Assembly: GCF_009192995.1 (NCBI RefSeq)
Contig: NZ_SDID01000009.1
Location: forward strand, 1 to 64,000
Source of the DNA: Sulfurimonas indica
GTDB lineage: Bacteria; Campylobacterota; Campylobacteria; Campylobacterales; Sulfurimonadaceae
DNA length: 64,000 bases
Direction of reading: 5' to 3'
Below the pieces are notes generated by a model, which did no database searches, had not been told where the DNA came from, and worked only from the letters and a program-made list of their open reading frames with translations. Positions 1 to 64,000 of this stretch are shown piece after piece. Each line of letters starts with the position of its first letter. Within the stretch, counting starts at the first letter, position 1. A program made the position numbers and the translations under genes.

Positions 1-305
1 TTTTCATACCTTTTGATAAATCCCAGTGTCGAGAGTTCCTCTATCTGTTTACGGTTAACTCCCACTGAAAAAGTATAATCAAACTGCTCAAGTGTTTTTA
101 CGGCAGGAAACCCTGCGAGTTTGGTCAGGGTGCGTTTGCTTCTGTCCATTCTGCTGCTATTTTCAAGCATTAAGAGTTCATGTAAGAACTGTGTATATTG
201 CCAACTCTCTTTTGCAGCAGTGGTGGCAACAGTATGAAACTCATCTGCTACAGTTGAAAGTTTGAGTGATCTGCAAAGTGCCAATATCTCTTGTTCTAAC
301 TCCAT
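1..305 (-). CDS. istB: IS21-family IstB-like ATP-binding protein, N-terminal part (runs off window)
   Basis: This is the helper ATPase of an IS21-type transposon; only the first ~101 codons lie in the window. The ATG at 305-303 follows AGGAGG-like sequence. The visible part matches the IstB N-terminal domain: a helical start, then L-A-G-F-P-A, F-D-Y-x-F and R-K-Q-I-E-E-L-S-T-L, the conserved run that precedes the Walker A motif in the family. Walker A itself would lie beyond the left edge. The start overlaps the stop of the upstream reading frame by about 10 nt, as istA and istB usually do. Whether the gene is intact cannot be seen. Confidence 0.85.
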   Translation of the reverse strand, partial: MELEQEILALCRSLKLSTVADEFHTVATTAAKESWQYTQFLHELLMLENSSRMDRSKRTLTKLAGFPAVKTLEQFDYTFSVGVNRKQIEELSTLGFIKRYE

Positions 306-547
306 AAAGCACCTCCTGTTATCTGTTGCATAGAAAAAGTTGGCACTATACAGTAAAGTAAGGCAGCAGGGATAAGTTCATCATAACTTTGCATATCCCT
401 GTTTGGAATATAGATTGAATCTATTTTTTGCAATTTATTGAACTCTTGATTATTTTTTGCTACACTTTGTATTACAACCTTTGGATGGATGCCACTATAA
501 GGTTTGGGCAGAGAAAGCAAGTGGGGTTGCTCCTCTGCCAACAAAAA
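296..547 (-). pseudogene. Probable C-terminal remnant of IstA transposase
   Basis: An open frame of about 82 codons ends inside the istB start region, the position where istA normally ends. It has no credible start: the frame is closed by TAA at 550-548 and the first possible start is TTG. The tail has the S-Y-D-E-L motif seen near some IstA C-termini, but no DDE catalytic region is present. I infer that the IS21 copy lost nearly all of istA and that its left boundary lies near 548. The IstA assignment rests mainly on position; the protein similarity is weak. Confidence 0.4.
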
Positions 548-587
548 TTATAGATTACTATATTTGCATTCCCATTCGTTTGCTTGT

Positions 588-593
588 TATAAT
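588..593 (+). promoter_or_regulatory. Extended -10 promoter of the 621 gene
   Basis: TATAAT is preceded by TGT, giving an extended -10 box. It would start a leader of about 20 nt that contains the ribosome site GAGG ahead of the ATG at 621. No clear -35 hexamer is seen. Confidence 0.6.
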
Positions 594-620
594 AAAAATA
601 TATTTTATTGAGGAAAAAAG

Positions 621-824
621 ATGGGTTGGACTTGTCAACACGATTTCAAAGGTTACTGTAAACTTTTAAATGTCACTTGTACTCCCGGCATTAAAGGATG
701 TATTTTAAACAAAGGAAAACACGAATATATCTTTACAACAGGCTCATATGAGGAAGACAAAAAACGTGCAGAGGAAGAGAAAAAAGAAGAAATTGACTTT
801 GTAGCATTAGCCAGAAGTAATTAA
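621..824 (+). CDS. Small Cys-rich hypothetical protein
   Basis: A 67-residue protein of unknown function. The start is supported by GAGGAAAAAAG just upstream and by an extended -10 box at 588-593. The N-terminal half has four cysteines (C5, C13, C20, C27) spaced about 7-8 apart, suggesting a metal site or disulfides. The C-terminal half is a charged Lys/Glu helix ending in a short hydrophobic segment. There is no signal peptide, so it is probably cytoplasmic. It sits alone between an IS remnant and a decayed EAL gene. I do not recognise the family. Confidence 0.65.
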   Translation: MGWTCQHDFKGYCKLLNVTCTPGIKGCILNKGKHEYIFTTGSYEEDKKRAEEEKKEEIDFVALARSN

Positions 825-842
825 CTTCTCTGCATACTTCTC

Positions 843-1062
843 TTATGAAACAGCTTTTAAGTAATAATAACCTTGAATATTACAACATCCGTTTTGAATT
901 AAAAACTCTTTTTGCTGCTCTGTCTCAATAAGCAGATTTTTCACAAAATCGATAAAATCTTTCTGCTTGAGTTGTTACATAAAGAGAGTACTAAAAAGTT
1001 CAATGATTGATTGTGCAAGTGAATCTAAAATCATCTGTACCAGATAGAAATATAGAGTTCAT
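843..1062 (-). pseudogene. Decayed C-terminal end of an EAL-domain protein
   Basis: Reading the minus strand to the TAA at 845-843 gives E-T-E-Q-Q-K-E-F-L-I, then N-G-C and I-Q-G-Y-Y-Y. This matches the end of EAL phosphodiesterases, where E-G-V-E-T..E-Q..F-L...G-C...Q-G-Y-Y-F is conserved. The same frame is broken by an in-frame TAA near 976 and the upstream EAL motifs are missing. The rest of the gap up to 1217 holds another open but unrecognisable stretch (about 1040-1200) that may be more of the same dead gene. Confidence 0.6.
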
Positions 1063-1217
1063 TTTTTCTGTATGAAGTAACAGCTAAATCATTGTCAGTG
1101 TAAGCATTGGAATCATAAAAGAGAGATAAACTGACAAAATAGCACCAAGTGTTGACATATAGAATAAATATGCTTGCTTTATTTGTAGAGAATTTTTAAA
1201 GAAAAAGGGGAAGGTTT

Positions 1218-1237
1218 CTAAACCCAAAAGGGCTTAG
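1218..1237 (-). terminator. Hairpin after rplT
   Basis: An 8-bp stem (CTAAGCCC / GGGTTTAG, one G-T pair) closes on a TTTT loop four bases after the rplT stop. A T-rich run follows about 10 nt later. It probably ends the rpmI-rplT transcript. Confidence 0.6.
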
Positions 1238-1240
1238 AGA

Positions 1241-1600
1241 TTATTTTGCTAATGCAGCTTTAGAAGCTTCAACAACTGTAGCGAATGCTGCAGCGTCGTT
1301 CATTGCCATATCAGCAAGAATTTTACGATCAAGTTCGATACCAGCTTTGTTTAAACCGTTCATAAAAGTTGAGTAGTTCATACCGTTTAGACGACATGCA
1401 GCATTGATACGGATGATCCAAAGTTTTCTGAATTCACGTTTTTTCTGCTTTCTGTCACGGAATGCATACATCATTGAGCGTTCTAACTGCTCTTTAGCTT
1501 TTCTAAAGTGTTTACGGCGTCCGCTGTAAAAACCTTTTGCTAACTTTAATAATCTTTTGTGTCTTCTTCTACGAACAACACCTGTTTTAACTCTTGGCAT
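1241..1600 (-). CDS. rplT: 50S ribosomal protein L20
   Basis: A 119-residue L20, the normal length. It begins M-P-R-V-K-T-G and carries the basic N-terminal tail ([13 protein letters not shown]) that binds 23S rRNA, followed by the globular half with A-A-C-R-L-N-G and Y-S-x-F. It acts early in large-subunit assembly. It is preceded by rpmI with a 115-nt gap, long for this pair, holding inverted repeats. A Shine-Dalgarno AAGGAAAG precedes the ATG. Confidence 0.98.
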
Positions 1601-1674
1601 TTTCTTTCCTTAATTGTTCTTTACCCAGCTACTCTTTTGTGGTAGTCAAGGTGCCACTACTTTGGTGGTCTTGC

Positions 1675-1692
1675 CCAGTTACCTAAAACTGG
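1675..1692 (-). promoter_or_regulatory. Hairpin in the rpmI-rplT intercistronic leader
   Basis: CCAGTT and AACTGG form a perfect 6-bp stem with a 6-nt loop between the two ribosomal protein genes. Further downstream ACCACC/GGTGG-like repeats and two C-T-G-G-G-[CT]-A-A-G copies occur, so the 115-nt spacer is highly structured. In other bacteria L20 controls this operon by binding a folded leader. A similar role here is inferred, not shown. Confidence 0.4.
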
Positions 1693-1715
1693 AGATAAAA
1701 TGAAAAACTAATCTC

Positions 1716-1907
1716 TTAGTTAATCATATCCTTAATGTTTTTCTCATCTGCTTTTGCAACTACTTTTGGAGCATGTTGCTTACGACGAGTTTTTGCATCT
1801 TGTTTTGTAAGAATGTGGCTTCTAAACGCTGTTCCACGTTTAATTTGACCATTTTTCTTCACTTTAAAACGCTTTACAGCGCCTTTTACCGATTTCATTT
1901 TTGGCAT
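1716..1907 (-). CDS. rpmI: 50S ribosomal protein L35
   Basis: A 63-residue L35 starting [14 protein letters not shown], the family signature, and continuing with G-x-I-K-R-G-x-A-F-x-S-H-I-L-T-K. A longer frame opens upstream, but the ATG at 1907 has AAAGGATTA as ribosome site and gives the canonical N-terminus. infC, which usually precedes rpmI, is absent; a divergent gene starts instead at 1981, so the two ribosomal genes form their own short operon. Confidence 0.96.
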
Positions 1908-1968
1908 CGATAATCCTTTTCGTAAAATTTGGGAACGCAATTATACCCAAACTTTTCTAATTTTTTGC

Positions 1969-1974
1969 TATACT
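1969..1974 (+). promoter_or_regulatory. Extended -10 box placed 6 nt before an ATG (leaderless)
   Basis: TGC-TATACT is an extended -10 box. The ATG at 1981 begins 6 nt after it, where transcription would start, and there is no Shine-Dalgarno. This predicts a leaderless mRNA. Confidence 0.5.
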
Positions 1975-1980
1975 TTGACT

Positions 1981-2217
1981 ATGATGATAGATAATTCCAT
2001 AAAACATATAAAAAATGCACTCAAAGATTTAGATGATGAAGTCCAGAAAATCCTATTGGATTGGGGTATTCCACTTAATGAAAAAGATAATTTAATGTTT
2101 CCTATTTTGCAACAAAAAAGAGTTCTCACACAGACACTTGAAGATTTAGAGTACCTCAAAGCCAACCCACCAAAACCAAATCAGCCTTGTGGTATTTCAA
2201 AATATAGAGATGACTAA
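1981..2217 (+). CDS. Small hypothetical protein
   Basis: About 78 residues, unknown function. A TTG at 1975 could extend it by two codons, but that lies inside the promoter. The protein is mostly helical and charged (K-N-A-L-K-D-L-D-D-E-V-Q-K-I-L-L-D-W-G-I-P-L), with a Pro/Lys-rich end that includes one Cys. It has no signal peptide or membrane segment. Its stop overlaps the stop of the convergent pseudopilin gene by 4 nt. The -10 box directly upstream supports real expression. Confidence 0.6.
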   Translation: MMIDNSIKHIKNALKDLDDEVQKILLDWGIPLNEKDNLMFPILQQKRVLTQTLEDLEYLKANPPKPNQPCGISKYRDD

Positions 2218-2723
2218 TTTAAGAGCTTGACTTTCAATAGTATTGGACTTTTTTTAACAAACTCGATATCCAAAAGATAAAGTCCCATCTCACTTTTGTT
2301 ACGTGTTGGAAAAACTTTAAACTTCTTAAGCTCACCAAGGGCTTCAATGTCAAACTCTGTATCCCTGTCGACATTAAGCGACTTTATTTGTCTGCGTGAT
2401 TCAAGACGGTATAGAATATTGTCTCGTACCATATAGGTAACATAGGGCTGTACTCTTCTATATAAAGAGTGTTTTGTCATAAAAGAGACAAGGTCAAACT
2501 TCTTGTCATCACTTTGCAGGAAAAAAGCCCGCTTGCTCCCAAGTAAAAAGTCCAGATAGATTGCTCTTTTGAAACGCTCTTTTTTCTCCAATGAAGTAAC
2601 TGCGCCGGCATAGACTTTATTCATTTTGTTAATATCGACATAGCTTTTATAGAGAAAAAGCATCAAAATAGATAAAATGACGATGGATATCATCAACTCT
2701 ACAAGAGTAAAAGCTTTTCTCAT
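2214..2723 (-). CDS. gspJ: Type II secretion minor pseudopilin (GspJ-like)
   Basis: A 169-residue prepilin-like protein. It starts M-R-K-A then F-T-L-V-E-L-M-I-S-I-V-I-L-S, the type IV prepilin cleavage site with the key Glu at +5, followed by one hydrophobic helix. The residue before the cleavage site is Ala rather than Gly. The soluble part is about 130 residues, right for a minor pseudopilin at the pseudopilus tip. It is the last gene of the secretion operon and overlaps the previous one by ATGA. The J versus I or H assignment is by order and size. Confidence 0.7.
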   Translation of the reverse strand: MRKAFTLVELMISIVILSILMLFLYKSYVDINKMNKVYAGAVTSLEKKERFKRAIYLDFLLGSKRAFFLQSDDKKFDLVSFMTKHSLYRRVQPYVTYMVRDNILYRLESRRQIKSLNVDRDTEFDIEALGELKKFKVFPTRNKSEMGLYLLDIEFVKKSPILLKVKLLN

Positions 2724-3127
2724 TCGATTAGAACCCTCTGTAAGACTAAATCAAAATCTTTTTGCAAAAGCTCTGTTGTACCCATCTCAATAACCATTCC
2801 TTCAAGTTCGATGCTGTCTATTTTATTGTATCTAATATCAATTTTATCGGTTTTTAGTTTTCGGCGAACATCATCGTCCAAATCAAAGTCTTCCACAAGG
2901 TTGTAGAGTGTTATATGGCTGTCATCAAGGGTATACTTACGATTCCACAGTAAAAAACTTGCAATATCACTCTTTTGTTGTCGCTGCTGTATCTGCGTGA
3001 GCATATGACTGCTATCACCTCGGAGTTTCAAGAGTGCTGCGATGACAACACTCACGATCATCACGGCAACCATTACCTCTATGAGTGTAAAAGCTCTCTT
3101 TTTACAGACCAATACGAATCGCCTCAT
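2720..3127 (-). CDS. gspI: Type II secretion minor pseudopilin (GspI-like)
   Basis: About 135 residues. The prepilin signal reads K-K-R-A then F-T-L-I-E-V-M-V-A-V-M-I-V-S, with Glu at +5 and one membrane helix. I chose the ATG at 3127, which gives an 11-residue basic leader; a longer frame reaches 3160 but has an unusual extension. The gene overlaps the 3' end of gspE by 26 nt and has no clear ribosome site, so translation is probably coupled. It is likely one of the tip pseudopilins (I/J/K complex). Confidence 0.7.
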   Translation of the reverse strand: MRRFVLVCKKRAFTLIEVMVAVMIVSVVIAALLKLRGDSSHMLTQIQQRQQKSDIASFLLWNRKYTLDDSHITLYNLVEDFDLDDDVRRKLKTDKIDIRYNKIDSIELEGMVIEMGTTELLQKDFDLVLQRVLIE

Positions 3128-4601
3128 CCAAAGAAGTCTCGCCCGCAAGCAACATAGCACGCAACTGCTCAGATATCGTTACAAAGTCCCCCTGTTGCAG
3201 CGCATTTTTAAGGGTATGTTCATCTGTTGTACTTTTGAGTAAATCGCGCACTCTGTCGTCCATCACCAAAAGCTCTCCTATGGATTTTCGCCCCGTATAT
3301 CCTGAATAATTACATGCTTTACAGCCTGTGGCTTTGTAGATTGTCGCATCTTTTGGCAGATGATAATCACGCGCAAAATTTTCAGCCAAGACATCTTCTT
3401 CTTTGCAGGCACTACAAAGTACTCTCACAAGTCTTTGTGCCAGTATGCCAAGTAGGGATGAGGAGATTAAAAAGGGCTCCACTCCCATATCTGCAAGACG
3501 AGAGATAGTTGCAGCCGCAGAGTTAGTGTGCAAAGTAGAAAAAACCAGGTGTCCTGTCAAAGCAGCACGCACTGCAATATCTGCCGTCTCTTCATCACGG
3601 ATCTCTCCTATCATGATAATATCAGGGTCTTGTCGTAAGATAGAACGCAATGCCGATGCGAAAGTAAGTCCCACTTTCTCATTGACTTGAATCTGTGCTA
3701 TTTTATCTGACTTATACTCAACCGGGTCCTCTACTGTGATGAGATTTTTATGTGGTTCTTCCACCTCACGCAAGAAAGAGTGCAGTGATGTTGTTTTTCC
3801 GCTTCCCGTTGGTCCCGTAACGAGAATAATGCCATGTGAAGAGCGCAGAAGTTTTTTTACATCATCTATCAAAGAGCTTTTAAATCCAAGCTCCTCTATC
3901 TGTGGAATCTGCGAGCTTTGCATCAACAGACGCATAACTACACGCTCTCCGTAAAAAGTCGGTAGTATTGAAACACGCACATCTAAAATCTCTCCCGATA
4001 TCTTGATTTGTGTACGGCCATCTTGAGGGATTCGTTTCTCTGAGATATCGAGGTTTGAGATAACCTTGATACGACTGATAATTAGATTGACAATTTTTTT
4101 GTCCAAATCGGCATTTTTGATGAGCATTCCGTCAATTCTAAAACGAACCTCTCCCTTTTTCTCCTGAACTTCAATGTGGATATCTGAAGCTCTTTTCTTG
4201 ATAGCCTGATAAAAAAGTGCATTGACAAACTTGATGATGGGTGCTGACTCTTCGCTTGTCAAAATATCATTGGATGTGCGTAGAAAATCTGTTAGTGAAA
4301 GCTCCTCTTCATCCTCTGTCTCACTCTCTTCTTGCATCGTCTCTATCGCTCTGTCAGTACGCAGTTCGAGGTATTTGTTATAGAGTCTTTCATAGGAGTC
4401 TTCATCCAAAAGCATAAAAGGGTAGTGCTCTTGAAGTTTTGAGTAGTAGTTACTGGCTTCCACAAGATAGCGCTCACTTGTAAAGGCAGTTAGTTCATCA
4501 TTATAGAGTGCAAAAAGCAGGTAGTTTTTTACTGCTTTTTCTGTCTCAACTCCTGCAACTTCCAGGGCTTCAAGTTCAAAAGAGTGGATGCTTTCTATCA
4601 T
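3102..4601 (-). CDS. gspE: Type II secretion ATPase
   Basis: A 499-residue GspE/PulE-family ATPase that powers pseudopilus growth from the cytoplasmic face. It has Walker A G-P-T-G-S-G-K-T-T near residue 260, the Asp box and Walker B region I-I-M-I-G-E-I-R-D-E near 325, the His box G-H-L-V-F-S-T-L-H-T-N, and a C-x2-C pair of zinc motifs (C-S-A-C and C-K-A-C, about 400-430). The N-terminal ~100 residues, acidic at the end, would bind GspL. Length and order fit an intact enzyme. It lies 2 nt after gspD. Confidence 0.95.
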   Translation of the reverse strand: MIESIHSFELEALEVAGVETEKAVKNYLLFALYNDELTAFTSERYLVEASNYYSKLQEHYPFMLLDEDSYERLYNKYLELRTDRAIETMQEESETEDEEELSLTDFLRTSNDILTSEESAPIIKFVNALFYQAIKKRASDIHIEVQEKKGEVRFRIDGMLIKNADLDKKIVNLIISRIKVISNLDISEKRIPQDGRTQIKISGEILDVRVSILPTFYGERVVMRLLMQSSQIPQIEELGFKSSLIDDVKKLLRSSHGIILVTGPTGSGKTTSLHSFLREVEEPHKNLITVEDPVEYKSDKIAQIQVNEKVGLTFASALRSILRQDPDIIMIGEIRDEETADIAVRAALTGHLVFSTLHTNSAAATISRLADMGVEPFLISSSLLGILAQRLVRVLCSACKEEDVLAENFARDYHLPKDATIYKATGCKACNYSGYTGRKSIGELLVMDDRVRDLLKSTTDEHTLKNALQQGDFVTISEQLRAMLLAGETSLDEAIRIGL

Positions 4602-4603
4602 AG

Positions 4604-6475
4604 CTATCTACCCTTTGGGGAAAATATATCGTTTGTCAGAGGTTTTACTTCATCATGCATCTTTTTTTTCTCTACAAGTTCAAAAGCTTTTTTGTTGTAC
4701 TCTTCTTGAATTTTAGCCATCATACCCAAAGCTTTTTGTAACTTGGAGAGCTCCTCGCTTTTGTCAATAACATACGGTGTCAAAATCACCACTAAATTAT
4801 CCTGTTCGGTGAGACGTGAAGTGGAAGAGAAAAGATACTCCCCTATAAGTGGAATATCCCCAAGCAAAGGAACTTTATTTTTTGAATCTCGCTCATAGCT
4901 CTTTACAAGCCCACCGATGATGATGCTCTCACCATTACGCAAAATCGCCTGTGTTTTGACCTCCTGCTTGGAGGTTACCGGCTGTCCTGTGGCATTTTTA
5001 CTTCCATCATCCAAGATATTTTCCAAAATAGCCTCAACATCAAGTGTAACTTTGTCTACAGAAGAGACACGCGGCTTAATTTTGAGTGTGAGACCAACAT
5101 CTTCACGCTTAAAGCTGCTTGTCACACCATTGAGTCCTGATGTAGTTGTTACCGTTCCTGTTGAGATAGAGATGGTTTTACCCACATAAATGGATGACTC
5201 TTTGTTATTCACACAAAGGATGGAAGGGTTTGAGATAGATTTGGACGCTCCATGTGTTTGCAAAAAGTCAAGTGTTGCACCAAGTGCCAAAGCACTGCCC
5301 ACACCCGAACCAATATTTCCCAAATAATCAAGCACTTTCGTTGTCGCTAATGTTGTAAGTTCATCTGAGCCAAAATTGGCACTCATAGCATAAAGCCCCG
5401 AAGCAGAGACATCTCCTGCGGCAAAACCATATTTCACACCGATATCTGAAGATTTGTTTTTGTTGATTTCTACAATTTTTGCCTGTACATAGACCTGGTA
5501 TTTTTCTTTGTCAAGCTCATCAATAATAAGCTTTAAACCTTTTAAAATCATCGGTTCACCAATGGCTATAATTGCATTAATCTCTTCATTCATAGAGACA
5601 TTTGGTTTTAATAAAGGATCACTGAAAGTCTGTTTGGCGATAATCTCTCCCAATGTTTTTGCTACAGCCTTGGCATCGGAATTTTTGAGTTCATAAATCT
5701 CCACTTTTTTGTTTGCATGAGACTCAACATCTAGTTTTTTTGCCAGTGTTATAATTTTGGCAACATTTTTTTGTGTGCCAACGACGATAAGGCCGTTTGT
5801 ATTTTCATCATAGATAACTTTAACAATCTGAGACGCTACATTGGACTTAAAAATCGACTTACTGATGTCTGATAGTTTTTGTTGAAGTTTTTTGGCATCG
5901 GTATTTTCAACAGGAAAAATTTTCACAACAAATTTGGCACTTTTATCCAGATCTGCTATCACTTTTTTTATCGTCTCAATATTTTTTGGATAATCGGTTA
6001 TGAGTAGTGTATTACTCTCTTTCATTGTAACCAATTTTGCCGATTTGGAGATGAGATAGCGGATTTTTGCAGCAACAATATCTACATTCTCGTTTTTTAA
6101 TGCTATGGCCTGTGTTACCATCATAGCACCACTAAGTTTTTTATAAGGAGCAACGACTTCAACATTATGCTTTGCTGCTTCACTTGAGCGTACCACCTCT
6201 AAAATAGAACCTTTTTTTATGAGGGTATATCCTTTTGATTCTAGCACGGAAACCAAGATACCCAAAAGCTCATCATCATAGACAGGTGTTGTACTGACAA
6301 AATTAACAGTTCCGTTTACTTTGTTGCTTATCAGTATATTTTTATGGGTGATTTTGGAAACAAGCTTGATAAAATCATTAATCTGTAAGTTGGAAAAATT
6401 AACATTGACCTCTTGGCGTCCATAGAGTATCACGGCTAATAAAAGTATAAAAAAAGCTGTTTTAATGAATTTCAT
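4604..6475 (-). CDS. gspD: Type II secretion outer-membrane secretin
   Basis: A 623-residue secretin that forms the outer-membrane channel. It has a signal peptide (residues 1-~19), an N0 domain starting V-N-V-N-F-S-N-L-Q-I-N-D-F, repeated N1-N3 domains (T-N-x-L-L-I-T-D, T-N-G-L-I-V-V-G, I-N-A-I-I-A-I-G), and the secretin core with G-E-S-I-I-I-G-G-L and K-V-P-L-L-G-D-I-P-L-I-G-x-L-F near the end. About 50 residues follow the core and could be the site for a pilotin. It overlaps gspC by 14 nt. Confidence 0.95.
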   Translation of the reverse strand: MKFIKTAFFILLLAVILYGRQEVNVNFSNLQINDFIKLVSKITHKNILISNKVNGTVNFVSTTPVYDDELLGILVSVLESKGYTLIKKGSILEVVRSSEAAKHNVEVVAPYKKLSGAMMVTQAIALKNENVDIVAAKIRYLISKSAKLVTMKESNTLLITDYPKNIETIKKVIADLDKSAKFVVKIFPVENTDAKKLQQKLSDISKSIFKSNVASQIVKVIYDENTNGLIVVGTQKNVAKIITLAKKLDVESHANKKVEIYELKNSDAKAVAKTLGEIIAKQTFSDPLLKPNVSMNEEINAIIAIGEPMILKGLKLIIDELDKEKYQVYVQAKIVEINKNKSSDIGVKYGFAAGDVSASGLYAMSANFGSDELTTLATTKVLDYLGNIGSGVGSALALGATLDFLQTHGASKSISNPSILCVNNKESSIYVGKTISISTGTVTTTSGLNGVTSSFKREDVGLTLKIKPRVSSVDKVTLDVEAILENILDDGSKNATGQPVTSKQEVKTQAILRNGESIIIGGLVKSYERDSKNKVPLLGDIPLIGEYLFSSTSRLTEQDNLVVILTPYVIDKSEELSKLQKALGMMAKIQEEYNKKAFELVEKKKMHDEVKPLTNDIFSPKGR

Positions 6476-7268
6476 AATAGATTTCCTTTTGGGTATTTCC
6501 TCTTTTGATTTGTAAGCTTATTGCATCTAATTTATTTATGTTTTGATAGATTTGCAAAACATCCTTGTAGGACTTGAGTTTTTTTCCATTTACCTCTGTA
6601 ATAATATCTCCACTTTGCAGACCAAGCGTAGCAATTTTGGAGTGTGGCCGGATTTTTGCCACTTTAAACCCTTCAAAACTTCCGTTTTTCCCAATCTCTT
6701 TAATGGAAATGTCCCGCCAAATCTGCGCAACATTTTTACTGTAGTAGCCTATATCGCTGCGTTTTACTTCATATACTCTTTCCTGACCTTGAGAAATTGT
6801 TGGTTGTGGTACTCTCTTGGTTTTTTTTGCAAACTTTGCACGCAGATGTAAGATATACTGCTTGTCGTTCTTTGTAAAAACAACATAATTCAAGAAAATC
6901 TTCTCAAGCCTAAAACCTTTATATTTTTCACCTATGCCAATTATATCGGTCTTTTTTGGCTCTTTTTTTGTAGATATGATAATATAGCCCTCTTTTTCAT
7001 TACCATAAAGACCATGAAGTATGAAGTTGTCCATACTTAAGGCTTGTTTAGAAGCTATCTCTTGGGTTACCTGCTTCCTTGTTGCTCCTATAAGCTTATT
7101 AAAATTAATATGATAATAAGGGTGTGAACTCACACCCTCGTTGTCCATACGAACAGCCGATGCAGGCAACATCCATAAAGCTATCAAGGCAATGGCTTTT
7201 GCCAAAACAACAAGTAGACCGAGTGTTAAAAGTATTTTTACTACACTGTTGTTAGAGAGCTTTTTCAT
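6462..7268 (-). CDS. gspC: Type II secretion GspC-like inner-membrane protein with PDZ domain
   Basis: About 268 residues. It has a short cytoplasmic start, one membrane helix (about 8-32), a homology-region domain that would contact the secretin N0 domain, and a C-terminal PDZ domain (H-S-K-I-A-x-L-G-L-Q-S-G-D-I-I-T-E-V-N-G). The PDZ fold is typical of GspC. I start it at 7268, where GGGGAG lies upstream; an extension to 7325 would add a soluble segment inside the upstream gene. It overlaps its neighbours on both sides, as expected in this compact operon. Confidence 0.85.
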   Translation of the reverse strand: MKKLSNNSVVKILLTLGLLVVLAKAIALIALWMLPASAVRMDNEGVSSHPYYHINFNKLIGATRKQVTQEIASKQALSMDNFILHGLYGNEKEGYIIISTKKEPKKTDIIGIGEKYKGFRLEKIFLNYVVFTKNDKQYILHLRAKFAKKTKRVPQPTISQGQERVYEVKRSDIGYYSKNVAQIWRDISIKEIGKNGSFEGFKVAKIRPHSKIATLGLQSGDIITEVNGKKLKSYKDVLQIYQNINKLDAISLQIKRGNTQKEIYYEIH

Positions 7269-7782
7269 AAAGGTACTCCCCTTTTTGTAGTTTTTTAAAT
7301 ATTTTGAGTCCATTTTTGTACTCACGTAACATACGTTTTGAAGCGTACAGCCTAATACTTATCTCTCTTGTTTGCAGATTATAAGAACCTTCTATTTTTC
7401 CAAAATCCCCATCTGCTTTGATAAAAACCTCCAAAGGGTGTAGTAGCGAATAACTTAACTCTGCGTGAGTGATATGAGGCGGTAAAAATCCGTTACTGAG
7501 CGTCGAGAGTACAATATCATCAAACTCAAGATGATTATAAAAACCCAGCAGCAAAATATCACTTGTTGAGATATTCGCAAGTTCTATCTTTTCAAAATAG
7601 ATTTTTGTATTTGAAAGCTCCAAAGAGGTAGGTTTTTCTCTTAAAGTATCAGCACTGACAAGCACACCTTCACTAATAAGCTGCTTGTGTGCGAAATAGT
7701 AGAGATTTTCTTTTGGGAAAAAGAGAATAAGCATCAAGAAGAAAAAAGAGAGATAAAACAGTGCTTTGGCTACTCTTACCAT
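7252..7782 (-). CDS. gspN: Type II secretion GspN-like protein
   Basis: 176 residues with one N-terminal membrane helix (about 5-22) and a periplasmic beta-rich remainder with L-x-L-x-x-T-x-I-Y and H-L-E-F-D-D-I-V-L patterns, as in GspN/AsmA-like proteins. In this operon it sits between gspM and gspC. GspN is optional in many secretion systems and its exact role is unclear. The sequence is divergent, so the name rests on context and overall shape. Confidence 0.6.
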   Translation of the reverse strand: MVRVAKALFYLSFFFLMLILFFPKENLYYFAHKQLISEGVLVSADTLREKPTSLELSNTKIYFEKIELANISTSDILLLGFYNHLEFDDIVLSTLSNGFLPPHITHAELSYSLLHPLEVFIKADGDFGKIEGSYNLQTREISIRLYASKRMLREYKNGLKIFKKLQKGEYLYEKAL

Positions 7783-8165
7783 CCTAACTCCAATCGCAAT
7801 GCCGCATGCTGCCTATCGAGCCGTTTTATATCCAAACTTTTTATAATATAGTCTCCGTTTATAACTTTTGACATAAAGTCATTGAGCTGCTGCAAACTCA
7901 AAGACTTTGCTGTGAGGATGACTGCATTTTTACTGTATGCTAATTCCATACTCTTTATTTTGATTCTCTTGAGTGCAATTTCTAAAGTTTTTCTACTCCT
8001 GTTTTTTTGCTTGAAATGTTCTAAATTGTATGCAATCTTCTGAGCTTCTTTGAGTGCTGCTTTTTCTTCTGCTATCTCACTTTTTAATGCAGAAAGCTTA
8101 AAAAGGGCAAAGAGAGTAACAACAAAAAGAAGTGCTATGAGATGTAAAGGATTAACTCTATTCAC
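7776..8165 (-). CDS. gspM: Type II secretion GspM-like protein
   Basis: 129 residues: a single N-terminal membrane helix (about 8-27), a coiled-coil segment rich in Lys/Glu/Ala, then a small ferredoxin-like domain (about 70-129). This is the GspM layout, the partner of GspL in the inner-membrane platform. It lies directly after the GspL-like gene with a 4-nt overlap. Sequence alone is weakly conserved; context carries most of the assignment. Confidence 0.7.
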   Translation of the reverse strand: MNRVNPLHLIALLFVVTLFALFKLSALKSEIAEEKAALKEAQKIAYNLEHFKQKNRSRKTLEIALKRIKIKSMELAYSKNAVILTAKSLSLQQLNDFMSKVINGDYIIKSLDIKRLDRQHAALRLELGW

Positions 8166-9100
8166 AGTTTTATCTCCACAAAGAGTTTCTCTTTTTCAAA
8201 CTTTTTTGTAAAAGGTATGCTGTTTTTTACCAGTACTGCAAGCACTCGTCTGCTCTCTTGATTTGTAACTCCTTGCAGTGTTAATGTTAAAATATGATTT
8301 TTATAGCGGATATGTTCTATATGTTCATCCAGTTTGAGCACAATCTTCTCAAGATATTTCAGATACATGCGTAAATGTTCTTGTTCTTTGTCAATTTTTG
8401 TATAGTGTGCAAGGATGGCTCTGTTTTGCATCATGGTTGGCTTCAGTTTGTACTTTGAAAAGAGAGCTGTTTTTTCTTCTTCAAGAGTTGCTTTTTGCTC
8501 AGAGTAGACAAAATACTCAACACCTAAAAGCAGGGTAAAACAGGCTAAAAGCAAAGCTCCCATGTAGAGTGTTTTGGTCTCTACAATATGCCCAAACTGC
8601 TCAAGCTTAATGCTCTTTTTTGGCATATTAAGTGATGCCATATCAAGGGCTTGTAAACCTTCAAACCATGCAGCAGGGAGTATCGTTACAATACCCTCTT
8701 TTTTAACAATTACGCGTTCATTATCAAGCTGATACTTCTCATCATCGTCCAAAATCTCTTGCGCAAAAGATATACTTCTTACGCTGTTGTTGGCAATATT
8801 TTTTTCAAGCAACAAATCAAGAATCTTTTTATCTTCATAGGCAAAGAGCAAAAAAACTCCCTCTGCCTCTTTTTGAGCATCATAGCTATAGTTTCCCTGA
8901 GGTAAGGTCTCCTCAAAAACAGAAGGAGCCAACTTTTTAGCATCACGAATATGCTTTACAGGAAGGCTGACCCTTTTTACCCAATAAAGAGCCGGAGAGA
9001 GGATAATGGCATATTGTTTATCTGCATCTAGTGAGTAGTTGCTTTTTACATCTAAAAACAGTGCTGTTGCTTGTGTTTTAAATCTCCACAGCAAAATCAT
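8162..9100 (-). CDS. gspL: Type II secretion GspL-like protein
   Basis: 312 residues: a cytoplasmic actin-like part (about 1-180) with few classical motifs, a membrane helix (about 178-198) and a periplasmic coiled coil plus small alpha/beta domain. This matches GspL, which links the GspE ATPase to the platform. The N-terminal part is shorter than in Proteobacteria and resembles the PilM/PilN type. It overlaps gspK by 23 nt and gspM by 4 nt. Confidence 0.75.
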   Translation of the reverse strand: MILLWRFKTQATALFLDVKSNYSLDADKQYAIILSPALYWVKRVSLPVKHIRDAKKLAPSVFEETLPQGNYSYDAQKEAEGVFLLFAYEDKKILDLLLEKNIANNSVRSISFAQEILDDDEKYQLDNERVIVKKEGIVTILPAAWFEGLQALDMASLNMPKKSIKLEQFGHIVETKTLYMGALLLACFTLLLGVEYFVYSEQKATLEEEKTALFSKYKLKPTMMQNRAILAHYTKIDKEQEHLRMYLKYLEKIVLKLDEHIEHIRYKNHILTLTLQGVTNQESRRVLAVLVKNSIPFTKKFEKEKLFVEIKL

Positions 9101-9983
9101 ATCCCCTTTTTGATTTTATATCATAATAAAATCTCACCTCTGCAAAACTTTTTTGAGCCACTATCTTTATCTCTACAGCAAGCAGCGGTGCAAAAAAAGT
9201 AGTCCGAAATTTTGTAAGATTCAATTTTTCATTCTCGCTGAGATGCAAATCTTTGAGTGAAGCATAACTTCCTCTACCCCGATAAAGCTCCTCAGCACGC
9301 TCTTTTGAACTCCCAAGCATCAACTCCCAAACAGCAGCCTTTGCATAGTTTAAATCAATAACACTGTTATTGTCCTCTCCATAAACAAACAGCTCATCAA
9401 AATCGATATTTTTTATATTTTCATCTCCATATTCCTGCAGATAAAAATCATTGATAATGCCAAGATGCTTTTTTGATGCAATATAGTCTCTAAAAAGCCT
9501 GGGATGGCGATCAAAGAGTGCACTTGCATAGTTATTATACTCATTTGGAGCTTGATTTTTCCTCATACACTCCTGCAATATTGTTATATAAGCACTTCCT
9601 ATCATCTGTTTTTGAAAGTAGTGGGAGAAGAGAGCACTGTTTTTTTTGTTCAATGCATTGATATTGAGTTTTTCTCCGGCACTTCGTATGGAGACGATCA
9701 CCTTTAAGTTTTTTAACGTCAATGGAATATACGCGGCATTGGACAAGAAGAGAAAAAGATCATCTCTGGAGTCATTGTTGGCTATATTTTGCAACTCGAC
9801 TGACCCACGTAAAATTTCCAATACATCTTCAAGAATTATACTGCTTTGATAAAGCATCTGCTCATCTTGCAGAGTTTTTGATGCTTTTTGCACCTGCATG
9901 AGTCCATAACCTATAGAGAGAGAGATAAGCATAACAAAAAGGATGGTAATGAGCAGTGCTATGGCATTTTTTTGCAGTCGCAT
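9078..9983 (-). CDS. gspK: Type II secretion pseudopilin GspK
   Basis: 301 residues with N-terminal helix A-I-A-L-L-I-T-I-L-F-V-M-L-I and then a large soluble domain, the size expected of GspK. It has the GspK features: no Glu at +5 of the helix, and the internal L-N-I-N-A-L sequence, followed by a helical domain with D-L-N-Y-A-x-x-x-V-W-E-L-M-L-G. It would cap the pseudopilus with GspI and GspJ. The start lies one base before the gspF stop. Confidence 0.85.
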   Translation of the reverse strand: MRLQKNAIALLITILFVMLISLSIGYGLMQVQKASKTLQDEQMLYQSSIILEDVLEILRGSVELQNIANNDSRDDLFLFLSNAAYIPLTLKNLKVIVSIRSAGEKLNINALNKKNSALFSHYFQKQMIGSAYITILQECMRKNQAPNEYNNYASALFDRHPRLFRDYIASKKHLGIINDFYLQEYGDENIKNIDFDELFVYGEDNNSVIDLNYAKAAVWELMLGSSKERAEELYRGRGSYASLKDLHLSENEKLNLTKFRTTFFAPLLAVEIKIVAQKSFAEVRFYYDIKSKRGYDFAVEI

Positions 9984-11198
9984 CTAGTGAATACTCATAG
10001 AGAAGATAGGCAGCAGCATAGCCGCTACGATAAAACCGATGCTCCCACCGACAAAGAGCATCAAGGCAGGCTCAAGGAGTGTCAAAAGCAGCGCAATCTT
10101 GTCACGATTCTCTTCAAAGTAGAGCTCAGAAACATTGCCAAGCACTGCTGCGACTTCAGAGGTCTCCTCACCTAGTGCCACAGCCTGAATAAAAGCAGCG
10201 TCAAGTTTTTTATAGTGCTCATTGAGTGAGACGGAGAGAAGTTTACCCTCGACCACCTCTTTGCTTGCATCGACAAAAATCTTTTTGATGACTCTGTTGT
10301 TTAAAATATTTGCACTGAGATTAATCGTTCGGACAAAAACAACCCCTGAGCGAGTCAGAAGTGAGGCCATGTAGGCAAAACGGGCAAGTTCACTCTTGAG
10401 TATTATCTTGCCAAAGAGAGGCAGTTTGAGCAACAGACTGTCCACCATATAGGCAAATTTGTAGGAGTTTTTCCGTAAAATGACAAAAGAGACAATGAGC
10501 ATAAAGATTGCAAAGAGTATGAGTGTGAAGTTGTTAGAGAAAAAATCTCCCATCGCAATAACAAAGATGGTAGGTGTTGGGAGTTTTTGGTCCATGCTTG
10601 CAAAAATTCCGGTAATTTGTGGCACAACAAAAGTGAGCATAAAGGCTATCATCACCAAAGAGAGCACAACCATAAATGACGGGTAGGCAAAAGCGGAGCG
10701 AATCTCTTTATGGATTCTGTCCTGTTCTTTTAAAAAGCGTGACAATTCCAAAAGTACTTCATCAAGTATGCCCCCATCTTCACTCACACGGATAGACTCT
10801 TTGAAAAAGAGCGGTAACTCGACAACACTCTGCTCATCAAGAGCTGTGTAGAAGTTTTTTCCCTCATCCAAAAGTGTAGAGAGTGTCGTCAAAAAAAGCG
10901 TCATTTTTTTGTTATGCTCGTAATGTTTTTGGACAATCTTGAGTGCAGCAACAATACTGATGCCTGAGCGAATGTAAATGGCAAGCTCACGCGAGAGAGA
11001 AGAGAGCTCCTGTGGTGAGAGTTTGGCTCTGCGTGAGAACTCAAAACGCTCAAAAAAACTTGGGCTTTGCTCTTTTATCTGCTCATAGATAATGCCTTTG
11101 GAGCGAAGCTTGCCTTTTGCCTCTTCAAGCGAAGCAGCCTCTATCTTTTGACGAACTCTTTTGCCTTCTGCTGTGATGCCCTTGTACTGAAATATCAC
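9984..11198 (-). CDS. gspF: Type II secretion inner-membrane platform protein
   Basis: A 404-residue GspF/PilC-family polytopic protein. It starts with the F-x-Y-K-G-I-T-A-E-G-K-R-V domain, then two copies of the T2SSF helical domain, each followed by membrane helices (about 170-190, 220-245 and 370-400). The motif L-S-x-x-L-A-I-Y-I-R-S-G-I-S-I-V-A-A-L is characteristic. It binds GspE and anchors pseudopilus assembly. It overlaps the pseudopilin gene upstream by ATGA. Confidence 0.93.
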   Translation of the reverse strand: MIFQYKGITAEGKRVRQKIEAASLEEAKGKLRSKGIIYEQIKEQSPSFFERFEFSRRAKLSPQELSSLSRELAIYIRSGISIVAALKIVQKHYEHNKKMTLFLTTLSTLLDEGKNFYTALDEQSVVELPLFFKESIRVSEDGGILDEVLLELSRFLKEQDRIHKEIRSAFAYPSFMVVLSLVMIAFMLTFVVPQITGIFASMDQKLPTPTIFVIAMGDFFSNNFTLILFAIFMLIVSFVILRKNSYKFAYMVDSLLLKLPLFGKIILKSELARFAYMASLLTRSGVVFVRTINLSANILNNRVIKKIFVDASKEVVEGKLLSVSLNEHYKKLDAAFIQAVALGEETSEVAAVLGNVSELYFEENRDKIALLLTLLEPALMLFVGGSIGFIVAAMLLPIFSMSIH

Positions 11199-11683
11199 TG
11201 CACAGCCCTTATGAGTTGCTCTTTTGCATCAACGGCTTCACTGAGTGAGTCATAGACTTTTGTCTCTGAGAAGTATGGAGTGTAATCATAAACTTTTCCT
11301 TTGTATGCAACAAAAATCTGCGTACTGACACCATCACTATCTACAGAAAAATCAAAACAGTTGTTATCTTCTACTGAGAGAGGACCTAAAAAAAAGTCGT
11401 AGCGATAGCACTGTGGTGCATCCTGAAGAAAGTTGATATCTTCTTGAAGTTTTTCTTTTTCACTGTAGAGTGTGCACTTTTGGCAGGAATCTTTACAAAG
11501 CAGTCGTACCGGTTTGTTGTCATGTGAAAAAGCAAGCAGATACTCTTTGAGATTTTTCAAAGAGAGTTGTGCTTTTTGCTGCTGTGGGGCTTGATGAATA
11601 TTTGTAACAACCAAAGTATAAACCACCCCGATAATAACAATAACAATCATCAGCTCAATGAGCGAAAAAGCACCCCGTTTCAC
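11195..11683 (-). CDS. gspH: Type II secretion pseudopilin (GspH-like)
   Basis: 162 residues. The prepilin signal reads M-K-R-G-A then F-S-L-I-E-L-M-I-V-I-V-I-I-G with Glu at +5. The soluble part has a C-x2-C-x2-C type cluster (L-L-C-K-D-S-C-Q-K-C) and two more cysteines, unusual for a GspH and suggestive of disulfides. It lies 5 nt after gspG. H is assigned by position; it could be a different minor pseudopilin. Confidence 0.7.
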   Translation of the reverse strand: MKRGAFSLIELMIVIVIIGVVYTLVVTNIHQAPQQQKAQLSLKNLKEYLLAFSHDNKPVRLLCKDSCQKCTLYSEKEKLQEDINFLQDAPQCYRYDFFLGPLSVEDNNCFDFSVDSDGVSTQIFVAYKGKVYDYTPYFSETKVYDSLSEAVDAKEQLIRAVQ

Positions 11684-11688
11684 AAATG

Positions 11689-12078
11689 CTACTTACACTC
11701 ACTTAGTCGAATGTCAGCCGCAGCACCTTTGCCACCCTCTTTTTTGTCAGCACCCAAAGAGATAAGCTCGACTTTACCGTCGTTGTTGATGTAAATAAAC
11801 TCACTGCCCCATGAATCTTTTGGCATTTTGCCGTCTTTGAAGTAGCTGTCATCTTTGGTTAGAACGGCAAGACCCTCTTGGGTAGATGGGTAAACACTGT
11901 GTTTTATCTTGTACATATCCAAAGCCCCATCATAGATAGACTTCATCTGCACACAGACCAGATCCCGCTTTGCCTCTTCGCCTTTACCTGTTAGGCTTGG
12001 CATAACCATTGCTGCCAAAAGTCCCAAGATAACAATTACTATCATGAGCTCAATAAGAGAGAATGCATTTCTTTTCAT
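11689..12078 (-). CDS. gspG: Type II secretion major pseudopilin
   Basis: A 129-residue GspG, first gene of the operon. M-K-R-N-A precedes the cleavage site F-S-L-I-E-L-M-I-V-I-V-I-L-G-L-L-A-A, with Glu at +5. The soluble domain has the GspG features Y-P-S-T-Q-E-G-L-x-x-L, D-S-W-G-x-E-F-I-Y and an acidic, Gly-rich calcium-site region near the end. It polymerises into the pseudopilus piston. The ATG has AAGG upstream and a promoter at 12109-12114. Confidence 0.95.
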   Translation of the reverse strand: MKRNAFSLIELMIVIVILGLLAAMVMPSLTGKGEEAKRDLVCVQMKSIYDGALDMYKIKHSVYPSTQEGLAVLTKDDSYFKDGKMPKDSWGSEFIYINNDGKVELISLGADKKEGGKGAAADIRLSECK

Positions 12079-12108
12079 AGCTAACCTTTATATGATTAAT
12101 GTGTACTT

Positions 12109-12114
12109 ATTATA
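12109..12114 (-). promoter_or_regulatory. -10 box of the type II secretion operon
   Basis: TATAAT on the minus strand (ATTATA on plus), with a T-rich run upstream and no -35 box. It gives a leader of about 25 nt to the gspG ATG, with AAGG inside it. Confidence 0.6.
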
Positions 12115-12136
12115 GTAAAAAATATATTGAGGGAAA

Positions 12137-12168
12137 GTAAAAGTCTTGAAAGAATTCAAGACTTTTAC
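12137..12168 (-). terminator. Perfect 14-bp hairpin after the giant lipoprotein gene
   Basis: GTAAAAGTCTTGAA and TTCAAGACTTTTAC form a perfect 14-bp stem with a 4-nt loop, starting 4 nt after the stop of the gene at 12172. A short T-run follows on the minus strand. It probably ends that transcript, separating it from the secretion operon, though the stem has low GC. Confidence 0.65.
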
Positions 12169-12171
12169 CCT

Positions 12172-15100
12172 TTATGGAGCAGGAATTTCAGGTACTAAAC
12201 GAACATTATATGAACTTGAATTTCCAGTAAGATAATCATTGTATAAAACACTAAAACTCTCACCTCCATTTGCAGTTCTTATGATGCTTCCACCATTGTT
12301 AAGCATAATATCTCCATCTATTATGCTGTATGTAGTATCATCGCCACTACCATCCGGATAAGCAATGCCAAGAAAGTTATTATAATAGTCTCCAAATGTA
12401 AGCTGCATTACCTCCGCTCCTGTATCATCTGTTACACTAAATGTTCTACCAGCTAACTCAGGGTAACTAAAAGGCAGCAACATTTGATTTAAAAAGTTTG
12501 CTTCAACTGTATCGTATGCTTTTTTACCAAGCATATATGAAATACCGCCTGTACCTGCTTTTTGTCCTAATTCTCCTGCCATAACAATGCCATCAATAAG
12601 AGCAAAACAGACTTTTTGTTCTGCTGCTGGATCTACAGGTGTAATAACAAGTACATCTATCGCATTATCATTTTCATCCAGTAATGACTCAATTTTCCAT
12701 GTTCCACCATAGCTTGTTGTGTTATCATCGAGATTTATCGCTGTTAGGTTTCCATCACTGCTTGAAGCAGTCGAACCATCAGCAAATGCAAGAACTACAT
12801 TTTTACCAAAAATATCCATAAAGGCTTTGTCATTTTGAGGCTGTGCAGTAGTTATAAAACTATCTAGCGATGTGATGTTACTTTCTACTGTTCCATCCAG
12901 ACTACCAATAATGGCAACTTCTTGGAAATACGGATCGGCATCAACAAGATCTAAATAGGCAATTTTATATCCTACAGCATCACTTGGTAAAACCAAACCG
13001 TTCATCATACTGCTTAGTGCTGTTGCATTGACCTCTTCTAGAACTTTCATAGCAACTACATCAAGCGTACCAACAGCAGTATCTATACTTATTGTTGTTG
13101 TGTTTGTATCAGTATCTGTAACATACGTTAAAGGCTCACTCCCTTCTGAGATACCGTTTGTGTAGAGTGTACTTGTTGCTCCTCCACTTCCGTCAAATCC
13201 ATACGCTTCTGCTTTAAAAGAGAGATTTCCTTCCGGTGAAATCCACCCTTCCGTATCATAAACAGGTGAAGCAGCAACCAAATCAACATTTAGCCCATCT
13301 AGTGCATTAAATGTTGTTGTATTAAGCTCTGTAAGATTCGCATCTATAAAACCATTCTCATAGTCATTAAATTTAACAGGACTAAAAGCATTTTGAATAA
13401 CTGCCATTGCTATATCATTGAAGTAGTACTCTATGCTATATCCTGCAGGTCTGTATTCGCCTTTCATTACAAGAGTTGATGTTCCATCATCTAAAACAGC
13501 CCCACTATCTACTAAAATGGTATGTGCCCCGTATCCATCTACGCCTGCGTTGAGAGTCACCATTACCATAGTGATATTGTTGTCAGCATTATCTACATAT
13601 GGAGTAGCTGTACTCCATGAACCTGCATTTGGATTGATAATAGTCGGTTCACCACCATTTTGATATGCATCTGTCATATCAACTTCCACAACAGTTCCAC
13701 TGCCGGCAGCAAGGTTACTGTCTGCTGAGAACATTAGCATTCTGTTGCTGTTGTACTTATTGAAATCTACAGGTCCCATAGCCCCATTATCTATCATATC
13801 ACTTAAAGAAGCAAATGTCACCTCATTACCATCTATCCAGATTCTAGCTGGTTCCCAAAGGTCATACTCTTCTTGTAACATATGTAGTGCTACTTTATAC
13901 ACTACTGCATCTGCAGGCATATGTAGGGCTGCTATAGTTGGAAGTTCACTTGCGATGTCACTGCTACTCATACTAAGGTCTAGCATTTTTGCTTCAGCAA
14001 CATCTGCTCCTCCCATATTTACAGTTACAATATTATTAGTTTCACTCCATGTACCATTACTCTCAGAGTCTGAGAATGTACCATCTGACATAAACTCAAG
14101 ATACCATGCTCCCAAAGTGGCTGTGTTTGTACCAGTTGTAGCATTATAGTCAGTATTGACACCATCCATGCCGTATAGTTTTATATCTTTTGGCATCACT
14201 AATGAAGTATAAGCATCATAAGCACTTTGATCTATATCACTCCAAATATTGTAAGCATCGCTAATATTTTTAGGATAAACCACTGTTATGTCTACTGTTG
14301 TAGATGCACTGCGTGCAGGATCTCCATCGTCAGTGACGATGATAGCTAGCGTTCCTTCTCCAACAGCACTTGCTGTAATAGTGTATGTTCCATCGGCATT
14401 AAGAGATGAACCTTGAAGATAAACAAGATCAGAATTGTCATAATCTAGTTCAAATGTTAATGTGTCATTCTCATCAACATCATTTGCAACTATTTGACCA
14501 GAGAGTGTTTCTCCGACAGTCATAGTAAGTGTCACCGGTGCCTGAATCGTTGGTGCATGATTTCCAGATACAACGATAGAAATAGTCTCTGCAGTTGACA
14601 AGTTACCATCAGACACAAGACATTCAAAAGTGTCTGTACCACTAAATCCGCTGTTTGGTGTATATGTCAAGCCAGCATCTGTACTGTAGTTAATACTCAC
14701 ACCTGCTGTTGTGTTTGTGTCACATTGGCTTATATATAACTCACTTATATTGTTATCTACATCACTATTTTCACTCATCAAATCAGATTCATAAAGAGTG
14801 ATAGATGTATCAAGAAGTGTCGAGAAAGTTTTATCTGTTACTGTTGGAGCATCATTGACAGGATTTACCGTCAATATTAAATCATCCAATTCTGCAACCG
14901 TACCATCTGATACATTTACATCGATTGTTGCAGTACCATATGCATTAGGAACTAAAGTAATTTTTAATTTACCATTTTCAATAGTTGCCGTAGCAATATT
15001 AGGTGTTTCCGAATATGCTGTTAGAGTCAGATTATCATCATCAGGATCTGAAACATTGATATCAACCAAAGAAATATTACTATCTTCATCAACAGTAATG

Positions 15101-18100
15101 TCTGCTAGCGCCACATCAAATACAGGTCTATCATTCACAGGTGTTACTGTGATTGTTACTGTTGCATTATCTTCGAGTGTTCCATCACTGATAGTATATG
15201 CAAAAGTATCAACTCCGTTAAAGTTTGCATCAGGTGAGTATGTCACTGTTCCGCTAGCCACATCAAATGTTACACTACCGTTTTCTCCTTGAGAGACTGC
15301 AGTAATATTAAAGTCATCACCATCCGCATCACTGTCATTTGCTACAACATTAAAAGTAATGTTTGTATCTTCTTGCGTTGTATTTACATCATCTACTGCT
15401 GCTGGAGCATCATTGACAGCTGTAATAGTAACAGTGACATTAGCCTCATCGAAACCACCATCTTCATCAGTTACTTTATATGTAAAATAATCTGTTCCAT
15501 TAAAGTTAGGGTTTGGTCTATATGTTACCGAATTGTTTGTTTCAACAACTGTAACACCATTTGTTGCTTCCGATACAATCTCTACAGAGGCAATTGCATT
15601 GTTATCATCTGTATCATTTGCCAGTACATCAATTGTTGCATTTGTATCCTCTGGTATTGTTACAGTATCTGCTGTTGCAACAGGAGCATCACTCAGTGTT
15701 ACTAGTACGGTATGTGTACCATCAACAGTCGCATTATACTCATCACTAAATGTATAGCTCAGAATATAAGTTCCTGCTTCTGCAGCATTAAATGTAATTA
15801 AGCCATTTGCAGCATCTGTAATGGTGACATTTGCACTATTTGTCCCATCTGTTGCTGTTGCAGAAAGTAGAGTGAGTATAGCACCATTATCAACATCTGT
15901 TGCTGTAAGTGTGATATTAAGATCTGAACCTTTTTTAATTGTTCCTATTGTAGTTGGTACAGGTACAACTGGTGCATCATTTGCACCGATAATTGTAACA
16001 TTCAAATCTACACTCGCTTCGCCATCTGTAGTACTTACATGAAGAATATCATTGACTTGTTCGTCCTGACTCAGCGCTTGTACCGCAGGCAGAGTACTAT
16101 CAAGGAGATAGCTCCAAGAGCCATCGCTGTTGACATTAAATTTTCCATATGTAGCATTTACATCTGTTTGCGGAACAAGTGTAGCATTTGCATCAACGTC
16201 AGTAACTGTTAAGCTTTGAGATATGAGAGTAGTAGTATCTTCTGAAATCGCTATTGTGCTTGTACCGCTAATAATCGTAGGGTCATCAACAGGAACCACA
16301 GTCACATGTACAGTTGCTGTAGCTGTTGAGCCGTTTGCATCTGCTACTGTATATGTAAAACTGTCTGTACCAAACGCATTGAGTGCCGGTGTATATGTAA
16401 TGATGTTTCCACTGTTTGTCACACTACCAAAAGAAGGTGTAGAGAGTGCAGTTATGGAGTATGTATCTCCCACATCCACATCAGTTACAGAGCTTGTTAT
16501 GTTGATATCAACTGCTATATCTTCATTTGTGCTCGCATTAATATCCTCTGCTACCGGTGCATCATTTGTGTTTGTAACTTCAAGTGATGCAATAACAATA
16601 CTTGAACTACCCTGTGCATTTGTTGCTGTAATATTGATATCTGTATAAGTTCCGACATCTGCATTATGAGGAGTACCTTCTAATCTACCATTTAGTGTAT
16701 TAAAAATAGCCCATGAAGGTTTGTTTGTAATACTCCATGTCTCCACCTCTCCACTATCTGCACCCAGCGTAGGCTCAAAAATATATGAACTATCCTCTGC
16801 AACCGTTGTTGCCGGTGTTCCTGCAATAGCTGGTGCATTTACAACAGTTTTTGTAGTAAATGAGCGAATAGTACTACCTACTGTCAGTGTTGTTGACTTT
16901 GAAGTACCTTGCGTACTTGCTGCTGTCTGTTTGAGTGTTACAACATCGCCAAGAGAAACACTGCCTGCTACATCTGTATAACCAGTCCCGTTAATGTCAT
17001 AATAACCATTTTCAACAGATATTGGAAGCGTAGTACCTGTTGTGATACCTGTAATAGTAATTGAGTTAGAAATTACCTCAGAACCTGCTGGTACACTTAA
17101 ATTGGCATCAAAACTGAAATCATCAGGAATTTTGTCTTCCTGCAGTGTTTTTGTTTTGAAAGTTCCACTTACCCCACCGATAGTTAGTGTTGTCACCGTT
17201 TCTGTATCAAATGATGTTGCTGTATGCTGTGTTACAGTGATTACATCACCATTGGACACATTTGCATCTTGACTACCACCATTGACAACATAGCTACCGT
17301 TTGTGATAGAAACAGGTGTAGGTGAGTTGATGCCAGAGACTGTAATATTTGCTTCTACATTTGTATCAATCGGCTGATTTAAAAGTGTAGTAAACGAAAA
17401 CTCATTTGGTGTTGTATCTGCTACAAAAGGGTCTGACATCGTTGTTACATTGAATGTACCGATAACATTACCAACTGTCACTGTAACTGTTGCCGTTGTT
17501 TCATAGTCATCAGATGGTACAGCACGCAACACCAAAGTATCATTTGGATTTATAGTTGTTGCCGTTGTTGTAAACCCTACTCCATTTACATTCATCTCAC
17601 CGCCATCTACAGAGATAGGTACATCTGTGTTTATACCCGTTATCGTAATAGTGTTTGAATCCACTGTTGGTGTTGCCGTTTTGTTAACATCTACAACATC
17701 TGTAAATGTAAATGCATCCGGTGTAGTATCAAGTGGAATTGTAAATACATTAAATGTTCCATTAACATCACCGACTGTAACTATTACAGATGTCTGTGTT
17801 CCAACATCTCCGGATGTTACTTGAACTTGTAAAGTATCATTGTTATTAACATTACCATTTGTTGTAAAAGCTGCTCCGTTAATACTGAATTTTGCATCAC
17901 CACCACTAATTGACACTGGAGTTGCTTGATTAATTCCGGTAATTGTTATAATATCACTTTTCAGATTTGTAAACTTAGCCTGATCTCTTTTGAATCCAAA
18001 ATCAAAAGCATCCGGTGTTGTATCTGCTACATATGGATCAGACATTGTTGTAACAGTGTATGGAATTACCCCTCCGCCAATAATTACATTTGCGGTCACT

Positions 18101-19155
18101 TTTGTAGAATAAGCATTTGAAGAGTGTGCTCTTACTTTTAATGTTTGCCCGTTGGCAATTGTTCCTGCTTCTGTAACAAAGGGACCGTTATCAATCGAAT
18201 ACGAACCGTTCTCTATAGAGATAGCACCACTTTCTCCAATAATGCCATTTACTGTCACTGCATTTGATGTATAGTCTGTATCGGTATAGGCATCAAGTGC
18301 TGATGCAAAACTCATATTATGATCAAAAGAGAGCGTTCCATTGAGTACATCTTCTGCAGAAGGAGCTTCAGTCACGCCAATATCGGCCTCTTCAAGATTT
18401 ACTGCAACCTGTTGCAAATCAACATTTGTCACTTCTTCTTTTACCTCATCGAGAGCTGCAAGACCAGCGTCATCAACCTCACCATCTGACATATCATCAG
18501 CGAGTGTCTGCATAACCTGCTCAGGATTGCTTGTATTTAAAATTGCAGAAGATACAAGAAGAAGCTGTGTATTTGCTTGCGTATTTTGACTTGCATCGGT
18601 TGGATCCAAGTCATCAAGTGATACACCGGCATCGAGGTTAAGGTTAAAGAGCTCCTTAACACTTGTCTCTGCTTCTGTTTTTGCAGTGTTTATATCCGCA
18701 CCCGCTGCCATTTTTGCTATGATGCTTTTTGCAGCGATATTTGTCAGGACATTAATGTTTACACTTGCACTGCTACCTGCTGTAATGTTTGCAACGGCAG
18801 AGATACCATTTGCCTGAGGAAGTGTCATATATGTTCCTGTATTTTCATTCAGGTAGTCTCCATATATCACAAACTCTGTCGGACCGCTCCAGCCTAGCGA
18901 AGAGAAACTAAATGTCCCCTTCCCGTCTGTTGTGAGTGTTGTCTGATTTACATCTCTTGTCCCGTCACTGTTAAGTTTATACGCAACAACAGTAGAACCC
19001 TCTTTAAAAGGCCCTTTGCTCGAACTTCCCGAGCTACTTGTTGTTGAAGTGACTGAACCGCCGTCTCCACCGCCTCCACCACAGGCTGTAAGTCCTAAGA
19101 CGACAGCTGTAGTAAGAGAGAGCATAGAAGCTCTAAAAAAATGTATTTTCATCAT
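12172..19155 (-). CDS. Giant repeat-rich surface lipoprotein
   Basis: A 2327-residue exported lipoprotein. Residues 1-25 form a lipoprotein signal with lipobox L-T-A-C (Cys25), followed by a Gly and Ser/Thr linker. Residues ~47-280 form an N-terminal domain. About 285-770 hold Ig-like repeats of ~100 residues, each with [DP]-D-x-F-x-F then I-T-I-T-G-I and a Gly-Asn loop (units start near 378, 475, 577 and 677). About 772-1625 hold cadherin/VCBS-type domains with N-D-A-P-V linkers, D-x-D-x-D-D calcium-like motifs and G-T-D-x-F-x-Y. Residues ~1626-2327 form an unrecognised non-repeat region. It is probably a surface adhesin. It sits beside, but is not co-transcribed with, the type II secretion operon, so it is a plausible client. 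Start is ATG 19155 or 19152, after AGGGGA. Confidence 0.88.
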   Translation of the reverse strand: MMKIHFFRASMLSLTTAVVLGLTACGGGGGDGGSVTSTTSSSGSSSKGPFKEGSTVVAYKLNSDGTRDVNQTTLTTDGKGTFSFSSLGWSGPTEFVIYGDYLNENTGTYMTLPQANGISAVANITAGSSASVNINVLTNIAAKSIIAKMAAGADINTAKTEAETSVKELFNLNLDAGVSLDDLDPTDASQNTQANTQLLLVSSAILNTSNPEQVMQTLADDMSDGEVDDAGLAALDEVKEEVTNVDLQQVAVNLEEADIGVTEAPSAEDVLNGTLSFDHNMSFASALDAYTDTDYTSNAVTVNGIIGESGAISIENGSYSIDNGPFVTEAGTIANGQTLKVRAHSSNAYSTKVTANVIIGGGVIPYTVTTMSDPYVADTTPDAFDFGFKRDQAKFTNLKSDIITITGINQATPVSISGGDAKFSINGAAFTTNGNVNNNDTLQVQVTSGDVGTQTSVIVTVGDVNGTFNVFTIPLDTTPDAFTFTDVVDVNKTATPTVDSNTITITGINTDVPISVDGGEMNVNGVGFTTTATTINPNDTLVLRAVPSDDYETTATVTVTVGNVIGTFNVTTMSDPFVADTTPNEFSFTTLLNQPIDTNVEANITVSGINSPTPVSITNGSYVVNGGSQDANVSNGDVITVTQHTATSFDTETVTTLTIGGVSGTFKTKTLQEDKIPDDFSFDANLSVPAGSEVISNSITITGITTGTTLPISVENGYYDINGTGYTDVAGSVSLGDVVTLKQTAASTQGTSKSTTLTVGSTIRSFTTKTVVNAPAIAGTPATTVAEDSSYIFEPTLGADSGEVETWSITNKPSWAIFNTLNGRLEGTPHNADVGTYTDINITATNAQGSSSIVIASLEVTNTNDAPVAEDINASTNEDIAVDINITSSVTDVDVGDTYSITALSTPSFGSVTNSGNIITYTPALNAFGTDSFTYTVADANGSTATATVHVTVVPVDDPTIISGTSTIAISEDTTTLISQSLTVTDVDANATLVPQTDVNATYGKFNVNSDGSWSYLLDSTLPAVQALSQDEQVNDILHVSTTDGEASVDLNVTIIGANDAPVVPVPTTIGTIKKGSDLNITLTATDVDNGAILTLLSATATDGTNSANVTITDAANGLITFNAAEAGTYILSYTFSDEYNATVDGTHTVLVTLSDAPVATADTVTIPEDTNATIDVLANDTDDNNAIASVEIVSEATNGVTVVETNNSVTYRPNPNFNGTDYFTYKVTDEDGGFDEANVTVTITAVNDAPAAVDDVNTTQEDTNITFNVVANDSDADGDDFNITAVSQGENGSVTFDVASGTVTYSPDANFNGVDTFAYTISDGTLEDNATVTITVTPVNDRPVFDVALADITVDEDSNISLVDINVSDPDDDNLTLTAYSETPNIATATIENGKLKITLVPNAYGTATIDVNVSDGTVAELDDLILTVNPVNDAPTVTDKTFSTLLDTSITLYESDLMSENSDVDNNISELYISQCDTNTTAGVSINYSTDAGLTYTPNSGFSGTDTFECLVSDGNLSTAETISIVVSGNHAPTIQAPVTLTMTVGETLSGQIVANDVDENDTLTFELDYDNSDLVYLQGSSLNADGTYTITASAVGEGTLAIIVTDDGDPARSASTTVDITVVYPKNISDAYNIWSDIDQSAYDAYTSLVMPKDIKLYGMDGVNTDYNATTGTNTATLGAWYLEFMSDGTFSDSESNGTWSETNNIVTVNMGGADVAEAKMLDLSMSSSDIASELPTIAALHMPADAVVYKVALHMLQEEYDLWEPARIWIDGNEVTFASLSDMIDNGAMGPVDFNKYNSNRMLMFSADSNLAAGSGTVVEVDMTDAYQNGGEPTIINPNAGSWSTATPYVDNADNNITMVMVTLNAGVDGYGAHTILVDSGAVLDDGTSTLVMKGEYRPAGYSIEYYFNDIAMAVIQNAFSPVKFNDYENGFIDANLTELNTTTFNALDGLNVDLVAASPVYDTEGWISPEGNLSFKAEAYGFDGSGGATSTLYTNGISEGSEPLTYVTDTDTNTTTISIDTAVGTLDVVAMKVLEEVNATALSSMMNGLVLPSDAVGYKIAYLDLVDADPYFQEVAIIGSLDGTVESNITSLDSFITTAQPQNDKAFMDIFGKNVVLAFADGSTASSSDGNLTAINLDDNTTSYGGTWKIESLLDENDNAIDVLVITPVDPAAEQKVCFALIDGIVMAGELGQKAGTGGISYMLGKKAYDTVEANFLNQMLLPFSYPELAGRTFSVTDDTGAEVMQLTFGDYYNNFLGIAYPDGSGDDTTYSIIDGDIMLNNGGSIIRTANGGESFSVLYNDYLTGNSSSYNVRLVPEIPAP

Positions 19156-19391
19156 TTTCCCCTTTTTTAAATTAATCTACACTAATAATAACTCTTTCAT
19201 ATCTTTTTATATCTTAATTTTCAAAAAGTAATGTATTTTTGTTAGATATAAATAAGAATGTGATAATTTGTAACACTAATAAAATTTAACATTGTTGTAA
19301 ATTGTTAATAATTTTTCCGAAATAAAATTACATCTGTTGCTTAAATAGAATTAGTTACATGAAAAAAAGAGGCAGAGAATAAAAAAATGAA
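19156..19391. other. AT-rich leader of the giant gene
   Basis: About 235 bases of very AT-rich sequence between the giant gene and the SRP RNA gene. I see no coding frame. It must carry the promoter and a possibly long leader of the lipoprotein gene, and the 3' T-tract of the RNA gene (about 19380-19392). No single -10 box stands out. Confidence 0.4.
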
Positions 19392-19498
19392 GGTGCCCCT
19401 CTCCAGATGGCTGCGGCACATGAATGTTTAAGGTGTGCTGCTGTATTCCTACCCTGACACATTGTCTCAAACACCCATTGCACAGGTCTAAAGAGAAG
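19392..19498 (-). ncRNA. ffs: Signal recognition particle RNA (4.5S-like)
   Basis: On the minus strand, positions ~19470 to 19445 read GTCAGGGTAGGAATACAGC followed by AGC. This fits the conserved SRP RNA apical hairpin (G-T-C-A-G-G-n3-G-G-A-A-n3-A-G-C-A-G-C), closed by GTGT/ACAC and flanked by AATGT/ACATT pairing. The gene is about 100 nt, the short bacterial form without an Alu domain. A TATAAT box lies just upstream (19506-19511 on the plus strand) and a CACC-then-T7 run ends it. It pairs with Ffh in membrane-protein targeting. Ends are accurate to a few bases. Confidence 0.85.
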
Positions 19499-19505
19499 CG
19501 ACGAA

Positions 19506-19511
19506 ATTATA
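19506..19511 (-). promoter_or_regulatory. -10 box of the SRP RNA gene
   Basis: TGT-TATAAT on the minus strand, about 7 nt before the predicted RNA 5' end near 19498. It shares a 50-nt divergent region with the promoter of the 19546 gene. Confidence 0.6.
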
Positions 19512-19532
19512 ACAGCTTTTTCTTAAAAATGG

Positions 19533-19538
19533 TATAAT
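19533..19538 (+). promoter_or_regulatory. Extended -10 box 7 nt before the 19546 ATG (leaderless)
   Basis: TGG-TATAAT, an extended -10 box, ends 7 nt before the ATG with no Shine-Dalgarno between. Transcription would begin at or next to the start codon. It drives the peptidoglycan-recycling operon. Confidence 0.6.
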
Positions 19539-19545
19539 CTTCTTC

Positions 19546-20085
19546 ATGACTTACATAGTAACTGCCTTAAAACCTGAAGCTCAAGCCTTTGTAGATTACT
19601 ACAAGCTTACAAAATCCAAACTAGACAGCTATACACTCTTCTCAAATGAACAGATAAAACTTATCATCTCCGGGATAGGTGTAGAAAATGCCCGGCTTGC
19701 CACACAAACACTTATCAACCATTTTGACATTAGCAATGAAGATATATATATGAATGCTGGTATATGTGCAGCTTCACACAACTATAAAATTGGTACTCTC
19801 ATAGAGTGTGGTGCTATTTTATATGAAGGTATTGAATATATCTTTGATACACAAAAACCTCCTATAAACTGTGTGACCAAAGAGATATCCTGCCCCGTAT
19901 ATGATAGAGTTGATATGGAAAGTTACGGTTTTTATGATGCCGTCATTCACAATCCTGCCATCAAAAAGTTTCATATCTTTAAAGTTGTCAGTGACCACTT
20001 CGAGCCGCAAAAGGTGACAAAAGAGCAGGCAAAATCACTTCTTTTTAATCAAATTGATGCTATAAATAAACTTATAAACAGTTAG
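19546..20085 (+). CDS. Nucleoside phosphorylase-like protein
   Basis: A 179-residue protein that starts M-T-Y-I-V-T-A-L-K-P-E-A-Q-A-F and continues I-I-S-G-I-G-V-E-N-A and N-A-G-I-C-A-A, the pattern of MTA/SAH nucleosidases and related purine phosphorylases. It is shorter than the usual 230 residues, and the C-terminal acidic active-site region (S-D) is only loosely matched (K-V-V-S-D-H-F). It is the first gene of the recycling operon, 7 nt before the NagZ-like gene, so it may cleave a nucleoside or a related sugar linkage. The substrate cannot be told from sequence. Confidence 0.7.
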   Translation: MTYIVTALKPEAQAFVDYYKLTKSKLDSYTLFSNEQIKLIISGIGVENARLATQTLINHFDISNEDIYMNAGICAASHNYKIGTLIECGAILYEGIEYIFDTQKPPINCVTKEISCPVYDRVDMESYGFYDAVIHNPAIKKFHIFKVVSDHFEPQKVTKEQAKSLLFNQIDAINKLINS

Positions 20086-20092
20086 GATTTTT

Positions 20093-21775
20093 ATGAAACT
20101 TGTACTTCTTTTTTTACTTTTTTTAAACTTTGCTCACGCAACGCTGTCAGATGATACAACTCTACAGAAGATGATAGGACAAATGCTTATTATAGGGTTT
20201 GATACAGCTACTGTAGATAAAGACTCCCAAATTATAAAAGATATACAAAAGTATGATTTAGGTGGTGTGATTTTATTTGACAGAGACTTTCACAAAAGAG
20301 AAAAAACAAAAAACATCAAGTCACCCGAACAACTCCAAAACCTCACACAAGTACTTCAAAGCTACTCAGAGAAGCCTCTTTTTATAGCCATAGACCAAGA
20401 AGGCGGACGTGTAGCACGACTCAAACCTGCGTATGGATTTGTAGAGATTCCTTCTGCAAAAGCAGTCGCTTCTCATGATGAGCAACTCATAAAGATGCTT
20501 TATAACAAAGAGGCAAAAATGCTTCAAAACGTTGGAATAAATATAAACTTTGCTCCTGTTTTGGACTTGGCAATCGAGCCACGTAACCAAGTTATCTATC
20601 AACTTGAACGCTCTTATGGAGCTGATCCAAAAACAGTAGCCAAAGTAGCCTCCCTACTCATTGGTGCACAAACAAAACATAATATTATCTCGGTTGCCAA
20701 ACACTTTCCTGGACACGGTTCTTCACTGACAGACTCTCACAAAGGCTTTGTCGATATCACAAATACCTGGAGTACAAAAGAACTAGAGCCGTACAAGATA
20801 CTCCTGCGTGAGGGAAAACTAAATGCCATAATGACAGCTCACGTCTTTAATAAACATCTTGATACCAAATACCCAGCAACCCTTTCACGCAAGATAAACC
20901 AAAAACTTCTACGTGAACAACTTGGCTTTAGAGGTGTCATTATCAGTGATGATATGCAGATGAAAGCCATCAGCAAGCACTACTCACTCAAAGAGGCTCT
21001 CACCCTTGCCATCAATGCAGGTGTAGATATCCTGCTTTTTGGCAATCAGCTCTCGCATAACTCAACACAAGAGATAGTTGATACCATCCTAGAGCAGGTA
21101 AAAGCAGGGAAAATTCCTCTCTCACGCATCAAAGAGGCAAATGGTCGCATCGCAAATCTACACACAAAACAAAGCATCATTCAAAAACCCATCATCTTTG
21201 AAGATGAACGAAAGGCAATGACAAAGGCCTATATCAAAAAACATTACGGCATTAATGCAAAAGATATAAGCATCACACCAAAAGTCATTGTATTACATTG
21301 GACAGCAGTAATGGATCTAGAAGATAGTTTCAAACGACTCTATCCACAAAAACTCCTAACTGACAGAAAAGAGATAGCAGCTGCCTCAGCTCTAAATGTC
21401 TCAGCCCACTACCTCATCGACCGTGACGGTACTATCTATCAGTTGATGCCAGACAACTGGATGGCACGCCATGTGATAGGACTGAACTACTCAAGTATAG
21501 GTATAGAGAATGTCGGCGGAGAAGATAATAAAAAAGAGGACTTGACACCTGCTCAAGTTCAAGCAAATATTGCTCTTGTTAAATACCTTAAAGCGAAATA
21601 CCCAAGTATTGCATATCTTATAGGACATCACGAATATAGAAAAATGGAAAACTCTCCACTTTGGCTTGAACAAGATAGAGGGTACAGAACAAAAAAAGCA
21701 GACCCCGGAGTCAAATTTATGCAAGCCGTGCGTCAAGGCGTAAAAGAGCTAAAACTTAAGAGTGCCGATGAGTAG
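20093..21775 (+). CDS. Exported NagZ-like N-acetylhexosaminidase fused to an N-acetylmuramoyl-L-alanine amidase
   Basis: 560 residues in two enzymes. Residues 1-~17 are a signal peptide (hydrophobic, ending A-H-A). Residues ~20-370 form a GH3 NagZ domain: D-Q-E-G-G-R-V-x-R, K-H-F-P-G-H-G near 202 and the catalytic Asp in I-S-D-D-M near 285. NagZ removes GlcNAc from muropeptides. Residues ~385-560 form an amidase_2 (AmpD/PGRP) domain: zinc ligand in L-H-W-T-A near 401, A-H-Y-L-I, G-H-H-E-Y and A-D-P-G near 537; it splits the peptide from MurNAc. E. coli NagZ and AmpD are separate and cytoplasmic, so both steps here probably occur in the periplasm. The downstream symporter gene overlaps its stop. 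Confidence 0.9.
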   Translation: MKLVLLFLLFLNFAHATLSDDTTLQKMIGQMLIIGFDTATVDKDSQIIKDIQKYDLGGVILFDRDFHKREKTKNIKSPEQLQNLTQVLQSYSEKPLFIAIDQEGGRVARLKPAYGFVEIPSAKAVASHDEQLIKMLYNKEAKMLQNVGININFAPVLDLAIEPRNQVIYQLERSYGADPKTVAKVASLLIGAQTKHNIISVAKHFPGHGSSLTDSHKGFVDITNTWSTKELEPYKILLREGKLNAIMTAHVFNKHLDTKYPATLSRKINQKLLREQLGFRGVIISDDMQMKAISKHYSLKEALTLAINAGVDILLFGNQLSHNSTQEIVDTILEQVKAGKIPLSRIKEANGRIANLHTKQSIIQKPIIFEDERKAMTKAYIKKHYGINAKDISITPKVIVLHWTAVMDLEDSFKRLYPQKLLTDRKEIAAASALNVSAHYLIDRDGTIYQLMPDNWMARHVIGLNYSSIGIENVGGEDNKKEDLTPAQVQANIALVKYLKAKYPSIAYLIGHHEYRKMENSPLWLEQDRGYRTKKADPGVKFMQAVRQGVKELKLKSADE

Positions 21776-23240
21776 TACATTTGGAGGAGTGGACTGGCTT
21801 GTCTTTTTCAGCTACTTTGCCATCTTGGCAATAAGTTCGTATTTCTTTAGCAGATTTAAGATAAAAAACGCACGGGACTACTTTGTAGCATCCAACTCTA
21901 TGCCGCTGCTTGGTGTTGCCATCTCCATCGTTGCGACCAGCCAATCAGCAGCCACCTTTTTAGGTGTTCCGGAGTTCTCTTACGCCCATGATTTCACCTT
22001 CATCGGCTTTTATTTCTCCACACTCTTAGCTGTCTTTTTCATAGCAAAGTTTCTTATCCAAAAGTTTTATGCAATGGGAGCAGTCACGGTTTATGAACTT
22101 TTAGAGAAGCGTTACGGCGAACAGGCAAAGAAACAAGCGGGTATGATGTTTTTGCTTGGCCGTATCCTTGCCAGTGGAGCACGTCTTTACATCGGAGCCC
22201 TAGCAGTGAGTATGATTCTCTTTTTAGATATCAGCTTTTGGCATATGCTTGTCTCTATTCTTATTCTTATCACAGGAGCACTGCTTTATGCCTACTTTGG
22301 AGGAATAAAGTCCATCATCTACAGCGATATCATTCAAGCTGTCACCTATGTTGGAGCAGGCATTTTGGTAGCATGGTATCTCTACACCTCTTTAGGTGAT
22401 GTAAATATTATAGAGTCTCTGCGTGAGCATGGCAAACTTAACTTTTTTGACACCTCTTTTGATGGAAAATTCAGTATCCCTGCCTTGCTTGGCGGATGGT
22501 TGCTTTTAAACATTGCCGCTTTTGGACTTGATCAGGATATGGCACAACGTGTTCTTAGCTGCAAAAACAAAGAGGATGCTACAAAGTCACTTCTTCTTTC
22601 CATCATTATCACTATCCCCATAGTCCTACTTTTTTTAGGCATTGGAGCACTACTCTATCTACACTATCAGAATATGCCGCTCACTCAGAGCTTTCAAGGT
22701 GAAAGTATCACTATCTTTATGTACTACATCTTAAATGAGATACCAGAAGGTCTGCGCGGACTTGTTACCGTTGGAGCCATTGCTGCAGCACTCTCAAGCA
22801 CCAACTCGGTTCTTGGTGCCATGGCAAGTGTAGCAGTTGAAGATATCTACAAACCATGGAGACTTAAAAATGTACCTAACACCAATGAAGCACACTTCCT
22901 AAAAGCCTCACGCAATGCCGTACTCTTTTTTGCAGCTGTTTTAACACTGATGGCAGTTGTGAGTTACTTTTGGCAGCGCGAGAGCGAACTCTCTCTTATC
23001 GGTTTTGCATTAGGAGTCATGAGCTTTGCCTATGCAGGGCTTTTGGGAGTCTATTTTGCTGCTATCTTTACAAACAGGGGCAGTTCAAAAACAGTACTAC
23101 CCGCTCTACTTGGCGGCTTTTTTACGATTTTAGCACTACAACCCTATATCTTTGGTATCCATATAGGTTTTGCCTGGCAGTTGGTTATAGGAACTGCTAT
23201 TTCTTTTGTCATAATGTTAGGAGGAAAAAAGTATGTGTGA
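21768..23240 (+). CDS. Sodium:solute symporter (SSS family), candidate amino-sugar importer
   Basis: About 490 residues with roughly 13 membrane helices. The family signature is present (A-Y-F-G-G-I-K-S-I-I-Y-S-D near 180, the G-L-x-G-x-x-x-x-x-x-x-A-A-x-L-S-S-T-N-S region near 335). A GTG at 21762 is possible, but the ATG at 21768 overlaps the upstream stop (ATGAGTAG) and is preferred. The SSS family carries sugars, amino acids and sialic acid. It sits between the periplasmic NagZ-amidase and AnmK, so I infer it imports 1,6-anhydro-MurNAc or a related sugar. That substrate is not shown by sequence. Confidence 0.85.
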   Translation: MSSTFGGVDWLVFFSYFAILAISSYFFSRFKIKNARDYFVASNSMPLLGVAISIVATSQSAATFLGVPEFSYAHDFTFIGFYFSTLLAVFFIAKFLIQKFYAMGAVTVYELLEKRYGEQAKKQAGMMFLLGRILASGARLYIGALAVSMILFLDISFWHMLVSILILITGALLYAYFGGIKSIIYSDIIQAVTYVGAGILVAWYLYTSLGDVNIIESLREHGKLNFFDTSFDGKFSIPALLGGWLLLNIAAFGLDQDMAQRVLSCKNKEDATKSLLLSIIITIPIVLLFLGIGALLYLHYQNMPLTQSFQGESITIFMYYILNEIPEGLRGLVTVGAIAAALSSTNSVLGAMASVAVEDIYKPWRLKNVPNTNEAHFLKASRNAVLFFAAVLTLMAVVSYFWQRESELSLIGFALGVMSFAYAGLLGVYFAAIFTNRGSSKTVLPALLGGFFTILALQPYIFGIHIGFAWQLVIGTAISFVIMLGGKKYV

Positions 23241-24315
23241 GTATTACATTGGCGTCATGAGCGGCACAAGTTTGGATGGAGTGGATGTAGCACTTTGTGG
23301 AATAGATACTCATACCTGCAAGCTCATTGAAGCTTATGAACACCCTTTTCCAAAAGCGTTAAAAAAAGAGATTCTTCACACCATTGCAAACGATACATCT
23401 CTCAAACAGCTCGGCGAACTAGATGTCAAACTTGGAGAGCTTTTTGCTGAAGCTATCAATGCCCTCTTACAAAATTCCGCTATCTCACGCAAAGAGATTT
23501 GTGCCATCGGGCTACATGGGCAGACACTTTGGCATGAACCAATATCGACATACCCTTTTTCAATGCAACTTGGCAATGCCAACGTTGTTGTCGCACAGAC
23601 AGACATTTCAACAGTTGCAGACTTTCGTGGAGCTGATATTGCCAATGGTGGAGAGGGCGCTCCTTTTGCTCCTGCTTTTCATAGGGAGATTTTTGCTCGT
23701 GATGATAAAAATATTGCCGTTGTCAACATCGGCGGTATGGCAAATATCACTTACCTTGGTAAAGAATTTTTGGGCTGGGACACAGGCTGTGGTAATGTTT
23801 TAATGGACAGTTTTATACAGAAAATAGAAAAAAAGCCCTATGACAGAGATGGTGCATTTGCAAAAAGTGGCAGGCTCAATATGGATCTGCTTCAAAAGAT
23901 GTTAAAAGATAGTTACTTTGCAAAAGAGCCTCCAAAAAGCACAGGACGTGAATACTTTAATCTTGAGTGGCTGGAGAAGTATCTCAAAAATTTTGTAACT
24001 GTTTCTGATGCTGATATTCAAAGAACACTGCTTGAACTTACAGCCTCATCCATTGCAAATGCAATCAACAGACTCCAATCTGATGAGCTTATCCTCTGTG
24101 GAGGCGGTGCAAAGAACAGCTTCTTAGTTGAGCGGCTTAAAAAGCTGTGTCGCTGTGAAGTTAGAAAAAGTGATGACTATGGCATGAACAGTGACTTTTT
24201 AGAAGCAATGCTCTTTGCATGGCTTGCCTATAAACGCTTACATAATGAAAAAGTCCCTCTTTCATCAATTACAGGGGCAAAAAAAGATTCCCTTTTAGGA
24301 GCCATCTATGGATAA
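23233..24315 (+). CDS. anmK: Anhydro-N-acetylmuramic acid kinase
   Basis: A 360-residue AnmK. It begins with the signature I-G-V-M-S-G-T-S-L-D-G-V-D-V-A-L and has L-H-G-Q-T-x-W-H, the catalytic Asp in D-F-R-G-A-D-I-A-N-G-G-E-G-A-P, N-I-G-G-x-A-N and L-C-G-G-G-A-K-N. It opens the 1,6-anhydro ring of anhydro-MurNAc with ATP to make MurNAc-6-phosphate in the cytoplasm. The length is typical. It overlaps the symporter stop and the kinase start by 8 nt each, so translation is coupled. Confidence 0.95.
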   Translation: MCEYYIGVMSGTSLDGVDVALCGIDTHTCKLIEAYEHPFPKALKKEILHTIANDTSLKQLGELDVKLGELFAEAINALLQNSAISRKEICAIGLHGQTLWHEPISTYPFSMQLGNANVVVAQTDISTVADFRGADIANGGEGAPFAPAFHREIFARDDKNIAVVNIGGMANITYLGKEFLGWDTGCGNVLMDSFIQKIEKKPYDRDGAFAKSGRLNMDLLQKMLKDSYFAKEPPKSTGREYFNLEWLEKYLKNFVTVSDADIQRTLLELTASSIANAINRLQSDELILCGGGAKNSFLVERLKKLCRCEVRKSDDYGMNSDFLEAMLFAWLAYKRLHNEKVPLSSITGAKKDSLLGAIYG

Positions 24316-25249
24316 GATAAAAACATGGTTGCAAACAACACAATATGCAAATTATTCTCTGACTATAGCCTCAGCAGATGCAAGTTTTAGAAAATACTAC
24401 CGTCTCACGCAAGCAGATAAGAGCTATCTTTTGATGGACTCTTCTCTTGAGAAAGAGTCTCTTGCACCTTTTTTAGATGTTACGAAAAGGCTCTCACAAG
24501 CTGGGGTTAATGTACCAAAAGTATATGAGCAAAACCTTGAATCAGGGTATCTAATTATTGAAGATTTTGGCAATATGCACCTACTTCAAAGTCTCACACA
24601 ACAAAACTTTAAAGAGCTCTATAAAAAAGCAATAGATGAGATATTCAAGATGCAAAGAGCCGATGCAAATAGTCTGCCTCTTTATGATAAAACCTTTTTA
24701 CATTTTGAGATGGATCTGATGCAGGAGTGGTACTTGGAGAAAAAACTGGGGCACTCTCTCACGCAAAAAGAAGTACATACTCTAAATAAGGCACTTGATA
24801 GCATCAGCGATGTAGTACTCAGACAACCACAGAATATCTTTGTTCATCGAGACTATCACTCACGTAATATTATGCTGCGTGAGGATGGAAGTCTTGGTAT
24901 CATCGACTATCAAGATGCTATGAATGGTGCACTTACCTATGACCTTGTCTCACTGCTAAAAGATTGCTATATCAGCTTTGACAGAGAGTCAATACTACAA
25001 CTTGTTCTTTACTTTCGAGATAGAACATCTCCACAGACAAGTGATGCTGAGTTTATAAAGTGGTTTGATTTTATGGGAATGCAGCGTCATATCAAAGTTC
25101 TTGGCATCTTCTCCCGTCTCCACCTGCGTGACGGTAAGGATGGATACCTTAAAGATATTCCACTCACCCTACACTACACACTCGATGCCGCACAAAGATA
25201 TGATGAGACAAAAGAGCTCTCAAAACTGCTCAAAAGGCTGACACGATGA
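24308..25249 (+). CDS. amgK: AmgK-like N-acetylmuramate 1-kinase
   Basis: A 313-residue aminoglycoside-phosphotransferase-family kinase. It has the catalytic loop V-H-R-D-Y-H-S-R-N-I-M near residue 178, the metal motif I-I-D-Y-Q-D-A, and the S-A-D-A-S-F-R-K-Y-Y-R start typical of AmgK. AmgK phosphorylates MurNAc at C1. Its pairing with murU is the salvage route known from Pseudomonas. It overlaps both neighbours (8 nt and 4 nt). In that route a phosphatase (MupP) must first remove the 6-phosphate; I see no such gene in the window. Confidence 0.88.
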   Translation: MDKIKTWLQTTQYANYSLTIASADASFRKYYRLTQADKSYLLMDSSLEKESLAPFLDVTKRLSQAGVNVPKVYEQNLESGYLIIEDFGNMHLLQSLTQQNFKELYKKAIDEIFKMQRADANSLPLYDKTFLHFEMDLMQEWYLEKKLGHSLTQKEVHTLNKALDSISDVVLRQPQNIFVHRDYHSRNIMLREDGSLGIIDYQDAMNGALTYDLVSLLKDCYISFDRESILQLVLYFRDRTSPQTSDAEFIKWFDFMGMQRHIKVLGIFSRLHLRDGKDGYLKDIPLTLHYTLDAAQRYDETKELSKLLKRLTR

Positions 25250-25905
25250 AAGCAATGATACTAGCAGCCGGTCGCGGTGAGCGAATGCGTCCACTGACAG
25301 ATATGATTCCAAAACCGCTTCTGCCTGTCGGTGGTACTCCACTTATTGAGTGGCATATTAAAAATCTGGCAAAAAACGGTTTTAAAGAGATTGTTATCAA
25401 TATTGCTCATTTGGGGCATCTTATCCCAAAAACCTTAGGCGATGGCTCACGCTGGGGAGTTCAGATCTACTACTCTGATGAGCAGGAGAGTGGAGCTTTG
25501 GAGTCTCTTGGTGGAATTCTAAAAGCTTTGGATATTTTAGGCAATGAGCCTTTTTTAGTTGTCAATGGTGACATATATTGTGATTATTCATTCAATCCGA
25601 ACTTTGATTTAAAAGAAAAACTTGCCCACCTCATCTTAGTTCCCAATCCCTCGCATAACAAAGAGGGAGATTTTGGCTTAGAGGACTCTTTGATTTTGAA
25701 TAAAAGTGATGAACTGTATACTTTTTCAGGTATAGGATACTATAATCCAAAAATATTTCAAGACATCAGAGCCTCAAAAGCCCCTCTGGCACCTCTTTTG
25801 CGTGAGATAGCAGAGCAAAAAGAACTCTCCGGAGAGCTTTATGAAGGTCTGTGGTATGATATCGGAACACCTGAGAGATTAAAAGAGATAAATGAAAATT
25901 TTTAG
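25246..25905 (+). CDS. murU: N-acetylmuramate-1-phosphate uridylyltransferase
   Basis: A 219-residue nucleotidyltransferase with I-L-A-A-G-R-G-E-R-M-R-P-L-T-D, I-P-K-P-L-L-P-V, V-N-G-D-I-Y for metal binding, and the ending W-Y-D-I-G-T-P-E-R-L. This short form is MurU rather than a full GlmU. It converts MurNAc-1-P and UTP to UDP-MurNAc, bypassing MurA/MurB. The amgK and murU frames overlap by ATGA. Confidence 0.93.
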   Translation: MKAMILAAGRGERMRPLTDMIPKPLLPVGGTPLIEWHIKNLAKNGFKEIVINIAHLGHLIPKTLGDGSRWGVQIYYSDEQESGALESLGGILKALDILGNEPFLVVNGDIYCDYSFNPNFDLKEKLAHLILVPNPSHNKEGDFGLEDSLILNKSDELYTFSGIGYYNPKIFQDIRASKAPLAPLLREIAEQKELSGELYEGLWYDIGTPERLKEINENF

Positions 25906-26875
25906 CATACTTTTTTTACTGTTAACATCCACACTCTGGGCAAAATATGGCAACTGTACTTTTAAAAATCCGCACTACACAGATATCTGTAAAAAAGTTG
26001 TCAAACATGGGGTTTCTTATGAGTATGCCAACAGATTTTTACTCTCTTACTTTAAAACACAAAAGTACGATGAGATTACATGGAAGTACATTCAGCCATC
26101 AAAGATAAAGTACCATCGAGAGCGAGAAAAAAAAGCCAACAATGTCCTTGTCAAATATGTTCCAAAGATGGTTACCAACCTCAACGAGTATCAGCATGCT
26201 TATGACTTGGCAGAGATAAAGTATGGTGTCAATCGTGAGATCATTGCAGCAATTCTGCTCAAAGAGACCAAGCTTGGTAAAATAAAACCAAAACATGATG
26301 CTTTCATCGTCTTTAATACAATTCTCACCCGCACAAAACCAAAAACTTCACGCCAAAAATGGCTGCTGAATATGAGTAAAACGAATATGGCATCCATTAT
26401 TGAGCACTGTTACAAAGAGGGGGTTGAGCCTGAGCAGTGTAATCTTCCAAGCTCTTATGCAGGAGCTGTCGGAATACCGCAGTTTATGCCAAACTCCTTT
26501 GTCTATACAGACAGCTACTATGGTAAAGTTGCAGACCTTACAAAGATGGAAGACGCTATTCTTTCCGCTGCAAAATTTCTACATAAAAAAGCAAAATTTA
26601 CAGAACTGATAGCGTGGGATAAGATGCCCGATATAAAAAAGACAGAGAGTGAATGGTATGCATTTGAGTTTAAAAACAAAAACTGCTCTTTTATCTATGA
26701 GAAGAACAAAAAAACAGGTAAAAAATATAAATGTTTCACAAAGAATCGACCTGAACTTGACTATTTAAAAATATATGTTGCGAAGATAATGCGCTACAAC
26801 AACTCTTCTAACTATGCTATTGGAGTTATCCGCTTAGCTTATGATGCACACAAGGCTTTAGAGAAAACTCAATAA
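25892..26875 (+). CDS. MltB-like lytic murein transglycosylase
   Basis: A 327-residue exported enzyme with a signal peptide (about 1-18). The Slt/MltB core has A-A-I-L-L-K-E-T-K-L-G with the catalytic Glu, and the family motif S-Y-A-G-A-V-G-I-P-Q-F-M-P-N-S-F, followed by A-I-L-S-A-A-K-F-L-H. It cleaves glycan strands to 1,6-anhydro-muropeptides, the substrate of the upstream NagZ-amidase, so the operon runs from release to re-use. It overlaps murU by 14 nt. No lipobox is seen, so it is likely soluble in the periplasm. Confidence 0.88.
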   Translation: MKIFSILFLLLTSTLWAKYGNCTFKNPHYTDICKKVVKHGVSYEYANRFLLSYFKTQKYDEITWKYIQPSKIKYHREREKKANNVLVKYVPKMVTNLNEYQHAYDLAEIKYGVNREIIAAILLKETKLGKIKPKHDAFIVFNTILTRTKPKTSRQKWLLNMSKTNMASIIEHCYKEGVEPEQCNLPSSYAGAVGIPQFMPNSFVYTDSYYGKVADLTKMEDAILSAAKFLHKKAKFTELIAWDKMPDIKKTESEWYAFEFKNKNCSFIYEKNKKTGKKYKCFTKNRPELDYLKIYVAKIMRYNNSSNYAIGVIRLAYDAHKALEKTQ

Positions 26876-26876
26876 A

Positions 26877-27368
26877 TTAGCTGTCCTCATTTAAAATGAC
26901 AAGCTCCAGACTTCCGCTTACATAGTTTGCAAAAAATGTCAGCAGTTCCAAATCTGCTCTCTCAAAATCAAAACGCTTTTTGTTCAGAAGCTGCATCACT
27001 CCCATTACATTGCGTTTGGAGTCAAAGATCGGTACCGTAATCATATTTTTAGTCGTATAACCGCTCTTTTTATCAATATTTGGTAAGAATCTCTCATCCT
27101 CGTAAGGATTGTTTACAATTTGCGGTTCTTTTGTTTTGTATGTAACACCAACGATCCCCGAGTCAAGTCCAATTACTATTCTGCCTATCCCATCACTCAG
27201 TTTTGTCCATAAAATCTTATCTTCATTATCTACTATAAATATAGAGCATCGGTCTGCATCTACTAAACTTTTTGCTTCATCAGCTATGAGTTCTAAAACT
27301 TTCTGTATATCATCCATTGCCATCAGTTTTTTTCCAAATTCGGCAATCTGATTAAATTTTTTCATCAA
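26877..27368 (-). CDS. GAF-domain protein (copy B)
   Basis: 163 residues, essentially one GAF domain: L-V-D-A-D-R-C-S-I-F-I-V-D, then G-I-V-G-V-T-Y-K-T-K-E-P-Q-I-V-N-N-P-Y-E-D-E-R-F and V-P-I-F-D-S-K-R-N-V-M-G-V-M-Q-L-L-N-K. No output domain follows, so it probably binds a small ligand and acts through a partner. It is clearly paralogous to the gene just upstream, with a 17-nt overlap, indicating tandem duplication. Confidence 0.85.
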   Translation of the reverse strand: MMKKFNQIAEFGKKLMAMDDIQKVLELIADEAKSLVDADRCSIFIVDNEDKILWTKLSDGIGRIVIGLDSGIVGVTYKTKEPQIVNNPYEDERFLPNIDKKSGYTTKNMITVPIFDSKRNVMGVMQLLNKKRFDFERADLELLTFFANYVSGSLELVILNEDS

Positions 27369-27861
27369 CTTCCTTTCTCATATATATATTTAAAAGTTCT
27401 AAAAAACCACTGATATAGTGTGCAAAGAATATCATAAACTTGACATCTTCCGTATCAAAATCATCTTTTTTATTTAAAAGTTCCAACACACCTATGATCT
27501 TTCGTTCTGAATCAAAAATAGGTGCAGTAACAATATTTTTCGTTTTATATCCTGTACGTTCATCCACCTCGGCTAAGAACTCTTCATGTTCATAAGCATC
27601 ATTAGCGATGACAGGTTTTTTAATTTTTATAGTATAGCCAACCAAGCCCTTATTTACCGGCAATGTTATTCTGTCAACACCGTCTGCGATGGTTGTCCAC
27701 AGCTCATGCTTGATATTGTCATAAATAAAAATGGAACAGCGCTCAGCCTCAATAACATCTTTGACATATTTGGCAATCAAAGGCATTCCCTCTTCTAGGG
27801 AACGTTTTGTCAACAACTCTTTGGCAAATTCACTCAACTTGCTATAACGATTCTCTTTCAT
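27352..27861 (-). CDS. GAF-domain protein (copy A)
   Basis: 169 residues with the same GAF layout as its downstream partner: E-R-C-S-I-F-I-Y-D, G-L-V-G-Y-T-I-K-I-K-K-P-V-I-A-N-D-A-Y-E-H-E-E-F and A-P-I-F-D-S-E-R-K-I-I-G-V-L-E-L-L-N-K. The short stretches F-x-x-H-Y-I-S-G-F-L-E-L at the end also match. It has no DNA-binding or kinase domain. AAGG precedes its start. The ligand is unknown. Confidence 0.85.
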   Translation of the reverse strand: MKENRYSKLSEFAKELLTKRSLEEGMPLIAKYVKDVIEAERCSIFIYDNIKHELWTTIADGVDRITLPVNKGLVGYTIKIKKPVIANDAYEHEEFLAEVDERTGYKTKNIVTAPIFDSERKIIGVLELLNKKDDFDTEDVKFMIFFAHYISGFLELLNIYMRKEVDEKI

Positions 27862-27927
27862 AGGGTAGCCTTATTAATCAATTATGATTATTATAGTGTA
27901 AAATTACAACAAAAAAAAGGAAAACTA

Positions 27928-28284
27928 ATGTCACAAATACAAATCTGGCATAATCCACGCTGCTCAAAATCACGTCAAGCACTTGCACTCTTAGATGAAA
28001 CAGGTGTTGAAAAAGATGTTGTTAAGTACCTTGAGGAAACACCAACAAAAGAGCAGTTAAAAGAACTTTTAAAGATGTTGGGGTTTAGCTCTGCAAGAGA
28101 GTTGATGCGTACAAAAGAGGCTGTTTATAAAGAGCTAGGTCTCAAAGATGAAGTAGATGAAGAGAAGCTCATAGAAGCGATGGTAGAAAATCCAAAACTC
28201 ATTGAGCGTCCTGTTATCATAAAAGGCGACAAAGCAATCATTGCTCGTCCACCGGAGAAAGCAAAAGAGTTTTTAGAAGCTTAA
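27928..28284 (+). CDS. ArsC-family (arsenate reductase-like) protein
   Basis: A 118-residue thioredoxin-fold protein of the glutaredoxin-type ArsC family: I-W-H-N-P-R-C-S-K-S-R with the active Cys12, Y-L-E-E-T-P-T, and R-P-V-I-I-K-G-D-K-A-I-I-A-R-P-P near the end. It has the Arg and Pro expected for the family. No arsenic genes are nearby, so arsenate reduction is possible but unproven; many relatives act in other thiol chemistry. GGAAAAC precedes the ATG. It overlaps the convergent gene by 4 nt. Confidence 0.85.
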   Translation: MSQIQIWHNPRCSKSRQALALLDETGVEKDVVKYLEETPTKEQLKELLKMLGFSSARELMRTKEAVYKELGLKDEVDEEKLIEAMVENPKLIERPVIIKGDKAIIARPPEKAKEFLEA

Positions 28285-28718
28285 ACTTCTAACTTCTCAA
28301 TACTCACGCCATTGTCTTTTAAAAACGTAGAGACAACCTCAGAGTGGGTATGTTCGTACTCTTTTAAAAATACTATGCGCTTGATACCCGAAGCAATAAG
28401 ATTCTTACTACACTCACTGCAAGGCTCAAGCGTTACATAGATTGTCGCACCTTCAATACTGATTCCCTTACGTGCCGCCCAGATGATGGCATTCATCTCT
28501 GCATGAATCTCATAGGTCTTACTCCAGTCATGATGCTCATGAGTGTACTCATCATTCCAGTGCTCACAGCAGTTCGTATATCCTGCCGGAGTACCATTGT
28601 AACCAGTGGAGAGGATGCGTCCGTCTTTTACAATGACGGCACCGACCTGTTTGGAGACACACTTCGAAGCTGAGGCAATCTCTGCGGCAATGTTAATGAA
28701 GTTTGTATCACTTAACAT
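28281..28718 (-). CDS. dCMP deaminase family protein
   Basis: 145 residues with the zinc deaminase signature: I-H-A-E-M-N-A-I-I-W-A-A (zinc His and catalytic Glu) and T-L-E-P-C-S-E-C (two zinc Cys). The N-terminus V-G-A-V-I-V-K-D-G-R-I-L-S-T-G-Y-N-G-T-P and the inserted Cys/His-rich segment (C-C-E-H-W) are typical of dCMP deaminases, ComEB-like. It supplies dUMP for dTMP synthesis. It starts at the stop of the chaperone gene upstream. Confidence 0.9.
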   Translation of the reverse strand: MLSDTNFINIAAEIASASKCVSKQVGAVIVKDGRILSTGYNGTPAGYTNCCEHWNDEYTHEHHDWSKTYEIHAEMNAIIWAARKGISIEGATIYVTLEPCSECSKNLIASGIKRIVFLKEYEHTHSEVVSTFLKDNGVSIEKLEV

Positions 28719-29557
28719 TATGCTTCCGGCATTCTTATGATGTTGATATCTGCATTGTCACGCAGTCTTGCAAAGTAGTCACTTAAAATCGCTTCACGTT
28801 TTTCTGCCATAATGGCATTGATAACCTGTGACTTCATGCTCTCTAGTGTGATATCTTTTGCTGACTCGACAGATTTTATATAAAAGCTCATAAATCCGCC
28901 CTTTCCGTTTGGAATAACTGGCGTGAAATGTCCAACTGCTGTTTTTGAAAGCAGAGATGCAAGCTCAGGAGAGATTCTGTTGTATGGCAGTACCTGCTCG
29001 TTACTTGCAATTTGCGGTGAGTAAAACATCGGATTGTCTACTTTTTCCTGAAGAAGATCTTTTTGTTTTGCATCATAGATAACAACTGCAAAAGAGGCAG
29101 GATGCTTAAAGTCATTCTTATGCAGTTCAAAATAATCTTTTATCTCCTCTTCACTTGGCTCACTCATAGAAGACATTGCAATAGCACTATAGAGTTTTTG
29201 TGAAAGCAGTTTCTGTTTTATCTTGACTTTGAGTTGCTCTGATGTCAGCCCGTTAGCCTCACGCACAGCATCATAAAAATCACTCACACTCATATTGTTT
29301 CTTTGTGCCATTTTTTTGATGTCATCATACACTTCTGAAGAGCTTACAGAGATATTTCTCTTTTTTATCTCAATACTCTCAAGCTTTTTACGAATCAAAA
29401 TATCTGTTGCTTTTTTTACATCGATATGCTCTGTTTGCATCTCTTTTTTAATATCTAAGAGTGTTATTGCTTTATCTTCTACAACTACAGCCACGCCATC
29501 ATATACTTTTGCCTGCAGTGAGGCTACTACAAAAAGTGCCAATATTAGTTTTATCAT
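28718..29557 (-). CDS. SurA/PEB4-like periplasmic chaperone
   Basis: 279 residues with a signal peptide (about 1-16), a SurA N-terminal domain (V-E-D-K-A-I-T-L-L-D-I-K-K, followed by helices), and a rotamase-like region with F-K-H-P-A-S-F and F-T-P-V-I-P-N-G-K-G-G-F. The parvulin part is short, as in Campylobacter PEB4-type proteins. It probably escorts outer-membrane proteins through the periplasm, with weak or no isomerase activity. Confidence 0.8.
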   Translation of the reverse strand: MIKLILALFVVASLQAKVYDGVAVVVEDKAITLLDIKKEMQTEHIDVKKATDILIRKKLESIEIKKRNISVSSSEVYDDIKKMAQRNNMSVSDFYDAVREANGLTSEQLKVKIKQKLLSQKLYSAIAMSSMSEPSEEEIKDYFELHKNDFKHPASFAVVIYDAKQKDLLQEKVDNPMFYSPQIASNEQVLPYNRISPELASLLSKTAVGHFTPVIPNGKGGFMSFYIKSVESAKDITLESMKSQVINAIMAEKREAILSDYFARLRDNADINIIRMPEA

Positions 29558-29646
29558 CTTAATCCACTTAGTTTATTTTTTGTATTTTACCAACCTTTAA
29601 CCAACAATAGCCTAAAATTCCACTAATTATATTATAAAGGCGTATC

Positions 29647-31044
29647 ATGGTTGTTACTCGTTTTGCTCCATCTCCTACAGGATATCTTCATATCGGAGGA
29701 CTTCGTACAGCACTTTTTTCTTACCTTTGGGCTAGAAAAAACAATGGGAAATTTGTTCTGCGTATCGAAGATACAGATAAAAAAAGAAACTCCGAAGAGG
29801 CTACAGAGGCTATTTTAAAAGCATTTGAGTGGCTTGGTCTTGAAGCTGACGGTGAGATAACATACCAAAGCAAACGCGATGCTATCTATGCAAAATACAT
29901 ACAACAACTTCTTGATGAAGGCAAAGCCTATAAGTGCTATATGTCAAAAGAAGAGCTTGACGCCCTGCGTGAGGAGCAGATGGCAAACAAAGAGCGTGCA
30001 AAGTATGACGGAAGATACCGTGACTTTGACGGTACGCCTCCAGAAGGAATTGAGCCCGTTATCCGCATCAAAGCACCGCTTAGCGGAGAGATAGTGGTAC
30101 ATGATGGTGTAAAAGGAGATATAGTCTTTCAAGCGGAAGATATCTTAGATGATTTTGTCATTGCCCGTGCTGATGGAAGCCCAACTTACAACTTTGTTGT
30201 TGCTGTTGATGATGCTCTGATGGGTATCAATGAGGTTATCCGTGGAGATGACCACCTCTCAAACACTCCAAAACAGATAGTCGTTTATGAGGCACTGGGC
30301 TTTGATATTCCAAAGTTTTACCATGTACCGATGATTCACAACCAACAGGGTAAAAAACTCTCAAAACGTGACGGTGCAACAGATGTTATGGCGTACAAAG
30401 AGATGGGCTATCTCCCAGAAGCACTTCTGAACTTTTTAGTGCGTCTTGGTTGGAGCCATGGCGATCAGGAGATCTTCTCTATGGAAGAGATGAAAGAGCT
30501 TTTTGATCCAAAAGATATCAACAAATCAGCTTCCATCTACAACACAGAAAAACTGGACTGGCTCAATGCTCACTATATCAAAAACACTTCAAATGAAAAG
30601 CTTACAGAACTTCTTACAGAATTTGGAGTAGTCCTCAGTTCACATGATAAAAAAGAGATACTTCTTGATGCTCTTAAAGAGCGTGCAAAAACGCTTAAAG
30701 AGTTGGCACTCATGGTTGAAGAGATTATCCAGACACCGACAAGCTATGATGAAAAAGCAGTAAAAAAAGCCTTTAAAGGGAATGCTATTGAAATTCTAGA
30801 GGTTTTTGCAAATCGCCTTGAAGAGGCAGATGAGCTACACCTTCCAAGTGATTATCACCATGTAATGGAGAAGGTAATCGAAGAGATGGAGATAGGTTTT
30901 GGAAAAATCGGTCAACCACTTCGTGTCGCACTGCTTGGTAAAATGGGTGGACCGGGGCTTGATGTCGTTATGGCAGTTCTAGGCCGTGATGAGACACTCT
31001 CACGCATTGCAAAAGCAGTTCTTACACATACAGTGGATGACTAG
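29647..31044 (+). CDS. gltX: Glutamyl-tRNA synthetase
   Basis: A 465-residue class I synthetase with the HIGH-type motif G-Y-L-H-I-G-G-L-R-T, the R-I-E-D-T-D glutamate site, G-D-D-H-L-S-N-T-P and the KMSKS-type motif K-K-L-S-K-R-D-G. Campylobacterota commonly carry two GltX paralogues, one of which charges tRNA-Gln with Glu; which one this is cannot be judged here. AAAGG upstream supports the ATG. Its stop overlaps a convergent gene. Confidence 0.95.
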   Translation: MVVTRFAPSPTGYLHIGGLRTALFSYLWARKNNGKFVLRIEDTDKKRNSEEATEAILKAFEWLGLEADGEITYQSKRDAIYAKYIQQLLDEGKAYKCYMSKEELDALREEQMANKERAKYDGRYRDFDGTPPEGIEPVIRIKAPLSGEIVVHDGVKGDIVFQAEDILDDFVIARADGSPTYNFVVAVDDALMGINEVIRGDDHLSNTPKQIVVYEALGFDIPKFYHVPMIHNQQGKKLSKRDGATDVMAYKEMGYLPEALLNFLVRLGWSHGDQEIFSMEEMKELFDPKDINKSASIYNTEKLDWLNAHYIKNTSNEKLTELLTEFGVVLSSHDKKEILLDALKERAKTLKELALMVEEIIQTPTSYDEKAVKKAFKGNAIEILEVFANRLEEADELHLPSDYHHVMEKVIEEMEIGFGKIGQPLRVALLGKMGGPGLDVVMAVLGRDETLSRIAKAVLTHTVDD

Positions 31045-31319
31045 ATATCATCCCTGTAAACATCTGTAATATCAAAATCATTCTCAGGTTCAATAACTTC
31101 AATCGTCTCTAAGTCCTTAGGGTCTACCTCTTGTTCTGAAAAATCATACTCATCAGCCTGATAGAACTTTTGTTCCTCAGCAAACTTTTTTTCTCTCTCC
31201 ATCTGCTCTTTAACATGTTTTTCTTTTAAAGCTTCCTCTTTTTTAGGATCAACATTTTTTGCTTCCAATGAAAGTGTTGTTACTACAAGAATTGTCATAA
31301 GTAAAAATATTTTATTCAT
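31041..31319 (-). CDS. Small exported acidic protein
   Basis: 92 residues, unknown function. It has an N-terminal signal peptide (about 1-20, ending L-E-A-K), then a charged helix rich in Lys/Glu (E-E-A-L-K-E-K-H-V-K-E-Q-M-E-R) and an acidic disordered end with E-V-I-E-P and D-F-D-I-T-D-V-Y. It is probably periplasmic. AGGA precedes the ATG. I know of no family. Confidence 0.65.
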   Translation of the reverse strand: MNKIFLLMTILVVTTLSLEAKNVDPKKEEALKEKHVKEQMEREKKFAEEQKFYQADEYDFSEQEVDPKDLETIEVIEPENDFDITDVYRDDI

Positions 31320-31402
31320 AATCTGTCCTTATTATTTTTCTAATTTTAAATTATATCTAAAAATTTCTTCTTTTACAAAATAGTCTCATTATTTAAATGA
31401 GA

Positions 31403-31408
31403 TATAAT
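31403..31408 (+). promoter_or_regulatory. -10 box 6 nt before the 31415 ATG (leaderless)
   Basis: TATAAT ends 6 nt before the ATG at 31415. A longer frame from 31397 would put its start inside this box, which argues for the later start and for a leaderless mRNA. Confidence 0.5.
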
Positions 31409-31414
31409 TCTCTT

Positions 31415-33187
31415 ATGAAAAAGAGAACTATCGATATAAAGTCCCTTTTTAAACTCGCTCTACATAAAAAAAGAGCCTTTGTTTATGGACAGGTTATAAC
31501 ACTTATTGCTATTGTTATCAGCATCCCTGTTCCTTTGATGCTACCAATAATGGTCGATGAAGTACTCCTACACAAACCTGAGTATATCATCCCTGCAATC
31601 GATAAACTCTTTGGCAGTGGCAGTGCATTTTACTACATTGCCCTTGTTACCTTTGTGGTTGTTTTTTTACGCTTTATGTACTATCTTTTAGGAGTAGTGA
31701 CAACAAAAATCTTTACCAGTATTTCCAAATATGTAACTTTTATGATTCGTAAACGTCTTCTTACTCATCTGCAATATACTGCGATGAATGAGTATGAAAC
31801 ACTGGGAAGCGGAGCAATTACTGCCAATCTCATCACCGATGTCGATACCCTTGATACTTTCATCATGAACTCTGCAAGCAAATTTGTCGCTTCTGTTTTA
31901 ACACTTGTGGTAGTTGGCATCGTGATGATAGCCATTGATCCGATTTTAGGCATACTCATCCTTGTTGTACAACCCCTGATAATGTTTATGAGTAAAAAGA
32001 TGTCTGCACGTGTCGGGGAGTTAAAATCCCAAGAAAACAGTGCTATCTCAGCATTTCAAGAGAATGTCGGCGAAACTCTGGAGCTTTTTGGACAGATAAA
32101 AGCCAGTAACAAAGAGGAGTACTTCTTCTCAAAAGCCTTGCAGCAGGCAAAAAAGATCCAAATAGCTGCCAATGCCTTTAGCTTTAAAAGCGTTGCCTAT
32201 GAGAGGCTCTCTTACACTCTCTTTCTCTCTCTTTTTGAACTGATTCGCGCAACCGGTTTGCTTCTTGTTGCCTACAGCGATTTAAGTATCGGTATGATGT
32301 TTGCGATGTTTGGCTATATCTGGTTTATCATGACACCGGTTCAAGATATTCTCTCTATGCAGTACAGTTATGCTTCAGCAAAAGCGGCACTTGGACGCAT
32401 CAACAAACTCTTAGAACTAAGTACTGAGAGACGCGGAGAGAAAAAACTGCAGAGACAAGAGCTTGATATCAGACTCGAAGCGGTATCGTTTGCTTATGAA
32501 AGCAGTGATAAAGAGATACTCAAAAATATTACATTTTCCATTCCCTACCGTGCGAAGATCGCACTTATCGGGGCAAGTGGGAGTGGAAAAACAACACTTG
32601 CACAACTGATATCTGGGTTTTATGAAAAAAAATCAGGCTCACTTTTGTATAACAATATAGCCGTAGAAGAGTTGGATCGTCACTCTGTGCGTGAGAAGAT
32701 ATTTCTTGTCCTGCAGATGCCCATACTTTTTAATGCAACGCTGCGTTTTAACATTACTATGGGAGATGAAAGCATTGATGATGCTGCGCTTCGCAAGGCT
32801 CTTGAGATTGCCCAGCTCTCAGAGATGCTTGAGAATATACCCGATGGTCTAGATACTGTTGTCGGGCATCACGGAATCCGCCTCTCAGGAGGACAGCGTC
32901 AAAGGCTTAGCATCGCCCGCATGATCATAGCCAACCCAAGTGTTGTTATCTTTGATGAGTCCACCTCAGCACTTGATGTCCATACCGAAGCCAAGCTCTT
33001 CACTTCTCTAGAACCGATTTTAAAAGACAAAACTGTTATTACCATCGCACATCGTCTCAGTACTGTCAAAAATGCAGATATGATTTATGTTTTACATGAA
33101 GGTAGTATTGTTCAGCGTGGCAGACATGAAGAGCTTGAGAACCAAGAGGGGCACTACCAGGAGTTTATCAAGGAGCAGTTACTCTGA
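31415..33187 (+). CDS. ABC exporter, fused membrane and ATPase domains
   Basis: About 590 residues. Six membrane helices form the N-terminal half (about 20-320) and an ATPase domain the C-terminal half: Walker A G-A-S-G-S-G-K-T-T, signature L-S-G-G-Q-R-Q-R, Walker B V-V-I-F-D-E-S-T-S-A-L-D and the switch His in I-A-H-R-L-S. It is a homodimeric MsbA/lipid- or multidrug-type exporter; the substrate is unknown. It is the first gene of a pair with mutY, which starts at its stop. I chose the second ATG because the first overlaps the -10 box. Confidence 0.9.
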   Translation: MKKRTIDIKSLFKLALHKKRAFVYGQVITLIAIVISIPVPLMLPIMVDEVLLHKPEYIIPAIDKLFGSGSAFYYIALVTFVVVFLRFMYYLLGVVTTKIFTSISKYVTFMIRKRLLTHLQYTAMNEYETLGSGAITANLITDVDTLDTFIMNSASKFVASVLTLVVVGIVMIAIDPILGILILVVQPLIMFMSKKMSARVGELKSQENSAISAFQENVGETLELFGQIKASNKEEYFFSKALQQAKKIQIAANAFSFKSVAYERLSYTLFLSLFELIRATGLLLVAYSDLSIGMMFAMFGYIWFIMTPVQDILSMQYSYASAKAALGRINKLLELSTERRGEKKLQRQELDIRLEAVSFAYESSDKEILKNITFSIPYRAKIALIGASGSGKTTLAQLISGFYEKKSGSLLYNNIAVEELDRHSVREKIFLVLQMPILFNATLRFNITMGDESIDDAALRKALEIAQLSEMLENIPDGLDTVVGHHGIRLSGGQRQRLSIARMIIANPSVVIFDESTSALDVHTEAKLFTSLEPILKDKTVITIAHRLSTVKNADMIYVLHEGSIVQRGRHEELENQEGHYQEFIKEQLL

Positions 33188-34122
33188 TGCAAAAAAGACT
33201 TCTACAGTGGTATGAAAAAAATGGTCGTCACGAACTTCCTTGGAGAAACACGACAAATATCTACCATATCTATCTCAGTGAGATAATGCTGCAACAAACG
33301 CAGGTCAATCGTGTAAGAGATGAGTACTATCCACAATTTCTGGCAAAATTTCCGACACTCAAGACACTTGCTGATGCACAAGAGAGTGAAGTGCTTGCTG
33401 CTTGGAGCGGTCTTGGCTACTACTCACGTGCACGCAATCTTCACAAAACAGCCAAACTCTGCGAAAATGAACTGCCTAAGAGCTATGAAGAGCTTCTGAA
33501 ACTTCCGGGAATCGGAAGCTATACGGCCAGTGCCATCTGTGCTTTTGGATACCATCAAAATCTTCCGGTCCTTGATACAAACATCAAAAGGGTCATTAAA
33601 CGCCTCTTCGCACTGATAAATCCAAGTGAAAAAGAGCTTACACGTCAAGCTGTAAAAGTGCTTAACGACAAAGAGCCACGTGCACACAACTTAGCACTAA
33701 TGGATTTAGGCTCCCTGGTTTGCCTGCCAAAAAATCCAAAATGCCAAGAGTGTCCGCTTACATCAGAGTGCCAGGGAAAAGAAGAACCAGAACTCTATAC
33801 ACAGACAAAAAAGACAAAATATGAGACGATGGAGCTCTTTTATGGTGTCTGCGTAAAGGATGATAAAATCACATTGGTAAAAACAGAGGGAAGTATGTAT
33901 AAAGGAATGCTTTCACTCCCCTGTGTTGACCCACTTGAAGATGATTTTCTTGTCAGTTTTAAACATGCCTATACAAAGTATCGTCTGAGTGTACACCTCT
34001 ACAGACTTGACGAAGCACCAAAAGATGCTATTTGGCTATCTTTAGAAGAGCTAGAGAGTGCACCTATCTCTTCTCTTGTTACAAAAGCACTTACTGCTTT
34101 AAATCTTAAAAAACTACCTTAA
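33187..34122 (+). CDS. mutY: A/G-specific adenine glycosylase
   Basis: A 311-residue MutY that removes adenine mispaired with 8-oxoguanine. It has the catalytic Glu in L-S-E-I-M-L-Q-Q-T-Q-V, the helix-hairpin-helix L-P-G-I-G-S-Y-T-A-S-A-I, the catalytic Asp in V-L-D-T-N-I-K-R-V, and the 4Fe-4S Cys pattern C-x6-C-x2-C-x5-C (C-L-P-K...C-Q-E-C...S-E-C). A short C-terminal NUDIX-like domain follows. It starts at the ABC stop and overlaps the convergent kinase gene by 17 nt. Confidence 0.95.
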   Translation: MQKRLLQWYEKNGRHELPWRNTTNIYHIYLSEIMLQQTQVNRVRDEYYPQFLAKFPTLKTLADAQESEVLAAWSGLGYYSRARNLHKTAKLCENELPKSYEELLKLPGIGSYTASAICAFGYHQNLPVLDTNIKRVIKRLFALINPSEKELTRQAVKVLNDKEPRAHNLALMDLGSLVCLPKNPKCQECPLTSECQGKEEPELYTQTKKTKYETMELFYGVCVKDDKITLVKTEGSMYKGMLSLPCVDPLEDDFLVSFKHAYTKYRLSVHLYRLDEAPKDAIWLSLEELESAPISSLVTKALTALNLKKLP

Positions 34123-35218
34123 AACTACTTCCTTTACCAAGTACTGATTTAACTTCGATCTTCATCCCAAAACTGTTACAGATCTGCTTGACAATGCTAA
34201 GACCCACACCAAAGCCACCGGCAATCTGTGAGTCTCGTTTGTACATCTCAAAGATCTCCTGCAGTTTTTTATCTTCAATACCTACACCCTCGTCTTGAAT
34301 GAAAAAATACTCCTGCGTGAGCTTTAGCGAAATTGTGGTCTCTGGCATAGAGTATTTGATGGCATTTGAAAGCAGGTTCGATACTAACAACTCTGCACGG
34401 CTCTCAATCATCTCAAGCTCTATATCTTCAAGCTCAGCTTCAATCTTTATGCCTTTTGCATCGGTGAGCTCTTTATAGTAAGCAAGTACATTTTGCACAA
34501 CTCTTTTAAAGTTTAACATCTCTGCCTCTTCTTGTTTTTGTTTGAAGTTTAAAAAGGTCAGTGATTTATAGATACTCTCTAACTGCTTGGTGCTTATTGA
34601 GATATTGGTCAATATCTTTTTGTCATAAACCTCTTTTTTTATTGCCCTGCTTGCAGACATCTTTAGTGCTGTGATGGGAGTATTTAGTTCATGTGAGACA
34701 TCCTGAATGAAACTCTCTATCTGTACCATTCTGTTGTGAAGCGGTTTTAAAAAAAGTTTGGAGAGTACAAAAGCGATAATAACGACAAGACCAAAACTAA
34801 GAACCATTACACTCAGTACCAAAGTCTGCAGATCTTCTAGCTTCTTGAAATATGTATCTGTTTTGACGACCACATACTTCACATCAAGATGCTCCTGCGG
34901 CGATGCGGAGACTAAGACCTTCATACCCTCTTTTTCATAGTAACCCGGCTTGTACTCTTGTGCTTTTTCTATTGGTATCAAACTATACTCAAACCCTTTT
35001 TCATTTGGCAACTCGAGTGTTGATCCTTTCATCTGTGCGTTGATAATGCTTGTAGAGAGCCTGTCTGCAATATGTTCGAGTTTATAGTAGATCTCACTCT
35101 CTAGCGCATTCTTCTGCGCACTGTAGTACCAATACCCAAGCAGCAAAATAAACAGCAGTGATGAGCCAAGATAAAGGGCTACAAAAGAGTAATATGAGCG
35201 TCTCTCTAACTCATTCAA
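34106..35218 (-). CDS. Sensor histidine kinase
   Basis: About 370 residues: membrane helix (about 12-33), a periplasmic domain of about 100 residues, a second helix (about 130-155), then the kinase. The phosphoacceptor sits in D-V-S-H-E-L-N-T-P near residue 175, with N-A-I-K-Y, D-E-G-V-G-I and G-G-F-G-V-G-L-S ATP boxes. TTG at 35218 follows GGAGG by 8 nt and overlaps the regulator stop, so I prefer it; TTG at 35248 is an alternative. It forms an operon with the OmpR-type regulator upstream. It may sense the copper conditions suggested by the nearby shared promoter boxes, which is an inference. Confidence 0.85.
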   Translation of the reverse strand: MNELERRSYYSFVALYLGSSLLFILLLGYWYYSAQKNALESEIYYKLEHIADRLSTSIINAQMKGSTLELPNEKGFEYSLIPIEKAQEYKPGYYEKEGMKVLVSASPQEHLDVKYVVVKTDTYFKKLEDLQTLVLSVMVLSFGLVVIIAFVLSKLFLKPLHNRMVQIESFIQDVSHELNTPITALKMSASRAIKKEVYDKKILTNISISTKQLESIYKSLTFLNFKQKQEEAEMLNFKRVVQNVLAYYKELTDAKGIKIEAELEDIELEMIESRAELLVSNLLSNAIKYSMPETTISLKLTQEYFFIQDEGVGIEDKKLQEIFEMYKRDSQIAGGFGVGLSIVKQICNSFGMKIEVKSVLGKGSSFKVVF

Positions 35219-35858
35219 ACTTATACCCCTCCCCACGAATGTTGACAATATGCTCTTTACCTATGTGTTTACGAAGGTTTTTGACAATGGTACGAATGGC
35301 ATCATCACTCGGCATCTCATCAAACTCCCAAAAATTCTGCAACAGTTCATCAGAGCTGATAATACGATGACGATTTTTGTAAAAGTAGTGCAGACATTCA
35401 CTCTCTTTTTGTGTGAGATGCACTGTTTTATCTTCCTGCGTGAGGCTGTGTGTTTTTGTATCTAAAACAAGCCCCTCCCCAAGTTCTACCAAACTCGCCA
35501 ATCCAAAATGCCGTTTGAGATTTTCAATACGTACACCCAACTCATCCAAATCAAAAGGTTTTTTGATAAAGTCATTTGCCCCTGCGCCAAAAGCAGACTT
35601 AAGATACTTTGTATCATGAAAAGCTGTGATAAAGATAGCAGGCGTCTCATCATGAAACTCACGCAGTTCACGCAAAAGAGAGATACCATCTCCATCAGCT
35701 ACATTAATGTCAAAGATATAAAGATCGAACTTCTGCTCTTCAGTAAGTGTAAGCGCTTTTTTCACACTGTAAGTCTGTACCACTTCATACTCATCTTCTA
35801 AGTAATCTACCAATATATTCGCTAAAGCCGTATCATCTTCAAGGAGTAAAATTTTCAT
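35211..35858 (-). CDS. OmpR/PhoB-family response regulator
   Basis: 215 residues. The receiver domain has the acid pair E7-D8-D9, phosphoacceptor D50 in Y-I-F-D-I-N, and the Lys of I-K-K-P-F near 102. The winged-helix DNA-binding domain follows, ending R-G-E-G-Y-K-F-E. It binds direct-repeat half-sites as a dimer, as the family does. Six promoters between 38439 and 58047 carry such repeats with constant spacing, so this regulator is the best candidate to bind them. The ATG lies 6 nt after a TGC-TACAAT box, so the message looks leaderless. Confidence 0.88.
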   Translation of the reverse strand: MKILLLEDDTALANILVDYLEDEYEVVQTYSVKKALTLTEEQKFDLYIFDINVADGDGISLLRELREFHDETPAIFITAFHDTKYLKSAFGAGANDFIKKPFDLDELGVRIENLKRHFGLASLVELGEGLVLDTKTHSLTQEDKTVHLTQKESECLHYFYKNRHRIISSDELLQNFWEFDEMPSDDAIRTIVKNLRKHIGKEHIVNIRGEGYKFE

Positions 35859-35864
35859 GGAGGT

Positions 35865-35870
35865 ATTGTA
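35865..35870 (-). promoter_or_regulatory. Extended -10 box of the two-component operon (leaderless)
   Basis: TGC-TACAAT on the minus strand ends 6 nt before the regulator ATG at 35858. There is no Shine-Dalgarno in between. Confidence 0.5.
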
Positions 35871-35905
35871 GCATAAGCCGATAAGTTCTTTTTCCTAAAT
35901 TATGT

Positions 35906-35911
35906 TAGAAT
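35906..35911 (+). promoter_or_regulatory. Extended -10 box of the helicase pseudogene
   Basis: TGT-TAGAAT ends 5 nt before an ATG at 35917. That ATG opens the helicase frame but meets an in-frame TAA after four codons, so the box marks the original start. Confidence 0.45.
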
Positions 35912-35916
35912 ATCAC

Positions 35917-37852
35917 ATGATTACAAAATAATTGTTGTTTATTGATTTAGAAGTGGGTTATGATAAAAAAATTCGTGATATTGGTATTGCCTCTGATCAA
36001 GAGCACATCCATACCTCATCACTCAAAGAGGCTTCTACTTTTTTAGAGAAACATTCAGCTACATATATTATCGGCCATAATATCATCAATTTTGATAAAG
36101 AGTTTTTACTCCAAAGTTCACTCAACTCATTACTGCAAGATAAAATCTTTGTTGATACTCTACCTGTATCACTTCTACTCTTTAATGAAAAGACCTTTCA
36201 TAGCCTGCCAAAAAATTATAAAGATGAGGACAATTTTCTTAATGATCCACTCAAAGATGCTCTTTTATGCAAAAAACTCTTTTTTGATGCTGTAGCAAAA
36301 TTTCAAACACTGCCACAACTGCAGCGAAATATTCTCTACACACTCTTAAAAGAGCATGAGCTTTTTCGCGGTTTTTTTTCATGCTATCAAAGATACTCAA
36401 GAGTTTGAAGCACTTAGTTATCCAATACTTAAAGGATTAATCCTCTCTGTCTTTGCTCCTATTATTCAAAATCCTACATACTTGGAAGATGCTTTAAAAA
36501 ATAGTAGAGTAGAACTCGCTTTTATACTCGCACTCAAGATGCCTGAACTTGAAGTCAATGCACAACCTCCAAAAGTACTCTATGACTACCCTACCCTGCC
36601 AGAGCTACAAAAAAAGCTCTCATTTCATTATGAAACAAATATAGAAAACTTGGAACAACTCTCCGAGGAGATTTTTGGCTTTGCAAGTTTTCGAGAGTTT
36701 CCAAGACAAAACCCAACACTAGAAGATGGAGCAACACTCTCGCAGCATGAGATTGTCGAGGCGGGTCTCAGAGATGACTCTTTTTTAGCAATTTTACCAA
36801 CAGGAGGAGGAAAAACTTTTACCTTTTGGCTACCTGCCATCATTAAAGCAAAAACACTCAAAACACTAACCGTTGTTATCTCCCCCTCTCCAAGCTCTGA
36901 TAAAAGATTATATTGAGAGCTTTCATGAACAGGTCGCTAACTATGAAGCTGTAGATCTGAGTGGCTACCTCTCCCCGAGTGAGAGAGTTGCAGCAATAGA
37001 AAAAGTAGCTAACGGCGATGCTGACATCTTATACCTAGCACCTGAGAGCCTGCGTTCAAATACTGTTTTTAATCTTTTAAAAAACAGAGTCATAGAACGT
37101 TTTGTCATCGATGAGGCACACTGTCTCTCAACATGGGGAAATGACTTTCGACATGACTACTTCTATATAGGCCAGTTTATCAACGAACTTTTAACAGCCA
37201 AGCCTTTTGAGTCACATATTCCAGTTTTCAAGGGGCATTCCATACACTATCTCTTTGGTACGCTTACCTAGATGACATTTCTATGGAGCAACTTGTTACA
37301 ACACACAATAAAACCCTTGTCTCAACTATTCACAAATCAAAAGGCAAAGAGTTTGACCACGTAATCTTACTGCTTCATAAACATCAGATGAATGATGATT
37401 TTTTGCGTCTTTGTTATGTTGGCATCACCAGAGCAAAAAAGAGTCTCACAGTCATTACAGATAATTCTTTTTTCAAAAACGCAAAGTTCCCTTTTGTTCT
37501 TTATGCAAATGACACTACTCACTACCAACAACCCAATCAAAAAACCCTTGTGATGGGACTAGCGGACCTCTACCTCAGTTTCAATGCCGAGTATCAAAAA
37601 CAAAACTTGCATCTCATTGCAGGTAGCCAAGTAAACTATGAACAAAGGTACAATCAGGAGAGATATATTTTAATATTTAACTCCCTCTCTGTCGCTCAAT
37701 TTTCTGCAAAATTTCAAAATCGTATTAGAACCTATGAAAATCAAGGCTATAAAATTGTTCATATTGTTATAGAGCATATTGTAGAGTGGCATGATGAAAC
37801 AAACAATACATACAAAGAACTACCACTGTGTAAAATACTAATGAAAAGATAA
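35917..37852 (+). pseudogene. Broken exonuclease-RecQ-UvrD-type helicase gene
   Basis: One ancestral frame is spread over four pieces. Piece 1 (to ~36372) has a DEDD-type exonuclease start, L-F-I-D-L-E-V-G, and G-H-N-I-I-N-F-D. Piece 2 has Walker A L-P-T-G-G-G-K-T. Piece 3 has I-S-P-L-Q-A-L-I-K-D, L-Y-L-A-P-E-S-L-R and the DEAH motif V-I-D-E-A-H-C-L-S. Piece 4 has S-T-I-H-K-S-K-G-K-E-F-D and Y-V-G-I-T-R-A-K-K-S-L, the UvrD-type C-terminus. Lesions: TAA at 35929-35931, a frameshift at the T8 run 36372-36379, a frameshift at the C5 run 36882-36886, and a large deletion near 37225 that removes the RecQ C-terminal motifs. It is not functional as written. Confidence 0.85.
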
Positions 37853-37908
37853 AATTCTATTCTCTCAAATACTATCTATTTCCATAACATGAGTTACTGT
37901 AATGGCTA

Positions 37909-38403
37909 TTACGATAATTTTCCTATAGATTCTATCTCCTTAATAGCCTTACCAACATCACCTAGACAACATCCTCCACTTGGATTTAAAACCTCACATG
38001 CACAACCGGGATCTTGCATTTTTGCTTTGATATCTTCAAGTGCCATTGTTTTTCCTGTAGCTTCGATCTCTGCTACTATCTTCTCTTTGCTCCATCCGAA
38101 ACAGTAGCACACCGTAGCTGGAGAAGCACCATCTTTAAGCCCCACTATTACTTTCATATCTTGCTGCGTGAGGATTGTATCATCTCGAAAATAGATCACT
38201 TTACATGACGGCGTTTTACAATAATAAAAATCGCTCATGCAAGAGAGTTTACTCTTTGCCTCTTCTTTTACAAGTGCATCAAAAGTTTTTTCAAGTACGC
38301 CTTTTGCCAGCTTACTACATTCTGGACATGCCACTTTTCCTTTTGGTTGTACACTACAACAGTTATCGCCACTCACTTCTTTAAGTTTAGAACTGCTAAC
38401 CAT
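37909..38403 (-). CDS. CopZ-like 2Fe-2S / zinc protein
   Basis: 164 residues, cytoplasmic, with about 13 cysteines: C-C near 15, C-P-E-C near 26, Y-Y-C-K-T-P-S-C, V-C-Y-C-F-G-W and a C-terminal G-C-A-C...G-G-C-C. The layout resembles the N-terminal [2Fe-2S]/Zn domain of Archaeoglobus-type CopZ, without a fused HMA domain. It is divergent from the YtkA-CusCB operon and shares its control region, fitting a copper-related role. Its own -10 (TATACT) is preceded by TGG. Confidence 0.8.
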   Translation of the reverse strand: MVSSSKLKEVSGDNCCSVQPKGKVACPECSKLAKGVLEKTFDALVKEEAKSKLSCMSDFYYCKTPSCKVIYFRDDTILTQQDMKVIVGLKDGASPATVCYCFGWSKEKIVAEIEATGKTMALEDIKAKMQDPGCACEVLNPSGGCCLGDVGKAIKEIESIGKLS

Positions 38404-38438
38404 AGATTATCCTTTGCTTCACATTTTAAAGTATACCA

Positions 38439-38468
38439 CACAAACCCAACACAAACTTTTCGTATACT
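38439..38468 (+). promoter_or_regulatory. Copper-regulon promoter box 1 (ytkA-cusCB)
   Basis: CACAAAC at 38439-38445 and CACAAAC at 38450-38456 lie 4 nt apart (11-bp period). A 6-nt gap leads to -10 TATACT at 38463-38468. The same geometry recurs at five other promoters. A divergent -10 for the CopZ-like gene lies just to the left, so the pair may control both directions. Confidence 0.7.
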
Positions 38469-38498
38469 TCTCTTATCAAAATAAAAAAAGGACAAAAA

Positions 38499-38885
38499 AT
38501 GAAATCTTTAACAAAAATCTTTTTAGCACTTCTTCTTGGAGTAAGTCTCTCTCATGCAGCGGCATTCTCTAAAGATGCAAAGTTTCGAACTACTACAGCA
38601 CACATCACAGCTGAAAAACCACTTACAACAGGAGCAAACACTCTTGTTGTCGAGCTTAAAAAAGGTGGTAAAGCTATAGATAATGCAAAAGTAACACTCA
38701 AAGCCTTTATGCCTGCAATGCCGGGTATGCCTGCAATGAGTTCAAAAGTAGAGGCAAAAAACTTAGGCAATGGTAAATATGAAGCTACTTTGAATCTTGC
38801 GATGAGCGGAACATGGCAGCTGCATATTTTCATCACTCCAAAAACGGGGAAAAAGTCTCGCATAAAAACGACACTTAATTTCTAA
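38499..38885 (+). CDS. YtkA/FixH-like exported Met-rich protein
   Basis: 128 residues with a signal peptide (about 1-20, ending S-H-A-A). The mature part is an Ig-like beta domain with N-T-L-V-V-E-L-K-K-G-G-K and G-N-G-K-Y-E-A-T-L-N-L-A-M-S-G-T-W. A Met-rich loop M-P-A-M-P-G-M-P-A-M could bind Cu(I). It is the first gene before cusC and cusB and so likely a periplasmic copper-binding partner of the efflux pump. AAAGGAC precedes the ATG. Confidence 0.75.
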   Translation: MKSLTKIFLALLLGVSLSHAAAFSKDAKFRTTTAHITAEKPLTTGANTLVVELKKGGKAIDNAKVTLKAFMPAMPGMPAMSSKVEAKNLGNGKYEATLNLAMSGTWQLHIFITPKTGKKSRIKTTLNF

Positions 38886-38898
38886 AAAGGAAAAGACG

Positions 38899-40080
38899 GT
38901 GAAAAATTTACTCCTTGGTGCACTTTTACTTGCAAGCTCACTCAGTGCAATGACTCTGAGTGAGCTCATAGAGAGTTCCCTATCACGCGCTCCGTCACTT
39001 GAAATTATCAATGCACGCCTTGTTGCCAATAAGCAAAATATTGATATAGCAGATCAGTTTGAAAATCCTGAGCTGCTACTGACAAAAAACACCATTGACA
39101 GCTCTCAGGCGATGAGTCAGACCGTGCTTACACTCAAACAAAAGATTCCCACCTACTCTAAAAGAGAAAAAAGAGAAGATATTGCACTCTCTGAGGAGAA
39201 ACTGCTTCAAGAAAAACTCCATGCTGCAAAAGTCAAACTTGTAGGGCGCATCAAAAATGAGGCCTATACTATCTGGGAGTTGCGTGAGGAAATACAAATC
39301 ATTGATGAGTACATAATACTAACGAGACAGAACATTCGTCTCTATGAATCCTATACCAGTGTAGATAATAATCAACATATGGGTATTATGAAAGCAGAAC
39401 TCTCGCTCTCAGACCTAAAAGTCCAAAGAAGTGCCTTGGAGGCAAAAAAAGCAGCAGCCTATGCAAGACTCTCTTATCTTGCTGCTCTGAAAGTGACCGA
39501 CTTGACGATTGATCTAAGCATAAAGAAAAAACCAAACTTACAGCAGCTACAAAATTCACTTAAAGAGAGTAACCCTGATCTTTTAATCACACAAAAAGAG
39601 ATACAAAAGCAATCATATGCAGTAGCACTTGCAGAAATTAATAACTATCCCGATATTAACCTTATTGCCGGTTATGCTTATAGAGAAAAGTTTGACAACT
39701 ATTTTAATTTTGGAGTGGGTCTCTCACTCCCAATATATGGCACAGAAGATGCAAAAGAGGAAAAAGAGCGTGCGATTTTACTTGAGAAAAAAAGCAAACA
39801 AAGTGATATAGAGCTAGCAGTGCTTGCACAACTTGAACTTTACTACGAGCAGATGCTCTCATCTTATAAAATACACCATATCATTCAAGATGAAGCTCTC
39901 CCGCAGGTTGCTCATATGTTTGAACTCTCAAGCTCATCCATCTCAGTTGGAAGTGACCTTTTTAAATACATTGATGTGCTTTTTCAAAAGCTCGATCTTG
40001 AGAAAAAAAGCATAAAAGCAGTAGCCAATTACAAACGTGCTGAGGCACAGATATCACAACTACGAGGTGAAATAAAATGA
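38899..40080 (+). CDS. cusC: TolC-like outer-membrane efflux protein (CusC-type)
   Basis: 393 residues with a signal peptide (about 1-17) and the two-fold TolC pattern of long helices and short strands (S-L-S-R-A-P-S-L-E near the start, then a repeat with S-N-P-D-L-L). It begins at GTG 38899 after AAAAGGAAAAG. It would be the outer-membrane exit channel for the CusBA pump. It overlaps cusB by ATGA. No lipobox Cys is seen, unlike E. coli CusC. Confidence 0.85.
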   Translation: MKNLLLGALLLASSLSAMTLSELIESSLSRAPSLEIINARLVANKQNIDIADQFENPELLLTKNTIDSSQAMSQTVLTLKQKIPTYSKREKREDIALSEEKLLQEKLHAAKVKLVGRIKNEAYTIWELREEIQIIDEYIILTRQNIRLYESYTSVDNNQHMGIMKAELSLSDLKVQRSALEAKKAAAYARLSYLAALKVTDLTIDLSIKKKPNLQQLQNSLKESNPDLLITQKEIQKQSYAVALAEINNYPDINLIAGYAYREKFDNYFNFGVGLSLPIYGTEDAKEEKERAILLEKKSKQSDIELAVLAQLELYYEQMLSSYKIHHIIQDEALPQVAHMFELSSSSISVGSDLFKYIDVLFQKLDLEKKSIKAVANYKRAEAQISQLRGEIK

Positions 40081-41081
40081 AAAAATCAACACTATTTTTA
40101 GCACTCCTGCTACCCTTGGCAATATTTGCAAAAGAGAAACCTACAGTACAACAGCTTTTCTCCGTCCAAACTGTCAAAGTAAAAAAGGTGAATACTTCTC
40201 ACTCTAAAAAAAACTATGGCTATGTTGTTGCAGATGAAGCACGCATCTACGATGTAAGCCCTCGTTTTGGCGGTTTTGTGGAGAAACTCTATGCAGATAA
40301 AATATATAAATATGTAAAAAAGGGAGAGCCTTTAGTGACACTTTATTCTCCTGAGGTCTATAAGGCAAAAGAGGATTACCTCAACTCATACAACTATGCA
40401 AAAATTCGCAATAACAAAGGAATGCTCAAAAGTGCTAAACGAAAACTAGAGCTCTTAGGCGTTGATGCAAGGGAGATAGCGGCTGTTTTAAAAGAGAAAA
40501 ATGTCTCACCAAATACAACTATCTATGCACCGACATCCGGTTACATCTTTACAAAAAACATTGTTAATGGTGCAGCTTTTAATGCAAAAAACAGACTCTT
40601 TGAGATAGTAAATCTTGATGAGATATGGGTTGAGACAAAAATCTTTGAAGATGATGTGAACTGGATAAAAAATGCAAATACTTTTGAGGTAAGTTTTAAA
40701 ACTACCCCTAAAATTTATAAGACCAGTAACAAGCTTCTCTATCCAAATTTAGATCCAAAAGAGGCAACTTTGACGATGCGCCTGCGTCTCAAAAATCCAG
40801 ACCACAGACTCTTTCCAGGAATGTATGCTGATGTACTCTCAAGAGATAAAGCAAGAACATACCTTACTCTGCCACAAAGTGCAGTGATTCGTAAAGACGG
40901 AAGATATTATGCCTTTATGATAGGAGAGTTTGAAGGAGAGTATGAACCGGTAGAAGTATCAGTAAAACCGCTTAACAACCAGACCTACATCATTTTAGAT
41001 GGTCTGAGTGCCGGTGATGAAGTGGTTAACAATGCTCTGTTTATGATGGACAGTGATGCACAAATAAATGGGTTATATTGA
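40077..41081 (+). CDS. cusB: RND periplasmic adaptor (CusB-type)
   Basis: 334 residues with a signal peptide (about 1-19), then Y-V-V-A-D-E-A-R-I-Y-D-V-S-P-R-F-G-G-F-V-E-K-L, a lipoyl/barrel-sandwich pair interrupted by a helical hairpin (S-P-E-V-Y-K-A-K), and beta-barrel plus membrane-proximal domains. It is the adaptor linking CusA to CusC. The CusB copper Met triad is not obvious. It is now separated from cusA by an island of about 3.8 kb. Confidence 0.9.
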   Translation: MKKSTLFLALLLPLAIFAKEKPTVQQLFSVQTVKVKKVNTSHSKKNYGYVVADEARIYDVSPRFGGFVEKLYADKIYKYVKKGEPLVTLYSPEVYKAKEDYLNSYNYAKIRNNKGMLKSAKRKLELLGVDAREIAAVLKEKNVSPNTTIYAPTSGYIFTKNIVNGAAFNAKNRLFEIVNLDEIWVETKIFEDDVNWIKNANTFEVSFKTTPKIYKTSNKLLYPNLDPKEATLTMRLRLKNPDHRLFPGMYADVLSRDKARTYLTLPQSAVIRKDGRYYAFMIGEFEGEYEPVEVSVKPLNNQTYIILDGLSAGDEVVNNALFMMDSDAQINGLY

Positions 41082-41115
41082 GATAAAATATTTATCAACT
41101 TCCTTCATCCAATCT

Positions 41116-41527
41116 GAGACCGTTCAAAAATCTGTGTCAATCGGGTAAAATAACAAGTACTCAAGGACACAGAAATGAATATAGAAATAGATGTAGAGCA
41201 ATTTGCTCGTGATATTAAAGCAGGTAAAAGTATTGGTGGTAAAGATGGAGCATTAGGTTCTCTCATAAAACAACTTACAGAAGCTGCACTTGCAGCTGAA
41301 ATAGATTCTCACCTTGCACAAGATATTAGTAAAAACCGTAAAAATGGCTATGCTACTAAAACTATGAAAAGTGAACATGGAGAGTTTGAACTTGATGTTC
41401 CAAGAGACAGAAATGGTAGCTTTGAGCCTGAGATAGTCAAGAAAAATCAACGGACTATGACAGGTGAAATAGAAGAAAAAATACTTTCACTCTATGCACT
41501 TGGCAACAGCTACACTCAAATTGATTC
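41116..41527 (+). mobile_element. IS256-family element, left-end fragment
   Basis: The left end probably begins at GAGACCGTTC (41116), followed by CTGTGTCAA, resembling an IS256 terminal repeat. The transposase starts at ATG 41175 (M-N-I-E-I-D-V-E-Q-F) and shows family motifs L-x-x-A-x-x-x-E-x-x-x-H-L and V-P-R-D-R-N-G-x-F-E-P. After about 115 codons (...N-S-Y-T-Q-I) it stops matching and runs into the methyltransferase end near 41527. The catalytic DDE part and right end are missing, so it is dead. Confidence 0.8.
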
Positions 41528-41532
41528 ATTTT

Positions 41533-42159
41533 TTACTTGGGTTTTCCTAAATTTTTCAAAATCTTTTCAACAGAGATAGTTTCTTTTTCATCTGTTATCA
41601 ATGGAGTTGGTTCAGGAAATTTTCCACAAAAGTATCTTTTCCTATTTGATGCAACGCCAAAATATTTTGCATTATATACTTTAGAAGACGGATATTTTAC
41701 TTGTAAAACTCCATCTTCTTCTATTCCTAACTCTCTAAAAGTATAAAAACCTTTGATATAACCTTCAACGTTTGGAACATTTTCAAGAATCCAATATTTT
41801 AAAATCGAATCTTGTTTCAAAAGCTTCCTTGCAATAATTTTCAAATAAGCTTCAATTAGCTGTATACCTAAAGATTTATCTGCTTTACCTGATTTATTAG
41901 AATTGGAAAAAGAGGTACATGGTGGAGACCCAATAATTACTTCTGTATCTGGAATAAGAGTATTAAATTCTTTATCTGGTAAATTTGCTATTGCAACAAC
42001 ATCACCTAAATAAGTATGTGCCTTAGGATGATTAGCTTCATGCGTGATTACTGCAGGCTTCCATCGATCAACTGCAAAGACAATCTCAAAACCTGCTAGT
42101 TTAAAACCCTCTGAAAATCCACCACCACCACCACAAAAAAAATCTGCTACCCTATACAT
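41533..42159 (-). pseudogene. DNA cytosine-5 methyltransferase, C-terminally truncated
   Basis: 208 residues of a Dcm-type enzyme (normally >300). Motif I F-F-C-G-G-G-G-G-F, motif IV with the catalytic Cys G-S-P-P-C-T-S-F, motif VI E-N-V and motif VIII V-A-S-N-R-K-R-Y-F are present. Motifs IX and X and the target-recognition part are missing. The frame ends at 41533, where the IS256 fragment begins. No partner restriction enzyme is recognised. It is likely inactive. Confidence 0.8.
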
Positions 42160-42186
42160 AAGACCTCACTTCTTTTATAATATTCA

Positions 42187-43374
42187 TCAATACAAAAATC
42201 CAAACAACCAAAGTGGAATTTTATTTCCGCTTCCTATCTCGATATCATCAGCGACTACAAAAGAGTTTTCTATATCTTTAATCTGTTTGTAGCCTTTACT
42301 TTTCCCGCCAACTTCAAAAGTGTAAGCTTCATCCACTAAAAAATCTCCTTTTTTAGGTATTTCAAGAGAATGTTTTACTTTTAACATACTTGCGAAAAAT
42401 ACTTCTCTGCCTGTTCCCGTATGAAAAGCATCACAATAGGCAAAATGCAGATTTGTATTGTTGAGATAAATTTTTTGCGGTTTGGTAAAAATGGCATCAC
42501 CCTTTGTTTTTGCTCTAATAATATGAAAAACCTTTGCTCTGTGAAGATACTCTAAAAATCTGTACAGACCTTTATAGTTATCGTGCATATTCATTTTGGC
42601 AAGAAGCTCTTTTAGGTTTGGAGTGTAGGGATGCGATTCACAAATGAGTCTTACCAATTTTTTCAAATTATTGATACTGTCGTACTCTATAGGAAAAACC
42701 GATGGTATATCTACTTCTATAACAGTATTTATTGTCTCATTGAGCTTAATGAGATAATCTTCCTTGTCTTCAAAATAAAAAGGGTAGTAGCCCTGTTTTA
42801 TATACTCTTGAAACAAAAGTGTAAGGTTGAATTTTTCTAAAAGTTCGTATGCTATATCTTGATGGTTTTTTACTATATCACCAAGAGTAAATGTCGGAAA
42901 GAGTATGTCTTTGGAGAACTCCACAAACTCTCGAAAACTCATCCCATCTACATCGTACACAATCGCACGCCTGCTGAGATCCGCTTTTGCATTGTCAAGT
43001 TTTAAGGCACAACTGCCACTGAAAATGACTTTTAAATCCAAAATATCGTAAATTTTCTTGAGCTCTATCTCAAAATCTTTATACTTGTGAATTTCATCAA
43101 TGATAAGCACTTCCCCTTCCTCTTTTGAGAAAGCCTCTGCAACTTCATAAAGGGATGGAATGGTAATAATATCTGCACTGATATAGAGTTTTTTACTAAA
43201 GGGCAAATCCAGCTCTTTAAGATACTGAATAAGAAATGTTGTCTTTCCAACACCCCTTGCACCAAGAATACCTACAAGTTTTTTATCTAAATTAAGAGTA
43301 TGAAAATATCTTTTGTATTTAAAATCTACCCTCTTAAACAGTTTTCTCTGGTAATCTCTTAATTCTTCAAGCAT
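42187..43374 (-). CDS. AAA_14 / DUF4143 ATPase
   Basis: 395 residues. The N-terminal P-loop domain has G-A-R-G-V-G-K-T-T (Walker A near 40) and V-L-I-I-D-E-I-H-K-Y (Walker B near 96). The C-terminal DUF4143 part has F-L-V-D-E-A-Y and ends with W-L-F-G-F-L-Y. These ATPases are common in mobile regions; their role is poorly known. It precedes the methyltransferase in the same direction, 27 nt apart, so the two form the island's cargo. Paired 18-bp repeats lie upstream at 43410-43460. Confidence 0.85.
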   Translation of the reverse strand: MLEELRDYQRKLFKRVDFKYKRYFHTLNLDKKLVGILGARGVGKTTFLIQYLKELDLPFSKKLYISADIITIPSLYEVAEAFSKEEGEVLIIDEIHKYKDFEIELKKIYDILDLKVIFSGSCALKLDNAKADLSRRAIVYDVDGMSFREFVEFSKDILFPTFTLGDIVKNHQDIAYELLEKFNLTLLFQEYIKQGYYPFYFEDKEDYLIKLNETINTVIEVDIPSVFPIEYDSINNLKKLVRLICESHPYTPNLKELLAKMNMHDNYKGLYRFLEYLHRAKVFHIIRAKTKGDAIFTKPQKIYLNNTNLHFAYCDAFHTGTGREVFFASMLKVKHSLEIPKKGDFLVDEAYTFEVGGKSKGYKQIKDIENSFVVADDIEIGSGNKIPLWLFGFLY

Positions 43375-43409
43375 TGTTACTCTCCATGTTTAACTCTCAT
43401 AATATCATA

Positions 43410-43460
43410 ATTAGACTTACAAGTCCATTTTTTATAATAAAAATTAGGTTTACATGTCTA
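43410..43460. promoter_or_regulatory. Tandem 18-bp operator-like repeats
   Basis: ATTAGACTTACAAGTCCA (43410-43427) and ATTAGGTTTACATGTCTA (43443-43460) are 14/18 identical in direct orientation with a 33-bp period. The first contains a palindrome, GACTT-AC-AAGTC. A TTATAATAA segment lies between. They flank the likely promoter of the AAA ATPase gene and may be repressor sites. The repressor is not identified. Confidence 0.5.
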
Positions 43461-43490
43461 ATTATGAAAAATAAATAACTATCTATAGCC

Positions 43491-44768
43491 TTAGGATTCT
43501 AATGCCTCATTTACATCCTGTTTGACTTTCTCTTCATCTACAAAAAAGAGGAGGATTGCACCTGAAATAAAAAGAATAGAGACAGAAGCAATGGAAGCAC
43601 GTGAGTTTTGTGTAAAGAGTGCCACAAAAGCGATAAGCAGCGGTCCTAAAATAACAGCAAATTTTCCTATAAGATCATAAAAACCAAAAAACTCCGCTGC
43701 ATATGCATGAGGAATCATTCTTGTATAAAAAGAGCGGCTCATTGCCTGTATGCCACCTTGAACCAGAGCAATCATAACTGCCAGTATATAAAACTCTGAG
43801 ACATCTTCCATTAAAGATGCAAAAATTATAATGCCGATATAGACAGCTATTGAGAGAAAGATTACCTTTTTCGTATCCCACATATCTGCAAGTTTTGCCA
43901 CTAAAAGCGTAGCGGGAAACCCGATAAACTGCACTATAAGCAGTGCCATAATAAGGCTGCTGATCTCAAATCCAAGTGCCATACCGTAATCAACGGCCAT
44001 GCGGATGATCGTATCAACTCCATCTATATAGAGCCAATAGGAAACTAAAAAAAGAAACAATCCTTTTAATCTTCTTACCTTTGCAAATGTATCTTTTAGT
44101 CTTTTATACCCCTCTATCAAAAGTACTTTTTTAGCCTTTTTCTCTTTGCGCTTCTCTTTTACAAAAAGAAAAAGCGGTATCGAGAAGATTGCCCACCATA
44201 CCGCTACACTCAAAAAGGATGCTTGAATAGCCTCGGCTTTGTTAGCAAAGCCAAAAAAAGAGGGCTCTTGCACCATAAAAACATTGAGTGCAAAAAGAAC
44301 ACCCCCTCCAAGATACCCAAGTGCAAACCCAAGTCCTGACACAAAATCAACATTTTTTTCACTTGAGATAGAAGGCAGCAGTGCATCATAAAATATATTT
44401 GAGCCCATAAAACCGATATTGCCCATCATATAGATAAATGCCGCTATCTGCCACTCTCCTTGGTCCACAAAAGAGAGGGATACACTCATCAAAACACCTA
44501 AAAAAGCAAAAAGAAAAACAAATCGTTTCTTCAGTGAGCCCGCATCGGCAATGGCCCCAAGTAAAGGAGCAATAAGGACGATAATCAAACTAGAAATCGA
44601 GTTGGCAAACCCAAGCTGTGCCGTGCTGAGTGTCACATCATTTGCAGCACTGTAATAAGATTTAAAAAAGATAGGGAAAAAACCAGCCATCACTGTTGTC
44701 GCGTATGCTGAGTTTGCCCAATCATAAAGTGCCCAGGAGTAAATACTCTTTTTTGTACTGTTTTGCAT
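43491..44768 (-). CDS. MFS transporter, UMF1/Atg22-like
   Basis: 425 residues with about 12 membrane helices. The N-terminus Y-S-W-A-L-Y-D-W-A-N-S-A-Y-A-T-T-V is characteristic of the UMF1 (Atg22-like) group; later P-L-L-G-A-I-A-D-A-G and G-Y-L-G-G-G fit. The substrate is unknown. The ATG lies 7 nt after TATACA (44776-44781 on the minus strand, with TGT before it), so the mRNA may be leaderless. It is not obviously tied to copper. Confidence 0.85.
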   Translation of the reverse strand: MQNSTKKSIYSWALYDWANSAYATTVMAGFFPIFFKSYYSAANDVTLSTAQLGFANSISSLIIVLIAPLLGAIADAGSLKKRFVFLFAFLGVLMSVSLSFVDQGEWQIAAFIYMMGNIGFMGSNIFYDALLPSISSEKNVDFVSGLGFALGYLGGGVLFALNVFMVQEPSFFGFANKAEAIQASFLSVAVWWAIFSIPLFLFVKEKRKEKKAKKVLLIEGYKRLKDTFAKVRRLKGLFLFLVSYWLYIDGVDTIIRMAVDYGMALGFEISSLIMALLIVQFIGFPATLLVAKLADMWDTKKVIFLSIAVYIGIIIFASLMEDVSEFYILAVMIALVQGGIQAMSRSFYTRMIPHAYAAEFFGFYDLIGKFAVILGPLLIAFVALFTQNSRASIASVSILFISGAILLFFVDEEKVKQDVNEALES

Positions 44769-44817
44769 AAAATATTGTATAACAATATAGATAAAAAAAG
44801 GGCTAATCTTTTTCTAT

Positions 44818-44847
44818 CACAAACCCACCACAAACTTTCACTATAAT
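44818..44847 (+). promoter_or_regulatory. Copper-regulon promoter box 2 (cusA)
   Basis: CACAAAC at 44818-44824 and CACAAAC at 44829-44835, 4 nt apart; a 6-nt gap; -10 TATAAT at 44842-44847. Because cusA has its own copy of the box, the island between cusB and cusA need not silence it. Confidence 0.7.
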
Positions 44848-44874
44848 TTTCAAAACTAAAAATATGGAAGAATT

Positions 44875-47800
44875 ATGATAGAAAAACTCATAGCGCTTAG
44901 CATCAAAAACAGATTTATCGTTCTGCTTGCTGCCCTTGCACTTGTTGGAGCTTCCATCTGGAGTATGAAGCACACGCCTCTTGATGCCTTACCTGATCTC
45001 TCACCTCCACAGGTAATCGTGCAAATTAACTGGGCGGGTCAATCTCCGGAGATTGTTGAAGATCAGGGGACCTATCCGCTTGTTGCACAGTTTTTGGCTA
45101 TTGCCAACATCGATACTGTTCGAGGATACTCTACCTATGAAAATGGGCTGATTTACATCATTTTTAAAGAGGGAACTGACCTCTACTGGGCAAGAAGTCG
45201 TGTACTTGAACAACTCGCTTCCATCCAGTCACAACTACCCAAAAATATGGATGTAGCTCTTGGTCCTGATGCAAGTGGAGTTGGTTGGGTCTATGAGTAT
45301 GCCCTCTCGTCAAAAACAAAAAACCTAGCCGAGCTTCGAACACTTCAAGACTACTACTACAAATATGCACTAATGGGTGTAGATGGAGTCAGTGAAGTTG
45401 CTAGTATCGGTGGATTTATTCCTACCTTTCAAGTTACTCTCAATAACGACAATCTTGTCCGTTATAACCTCAGCATTCAAGATATCGCCAAAGTATTAAA
45501 ACAAAACAATAACGATACCGGTGGCCGTATAGTGATACAAAATGGTTATGAGTGGATGGTTCAAGCCAAAGGCTATATCAAAAACCTTGATGATATCCGC
45601 GCTCTCGTTGTTACAACAAAAGGCGGTACTCCTGTAAAGCTTGGTGATATTGCTAGAGTTGAACTCACACCTGCACCGCGTCGTGGTCTAGCTGATTTAA
45701 ACGGTGAAGGTGAAGTAGTTGGCGGCATAGTTATGGCACGCTATGGCGAAGATGTTTACTCTATGATAAAACGCGTGCAAGAAAAAATGAAAGAACTTAA
45801 AGTTGAGGGTGTCGATGTCATCACTGTATATGACCGTTCAGGGCTTATTGACAAAGCTGTAGACACCTTAAAAGATACACTTATCGAAGAGAGTATCATT
45901 GTTGTTGTCATTATCGGTCTCTTTTTAATGCACTTTCGCTCCTCACTTATTGTCATCATTGTTCTACCACTTACAGTTGGTTTTACCTTTTTACTGATGA
46001 AACTCTTTGGTATTGGCTCAAACATCATGAGTCTTGGCGGTATTGCCATTGCCATCGGAGCGATGGTGGATGCAAGTATCGTTATGATAGAAAATGCCCA
46101 CAAAATGCTGCACAAGTTTGAGCATAAAGAGGGTAGGATGCCTACGGATAAAGAACGCATTGCAATCATTTTAAAATCATCACAACTTGTAGGTCGTCCT
46201 ATCTTTTTTGCACTCGCACTTATCGTTGTCTCTTTTTTACCAATCTTTGCACTCTCAGGTCAAGAAGGACTGCTCTTTACACCGCTTGCATTTACAAAAA
46301 CCTTTGCTATGGCTGCGGGCGCATTCCTCTCTATCACGCTAGTTCCCGTTCTTATGGTCTTTTTTGTCAAAGGGCGTATATTGCCAGAGTCTAAAAATCC
46401 ACTCAACAGATTTTTTATCTGGCTCTATCACCCCATCATCATCTATGGACTCAAACTCAAATATTTAGTCATAGTTTTAGTACTGCTCTCACTTGGCTAT
46501 ATGTACCCGCTCTATAAAAGTCTCAAATGGGAATTTATGCCGATGCTCAATGAGCAGACTTTTATGTATATGCCTGTTACTCCGTATGGTATCAGTATTG
46601 ACCAGAGTAAACAACTCTTACAAAAAACAGACAAAATTTTAAAATCTTTTCCTGAAGTTGAAAATGTCTTTGGAAAAGCAGGACGTGCAGGGACTGCAAC
46701 TGACCCGGCACCTCTTGGTATGCTTGAGACTATCATCACGCTTAAACCGCAAAGTGAGTGGCCAGAGAAAAAATCTTATGATGAGCTGCGTGAGGAGATG
46801 GAAGAAGCCCTGCAGATTCCGGGACTTACAAACTCATGGACCTACCCTATTCGTGGGCGTATTGATATGCTTCTCAGTGGTATCAGAACACCTATAGGGA
46901 TAAAACTCTACGGTATGGATGCTGCGGGACTGCAAAAGTTTGGTAAAAAGATAGAAGAGAAACTGCGCCAGTATGATAAAACACTCTCTGTCTTTGCCGA
47001 TCAGGCAAGTGCAGGGTATTACATCGATATCATCCCAGATGAGGAGAAGCTCTCCCGCTATGAGCTTACAAAAGACACTCTTCTTGAGTACACAGCCCTT
47101 GCAATCGGTGGTATGAAAGTATCTACAATGTATAAAGGACTAGAGCGTTATCCTATCTCTCTGCGTCTTGAAGAGGATGAGCGAAGAAGTCTGGAATCTA
47201 TTCGAAATATCCAGGTAAAAACAAAGCTTGGTTTTGTACCACTTGGCTCTTTGGCAGAAGTAGCATACCGACAGAGTGCATCTGTCATCAAAAGTGAAAT
47301 GGCTCAACCTGTAACATTTATCTACATTACTCCAAAAGAGGGAGTAAGCGCTACAGAGTATAAACTAGGTGCACAAAAGTTCATGAACGAGATAAAATTT
47401 GACCCAGGTTACTATATAGAGTGGGCAGGACAGTCTGAATATTTAGACTCTGCAATGCAGCGTATCATCTGGATAGTGCCTGCCGTTTTAGTCGTGATTT
47501 TCTTGCTTATCTATATGGCGCTTAAAAAGCTCGTACCAACCCTTATCGTCTTTTTTACGCTGCCGTTTGCTCTGCTGGGTGGGCTTATTTATATAGATAT
47601 GCTTAACTTTGCGATGAGTATTGCTGTTATTGTCGGTTTCTTGGCTCTACTTGGTGTAGCAGCTGAGACGGCAATAGTGATGATAATCTACCTCCAAGAG
47701 AGTGTGGATGAGTTAAAAGAAAAAAGAGGTTCTGCATTTAATCTTAAAGACTTAAATGCAGCCATCTATGAAGGTGCAGTTCAAAGAGTACGACCAAAAC

Positions 47801-48000
47801 TGATGACAGTTTTTGCAATCCTCGCAGGTCTTGCACCGATTATGTATACTCACGGAGTGGGAAGTGAAGTGATGCAGCGAATTGCTGCCCCTATGCTTGG
47901 AGGCGTTGTAAGTTCAGCTGTTCTCTCTTTGGTTATAATTCCGATACTCTATGAAATTTATATGAAAAAAGAGATTGAAAATGAAAAAACAGATATTTAA
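44875..48000 (+). CDS. cusA: Heavy-metal RND efflux pump (CusA-type)
   Basis: A 1041-residue inner-membrane pump of the HME-RND group. It starts R-F-I-V-L-L-A-A-L-A and has P-L-D-A-L-P-D-L-S-P-P-Q-V, helix 4 G-A-M-V-D-A-S-I-V-M-I-E-N-A-H-K with acidic residues, and Met-rich sites in the periplasmic loop (W-E-F-M-P-M-L-N-E, F-M-Y-M-P-V-T-P-Y-G). It expels Cu(I)/Ag(I) through CusB and CusC. It has RBS GGAAG and an upstream box. The HMA gene overlaps its 3' end. Confidence 0.95.
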   Translation: MIEKLIALSIKNRFIVLLAALALVGASIWSMKHTPLDALPDLSPPQVIVQINWAGQSPEIVEDQGTYPLVAQFLAIANIDTVRGYSTYENGLIYIIFKEGTDLYWARSRVLEQLASIQSQLPKNMDVALGPDASGVGWVYEYALSSKTKNLAELRTLQDYYYKYALMGVDGVSEVASIGGFIPTFQVTLNNDNLVRYNLSIQDIAKVLKQNNNDTGGRIVIQNGYEWMVQAKGYIKNLDDIRALVVTTKGGTPVKLGDIARVELTPAPRRGLADLNGEGEVVGGIVMARYGEDVYSMIKRVQEKMKELKVEGVDVITVYDRSGLIDKAVDTLKDTLIEESIIVVVIIGLFLMHFRSSLIVIIVLPLTVGFTFLLMKLFGIGSNIMSLGGIAIAIGAMVDASIVMIENAHKMLHKFEHKEGRMPTDKERIAIILKSSQLVGRPIFFALALIVVSFLPIFALSGQEGLLFTPLAFTKTFAMAAGAFLSITLVPVLMVFFVKGRILPESKNPLNRFFIWLYHPIIIYGLKLKYLVIVLVLLSLGYMYPLYKSLKWEFMPMLNEQTFMYMPVTPYGISIDQSKQLLQKTDKILKSFPEVENVFGKAGRAGTATDPAPLGMLETIITLKPQSEWPEKKSYDELREEMEEALQIPGLTNSWTYPIRGRIDMLLSGIRTPIGIKLYGMDAAGLQKFGKKIEEKLRQYDKTLSVFADQASAGYYIDIIPDEEKLSRYELTKDTLLEYTALAIGGMKVSTMYKGLERYPISLRLEEDERRSLESIRNIQVKTKLGFVPLGSLAEVAYRQSASVIKSEMAQPVTFIYITPKEGVSATEYKLGAQKFMNEIKFDPGYYIEWAGQSEYLDSAMQRIIWIVPAVLVVIFLLIYMALKKLVPTLIVFFTLPFALLGGLIYIDMLNFAMSIAVIVGFLALLGVAAETAIVMIIYLQESVDELKEKRGSAFNLKDLNAAIYEGAVQRVRPKLMTVFAILAGLAPIMYTHGVGSEVMQRIAAPMLGGVVSSAVLSLVIIPILYEIYMKKEIENEKTDI

Positions 48001-48274
48001 AGTTCAAAATGTAAAATGTGGAGGGTGTGCAAACACGCTTACGACAAAACTTAAAAGTGAATTTGGTGAGATAGAAGTCAATCTTGAAGTGATGCCGCGT
48101 GAGATAAGTTTAGAGATAGAAGATACTAAAGTTCCTGCGCTACGTGAAGCGCTTAAATCTCTTGGATATCCTATGGCAGATGAGACGCTTGGATTTGTAG
48201 AAAACACTACTGCACAGGCAAAAAGCTTTGTCTCCTGCGCAGTTGGAAAGTTTGAAGTAGCAAAAGGAAAATAA
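47981..48274 (+). CDS. HMA-domain copper chaperone
   Basis: 97 residues. The N-terminal ~67 residues form an HMA domain with N-V-K-C-G-G-C-A-N (C-x2-C metal site) and P-R-E-I-S-L-E-I; the tail adds a possible third ligand in S-C-A-V-G-K-F. It resembles CopZ/CusF-like chaperones in the cytoplasm. I start it at ATG 47981 rather than TTG 47975. It overlaps cusA by 20 nt, so the two are co-translated. Confidence 0.85.
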   Translation: MKKQIFKVQNVKCGGCANTLTTKLKSEFGEIEVNLEVMPREISLEIEDTKVPALREALKSLGYPMADETLGFVENTTAQAKSFVSCAVGKFEVAKGK

Positions 48275-48279
48275 ACTTA

Positions 48280-48309
48280 CACAAACTCACCACACTCTCT
48301 CACTATAAT
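48280..48309 (+). promoter_or_regulatory. Copper-regulon promoter box 3 (DUF302-SHOCT-copA)
   Basis: CACAAAC at 48280-48286, 4 nt, CACACTC at 48291-48297, a 6-nt gap, then TATAAT at 48304-48309. The second heptamer is weaker, but spacing is identical to the other boxes. Confidence 0.65.
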
Positions 48310-48332
48310 TTTATAAATTAGTCAAAGGATAA

Positions 48333-48716
48333 ATGATGATTTATAAAACTACAACAAGTTATCCTCTCGAAACTGTCAAAGCACAGATTGCAGAAAAAGC
48401 AAAAACATTGGGCTTTGACCTGCTTGGAAAGTATGAATTTAAAAAAATTCTCAAAAGCAAAGGTTTTGAAATAACACGAGATATTACAGTCTATGAATTA
48501 TATAATCCTGTTGCAACACACTCAGCCCTAAATGCACTTTCTGAAATATCTGTCTATCTACCATGCAGACTCTCTGTTTATCATGAAAATGGAGTGACAG
48601 TACTGGCAACTATCGGTATTAAAAATATTTTACAAGCAAGCAGTATTGATGGTGAACTTCAAAAGCATATGCAAGAGATTTTCAACAAAATACGTGCATT
48701 AATGAACTCATGGTAA
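48333..48716 (+). CDS. DUF302-family protein
   Basis: 127 residues, cytoplasmic, with the DUF302 pattern (A-Q-I-A-E-K-A-K-T-L-G-F, then D-I-T-V-Y-E-L-Y-N-P and L-P-C-R-L-S-V-Y). The last has the conserved P-C-R. DUF302 genes often accompany copper and other metal genes; the function is unknown. AAAGGA precedes ATG. It heads an operon with the SHOCT gene and copA. Confidence 0.85.
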   Translation: MMIYKTTTSYPLETVKAQIAEKAKTLGFDLLGKYEFKKILKSKGFEITRDITVYELYNPVATHSALNALSEISVYLPCRLSVYHENGVTVLATIGIKNILQASSIDGELQKHMQEIFNKIRALMNSW

Positions 48717-48728
48717 AAGGAGGCTGTT

Positions 48729-48920
48729 ATGCATGGTTTCGAATTTGGTATGGGATTTGGTTGGATAATTCCCCTTATTTTGATTTTTTGGCTCTTTTAT
48801 CTCATTGGCAATACACGAGAAAAGGAAGAATCTGCACAGGATATTCTTGATAAAAAATATGCCAATGGTGAGATTAATGAAGAAGAGTATAAAAGAAGAA
48901 AAGCAAACCTAAAACACTGA
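48729..48920 (+). CDS. SHOCT-domain small membrane protein
   Basis: 63 residues. A Gly-rich start and one membrane helix ([15 protein letters not shown]) precede a short SHOCT domain with [19 protein letters not shown]. Such proteins are common in metal-resistance operons. AAAGGAGG precedes the ATG. Role unknown; it may scaffold membrane proteins near CopA. Confidence 0.8.
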
Positions 48921-48934
48921 CTTGGAGGTCTGTT

Positions 48935-51109
48935 ATGAAAAATGAAGATAAAGAAAATCTCTACTGTGTAGATGATTCCTGTAAGATTGACAACACCTCT
49001 TATACATGCCCGATGCATCCTGAAATTATTCGCAATGAACCTGGGAATTGCCCAATCTGTGGTATGACTCTTGAGCCCATTACTGTGGAGGTAGATGAAA
49101 AAAACGATGAGCTTGATGATATGAGTAGACGTTTTTGGATCAGTACGCTTTTATCATTACCTCTTTTCTTACTTGCTATGATTCATGATATCACACCAGA
49201 GTATATTCCTGACTTTCTTACTGGCAAAATGATTCAGTATATTGAGTTTTTTCTTGCAACACCCGTCGTTTTATGGGGAGGCTGGCCTTTTTATGTCAAA
49301 GGGTATATCTCTATCAAAACATGGAACTTAAATATGTTCACATTAATCTCCATGGGGGTAGGAGCTGCTTATATCTATAGTCTTGTTGCACTATTTTTAC
49401 CAACAATTTTCCCACCACTTATGCAAACAAAAGAGGGTTTGGTACATGTTTACTTTGAAGCAGCTGCAGTAATTACTACTCTTGTACTTTTAGGGCAGGT
49501 TTTAGAACTGCGAGCAAGAAGTAAAACAAATACAGCCATCAAAGAACTCCTCAACCTTGCTCCTAAGAAAGCTCATCGGATTATTAATGCAAAAGGCGAC
49601 GAGGAGGATGTTAATCTTGAACTTGTTCATATCGAAGACAAACTTCGTGTGAAACCAGGAGAGAAGATTCCCGTTGACGGTATTGTCATAGAGGGACAGA
49701 GTAATGTTGATGAATCTATGATAACAGGTGAGCCTGTGTTGGTACAAAAAGCCAGTGGAGATACACTTATAGGGGCTACTATCAATAAAAATGGCACACT
49801 CATTATGGAAGCAACAAAAGTAGGAAGTGATACTTTGCTTGCTCAAATCGTGCAAATGGTTGCCCAAGCACAACGTTCACGTGCACCAATTCAACAGCTT
49901 GCAGATACAGTCTCGGGATATTTTGTTCCTGCAGTTGTAATCTCTGCAGTTCTTGCTTTTATAGGATGGTTTATCTGGGGGCCATCACCACAACTCGCCT
50001 ATGCTGTAGTTGCGGCTGTTTCCGTTTTAATTATTGCCTGTCCCTGTGCACTTGGACTTGCCACTCCAATCTCCATCATGGTTGGAACCGGTCGAGCGGC
50101 ACTTTCAGGAATCCTCATCAAAGATGCAAAAACTTTGGAGAGAATGGAAAAAGTTGATACTTTGGTTGTCGATAAAACAGGAACGCTTACACTCGGGAAA
50201 CCAAAAGTAACTGATTTTATAGTGACTGATGATTTTGGAAAAGATATACTTTTGCAATATGCAGCCTCCATTGAACGTGCGAGTGAGCACCCTCTTGCAC
50301 AGTCTGTTATTGACTTTGCGAAGGAATCCAATATCTCTCTTATAAGTGTCAATGATTTTGAGGCAATACCTGGAAAAGGAGTTATAGCAACAATAGAAGA
50401 ACAAAAAATTTTACTTGGCAGCGAGAGCTTCTTAAAAGAGAACAATATTGATATAGCAGTGATTAAAGAAACAGCTGATGCTATGCGAAGAGATGCAAAA
50501 GGAATTATATTTATGGCAATTAACGGTCAATATGCCGCTATTCTTGCCATTGAAGATCCGATAAAAGAGACTTCTGTTGAAGCCGTGAAAAGACTCACAG
50601 AAGAAGGTATCACTGTTGTGATACTTAGTGGGGATAATGAAACAACTGCCAATGCAGTAGCTAAAAAACTCTCAATTTCCAAAATATATGCCAATGTTCT
50701 ACCGGACGAAAAAGCAGAAGTCGTTAAAGAGCTTCAGGCCAAAGGAGCCATTGTGGCAATGGCAGGTGATGGTATCAATGATGCTCCGGCTCTTGCACAA
50801 GCTGATGTAGGCATTGCTATGGGTACTGGAACGGATGTTGCCATAGAGAGTGCCGGTGTGACCCTAATAAAAGGAGATCTGTTAGGCATTGTAAAAGTAC
50901 TGAAGCTCTCTCGGGCTACTATGAAAAACATACGACAAAATCTCTTTTTCGCATTTATCTATAACAGTTTAGGAGTACCGGTTGCCGCTGGTGTGCTTTA
51001 TCCATTCTTTGGAATTGTGCTCTCTCCTATTATTGCGGCGGCAGCTATGAGTTTCAGTTCTGTTTCTGTTATAGCCAATGCCTTACGTCTTAAAAATACA
51101 AAACTCTAA
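48935..51109 (+). CDS. copA: Copper-exporting P1B-type ATPase
   Basis: 724 residues. The N-terminus has a metal-binding domain, T-C-P-M-H-P-E-I (about 24) and C-P-I-C-G-M near 46, rather than an HMA domain. The P-type core has M-T-G-E-P-V, the metal site C-P-C in A-C-P-C-A-L-G near 369, phosphorylation motif D-K-T-G-T-L-T near 412, H-P-L-A near 450 and G-D-G-I-N-D-A-P near 611. It pumps Cu(I) into the periplasm. AGG precedes ATG. It lies in the box-3 operon. Confidence 0.95.
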
Positions 51110-51119
51110 AAGGAAAAAT

Positions 51120-51500
51120 ATGAAAATATTCTTACTGGCAATTTCTATTTTACTTCTGCTTTTAAGTGGATGCAGTGATGAAAAAGGTGCTAAGGAATCT
51201 ACAGCACCCGGTATGAAATGTGGTGCAGGAAAGTGTGGTGCAAATATGTTTGATGGGAATGCAGCACTTGCTAAAAAGAAAAAAAATATTCTTAAGCAAA
51301 TGAGAGAAGATGATCCTCGAAAAGATTGTGTACTTCAAGCCAGAACGACAAAAGCAACCTATGGCTGCGTGAGAGACCCAAAAACAAAGAAAATGACACT
51401 GAAGTGTGGAGAAGGTAAATGTGGAACCGCCATGAAAGCACCAAAACCTGCAATGAAATGTGGTGTCGGTAAATGTGGTAGTGGAGAGAGTGGTATGTAA
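51120..51500 (+). CDS. Lipoprotein with C-G-x-G-K-C-G repeats (HvfA-like)
   Basis: 126 residues. Signal peptide with lipobox L-L-S-G-C near residue 18, then three Cys repeats: K-C-G-A-G-K-C-G, K-C-G-E-G-K-C-G and K-C-G-V-G-K-C-G. A helical segment with two other Cys sits between repeats 1 and 2. E-G-K-C-G is the motif of HvfA and bufferin-type peptides, whose Cys are modified by MNIO (DUF692) enzymes; no such enzyme is seen here. It ends the copA operon, suggesting copper binding. I use ATG 51120 after AAAAGGAAAAAT rather than a longer frame from 51078. Confidence 0.8.
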   Translation: MKIFLLAISILLLLLSGCSDEKGAKESTAPGMKCGAGKCGANMFDGNAALAKKKKNILKQMREDDPRKDCVLQARTTKATYGCVRDPKTKKMTLKCGEGKCGTAMKAPKPAMKCGVGKCGSGESGM

Positions 51501-51503
51501 GAC

Positions 51504-52901
51504 CTAGAGTATTATCTTCTCTCCATAGGCAACAATATGTGCATCAAGCTGCAACTTCTCTTTGAGCACTTTTTTAAATATTTTTTGGGTCTCTTTTTCA
51601 CCATGGACTAAAAAGACTTTTTTAAGCTCTTTCATATTTGAAATCCATTTAATGATGCCATCTTGGTCTGCGTGGGCAGAAAAACCGTTAATGGTATGAA
51701 TAGAAGCTTTGACAATAATATCTTCACCAAATACATTGATCCACTGCGCACCCTCTACTATCTCTCGTCCCAATGTTCCCTCAGCTTGAAAACCTACAAA
51801 AACAACAGCATTTTTCTTATCCCAGATACGATGTTTAAAGTGGTGTGTAATCCGTCCACCGTTACACATTCCACTACCGGCAATGATGATAGCTTTACTT
51901 TTAATATCATTTATACCTTTGGAAGCTTCCGGAGTTTCGGTATAGACAAGTGAGTTAAAATTAAAAACCGTACCATCCTCTTTAACATTTTCCTGACACT
52001 GTTTGGTAAGTTCCTGAGCATAGTTTCTGTAGACTGCTGTAGCTCGTGTTGCCATCGGAGAATCAAGAAAGACTTTACACTTTGGCAACTCACCACTCTT
52101 ATACATCTCACGTAACAGACAGAGCAGCTCTTGTGTCCTCTCCACTGCAAAAGAGGGAATCAAAACGTTTCCGTGAGAATCCAAGGTCTTTACTATTACA
52201 TCTTTAAACTCCTCAATTGTCAAAGAGATAGGCTGATGTTCTCTGTCTCCATACGTTGTCTCTACATAAAGTGCTTCGGTTTTACTACACTTCTGTAAAT
52301 CCGGAAGTACAAGTTGATTGTTGTTACCAATATCACCAGAAAAGACAATCGTATGCGAATCCTCATCCTCCATATAAGAGAGCTCTATAAAAGCAGAGCC
52401 CAAAATATGTCCGGCATTTCGGTAGATAAAGCTGACACCCTCACACAGTTCATAATAGACATCATATTCTGGATTAATCCACTCTATCATCTTAAAAGTT
52501 TTATCGACATCAAGTGGTTCATAAAGAGGTTTGGAGAGTTTTGTCTCTCTCCCTTTTCGTAGTGCTTTTCTATACTTTGTCTGAAAATCTTCACTCATGA
52601 TTTTTGCACTGTCCAGCAAAATAATCTCTGCTAACTCCATCGTTGCTGCAGTAGCATAAATCTTGCCCCCAAAGCCCTCTTTGACAAGTCTTGGAATACG
52701 TCCGACATGATCAAGGTGTGCATGTGTTACAAGAAGGTAGTCAATCTCTTTGGCATCAAAACCAAAGGGTTTTTCATTCATCTCCTCCTCTTCGCCCTGA
52801 AACATGCCGCAATCTATCAAGATTTTCACATCACCGATTTGTAAAAGATGACATGAGCCTGTTACTTCCTGAGTCGCTCCATAAGAGTGTACGGTTGCCA
52901 T
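51504..52901 (-). CDS. Beta-CASP metallo-beta-lactamase fold RNase-like protein
   Basis: 465 residues of the CPSF/YsH1-like group. The MBL motif T-H-A-H-L-D-H-V-G appears near residue 58 with D-C-G-M-F-Q-G-E-E-E earlier. The beta-CASP part has I-P-S-F-A-V-E-R-T-Q-E and G-S-G-M-C-N-G-G-R-I, then F-S-A-H-A-D-Q and V-H-G-E. It is probably an RNA endo/exonuclease. The gene converges on the Cys-repeat gene with 3 nt between stops. No copper box precedes it. Confidence 0.9.
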   Translation of the reverse strand: MATVHSYGATQEVTGSCHLLQIGDVKILIDCGMFQGEEEEMNEKPFGFDAKEIDYLLVTHAHLDHVGRIPRLVKEGFGGKIYATAATMELAEIILLDSAKIMSEDFQTKYRKALRKGRETKLSKPLYEPLDVDKTFKMIEWINPEYDVYYELCEGVSFIYRNAGHILGSAFIELSYMEDEDSHTIVFSGDIGNNNQLVLPDLQKCSKTEALYVETTYGDREHQPISLTIEEFKDVIVKTLDSHGNVLIPSFAVERTQELLCLLREMYKSGELPKCKVFLDSPMATRATAVYRNYAQELTKQCQENVKEDGTVFNFNSLVYTETPEASKGINDIKSKAIIIAGSGMCNGGRITHHFKHRIWDKKNAVVFVGFQAEGTLGREIVEGAQWINVFGEDIIVKASIHTINGFSAHADQDGIIKWISNMKELKKVFLVHGEKETQKIFKKVLKEKLQLDAHIVAYGEKIIL

Positions 52902-52957
52902 AACTATTCCTTAATTATTCTGCATAAAATAATTATACTCCCTCTTTCATTAATGGG

Positions 52958-54619
52958 CTATTGTTTTACATCAAGTACTTTTTTTATGGCATCTGCTACA
53001 CGAAAAGAGTTCGCATAAATCGTCCATGTATAAGGGACACTTCCCCCTGTTGGCATAAAAGAGGCATCTGTAACATAAAGGTTCTCTAAGTCATGTGCTT
53101 TGCAGTTTTTATCTAAAACGGAACTTTTTGCATCATTACCGAAACGGCATCCCCCTGCAACCAAATTTGGAGGTGGAGAAGCCGAGATATCATAATCTAT
53201 CTCTACAGCGCCCATCTCACGCAGTACTTTTACGGCCTTTTGTGCCAAATATTCACCGACTTCTAAATCATGTGGATGTCCATAGAGATTAATCACACCA
53301 ACGGGCACACCATACTTGTCTTTTGCCTTCTTATCAACACTTACAAAACACTTATCTGTCGGCAACCAGTCATTAAAGACCTCAAAGGTTAGTACCCGTG
53401 AAGTAGTAAGACGTTTTTGCACTTTTTTAGCCAGTGCCTCACCCCACATGAGATTGCCATGATTATCATAAACCTCACGCATGACACGAGAAATAATATT
53501 TTGATGCTCAAAGAGAAAATCTATAGTTCCCCCTTTTTGCTTTCTCTTGCCATCTTTATAATCGTACCACTGTTGCAGACTTCGGTTAAAAAAAACACCC
53601 ACTTCCATCAGCTCTTTTTGTTGTGCTTGCGTAAGCTTTTCAAATACAAAACGCCCACTGCCGCTTCCCCCGGCAGAGAAAATAAGGTTTTTCCCGACCT
53701 CTTTGCTTGAATTTGCCAAACCATTTGGGAAAAACTTATTTGTAGAGTTCAGTAGCAGTCGTGAGCTCTCTATCGCCTGTGCTGCCAAAACAAAGATCTT
53801 TGCTCGTATGACATGGACAGCTCCCAACCTTGTTTTATAGTAAGCTTTCCTTACTCTTTTGTCATCACTCTCCAGTTTATAGACAAAAGCATCCGTAATG
53901 ATTCTCGCTTTACACTTCTGTAGCAGTGCTGCCCTTGCACTCCCCTTTGCTCCACTTGCACAACCATAAGAGCCACAAAAGTTAGAGTAGTAACAGCCAT
54001 TACGTGAGAGAGCATTTTGAGAAAGAATGGCTCGCGGTGTCGGTATCGATTCAAATCCAAGCTGCTCACATGCCGCATCAAACCATTTAACTGCACCATT
54101 GATAGTAAGTTCCAGATATGGAAAATCTACACTAGAGCGCGGTTCCTGCTGAGAATGATTTACAACTCTTCCACTCACACCGATAATCTTTTCCACTTTT
54201 GTATAGTAAGGTTCCAAATCTTCATATGATATCGGCCAATCCACTACATTGGCACCTTCTATCGCACCATAAGTAGAAAGAAGTTTAAAATCATTTGGCT
54301 TAAGACGATGAAAATAACCGCTCATCAGATTCGATGAACCTCCAACCATATTCCCATTCCAAAAACTCCAATGATACTCCCGTCCATCATAACGTTTGTA
54401 TGTACCATCTTTTTGATACTCATTGATGATATGAAACTCATCTTCAAGTTTTGGAGTAAAGATATCTCTGCGTGAGACAGCAAGCTCATCCTTGTTAAAA
54501 TCAGCTTCGGTATAATTTTTTCCTTTTTCAAGTACTACAACCTCAAACCCAGCAAGACTTAGCTCATAGGCAATTGGTGCTGCTCCCGCACCACTGCCGA
54601 TAATACACACATCAACCAA
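52958..54619 (-). CDS. GMC-type FAD oxidoreductase
   Basis: About 553 residues with an FAD-binding N-terminus (V-C-I-I-G-S-G-A-G-A-A-P-I-A-Y-E), V-L-E-K-G-K, G-G-S-S-N-L-M, a Cys-containing region (G-C-Y-Y-S-N-F-C-G-S-Y-G-C-A) and a C-terminal Y-V-T-D-A-S-F-M-P-T-G-G-S-V-P. The last is the GMC C-terminal signature, with H-P-H-D-L replacing the usual active His-Asn pair region. TTG 54619 has AAGGAG 7 nt upstream and is preferred; GTG 54649 is alternative. It forms a pair with the Tat-exported subunit upstream. Substrate unknown. Confidence 0.85.
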   Translation of the reverse strand: MVDVCIIGSGAGAAPIAYELSLAGFEVVVLEKGKNYTEADFNKDELAVSRRDIFTPKLEDEFHIINEYQKDGTYKRYDGREYHWSFWNGNMVGGSSNLMSGYFHRLKPNDFKLLSTYGAIEGANVVDWPISYEDLEPYYTKVEKIIGVSGRVVNHSQQEPRSSVDFPYLELTINGAVKWFDAACEQLGFESIPTPRAILSQNALSRNGCYYSNFCGSYGCASGAKGSARAALLQKCKARIITDAFVYKLESDDKRVRKAYYKTRLGAVHVIRAKIFVLAAQAIESSRLLLNSTNKFFPNGLANSSKEVGKNLIFSAGGSGSGRFVFEKLTQAQQKELMEVGVFFNRSLQQWYDYKDGKRKQKGGTIDFLFEHQNIISRVMREVYDNHGNLMWGEALAKKVQKRLTTSRVLTFEVFNDWLPTDKCFVSVDKKAKDKYGVPVGVINLYGHPHDLEVGEYLAQKAVKVLREMGAVEIDYDISASPPPNLVAGGCRFGNDAKSSVLDKNCKAHDLENLYVTDASFMPTGGSVPYTWTIYANSFRVADAIKKVLDVKQ

Positions 54620-55106
54620 GGTAAGGCTCCTTCGGTCGTGGCAGGCCACCTGTAAACTTCAGCCATTCCCAACCGGCTTGCTTATTGTTCCCACCATATA
54701 CAGGGTCTCCAAGCATTGCTTCAAACATATAACCCATCACATCATACAAAAAGCTCTCTCCCCATTCTGTTTTAGATATTATCTGCAAAATTGCTTCTCG
54801 CTCTTTGGATGAAAGCTTTTTATACTCTTTCTTGTATCCTATTATTGCCTCTTCATTAAGCCACTTAATACCGTTTTTTATAAAGTCTTTGTCTGCTTTG
54901 GAAATTTTTGGATGGTTAAAAACAACAGTCATATATGAAGCTGTTTCAATGCCAAGTGCTTGTGCTTTAGGAAAGAGGTCTTGGTGCAATACTCTCAGTG
55001 TCTCGATAGGTGTAGTTACTCCAAACAAAGAGCATCCGTCCATCAAAAACAGAGCACCAAATAAAAAACTCGATTGTAAGAATCTTCTACGAGAAAAGGT
55101 TGTCAA
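54612..55106 (-). CDS. Gluconate 2-dehydrogenase subunit 3-like, Tat-exported
   Basis: 164 residues. Twin-arginine signal S-R-R-R-F-L-Q followed by a hydrophobic stretch ending in a lipobox-like M-D-G-C. The mature part has helical pairs including H-Q-D-L-F-P-K-A and G-E-S-F-L-Y-D-V-M-G-Y-M-F-E-A-M-L-G-D-P-V-Y-G-G-N. That matches the gluconate 2-dehydrogenase subunit 3 family, small partners of GMC dehydrogenases that are carried by the Tat route. TTG start at 55106. A cytochrome subunit is not seen nearby. Confidence 0.85.
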   Translation of the reverse strand: MTTFSRRRFLQSSFLFGALFLMDGCSLFGVTTPIETLRVLHQDLFPKAQALGIETASYMTVVFNHPKISKADKDFIKNGIKWLNEEAIIGYKKEYKKLSSKEREAILQIISKTEWGESFLYDVMGYMFEAMLGDPVYGGNNKQAGWEWLKFTGGLPRPKEPYLG

Positions 55107-55272
55107 AGAAGGAACCTTTTTTCTTTGGAGTATAGGCTTCTATTCCCTCATCCACAAAATCAGGATCACCTTTTTCAAACTCTCTCTGCGAGACTTTTTT
55201 TATATGTTTTTTCGGTTTTGTTTCTACATAACCGTTATCTTTTGAGCTCATGACTCCATAAGGAATACACAT
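55087..55272 (-). CDS. Small hypothetical protein, first gene of the GMC operon
   Basis: 61 residues. ATG 55272 is preceded by AGGAGG at ideal spacing, which decides the start over the ATG at 55251. It begins M-C-I-P-Y-G-V and then is Lys/Glu-rich and likely disordered (K-P-K-K-H-I-K-K-V-S, Y-T-P-K-K-K-G-S-F-F-D-N-L-F-S). No signal peptide, unknown function. It overlaps the Tat gene by 20 nt and carries the copper-box promoter at 55302-55331. Confidence 0.65.
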   Translation of the reverse strand: MCIPYGVMSSKDNGYVETKPKKHIKKVSQREFEKGDPDFVDEGIEAYTPKKKGSFFDNLFS

Positions 55273-55301
55273 AACATCCTCCTTTTTCTTTTCTTAACTC
55301 A

Positions 55302-55331
55302 ATTATACAAAAGTTTTGTGTATCTTCTGTG
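55302..55331 (-). promoter_or_regulatory. Copper-regulon promoter box 4 (GMC operon)
   Basis: On the minus strand: CACAGAA (55331-55325), 4 nt, CACAAAA (55320-55314), 6 nt, TATAAT (55307-55302). Same 7-4-7-6 spacing as the other boxes. Confidence 0.65.
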
Positions 55332-55353
55332 TACTTACCATCCTACAGCAATA

Positions 55354-57105
55354 TTAATCGACAAGTGCTTCTACAAAATAACAGTCAACATCCATATAGG
55401 TCTTTCCGGTCTGATCCTTAAAAATCAGTTTGCTTTTGTCAAGTTTTGCAAGTTCATCAACACCGACAACTGCTAAAAGCTGTCGTATTCCTGCTAAGAG
55501 CTGTGCATGATATGAGGCAATGTTTCTTGCTTTTTTCTCAACTAAAAAAGAAGCACGTTTTTTCTTATCTTGTGTAGCAAGTCCAACAGGACAGGATCGG
55601 CCATATGCACCTGAACACTCACGCGCTCGTATACATCCGGCACTCATCATAAAAGCCCTTGCAATCGCTACATAGTCAGCACCAAGCCCAAAGAGTACGA
55701 TAGCATCATCCGGAGTAAGTACTTTCTCACTCGCAATAATTTTCACCTTCTCTCTAACACCTGCCTCATGCAATGCACTCTCAACGATATAGAGTGCTTT
55801 TGCTATTGTCATACCTACACTCATCATCATCTCTAAAGGTGCTGCACCACTTCCGCCATCGCCACCGTCAATGGTTAAAAAATCAGGATAGGCATCAGAG
55901 TTCTGCTGCACTCTTTTTTGAATGAGACTTGCATACTCTGCAAAGTTCTCTTTGGATGAGATGACAATTTTCACACCGACAGGTTTGTCGGAGAGTTTTT
56001 TGAGCCTGCCTACAAAATCAAATAGCTCCTCCAAGCTGTTTGCAAAGGGAAATTTATTTGGAGAGAAGAGATCTTTATGTGCCTCTACACCACGATAATA
56101 CGCTATCTCCTCACTCACCTTCTCTGCTAAAAGTCTCCCACCTGTCTGTTTAGCACCCTGTGCCATTTTTATCTCAGTCATACGGCAAAAACGCATTGTC
56201 TTTTTATAACGCTCTTCATCAAAGTTACCATCAGTATCTCTGACACCGTAAAGACCGCTTCCAATTTGTAAAATAGTATCAGGAATATCATCGGGGATTT
56301 CAGAAGGAAAAACATCAAGAGGTGCACTCCAGTCCACTCTGTAAAAAAGTATCTCTTCTTTGTCAAAAAGATAGCTGTCAGCAGCACCACAGAGGACTAC
56401 CATATGTCTGTAGACTTTTTGTGCTATTGCACCGTTAAGCAAAAATTTTAAAGTTTTATAGACACTTTTGGCAAAAAACGTACCCTCATATATCTCAAAA
56501 AATTTGCACTCTCTTGTATATTTATGAGTGTATAAAAAGTTTGAAGTAAAACCGCCTTCTCCTGTGTTGATAGGAAATCTACCAAGATAAGCTCCCTTTG
56601 TAAAAGCTCGTGTTCCCTCAGGTGAGATTGCACCATCGCTCATAGCACTTCTGCCAAAAACAGAATGCGTTACAAAAGGCTTTGGAGAGTTTTCTCCAAA
56701 AGTAACAGAAAAGTTATTACTGACATCTTCGGTATTTAAAACACAGTTGGCATTTTTAATGGCAAGTCGTGCACTCTTTTGCGGTTGTCCCGGGGAAAAT
56801 GAAGCGTAGGCAGATCTTCTCTCAGCTGAATCATAAACCCACTTAACCTTATCAAAGGAGTCATAGAACTGTTCATCTCCAAAATATTGTCGCATTGGAT
56901 TACGCAAAGCATAAAAGAGATAGCGCAATCTTCCGATAAGCGGATAGTTGATAAGCAGTTGATTCTCTCTTTGAATATATCTATCATAGATAAAAATTAC
57001 AATAGAGAGAGCCAGAATGAGAATGACAAATGCCTTCATCAAAAACATCATAATGGGAAAATTGATATGTCCTATCTTATGTGTAAACTCTACTAACTCT
57101 TCCAT
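55354..57105 (-). CDS. FMN-binding glutamate-synthase-like protein
   Basis: 583 residues. One membrane helix near the N-terminus (about 16-38) anchors a large FMN/TIM-barrel domain of the glutamate synthase central/FMN family: G-V-K-I-V-I-S-S-K-E, D-G-G-D-G-G-S-G-A-A-P, I-I-A-S-E-K-V-L-T-P-D-D, G-A-D-Y-V-A-I-A-R and a Cys cluster R-A-R-E-C...C-P-V-G-L-A-T-Q that could bind an iron-sulfur centre. No glutaminase domain. Its real reaction is unknown. It lies 4 nt after doxX. Confidence 0.85.
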   Translation of the reverse strand: MEELVEFTHKIGHINFPIMMFLMKAFVILILALSIVIFIYDRYIQRENQLLINYPLIGRLRYLFYALRNPMRQYFGDEQFYDSFDKVKWVYDSAERRSAYASFSPGQPQKSARLAIKNANCVLNTEDVSNNFSVTFGENSPKPFVTHSVFGRSAMSDGAISPEGTRAFTKGAYLGRFPINTGEGGFTSNFLYTHKYTRECKFFEIYEGTFFAKSVYKTLKFLLNGAIAQKVYRHMVVLCGAADSYLFDKEEILFYRVDWSAPLDVFPSEIPDDIPDTILQIGSGLYGVRDTDGNFDEERYKKTMRFCRMTEIKMAQGAKQTGGRLLAEKVSEEIAYYRGVEAHKDLFSPNKFPFANSLEELFDFVGRLKKLSDKPVGVKIVISSKENFAEYASLIQKRVQQNSDAYPDFLTIDGGDGGSGAAPLEMMMSVGMTIAKALYIVESALHEAGVREKVKIIASEKVLTPDDAIVLFGLGADYVAIARAFMMSAGCIRARECSGAYGRSCPVGLATQDKKKRASFLVEKKARNIASYHAQLLAGIRQLLAVVGVDELAKLDKSKLIFKDQTGKTYMDVDCYFVEALVD

Positions 57106-57109
57106 CTAC

Positions 57110-57550
57110 TTAGCTTTTCTCTCCAAAGATAATTCTGTCAAGTGAAAATCTTCCCGCACCGTGTGCTATAAAGATAATCAAAAAGAGCATATAGTAAAGC
57201 GGTATCTCAAAACCGTTATTACCTGCCTCAAAACCATTAGGAAGGTGTACAGTTACAATAGCCACTATCATAATAACAATCAGTGGAATGGAGATAAGAC
57301 GTGTCAAAAATCCAAACGTTAAAAGTACTACACCTATTATCTCTGTAGTTGCTGCCATATAAGCATTGAGCGTTGGGAAAGGTATACCGATAGAGCCAAA
57401 CCATTCAGCAACAGAGCCTATATCACTCCACTTCATCATAGCCGGTTGGTAAAATCCATAAGCAACAACAAGCCGTGCTAGTAACAAACTGACAGACTGC
57501 AGATACTCGCTCAAACGGGAAAACTCTAAATAAATTTTTTTGATATTCAT
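57110..57550 (-). CDS. DoxX-family membrane protein (HvfX-like)
   Basis: 146 residues with four membrane helices, family motifs A-R-L-V-V-A-Y-G-F-Y-Q-P-A, E-I-I-G-V-V-L-L-T-F-G-F and H-G-A-G-R-F-S-L-D. DoxX proteins accompany MNIO-type Cys-peptide clusters (HvfX) and other redox genes. Here it lies downstream of the Cys-repeat gene at 57689 and has its own copper box. GAAGGAG precedes ATG. Role unproven; electron transfer or peptide handling is possible. Confidence 0.85.
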   Translation of the reverse strand: MNIKKIYLEFSRLSEYLQSVSLLLARLVVAYGFYQPAMMKWSDIGSVAEWFGSIGIPFPTLNAYMAATTEIIGVVLLTFGFLTRLISIPLIVIMIVAIVTVHLPNGFEAGNNGFEIPLYYMLFLIIFIAHGAGRFSLDRIIFGEKS

Positions 57551-57577
57551 AATAAACTCCTTCGTTTATAAAAGATA

Positions 57578-57607
57578 AGTCTACCTTTTATTTGTGTAGG
57601 AAGTGTG
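57578..57607 (-). promoter_or_regulatory. Copper-regulon promoter box 5 (doxX operon)
   Basis: On the minus strand: CACACTT (57607-57601), 4 nt, CACAAAT (57596-57590), 6 nt, TAGACT (57583-57578). Confidence 0.6.
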
Positions 57608-57630
57608 TAGAAGATTTTAGAAGCAAGGTA

Positions 57631-57668
57631 TAGACTTCTTGCTTATCTATAATTATGCAAGAAGTCTA
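57631..57668. repeat. 12-bp inverted repeat between the Cys-repeat gene and doxX
   Basis: TAGACTTCTTGC at 57631-57642 and GCAAGAAGTCTA at 57657-57668 are perfect complements with a 14-nt AT-rich gap. It could be a weak terminator for the 57689 gene or an operator. No T-run follows on the minus strand. Confidence 0.5.
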
Positions 57669-57688
57669 ATAGGGGAAGTAATATAACT

Positions 57689-57937
57689 CTATTTGTTACC
57701 GCCACATTTACCGACACCGCACTTCATAGCTTTTTTCTTTGCTTTTTTTGCATCGCCGCACTTTTTCGCCTCTGCTTTATCCATTTTAGCACCACACTTC
57801 ATCTTCTTAACCGGCTTTTCCATTTTAGAACCACATTTTCCAGCTCCACACTTCATGCCCTCTGCACTCGCAGTTGTTCCAAATCCTACAAAAAAAGCCG
57901 CTGCTAAAAGCATTGCTGCTACATTTAATCTTTTCAT
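57689..57937 (-). CDS. Secreted protein with C-G-x-G-K-C-G repeats (HvfA-like)
   Basis: 82 residues. Signal peptide (about 1-25, ending A-S-A-E-G), then K-C-G-A-G-K-C-G, K-C-G-A-K, K-K-C-G-D and K-C-G-V-G-K-C-G-G-N-K. The mature protein is almost only Cys, Gly, Lys, Met, Ala, so it is likely a metal-binding or modified peptide. I use ATG 57937 with AAGGATGAG upstream; a longer frame to 57976 lacks support. It shares the motif with the gene at 51120 and has a copper box. Confidence 0.8.
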   Translation of the reverse strand: MKRLNVAAMLLAAAFFVGFGTTASAEGMKCGAGKCGSKMEKPVKKMKCGAKMDKAEAKKCGDAKKAKKKAMKCGVGKCGGNK

Positions 57938-58017
57938 CTTCTCATCCTTTGATTTTAAGTTGAACAAGTGTAACACAAAATAAGAAATATTTATGTGATA
58001 CTTGTTACATTGGAACT

Positions 58018-58047
58018 ATTTTATAGAAATAGTGTGTAGTATTTGTG
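58018..58047 (-). promoter_or_regulatory. Copper-regulon promoter box 6 (Cys-repeat gene)
   Basis: On the minus strand: CACAAAT (58047-58041), 4 nt, CACACTA (58036-58030), 6 nt, TAAAAT (58023-58018); TATAAA also overlaps. Leads a UTR of about 75 nt. Confidence 0.6.
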
Positions 58048-58156
58048 TAATGGTGTATAATTAGATAATTTATTTAAAGGCTTCCCTATTCTATCAAAAA
58101 AAGAGACTCTTCAAGAGCAATTCAAAAACTTTTACAAAGAACACAAACCAAAAAGC

Positions 58157-58942
58157 ATGGAAGATGCAGTAGAGAAATTTGCCATCTTTGGAGGTGTTTC
58201 CTGGGGGGAAATCGATACTTCCAAACCATCTTTTGAGCTTATTGAGAAGCTTATTTTGGATGATTACTCCTACATTCGTAACGATATCAATGAACTTACA
58301 GATGGGCAACCACTTTACCACTCTATTCTCACAGCTATTGCACTGAGTGATGGTAAAGCTCATGCGGTCTATAAACGTGCCCATGTTGAAGAGAGTGTTG
58401 GAGAAAAAGCAGTTGAGACGCTTCTTGAGCGTGGACTTATTCGGTTCAAACGCTCTAAAGGTGCAGATGACAGATTTAGCTTTACGTTGCCCTTTTTACG
58501 TTTTTGGTTTGCCTTTGTATCACCTCTTTTTAAAGGGATTCGTGATGGAGAGTACAAAGAGGTAAAAGAGCGTTGGCAAAGTTACGAAAATGAGTTTACC
58601 CATCCTATTTTTACAGAGCTCTCACACGCACTTCTGCGAAAAAAACTCAAAGATGACTCCATTATGGAGATATCAGAGTATTGGAAAAATGATGGTCTTA
58701 CACTCGACATCTATGCGAAAACAAAAGGCAAAAAGCGTATAATCGGCTCATGTAAATATACAAACTCCAAAATAAAAAAGAGTGAACTTTCAAAGCTTGC
58801 AGAACTTGCACAAAAAGCAAATATTGATGCCGATATGCTTGTTATCGTTGCTAAAACAGGTTTTTCAAAAGAGCTAAAAGCACTCAAAAATGAAAACCTA
58901 AGACTCTATACACTCAAAAACTTTAAAGAACTACTGGGCTAA
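58157..58942 (+). CDS. DUF234-type protein, 5'-truncated ATPase relative
   Basis: 261 residues. It resembles the C-terminal half of archaeal-type ATPases: winged helix, E-R-G-L-I-R-F, R-F-S-F-T-L-P-F-L-R-F-W, then the DUF234 nuclease-like end with L-T-L-D-I-Y-A-K-T-K and I-I-G-S-C-K-Y. The P-loop half is absent. The frame stays open upstream to TAA at about 58058 with no ATG, so the gene probably lost its 5' end. Expression is uncertain: there is no promoter or strong RBS. Confidence 0.7.
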   Translation: MEDAVEKFAIFGGVSWGEIDTSKPSFELIEKLILDDYSYIRNDINELTDGQPLYHSILTAIALSDGKAHAVYKRAHVEESVGEKAVETLLERGLIRFKRSKGADDRFSFTLPFLRFWFAFVSPLFKGIRDGEYKEVKERWQSYENEFTHPIFTELSHALLRKKLKDDSIMEISEYWKNDGLTLDIYAKTKGKKRIIGSCKYTNSKIKKSELSKLAELAQKANIDADMLVIVAKTGFSKELKALKNENLRLYTLKNFKELLG

Positions 58943-58945
58943 AGA

Positions 58946-60964
58946 ATGAAGCTTTTACATAAACTTTTACTTGGATATATTCTAATTATTATTTTTATTG
59001 GTTCCTTTTCAACGCTATTGCTAATCTATACAATAGACAAAAACTCCTCTTATCTTGTAGCATACAGAGAAAGAGAAACTACCTCCTTTGTAAAAGTCCT
59101 CAATGCTGTTATTCTTGAAAAGAACAAACTTAAAGATACACAAACTATTCAAAAGCTTTTTGATGAAACAGTAGAAAAACTTCCTCATGTAAAACGTTTA
59201 ACATTACATGTACAAAATCCTGAAAATGGGCATTTTAAGCCTATCGTCAGTACTGTTAGAAAATATTTGCAGATACCTTCTCATCAAGAAGATATTGATG
59301 CAATACTTTATAAGAAAACAACACTTTTATATGAAAAGGGTAAAAATGGAGGACAGTTACTTGATATAACCTATCCCATTACTGATAACAATCTCAAAGC
59401 TATAGCAGCAATAGGGGCTACTGTTTCACTTTATGAATCAGACAAAGTTCTTGCGAACGCAATTCAAAAAATGAAAGAAGATACGCTATACAACATCCTT
59501 TTAATTATTATGACTGCTTTGATTCTCTCCCTTATTATCGGTCTACTTGTTATACGTAAAATTATCTCCCCTTTACATACTTTAAAAAATGCTATTGGAT
59601 CTTTTTCAAAACAAGAGTTTACTCCAATTGAAATAGCTTCCAATGATGAAATAGGAGAGTTAGCAGCCACATTTAATATTATGGCTGATGAACTTCATAT
59701 ACTGTACAATTCAATGCAAGAACAGATAGATATAAAAACAAAAGAACTCCAAACACAATATCTTGTTGACTCACTAACAACTCTGCCAAATAGAAATGCC
59801 CTTTATGAAGATATGAAAAAATTCTCATCTTTTCATCTGGCAATTTTAGATGTCGCATCATTTAGAGATATTAATGACTCCTATGGTGTTGATATAGGGA
59901 ACCGTGTTTTACAAGTTTTGGCACAAAAAATAAAATTCTATCTTGATAATACACAACTTAAGATATATCGACTTGGTGGTGATGAAATAGCCATTATCAA
60001 CTATGAATATAATGCAAAAAAGTTTGTTCAAATTATCCAACAGCTTATTAAAAGCCTTGAGCATGAAACAATTTACTTTGAGGATAAAGATCTTGAAATT
60101 AATGTTTCCCTGCATGCGGGAATATCTTTAAATCAAAAGTCTGCACTTGAACATGCCAATATCGCTTTACTAGAAGCTAAAAAAAGCTATGTTGATTTAC
60201 GTGTTTTTAATGAAAAAACTCATACTGAAGATATACAAATACAAAATTTGAAAATGATTAAAAAAATTAAAGATGCTGTTAATCATGATAATTTTATAGC
60301 CTATTACCAGCCTATTCTTAATAAACAAAAAGAGATTGTTAAATACGAAGCACTTGTACGCATGCAATATAATCATGAAATATTATCACCTAACAGTTTT
60401 ATTGATATTGCTAAAAAAACCAAGTATTATAAATATATTACACGTAGTATTATCGCTCAAGCTTTTCAAGAGTTTAAATCATCAACACTCTCCTTTTCGA
60501 TAAATATATCAGGGGATGACCTTATCAACCAAGAAACATTTGGTTTTATCCAGTATCATTTAGAAAATTTTTCAGATACTTCTCGTGTCATCTTTGAAAT
60601 TGTAGAGAGTGAAGATATTCATCATCTTCCAAACCTTCAAAAATTTATTGCACTCATAAAAAAACATAATGCAAAAATTGCCATCGACGATTTTGGGACT
60701 GGTTACTCTAACTTCTCTTATCTCTTAGATTTAGAGCCTGATTATATCAAGATAGATGGCTCTTTAATTAAAAATATAGATCACGATGACAAGTCTTACA
60801 ATATAGTAAAAACAGTTGTATCTTTTGCCCATACACTTAATATCAAGGTTATTGCAGAGTTTATTCACTCCAAAGAAGTACTTGCAGTTTGTGAAAGTTT
60901 AGGTATTGATGAGTTCCAAGGATACCTCTTTGGTGAACCATCTCTTACAATAGTCTCAAAATAA
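58946..60964 (+). CDS. Membrane GGDEF/EAL signalling protein
   Basis: 672 residues. Membrane helix 1 (about 8-28), a periplasmic sensor (about 30-180), helix 2 (about 185-208), HAMP (about 210-265), GGDEF (about 275-430), EAL (about 440-672). The GGDEF motif reads L-G-G-D-E-I, so cyclase activity is doubtful. EAL motifs Y-Y-Q-P, Y-E-A-L-V-R, D-D-F-G-T-G-Y-S and E-F-Q-G-Y-L-F are kept. It is likely a phosphodiesterase of cyclic di-GMP. It starts 4 nt after the DUF234 gene. Confidence 0.88.
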   Translation: MKLLHKLLLGYILIIIFIGSFSTLLLIYTIDKNSSYLVAYRERETTSFVKVLNAVILEKNKLKDTQTIQKLFDETVEKLPHVKRLTLHVQNPENGHFKPIVSTVRKYLQIPSHQEDIDAILYKKTTLLYEKGKNGGQLLDITYPITDNNLKAIAAIGATVSLYESDKVLANAIQKMKEDTLYNILLIIMTALILSLIIGLLVIRKIISPLHTLKNAIGSFSKQEFTPIEIASNDEIGELAATFNIMADELHILYNSMQEQIDIKTKELQTQYLVDSLTTLPNRNALYEDMKKFSSFHLAILDVASFRDINDSYGVDIGNRVLQVLAQKIKFYLDNTQLKIYRLGGDEIAIINYEYNAKKFVQIIQQLIKSLEHETIYFEDKDLEINVSLHAGISLNQKSALEHANIALLEAKKSYVDLRVFNEKTHTEDIQIQNLKMIKKIKDAVNHDNFIAYYQPILNKQKEIVKYEALVRMQYNHEILSPNSFIDIAKKTKYYKYITRSIIAQAFQEFKSSTLSFSINISGDDLINQETFGFIQYHLENFSDTSRVIFEIVESEDIHHLPNLQKFIALIKKHNAKIAIDDFGTGYSNFSYLLDLEPDYIKIDGSLIKNIDHDDKSYNIVKTVVSFAHTLNIKVIAEFIHSKEVLAVCESLGIDEFQGYLFGEPSLTIVSK

Positions 60965-60975
60965 AGGATCTTCTC

Positions 60976-61527
60976 ATGTATAAAAAAATTTTACTGCTTC
61001 ATGGTTGGGGAGGAAGTGATTTTCCTCATTGGCAGAGCTGGCTTGCAGGTGAATTGGCACGTGATTATGGCTGTGTAAATTTTTTGCGTTTTTGGGATTT
61101 TGACAATCCTAAACTTGATATCTGGTTGCGTGAGCTTCAAGATGCACTACAAGATTTCAGACCCGACATTGTTATCTGTCACTCTTTGGCAAATACACTT
61201 TGGTTTCATCTTTGTGCGAAAAAAGAGCTGCGTGAAATAGAAAAACTCTACCTGGTTGCACCACCTAGTTTGAATTGCACTATTACAGAATTAAGTGAAT
61301 TTTTTCCTGTAGATATACCGCCAAATCTTTATGCCAAAGAAACACTGCTTATTACCTCAACAAATGACCCTTATATGACCCAAAAAGAGGCAAATGATTT
61401 AGAGAAAAAGCTAAACATTCCTATGAAAGTTATACAAAACGGTGGTCATTTAAATGCAGACAGCGGTTATGGTCAGTGGGAGTGGATGCTTCAAGAGTTA
61501 AAAGCTGTTACCACATCTCACGCATAG
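60976..61527 (+). CDS. RBBP9/YdeN-like alpha/beta hydrolase
   Basis: 183 residues. L-L-H-G-W-G-G-S near the N-terminus, the nucleophile elbow V-I-C-H-S-L-A-N (Ser near 73), Asp in S-T-N-D-P-Y and His in G-G-H-L-N. The fold and length match the RBBP9 group of small serine hydrolases. Substrate unknown. AAAGGA precedes ATG. It overlaps the convergent small gene by 10 nt. Confidence 0.9.
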   Translation: MYKKILLLHGWGGSDFPHWQSWLAGELARDYGCVNFLRFWDFDNPKLDIWLRELQDALQDFRPDIVICHSLANTLWFHLCAKKELREIEKLYLVAPPSLNCTITELSEFFPVDIPPNLYAKETLLITSTNDPYMTQKEANDLEKKLNIPMKVIQNGGHLNADSGYGQWEWMLQELKAVTTSHA

Positions 61528-61736
61528 ATATCAAGTTGATTGCTACTGAGAGTCGGTTTTACTTCCTGTTTGAGTGATTCTTGCACGATTTTGGCTTTTT
61601 GCACTGTTTCATTTTGGGCATTGAAGCCTTGCGAACTATTTTTTGTATTATCATCTTTTACAGAATTAGGGTCTAATCTCCCTACCTGCATAGAGCTAGG
61701 ATATGGAGATTGAAATGTATACTGTACCACTTTCAT
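61518..61736 (-). CDS. Small hypothetical protein, possibly flagellar or regulatory
   Basis: 72 residues. ATG 61736 is preceded by AAAGGAGGATGAT, a strong ribosome site, so the longer frame from 61775 is not used. It is polar and probably disordered (P-Y-P-S-S-M-Q-V-G-R-L-D-P-N-S, N-A-Q-N-E-T-V-Q-K-A-K). No signal peptide and no known family. Confidence 0.6.
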   Translation of the reverse strand: MKVVQYTFQSPYPSSMQVGRLDPNSVKDDNTKNSSQGFNAQNETVQKAKIVQESLKQEVKPTLSSNQLDIYA

Positions 61737-61788
61737 ATCATCCTCCTTTGTGCCTATATAAAAATTATAGCACAAAAATCATAAAAAA

Positions 61789-63471
61789 TTAACCGATTAT
61801 ATACTGATCTCTTCCATTATGCTTCGCCATATAAAGTGCATTATCCACTCGTTTAAAGAGCTCTTCATAGTCATCTCCCTTTTTATATGTTGTCAAACCA
61901 AATGATGCTGTAATCTTTGGAACAGGTGAAAATACAACTTTAGCTATTTTCTTTTGCAATTTTTCAACTAAGTGCACCAACCCCTCTTTATTGGTATAGT
62001 TAGCAATAATAATGAACTCTTCTCCACCCCATCGTGCTACAAAATCATCCTCTCTTACATTTTTCTGCAGAACCTTGGCAAATCTTTTTAAAACTTCATC
62101 ACCAATCTTATGTCCATAATTATCATTAACAAGTTTAAAAAAATCTATATCAACAAGTATCAATCCAAACTCACTACCATAGCGCTGTGCGCTTTTTATC
62201 TTTCTTTTAATCGTTTGCAAATACTCACTACGATTATAAAGGGAGGTTAAAGCATCATGTGTTGAGAGATTTTCCAACTCTTTTGTTGTCACTTTGACAA
62301 GATGGGTCAAAGCTTTTTTAATAGGGTCAAAATCTTTCGTATCTACAGTAATTAACCTCTTCTCTTTTAAGCTCTTTTTAGTCTCTGAAAGCAGCATAAA
62401 AGTAGTAGTGACATTTAAAAGCTCTGCTATTTTTCCTGCGTGAAAATACTCTCCAAATGTGAAAAAACCAACCGTAGGAGCAAGTGATTCCAAAATATTT
62501 ATCTCATCCCTCAGCTTATCTTCCAGCAGTGCCTTTCTTGCGGCACAAGAGTAGATATAGACAGCTTCGGCGGCTTTTGTTTTAATCTTTTCAAAATATT
62601 CATAAAGATTATCTGTCAACTCTTCAATATTTGCAAAACTAAAGCGAACACTATCCCCTACATCAAATTTTCCTGCATACATCAAAGCATGATTCTCTGT
62701 AACAGCGACAGGATCCCTTGCCACCAAAACACCCTCTTTATCTAAGAGTAATGGAAAAGCCATACAGGAAGCCGGAAGATTGTTTACAACATCATCACCA
62801 AGATACTTTCTATACACATCAATAATCGCAATACCATCAAGTTCATAAAGAGTAGAACCGTCTGCTTTTGTAACACTCATCTCTTTGCCAATAGGAGTCC
62901 ATTTCAATATATAATCACTATTAACGAAAAGTTCATCCCCACTCAGTGTCGCTATAACGCAACCGTTGTCACTATACTCTTTTTCTGTGAAAACATATGT
63001 TTGCTTGAAGCTTTTATCTGCTGCTCGACCACCTGCAATAACAATGTCAGGAGCCATCTTATAAATATCTTTTAGCAGTGTTTCTGCATCACTTTTAAGC
63101 CCATCACTAAAAATTATCATTGCCTTTGTATTATCACTTAAAAGCTCTTTTTGAATATCTTCAAGATGGAAATTCTTGTCTAATTGATAGAGTTTTGATT
63201 TTATGGATGTCTTGTTAAATATACTAAATGAGAGTGTCACCGTATTATCATACATTGCACCATTACAGATTTCACCACTTGTTGTAGTACCAATAATATT
63301 GGCTTTTGGTAGTCTTTCTTTAACTACTCCAGCTAATTCCAGACAATACTCTGCATCAACAATACCACTGAATATCTGAACAAAAAGCCTCTCTTCTTTT
63401 TCTAGTTCATGAAGTTCTATAAATCTTTGAAGCTCTGCTTCATTTGTATATACCGTGTTATAACTTGTCAC
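61789..63471 (-). CDS. FIST-domain diguanylate cyclase
   Basis: 560 residues. FIST_N (about 20-210) and FIST_C (about 215-370) sensory domains, then a linker helix and a GGDEF domain (about 395-560) with R-W-G-G-E-E-F-I, D-I-D-F-F-K-L-V-N-D-N-Y-G-H and L-Y-M-A-K-H-N-G-R-D. The active-site form is intact, so it should make cyclic di-GMP. FIST binds small ligands such as amino acids. No membrane segment. Confidence 0.93.
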   Translation of the reverse strand: MTSYNTVYTNEAELQRFIELHELEKEERLFVQIFSGIVDAEYCLELAGVVKERLPKANIIGTTTSGEICNGAMYDNTVTLSFSIFNKTSIKSKLYQLDKNFHLEDIQKELLSDNTKAMIIFSDGLKSDAETLLKDIYKMAPDIVIAGGRAADKSFKQTYVFTEKEYSDNGCVIATLSGDELFVNSDYILKWTPIGKEMSVTKADGSTLYELDGIAIIDVYRKYLGDDVVNNLPASCMAFPLLLDKEGVLVARDPVAVTENHALMYAGKFDVGDSVRFSFANIEELTDNLYEYFEKIKTKAAEAVYIYSCAARKALLEDKLRDEINILESLAPTVGFFTFGEYFHAGKIAELLNVTTTFMLLSETKKSLKEKRLITVDTKDFDPIKKALTHLVKVTTKELENLSTHDALTSLYNRSEYLQTIKRKIKSAQRYGSEFGLILVDIDFFKLVNDNYGHKIGDEVLKRFAKVLQKNVREDDFVARWGGEEFIIIANYTNKEGLVHLVEKLQKKIAKVVFSPVPKITASFGLTTYKKGDDYEELFKRVDNALYMAKHNGRDQYIIG

Positions 63472-63582
63472 AGACTCTCCTTTTATAAGGGAATCTAAAA
63501 GATATCCTTAGATCTTATAGACTATTATATCATTCAAGCAACATAAAAAAACTTAAAGTATCACATTTTGCCTCATAGATTT

Positions 63583-64000
63583 TTATAATGTCCAAACCGA
63601 AAATTTACGGTTTTTAATTTTTCCACTTTTTAAATACTTAAATGCACGATCAATATCATCACTTGCCACAGCTACATAAGCTTGCCTCTCATAAATATCT
63701 ATCTTACCGATTGAACTACCTGCAAGCCCTGCTTCACCACTCAACGCTCCTAAAATATCCCCAGCACGCAGTTTATCTTTCTTACCGCCTTCAATCACAA
63801 GCGTTACAAACTCCGGCGTCATCTCAAAAGAGTCCACTTCTTCTATATCACTAGCATCAAGAAACTGCCGTTTTGCCTCCTCTTTATACTCTGCTACTTT
63901 TTCCTCTTCAAAGTTCTCATAAAGTGTAAGTGCAACTCCTTTTGCACCGGCACGTCCAGTACGTCCTATACGGTGTGTATAGGTCTCTTTTGTATGTGGC
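63583..64000 (-). CDS. dbpA: DbpA-like DEAD-box RNA helicase, C-terminal part (runs off window)
   Basis: About 138 codons are visible. The right edge shows H-R-I-G-R-T-G-R-A-G (helicase motif VI), then a linker and the DbpA RNA-binding domain with L-V-I-E-G-G-K-K-D-K-L-R-A-G-D-I-L-G-A-L and I-G-K-I-D-I-Y-E-R-Q-A-Y-V-A-V. DbpA acts in 50S assembly. The first half lies outside the window. Confidence 0.93.
   Translation of the reverse strand, partial: PHTKETYTHRIGRTGRAGAKGVALTLYENFEEEKVAEYKEEAKRQFLDASDIEEVDSFEMTPEFVTLVIEGGKKDKLRAGDILGALSGEAGLAGSSIGKIDIYERQAYVAVASDDIDRAFKYLKSGKIKNRKFSVWTL

Follow-up and report, generated by a model that had tools for sequence, protein, structure and literature searches.

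Among the described systems closest to the locus studied here, CusR has a box of the inverted-repeat type. The PhoB site consists of two 11-bp direct repeats, each formed by a 7-bp core and 4 less conserved bp (PMC2648988), and HP1043 of Helicobacter is likewise associated with direct repeats 11 bp apart (PMC5253667). CrdR of Helicobacter pylori is reported, in work cited in PMC9927306, to mediate copper resistance, its binding site at crdA being a 21-nt sequence. Here we describe a promoter box found six times in a 64 kb window of Sulfurimonas indica DNA (the whole stretch of 64,000 nucleotides analysed). The box is real and conserved, being present before the same copper-defence genes in relatives, and probably serves as operator for a copper-stress regulon under two-component control, run by one or more OmpR/PhoB-type regulators.

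All six boxes share the pattern CACA-N7-CACA-N9-TANNNT. On the forward strand, Box 1 (CACAAACCCAACACAAACTTTTCGTATACT; CACAAAC-CCAA-CACAAAC-TTTTCG-TATACT; 38439..38468) lies in the promoter of ytkA-cusC-cusB, as it does in ytkA promoters of relatives, Box 2 (CACAAAC-CCAC-CACAAAC-TTTCAC-TATAAT; 44818..44847) in that of cusA-HMA, and Box 3 (CACAAAC-TCAC-CACACTC-TCTCAC-TATAAT; 48280..48309) in that of DUF302-SHOCT-copA-KCG lipoprotein. On the reverse strand, Box 4 (CACAGAA-GATA-CACAAAA-CTTTTG-TATAAT; 55302..55331) belongs to the small ORF-Gluconate_2-dh3-GMC operon, Box 5 (CACACTT-CCTA-CACAAAT-AAAAGG-TAGACT; 57578..57607) to the doxX-FMN enzyme operon and Box 6 (CACAAAT-ACTA-CACACTA-TTTCTA-TAAAAT; 58018..58047) to the gene of a KCG-repeat (HvfA-type) peptide. 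The original prediction had placed two CACA-type heptamers at these coordinates and strands, with a 7-4-7-6 spacing that proved literally exact in 6/6 boxes; only CACA is invariant in each half-site, while the rest of the heptamer varies around the consensus CACAAAC. The -35 place of the six promoters is occupied by the 11-bp tandem repeat, in agreement with the proposed PhoB/OmpR-type geometry. Box 6 does precede the Cys-repeat gene as claimed, but at 81 nt from its likely true ATG (57937) rather than immediately ahead of the GTG at 57976.

The six boxes are the only pattern matches in the entire window, which upholds the earlier statement that no other promoter carries the box, and dinucleotide shuffles (n=100) averaged 0.04 matches and never exceeded 1. 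Over all 2.09 Mb of the genome the pattern is matched 12 times, six of the matches falling inside one 20 kb stretch of the window, and a reversed control pattern gave 1. When scanned with a position matrix built from sites of relatives (n=121, window sites left out), the six boxes scored 25.0-35.0, the top six values in the window; the next window score was 4.9 and the best in three shuffled windows 10.9.

Behind Box 1 lie, all on the forward strand, genes for a YtkA-like periplasmic protein (38499..38885), a cusC-type outer-membrane efflux protein (38899..40080) and a cusB-type adaptor (HlyD_D23; 40077..41081). Box 2 is followed by cusA, a heavy-metal RND pump above the TIGR00914 cut-off (44875..48000, +), and an HMA-domain copper chaperone-like protein (47975..48274, +), and Box 3 by a DUF302 protein (48333..48716, +), a SHOCT-domain small membrane protein (48729..48920, +), the copper P-type ATPase copA (48935..51109, +; CPC motif, above the TIGR01511 cut-off) and an HvfA-type KCG-motif lipoprotein with a lipobox-like LLSGC (51120..51500, +; the ORF opens at 51078 and the start at 51120 is predicted). 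On the reverse strand, Box 4 precedes a conserved 61-aa protein, the first of the GMC operon (55087..55272), a Gluconate_2-dh3 subunit (54612..55106; PF13618, Tat-type signal SRRRFLQ) and a GMC flavoprotein homologous to the catalytic subunits of FAD-glucose/fructose dehydrogenases (52958..54649). Box 5 precedes a DoxX-family HvfX (57110..57550; NF050144, 125.8 bits, cut-off 80) and an FMN-binding glutamate-synthase-like enzyme with an N-terminal membrane segment (55354..57105), and Box 6 the HvfA-type KCG-repeat peptide, which has a signal peptide (57689..57937; the ORF opens at 57976, with a predicted start at 57937). NCBIfam models over their cut-offs are those for CusA/CzcA, Cu-ATPase, CopZ, HvfA-domain and HvfX; the CopZ-type Fe-S metallochaperone (37909..38403, -) is in relatives the first gene of a box-driven copZ-RR1-HK1 operon.

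In relatives, the box recurs before ytkA-cusCB, cusA (in the same place at eight loci), DUF302/SHOCT-copA (five loci), KCG peptides (eight loci), doxX (five loci) and GMC operons, and also before dsbD and msrB, with start codons at a median of 27-29 nt past the -10. A lack of enrichment near copper genes in relatives had been named as grounds for abandoning the proposal; when the search was run, the box was found before the same copper genes. A regulon shared by the GMC, DoxX and Cys-peptide genes with copper efflux is likewise supported. Across the 613 kb of 45 Sulfurimonas-type loci that hold an RR1 orthologue, there are 54 boxes with exactly the 7/9 spacing and mostly 0-3 with neighbouring spacings: the scan shows a sharp peak at CACA-N7-CACA, i.e., an 11-bp period, and a spacer of N9 to a TATAAT-type -10 (54 matches, other distances mostly 0-3), with no -35. 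No box with 7/9 spacing was found in 35 loci around distant response regulators. Within the S. indica genome, the regulon extends beyond the six promoters originally drawn, to dsbD, msrB and an Lcl_C-domain gene outside the window. Two further genome matches were rejected as targets, C5:35582 having no ORF start behind it and C5:41488 having neither CACAAA-type halves nor a target in common with relatives.

The window encodes an OmpR/PhoB-type response regulator, RR1 (35211..35858, -; Response_reg and Trans_reg_C), with orthologues of 63-86% identity at 45 Sulfurimonas-type loci, and a histidine kinase, HK1 (34106..35248, -), with periplasmic His59, Met73 and His120, which are conserved in HK1 and also in its paralogue HK2, the first residue less strictly. 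This pair, named in the original prediction, is not the sole candidate, since a paralogous OmpR/PhoB-type system, RR2/HK2, lies 1.8 kb past the window end (contig C52 of the same genome, 65.76-67.56 kb). Membership of RR1 and HK1 in CusRS/CopRS was rejected, both being far below the curated cut-offs (RR1, CusR/CopR/SilR model TIGR01387, 86.4 bits, cut-off 279.2; HK1, CusS/CopS model TIGR01386, 79.0 bits, cut-off 292.55), so that we infer copper sensing from the targets only. In relatives, the box stands divergently beside RR1 or before copZ-RR1-HK1, which suggests that the regulator is probably autoregulated, and it is divergent beside RR2 at three loci; the RR1 and RR2 genes of the window genome itself carry no box. 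Both RR2-only and RR1-only genomes keep the box before KCG/GMC as well as cus/cop genes, and it is therefore probably read by either regulator.

It is extremely improbable that the box reflects chance or coding-sequence conservation: one genome match (C9:34010, with counterparts at three loci of relatives) is indeed coding conservation inside a dapE-like gene and was discarded as a target, but for the six window sites such an origin is excluded by the shuffles, the spacing scan and the independent-matrix scan. Box number follows the regulators, with means per genome of 8.6 where both are present, 5.5 with RR1 only, 6.0 with RR2 only and 2.1 with neither (reversed-pattern control, 1.1). Homologous GMC operons have an upstream box in 35/43 regulator-bearing genomes vs 1/18 without either; it is kept in the complete single-contig genome G018 (RR1 only) and in near-closed RR2-only genomes, and is missing before GMC in four RR1-only genomes from a deeper-branching clade and in two RR2 genomes. 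The Fisher p of 3e-8 for this association is inflated by relatedness and overstates it, as the GMC tree offers only 3-4 independent pairs, all concordant and 0 discordant (sign test p 0.125-0.25). The association is consistent, but without significance once relatedness is corrected, and this correlative link is what would favour an unrelated activator that reads the box and merely co-occurs with RR1 and RR2 as bystanders. We consider this very unlikely given that box counts are additive with either paralogue, that the box occurs in promoter regions of the regulator operons themselves in relatives, and that sites of the OmpR/PhoB class are expected to look like this, with an 11-bp tandem repeat standing in for the -35.

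A further possibility, less likely than not, is that the box is read chiefly by RR2/HK2, or that the sites are split, RR1 acting at CACAAACNCNCCACA sites (cus/cop) and RR2 at TACACA-type sites (KCG/doxX/GMC). The recognition helices of the two are unlike (DDAIRTIVKNLRK vs DATLRSHIRTLRE), the second CACA is preceded by AA or AC at the window cus/cop sites and by TA at the other three, a T[A/G] spacer is found at 12/15 sites before KCG/GMC vs 14/52 before cus/cop (RR1 loci and RR1+RR2 genomes, p 5e-4), and TACACA is used in RR2-only genomes. However, G018, with RR1 only, keeps TACACA sites in front of KCG/doxX/GMC and has them even at cusC and cusA, and RR2-only genomes have boxes before cus/cop genes; the two specificities evidently overlap, and a clean division (RR1 for cus, RR2 for KCG/GMC) is contradicted. 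As for the signal, general periplasmic metal or thiol stress (silver, sulfide-redox, oxidative), with copper export as one output, would fit the boxes before dsbD, msrB and the Lcl_C-domain gene and the fact that HK1 matches no copper-sensor model, but appears unlikely, most targets being copper-linked (CopA, CusA/CzcA, CopZ, multicopper-oxidase-like proteins, HvfA/HvfX).

Under the preferred reading, a two-component copper-stress regulon, phosphorylated RR1 (in most relatives also or instead RR2) would bind the 11-bp tandem repeat (CACAAAC-N4-CACAAAC) directly, as a head-to-tail dimer. As the repeat replaces the -35 hexamer, the regulator would act by activation rather than repression, recruiting sigma-70 polymerase to the TATAAT 9 nt past the second CACA. 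Copper would be the signal, HK1/HK2 probably sensing periplasmic Cu(I) via their conserved His/Met residues. Once induced, CopA would export copper from the cytoplasm and CusCBA from the periplasm, HvfA-type KCG peptides would buffer copper, and HvfX/DoxX, the Tat-exported Gluconate_2-dh3/GMC dehydrogenase, the FMN enzyme, DsbD and MsrB may maintain the periplasmic redox state. The original prediction holds in its conserved box, PhoB/OmpR geometry, copper-gene enrichment in relatives and shared regulon, and has been revised as to a sole regulator, uncharacterised peptides and window-limited extent.

Both the Cys-repeat peptide and the lipoprotein are matched by the model for HvfA-type precursors of copper peptides (KCGxGKCG; NF050137, cut-off 19.5), at a marginal 20.0 bits for ORF 57689-57976 and 34.0 bits for 51078-51500, and DoxX matches HvfX (NCBIfam), so that the Cys-peptide/DoxX pair, initially taken as uncharacterised, falls into known copper-peptide families; the full HvfA equivalog NF050188 is below its cut-off (23.2 vs 95). 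Their MNIO enzyme (PF05114) is absent throughout the genome (2.09 Mb, completeness 100), which rules out Hvf-type maturation by MNIO there, and is present in 5/135 genomes of the genus. Linked to the KCG peptide and HvfX in its place are the GMC/Gluconate_2-dh3 pair and the FMN enzyme; in G061, a like peptide and HvfX adjoin MNIO and a DUF2063-like gene instead. A KCG peptide lies near GMC in 11/15 loci without RR1/RR2, 10/11 RR2-only loci, 5/5 other clusters and 6/20 non-Sulfurimonas loci, vs 0/35 control loci for all of these. The best PDB match of the GMC protein is glucose dehydrogenase 6a2u (E 1e-56), and the operon (small ORF, Gluconate_2-dh3, GMC; next gene beta-CASP) contains no cytochrome c beta subunit. 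A speculative reading, to which we give less than even odds, is that KCG peptide-HvfX-(FMN enzyme)-Gluconate_2-dh3-GMC may be an MNIO-independent copper-peptide pathway of Campylobacterota. In it, the multinuclear iron enzyme would be replaced by a periplasmic flavin dehydrogenase that either matures the Cys peptide or acts on its Cu(I)-thiolate complexes, oxidising or recycling them. What is most novel in the system is this arrangement without MNIO.

These results provide a sequence-defined, testable copper regulon for a widespread sulfur-oxidising genus for which we found no copper control described, with two paralogous regulators and one common operator. Through the box, Cys-rich peptides and redox enzymes that are unstudied become tied to copper defence. 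Together with operon sharing, it also links HvfA-type copper peptides without MNIO to an FMN enzyme and a GMC/Gluconate_2-dh3 dehydrogenase; should these enzymes act on the peptide, there would be a second chemistry for copper-binding peptides.

Compared with Hvf/Gig/bufferin copper-RiPP clusters (HvfA, MNIO HvfB, HvfC, HvfX; gigPABT), the locus shares a secreted KCG-repeat peptide, a DoxX-type HvfX and the copper context, but no MNIO or DUF2063 partner adjoins the KCG peptide, Gluconate_2-dh3/GMC and the FMN enzyme are linked instead, and control is by a two-component box, not a sigma factor. The dehydrogenase resembles FAD-GDH type gamma-alpha enzymes in its GMC catalytic subunit and Tat-signal Gluconate_2-dh3 subunit, and differs in an operon without the cytochrome c beta subunit. 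CrdRS of Helicobacter pylori is, as described in the citing source, likewise a Campylobacterota two-component system for copper. HP1043 (HsrA) sites also consist of directly repeated hexamers whose centres are 11 bp apart, but these are TTTAAG repeats read by an orphan essential regulator of another regulon. CusRS/CopRS similarly place an OmpR-family regulator and kinase over CusCBA and CopA-type genes, but the box here is a direct, not an inverted, repeat. The Pho box is similar in having two 11-bp direct repeats where a sigma-70 promoter would carry its -35, and a regulator which, like RR1, combines Response_reg and Trans_reg_C; RR1 is far below the PhoB model cut-off (102.7 vs 296.2 bits), the core is CACAAAC or TACACAAA instead of CTGTCAT, and the regulon is one of copper instead of phosphate.

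All six boxes of the original prediction, two CACA-type heptamers 4 nt apart with a -10 hexamer 6 nt further on, were recovered, at 38439 (+) ahead of ytkA-cusCB, 44818 (+) ahead of cusA-HMA, 48280 (+) ahead of DUF302-SHOCT-copA-lipoprotein, 55331 (-) ahead of Gluconate_2-dh3-GMC, 57607 (-) ahead of doxX-FMN and 58047 (-) ahead of the Cys-repeat (KCG) peptide. The corresponding pattern, CACA-N7-CACA-N9-TANNNT, matches six times in the window versus 0.04 expected from dinucleotide shuffles, and 12 times in the whole genome (2.09 Mb in 52 contigs, the window lying on C52) versus once for the reversed pattern. To remove circularity, a matrix was trained on 121 promoter sites of relatives and none from the window; it gives the six boxes 25.0-35.0 bits, the next-best window position 4.9 bits and the best site of shuffled windows 10.9, in agreement with the claim that no other window promoter carries the box. 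The six-box finding is real and largely right, but needs correcting on four points: there is a second regulator, the Cys-peptide and DoxX belong to the HvfA/HvfX families, the boxes also reach dsbD and msrB, and the statistical link has its limits. Three more boxes of this genome (G000) have full promoter architecture and recur in related genomes: before dsbD (C1:175062, DsbD_N, start +29; G016, G002 and G001), msrB (C5:29472, SelR, start +30; G016) and an Lcl_C-domain gene (C1:97401, start +24; G016, with a gene of similar type boxed in G002). A match at dapE was discarded because of coding conservation.

A genome-contig scan with RR1, the window's response regulator, yielded 45 Sulfurimonas-type loci (63-86% identity; those named Sulfurimonas, Helicobacteraceae or Campylobacterales) and 35 distant loci. 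Within the 613 kb of the former, the spacing pair (7, 9) occurs 54 times and most other pairs 0-3 times; the exceptional pairs, with up to 14 occurrences, are mostly shifted by two bases and are taken to be overlapping CACACA runs. The exact-spacing box is absent from the 35 distant loci. The boxed families of relatives match those of the window (ytkA, cusC, cusA, lipoprotein-KCG, DUF302/SHOCT-copA, small-Gluconate_2-dh3-GMC, doxX and KCG peptides), with a median of 27-29 nt from -10 to start codon in every group. In relatives the box also precedes genes for multicopper-oxidase-like proteins with a Tat signal, for a cytochrome-like protein with CxxCH and for a MerA-like flavoprotein. These names rest on visual inspection of the N-terminal sequences; two short N-terminal pieces compared with Pfam matched nothing.

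The regulatory pair predicted in the window is present, i.e., the OmpR-type RR1 (35211-35858) and the HisKA-type kinase HK1 (34106-35248), both far under CusR/CusS model cut-offs, but a second system, RR2/HK2 (C52:65759-67556), had been missed 1.8 kb past the window end, RR2 being 48% identical to RR1. Among 135 genomes of the genus, boxes average 8.6 per genome where both regulators occur, 5.5 where RR1 is alone, 6.0 where RR2 is alone and 2.1 where both are missing (reversed-pattern control, 1.1), these classes being assigned by length and identity among the matches listed (E to ~6e-43), with a few genomes possibly misassigned. In relatives, a box lies ahead of copZ-RR1-HK1 (loci L157, L160 and L163) or, in divergent orientation, next to RR1 or RR2, an arrangement that points to autoregulation. 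RR1 of the window has no box, and its copZ-RR1-HK1 operon is interrupted. Between copZ and RR1 lies a helicase of the DEAD/UvrD type, present as several ORF fragments (35932-37852), and remnants of a Mutator transposase and a C5-methylase (41175-42159) separate cusB from cusA, unlike in many relatives, where the two lie near each other. Periplasmic His, Met and His residues are conserved in HK1/HK2 (98%/75%, 100%/100% and 100%/100% of 51 and 20 sequences, respectively), which makes them no more than candidates for binding Cu(I).

Boxes are kept in the RR1-only genome G018 (complete, single contig) and in the near-closed RR2-only genomes G001 and G012-G015, so either regulator alone appears, from these genomes, to suffice. 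The box logo reads CCTCACAAACTCCTCACAAAC in the deep RR1 clade and TACACAAA-N-ACTACACA in RR2-only genomes, and among RR1 loci and genomes with both regulators T[A/G] precedes the second CACA in 12/15 KCG/GMC promoters versus 14/52 cus/cop promoters. The recognition helices of RR1 and RR2 differ at several positions, but both have R189 and R196 and are basic at position 193. The simplest interpretation is that the two regulators are partly specialised and overlap in what they read. A natural control comes from genomes lacking both regulators in which the KCG-doxX-Gluconate_2-dh3-GMC operon is arranged identically yet carries no box (L209-L222). A box upstream of GMC (≥10/11 conserved positions) was found in 35/43 regulator-bearing versus 1/18 regulator-lacking genomes (Fisher p 3e-8), the lone exception being the 75% complete G098. 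However, the GMC tree holds only 3-4 independent concordant pairs and no discordant one (p 0.125-0.25), so that with relatedness removed the association is consistent, not significant. The KCG/GMC operon adjoins other kinase or response-regulator genes in L218 and L220 (without RR1/RR2) and L227 (RR1-only G009), perhaps a replacement control.

The Cys-repeat gene and the lipoprotein carry the HvfA-type KCGExKCG domain (20.0 and 34.0 bits; NCBIfam cut-off 19.5), and DoxX matches HvfX (125.8, cut-off 80). MNIO (PF05114), the enzyme of Hvf copper-peptide clusters, is absent from this genome and from 130/135 genomes of the genus, five having any. A GMC orthologue occurs in 86/135 genomes of the genus and in 69/397 of the class (21 genera), and GMC has a KCG peptide nearby in 11/15 loci lacking RR1/RR2, 10/11 RR2-only loci, 5/5 other clusters and 6/20 non-Sulfurimonas loci, versus 0/35 control loci. 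One genome, G061, has a canonical-looking cluster, rare in the genus, of KCG peptide with MNIO, a DUF2063-like gene and DoxX alongside (L174, contig C119), and additionally a KCG-DUF4395-GMC operon. In L214, L216, L219 and L221, a DUF4395 membrane protein with a KC(E/D)xGKCG repeat at its end takes DoxX's place in the KCG-GMC operon. The nearest PDB structure to the GMC protein is FAD-glucose dehydrogenase 6a2u (E 1e-56); its Gluconate_2-dh3 partner has a Tat motif, and the pair is therefore probably periplasmic, like the KCG peptides. A limited search found no literature linking GMC to KCG-type peptides, which is no proof of novelty.

The KCG-peptide leader of the window (57938-58017, minus strand) also contains TGTAACA...CACATAAA...TTTATGTTACA(A/C)T, together with an extended -10 resembling TGnTACAAT. 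This further conserved element recurs in L158, L161 and L167 and partly in L162, and is perhaps a second promoter or operator. The box itself takes the place of the -35 element, so its regulator would probably activate by recruiting the polymerase. The binding site of PhoB is a pair of 11-bp direct repeats, each holding a conserved 7-bp core (PMC2648988), and the sites of Helicobacter HP1043 are direct repeats 11 bp apart (PMC5253667); the window box resembles both, being a direct repeat with an 11-bp period.

Follow-up and report, generated by a model that had tools for sequence, protein, structure and literature searches.

We analysed a stretch of 64,000 nt of the Sulfurimonas indica genome (contig NZ_SDID01000009.1, positions 1 to 64,000; hereafter the window), in which a small exported peptide rich in K-C-G motifs is encoded upstream of a DoxX-type membrane protein (Table 1). 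The initial annotation had picked out this pair, and its description of an exported Cys-repeat peptide was sound: all six Cys of the 82-aa product stand in K-C-G context, forming two perfect KCGxGKCG units (KCGAGKCG and KCGVGKCG) and two single KCG, and shuffling of the mature residues gave a mean of 0.36 KCG and never reached six in 20,000 shuffles. The extent given to the cluster was too small, as p61, GA3 and GMC carry it down to position 52958; the promoter boxes, the DsbD link and the second KCG-repeat protein had likewise gone unnoticed. The window as a whole is a copper island, with CusC, CusB, CusA, a heavy-metal domain protein and CopA read from the translations. Between 38499 and 48000 on the plus strand, ~3.8 kb lie between YtkA-cusC-cusB and cusA, occupied by a transposase fragment, a DNA methylase and genes of the AAA type and of MFS; in the related loci L208 and L100, for example, cusB stands directly next to cusA.

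Table 1. Features of the peptide cluster, its copper surroundings and the response regulators on the same contig. Coordinates refer to the window except where a contig is named.
Feature	Coordinates	Strand	Remarks
Box TACACA-AATAC-TACACA, N9, TAAAAT	58033..58049	-	upstream of the peptide
Box TACACA-CTTCC-TACACA, N9, TAGACT	57593..57609	-	upstream of HvfX-FMN; weak -10
Box TACACA-GAAGA-TACACA, N9, TATAAT	55317..55333	-	upstream of p61-GA3-GMC
Exported KCG-repeat peptide, HvfA-family precursor-like	57689..57937	-	82 aa; Sec-type signal
Stem-loop	57631..57668	-	12-pair stem directly 3' of the peptide stop; z -3.5
HvfX-family DoxX membrane protein	57110..57550	-	146 aa, no Cys
FMN-A, membrane-anchored glutamate-synthase-type FMN/[3Fe-4S] protein	55354..57105	-	583 aa; PF01645, 211 bits
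p61, small Lys-rich protein	55087..55272	-	opens the third transcription unit
GA3, gluconate-2-dehydrogenase subunit 3 / hitchhiker subunit	54612..55106	-	PF13618 over cut-off
GMC flavodehydrogenase	52958..54649	-	PF00732/PF05199 over cut-off
Second KCG-repeat protein, lipoprotein	51120..51500	+	LLSGC lipobox; immediately 3' of copA
CopA-type copper P-ATPase	48935..51109	+	by reading the translation
CusA-type RND pump	44875..48000	+	by reading the translation
OmpR-type response regulator and kinase	34106..35858	-	by reading; kinase a 43% paralogue of the peptide-adjacent pair in relatives
OmpR-type regulator	C52:65758-66420		nearest candidate to act on the box; paired with kinase C52:66395-67555

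The proposed likeness to HvfA and HvfX was borne out by the curated family models. The peptide narrowly passes NCBIfam NF050137, the HvfA family with its KCGxxKCG repeat domain (20.7 bits, cut-off 19.5), and fails the HvfA equivalog NF050188 (10.8 bits, cut-off 95), while the DoxX protein clearly exceeds the cut-off of the HvfX model NF050144 (125.8 bits against 80). A fold search with the HvfX structure model (pLDDT 92) gave no significant match to solved structures, the best E being 1.6. The EGKCG motif is absent from the peptide, in which the contexts are AGKCG, VGKCG, MKCG and KKCG only. The E before GKCG is mostly missing from the MNIO-linked peptides of the family as well, and these also read A-KCG-A-GKCG; the residue before GKCG was thus rejected as a marker of an MNIO substrate. 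No Pfam match to DUF2282 (Bufferin Buf1) was found in the peptide, and our literature search found nothing on Sulfurimonas copper peptides. The second KCG-repeat protein, a lipoprotein, has a conserved middle, ANMFDG...KKKNIL.QMREDDPRKDCV...YDCVRDP, common to a dozen relatives near cusA/HMA genes, and apparently belongs to a family not yet described, which has no separate box.

Known hvf clusters contain the enzyme MNIO (HvfB) and a DUF2063 partner (HvfC), and both had been noted as missing from the window. This absence extends to the whole 2.09-Mb genome, rated 100% complete, in which Pfam model searches found no MNIO (PF05114) and no DUF2063 (PF09836); no DUF692 gene elsewhere could be paired with the peptide, and the suggested modification by a distant enzyme can be dismissed for any MNIO/DUF2063 enzyme that these models detect. 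It also holds for most of the family Sulfurimonadaceae, where MNIO occurs in 16 of 200 genomes and DUF2063 in 14, every one of these also with MNIO. HvfX scores above its curated cut-off in 92 of the 200 genomes, with MNIO in 13 and absent from 79; the HvfA-family repeat model matches in 64, with MNIO in 13 and absent from 51. Single-contig genomes are among those lacking MNIO, and the absence is clade-wide, no local accident. A survey of fully assembled genomes counted 67 of 2583 EGKCG-precursor genomes without MNIO and deemed such precursors rare and perhaps non-functional (PMC12452194); the two figures come from other gene models and other sampling and are comparable in the contrast of scale alone.

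That published view would permit a relic here, with a peptide and an HvfX that no longer function after the loss of MNIO-HvfC. The peptide frames are intact and the Cys mostly kept in K-C-G across ~70 relatives, so the peptide is no decaying remnant; as dozens of genomes also have promoters and partner genes dedicated to the cluster, we consider a relic highly improbable. Modification by an unrelated, unlinked enzyme outside PF05114 is very unlikely too: the genome-wide search covered MNIO and DUF2063 only, but no candidate was seen, and the constant neighbours are accounted for by the genes of the cluster.

FMN-A starts 4 bp past the HvfX stop. It shares with GltB, the alpha subunit of glutamate synthase, the PF01645 domain and a three-Cys [3Fe-4S] motif, and it matches 1ea0/2vdc at 6e-20. 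Unlike GltB, the 583-aa protein has no amidotransferase domain by Pfam, and the long N-terminal helix of its structure model (pLDDT 76) reads as a membrane anchor. The [3Fe-4S] Cys 491, 497 and 505 are invariant in 28 sequences and the flavin loop GGDGGSGAAP is nearly invariant; judged by these residues, FMN-A is an active-looking enzyme. Named relatives of the gene are mostly from Sulfurimonas, and the family matches fall into two groups, A with 63-81% identity (together with three broken or partial genes) and B with up to 57%. By coordinates, HvfX lies within 1 kb of 38 of the 39 subfamily-A genes as opposed to none of the 98 subfamily-B genes (Fisher 4e-33, a guide only, as the genomes are related), a further departure from GltB in that the HvfX-linked subfamily is distinct from an unlinked paralogue in the same genomes. 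In nearly every case among named genomes, FMN-A starts -17 to ~40 bp past HvfX. FMN-A is therefore a specific, dedicated partner of HvfX, and the earlier remark on the FMN protein as a noteworthy neighbour was well placed. The paralogous FMN-B of this genome (G000:C19:12262-13941; L268:4248-5987) is present as a single copy in about half of the family genomes, lies amid apparent housekeeping genes (HisS-, Tmk- and CoaD-like by reading) and never adjoins HvfX. In some Sulfurovum-type MAGs (L161, L186, L189), HvfX genes stand tandem or divergent in pairs before the FMN gene.

HvfX adjoins FMN-A in 38 cases and MNIO in nine, and both in none. This mutual exclusion beside HvfX, together with the active-looking state of FMN-A, is what would be expected if HvfX-FMN, with or without the GMC/hitchhiker pair, modified the KCG Cys in place of MNIO-HvfC and used the peptide signal as a leader. 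The signal itself bears on this replacement maturation. Its mean pairwise identity is 0.55, against 0.31-0.41 for other export signals of the genus (CusB, CusC, the hitchhiker subunit and the KCG lipoproteins), and it is nearer the consensus in genomes that have HvfX (p 0.007, uncorrected and from related sequences, with a consensus drawn mainly from such genomes). As HvfBC use the HvfA signal in the manner of a leader (PMC13419390) and the signal here is unusually conserved, it may still be read by something. The genomes, however, do not make FMN-A a general requirement, since HvfX comes without FMN-A at many MNIO-less peptides, and at some neither of the two adjoins. At the genome level, moreover, the anticorrelation between MNIO and FMN-A is weak (2/38 against 11/54, p 0.07). 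We know of no peptide modification by glutamate-synthase-type FMN domains, and overall we regard such a replacement of MNIO-HvfC, the leading alternative to the plain-thiol reading given below, as rather doubtful.

In the HvfX tree, the FMN-A label occurs in clades of long HvfX (~170 aa) and in those of short HvfX (~146 aa), and its distribution takes at least six changes on branches with good support, so the pairing was gained or lost repeatedly; MNIO takes at least four. The tree has 148 columns and 85 rows, and its deep forks are poorly resolved and give no direction of MNIO loss or gain.

The third transcription unit encodes a dehydrogenase pair of known type. GA3 carries an RRRFLQ Tat-type signal and a lipobox-like Cys, with no sequence match among solved sequences, and the nearest solved relative of GMC is the catalytic subunit of an FAD glucose dehydrogenase (6a2u, 1e-56). 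In Burkholderia this subunit contains a [3Fe-4S] cluster and has a hitchhiker protein as its partner (PMC6719666). The pair of GMC and Gluconate_2-dh3 proteins, with the Tat-type signal on the small subunit, is shared with the Burkholderia FAD-GDH and with Campylobacter Cj0414-Cj0415; the operon here differs in having no cytochrome c subunit and in its linkage to the KCG peptide. Within the genus, GA3-GMC lies at most 5 kb behind HvfX and/or the KCG peptide at 46 of 64 loci (29 with both, 12 with the peptide alone, five with HvfX alone), the stretch ending before HvfX or the peptide was reached at the remaining 18. In other genera of the family this applies to only 2 of 26 loci. Linkage of the pair to the cluster is genuine within the genus but is no general rule.

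Each of the three transcription units of the cluster is preceded, in an intergenic gap and on the reading strand, by a direct repeat TACACA-N5-TACACA. The window holds three exact copies, with 0.4 expected even when one mismatch is allowed, and the 2.09-Mb genome holds five, three of them in the cluster. Among relatives, the box was found before 25 of 67 MNIO-less peptides, 14 of 82 HvfX genes and 7 of 22 p61 genes, compared with 5 of 1488 other genes and none of seven peptides followed by MNIO; these counts are descriptive, as the box was discovered on part of the same data. The nearest to an independent check is a count in eight relatives (~18 Mb), though genomes picked for having the cluster, in which 16 of 22 exact sites fall in the cluster and a reversed control pattern gave three. 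Most outlying sites in relatives (G001, the site shared by G115 and G137, G150 and G170) stand before unrelated genes or inside genes and were dismissed as background. The box is a genus-level feature: in other genera, the corresponding genes almost always lack it.

A TANNAT hexamer lies exactly 9 nt downstream of the box at 54 of 62 unique sites, and the direct repeat, its 11-bp period and the fixed distance to the -10 match what is expected of an OmpR-type regulon. In promoters of the OmpR/PhoB type, such geometry is expected where the response regulator replaces the -35 contact. Scans for consensus promoters and terminators returned no more matches than in shuffled sequences. Behind the peptide stop, most MNIO-less relatives have hairpins at the same place as the stem-loop here, unrelated in sequence with the strong stem kept, as against 0-12 bp at this place in MNIO clusters; the hairpin may set peptide output above that of the downstream genes. 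Divergent from the peptide, here (58157-61527, plus strand) and in many relatives, lie DUF234-type, GGDEF/EAL-like and alpha/beta hydrolase-like genes without a box.

Beyond the cluster, the genome carries the box, with TATAGT 9 nt downstream, 44 nt before a gene for DsbD (DsbD_N, DsbD_TM and thioredoxin). The operon it precedes (G000:C1:170352-175094; L267:353-5094) encodes DsbD, a dCache sensor, an OmpR-type regulator and a kinase, coupling a regulator to a periplasmic reductase. In the relative G137, a box lies some 280-340 bases upstream of DsbD with no -10 at the usual distance; with one site in this genome and one relative with an atypical site, the DsbD link is a limited one. The fifth copy in the genome (G000:C1:97416-97432) stands ~40 nt before an exported Lcl_C-domain protein. 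In relatives, the box is found before operons of an outer-membrane factor, CusB and CusA, at L208 and L100 before the whole cus operon and at L220 with a YtkA gene first, and before multicopper oxidases (L097, L243). These other box-carrying genes point, by their predicted functions, to copper and thiols. The idea that the box is common to the cusA, copA and KCG lipoprotein genes of this genome was rejected, no exact site being found before CusA, CopA or the lipoproteins; because these genes lack it, it is the relatives and the gene content that suggest copper as the signal.

At L089 and related loci, the genes of an OmpR-type regulator and a kinase lie divergent to the peptide gene. The orthologous kinase of this genome, C52:66395-67555, is 63% identical (at C52:66413-67549) and lies, together with its regulator, ~8.5 kb away on the same contig, just outside the window. 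Helicobacter CrdRS, from the same phylum, is likewise a two-component system linked with resistance to copper, its CrdR site being described as 21 nt (PMC9927306); the two are likened by type, not by orthology or box sequence.

The separate boxes of peptide and HvfX in the genus leave room for HvfX-FMN(-GMC) as a general membrane electron-transfer module for oxidative or sulfur stress, co-regulated with the copper peptide and never touching it. A DoxX homologue elsewhere guards against oxidative or sulfur stress (PMC12452194), and HvfX-FMN occurs without a peptide nearby at L111, L135, L138, L142, L146 and L148. HvfX nevertheless constantly adjoins peptides of this type, both here and in clusters with MNIO, and we hold a module of this kind to be unlikely.

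Known systems place the cluster close to, and outside, the modified peptides. With the HvfABCX/oxazolin (5-thiooxazole) RiPP clusters of Haemophilus type it shares a KCG-repeat peptide exported by Sec and, next in order, a DoxX protein of the HvfX family; it differs in the lack of HvfB and HvfC from the genome, in AGKCG, VGKCG and MKCG instead of EGKCG, in the extra FMN-A and GMC/hitchhiker genes, and in response-regulator-type boxes, one of them for HvfX itself. By the criteria tested, MNIO, its partner and EGKCG, it falls outside the oxazolin RiPP clusters, and by analogy it may well serve copper protection as they do. The Bufferins (Buf1 with DUF2282, Buf2) and GIG operons also combine a copper-linked exported Cys-rich peptide with DoxX, but the cluster here has no DUF2282 match and no MNIO, and no ECF sigma/NrsF genes were seen adjoining.

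Taken together, this genome has the peptide, HvfX, the FMN/[3Fe-4S] partner and the GMC/hitchhiker pair in one place, MNIO and DUF2063 are absent from it, and the three promoters have one box in common. We favour, at a probability of about 0.45, an MNIO-independent branch of the HvfA/HvfX copper-protection cluster that would form a copper-stress regulon and hold Cu(I) on unmodified thiols. An OmpR-type regulator, with C52:65758-66420 as the candidate, would bind the box and switch on transcription, and the peptide would be induced together with the efflux machinery. Sec would export the peptide, whose unmodified Cys thiolates would buffer periplasmic Cu(I); DsbD, and perhaps the HvfX-FMN membrane pair, would donate reducing equivalents that keep these thiols reduced, and the GMC pair would act as a periplasmic respiratory-type dehydrogenase serving the same stress response. 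The plain-thiol part is weakened by the conserved peptide signal, since this is what an enzyme-read leader would show, and a peptide of reduced thiols would not obviously need a flavin enzyme of the synthase type. Tentatively, HvfX and FMN-A, with GMC, might provide a so far unrecognised MNIO-independent maturation or redox service for exported Cys-rich copper peptides under a new Campylobacterota box. Between an unmodified peptide and a different maturation system, two of the options first proposed for this locus, the genomic evidence decisively favours neither.

As judged from the genomes, the cluster is a real, clade-wide variant of HvfA/HvfX that lacks the defining enzyme and has an FMN partner of its own, together with a regulon box not recognised before. 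The 51 of 64 precursor genomes without MNIO mostly keep HvfX, dedicated partners and promoters, which would make the job of HvfX separable from MNIO chemistry. The NCBIfam names "oxazolone/thioamide-modified RiPP" and "RiPP maturation protein" may accordingly be wrong for MNIO-less members throughout the clade. The box defines a directly testable regulon, and the cluster would be a natural system in which to study the role of HvfX and whether such peptides function with plain thiols.
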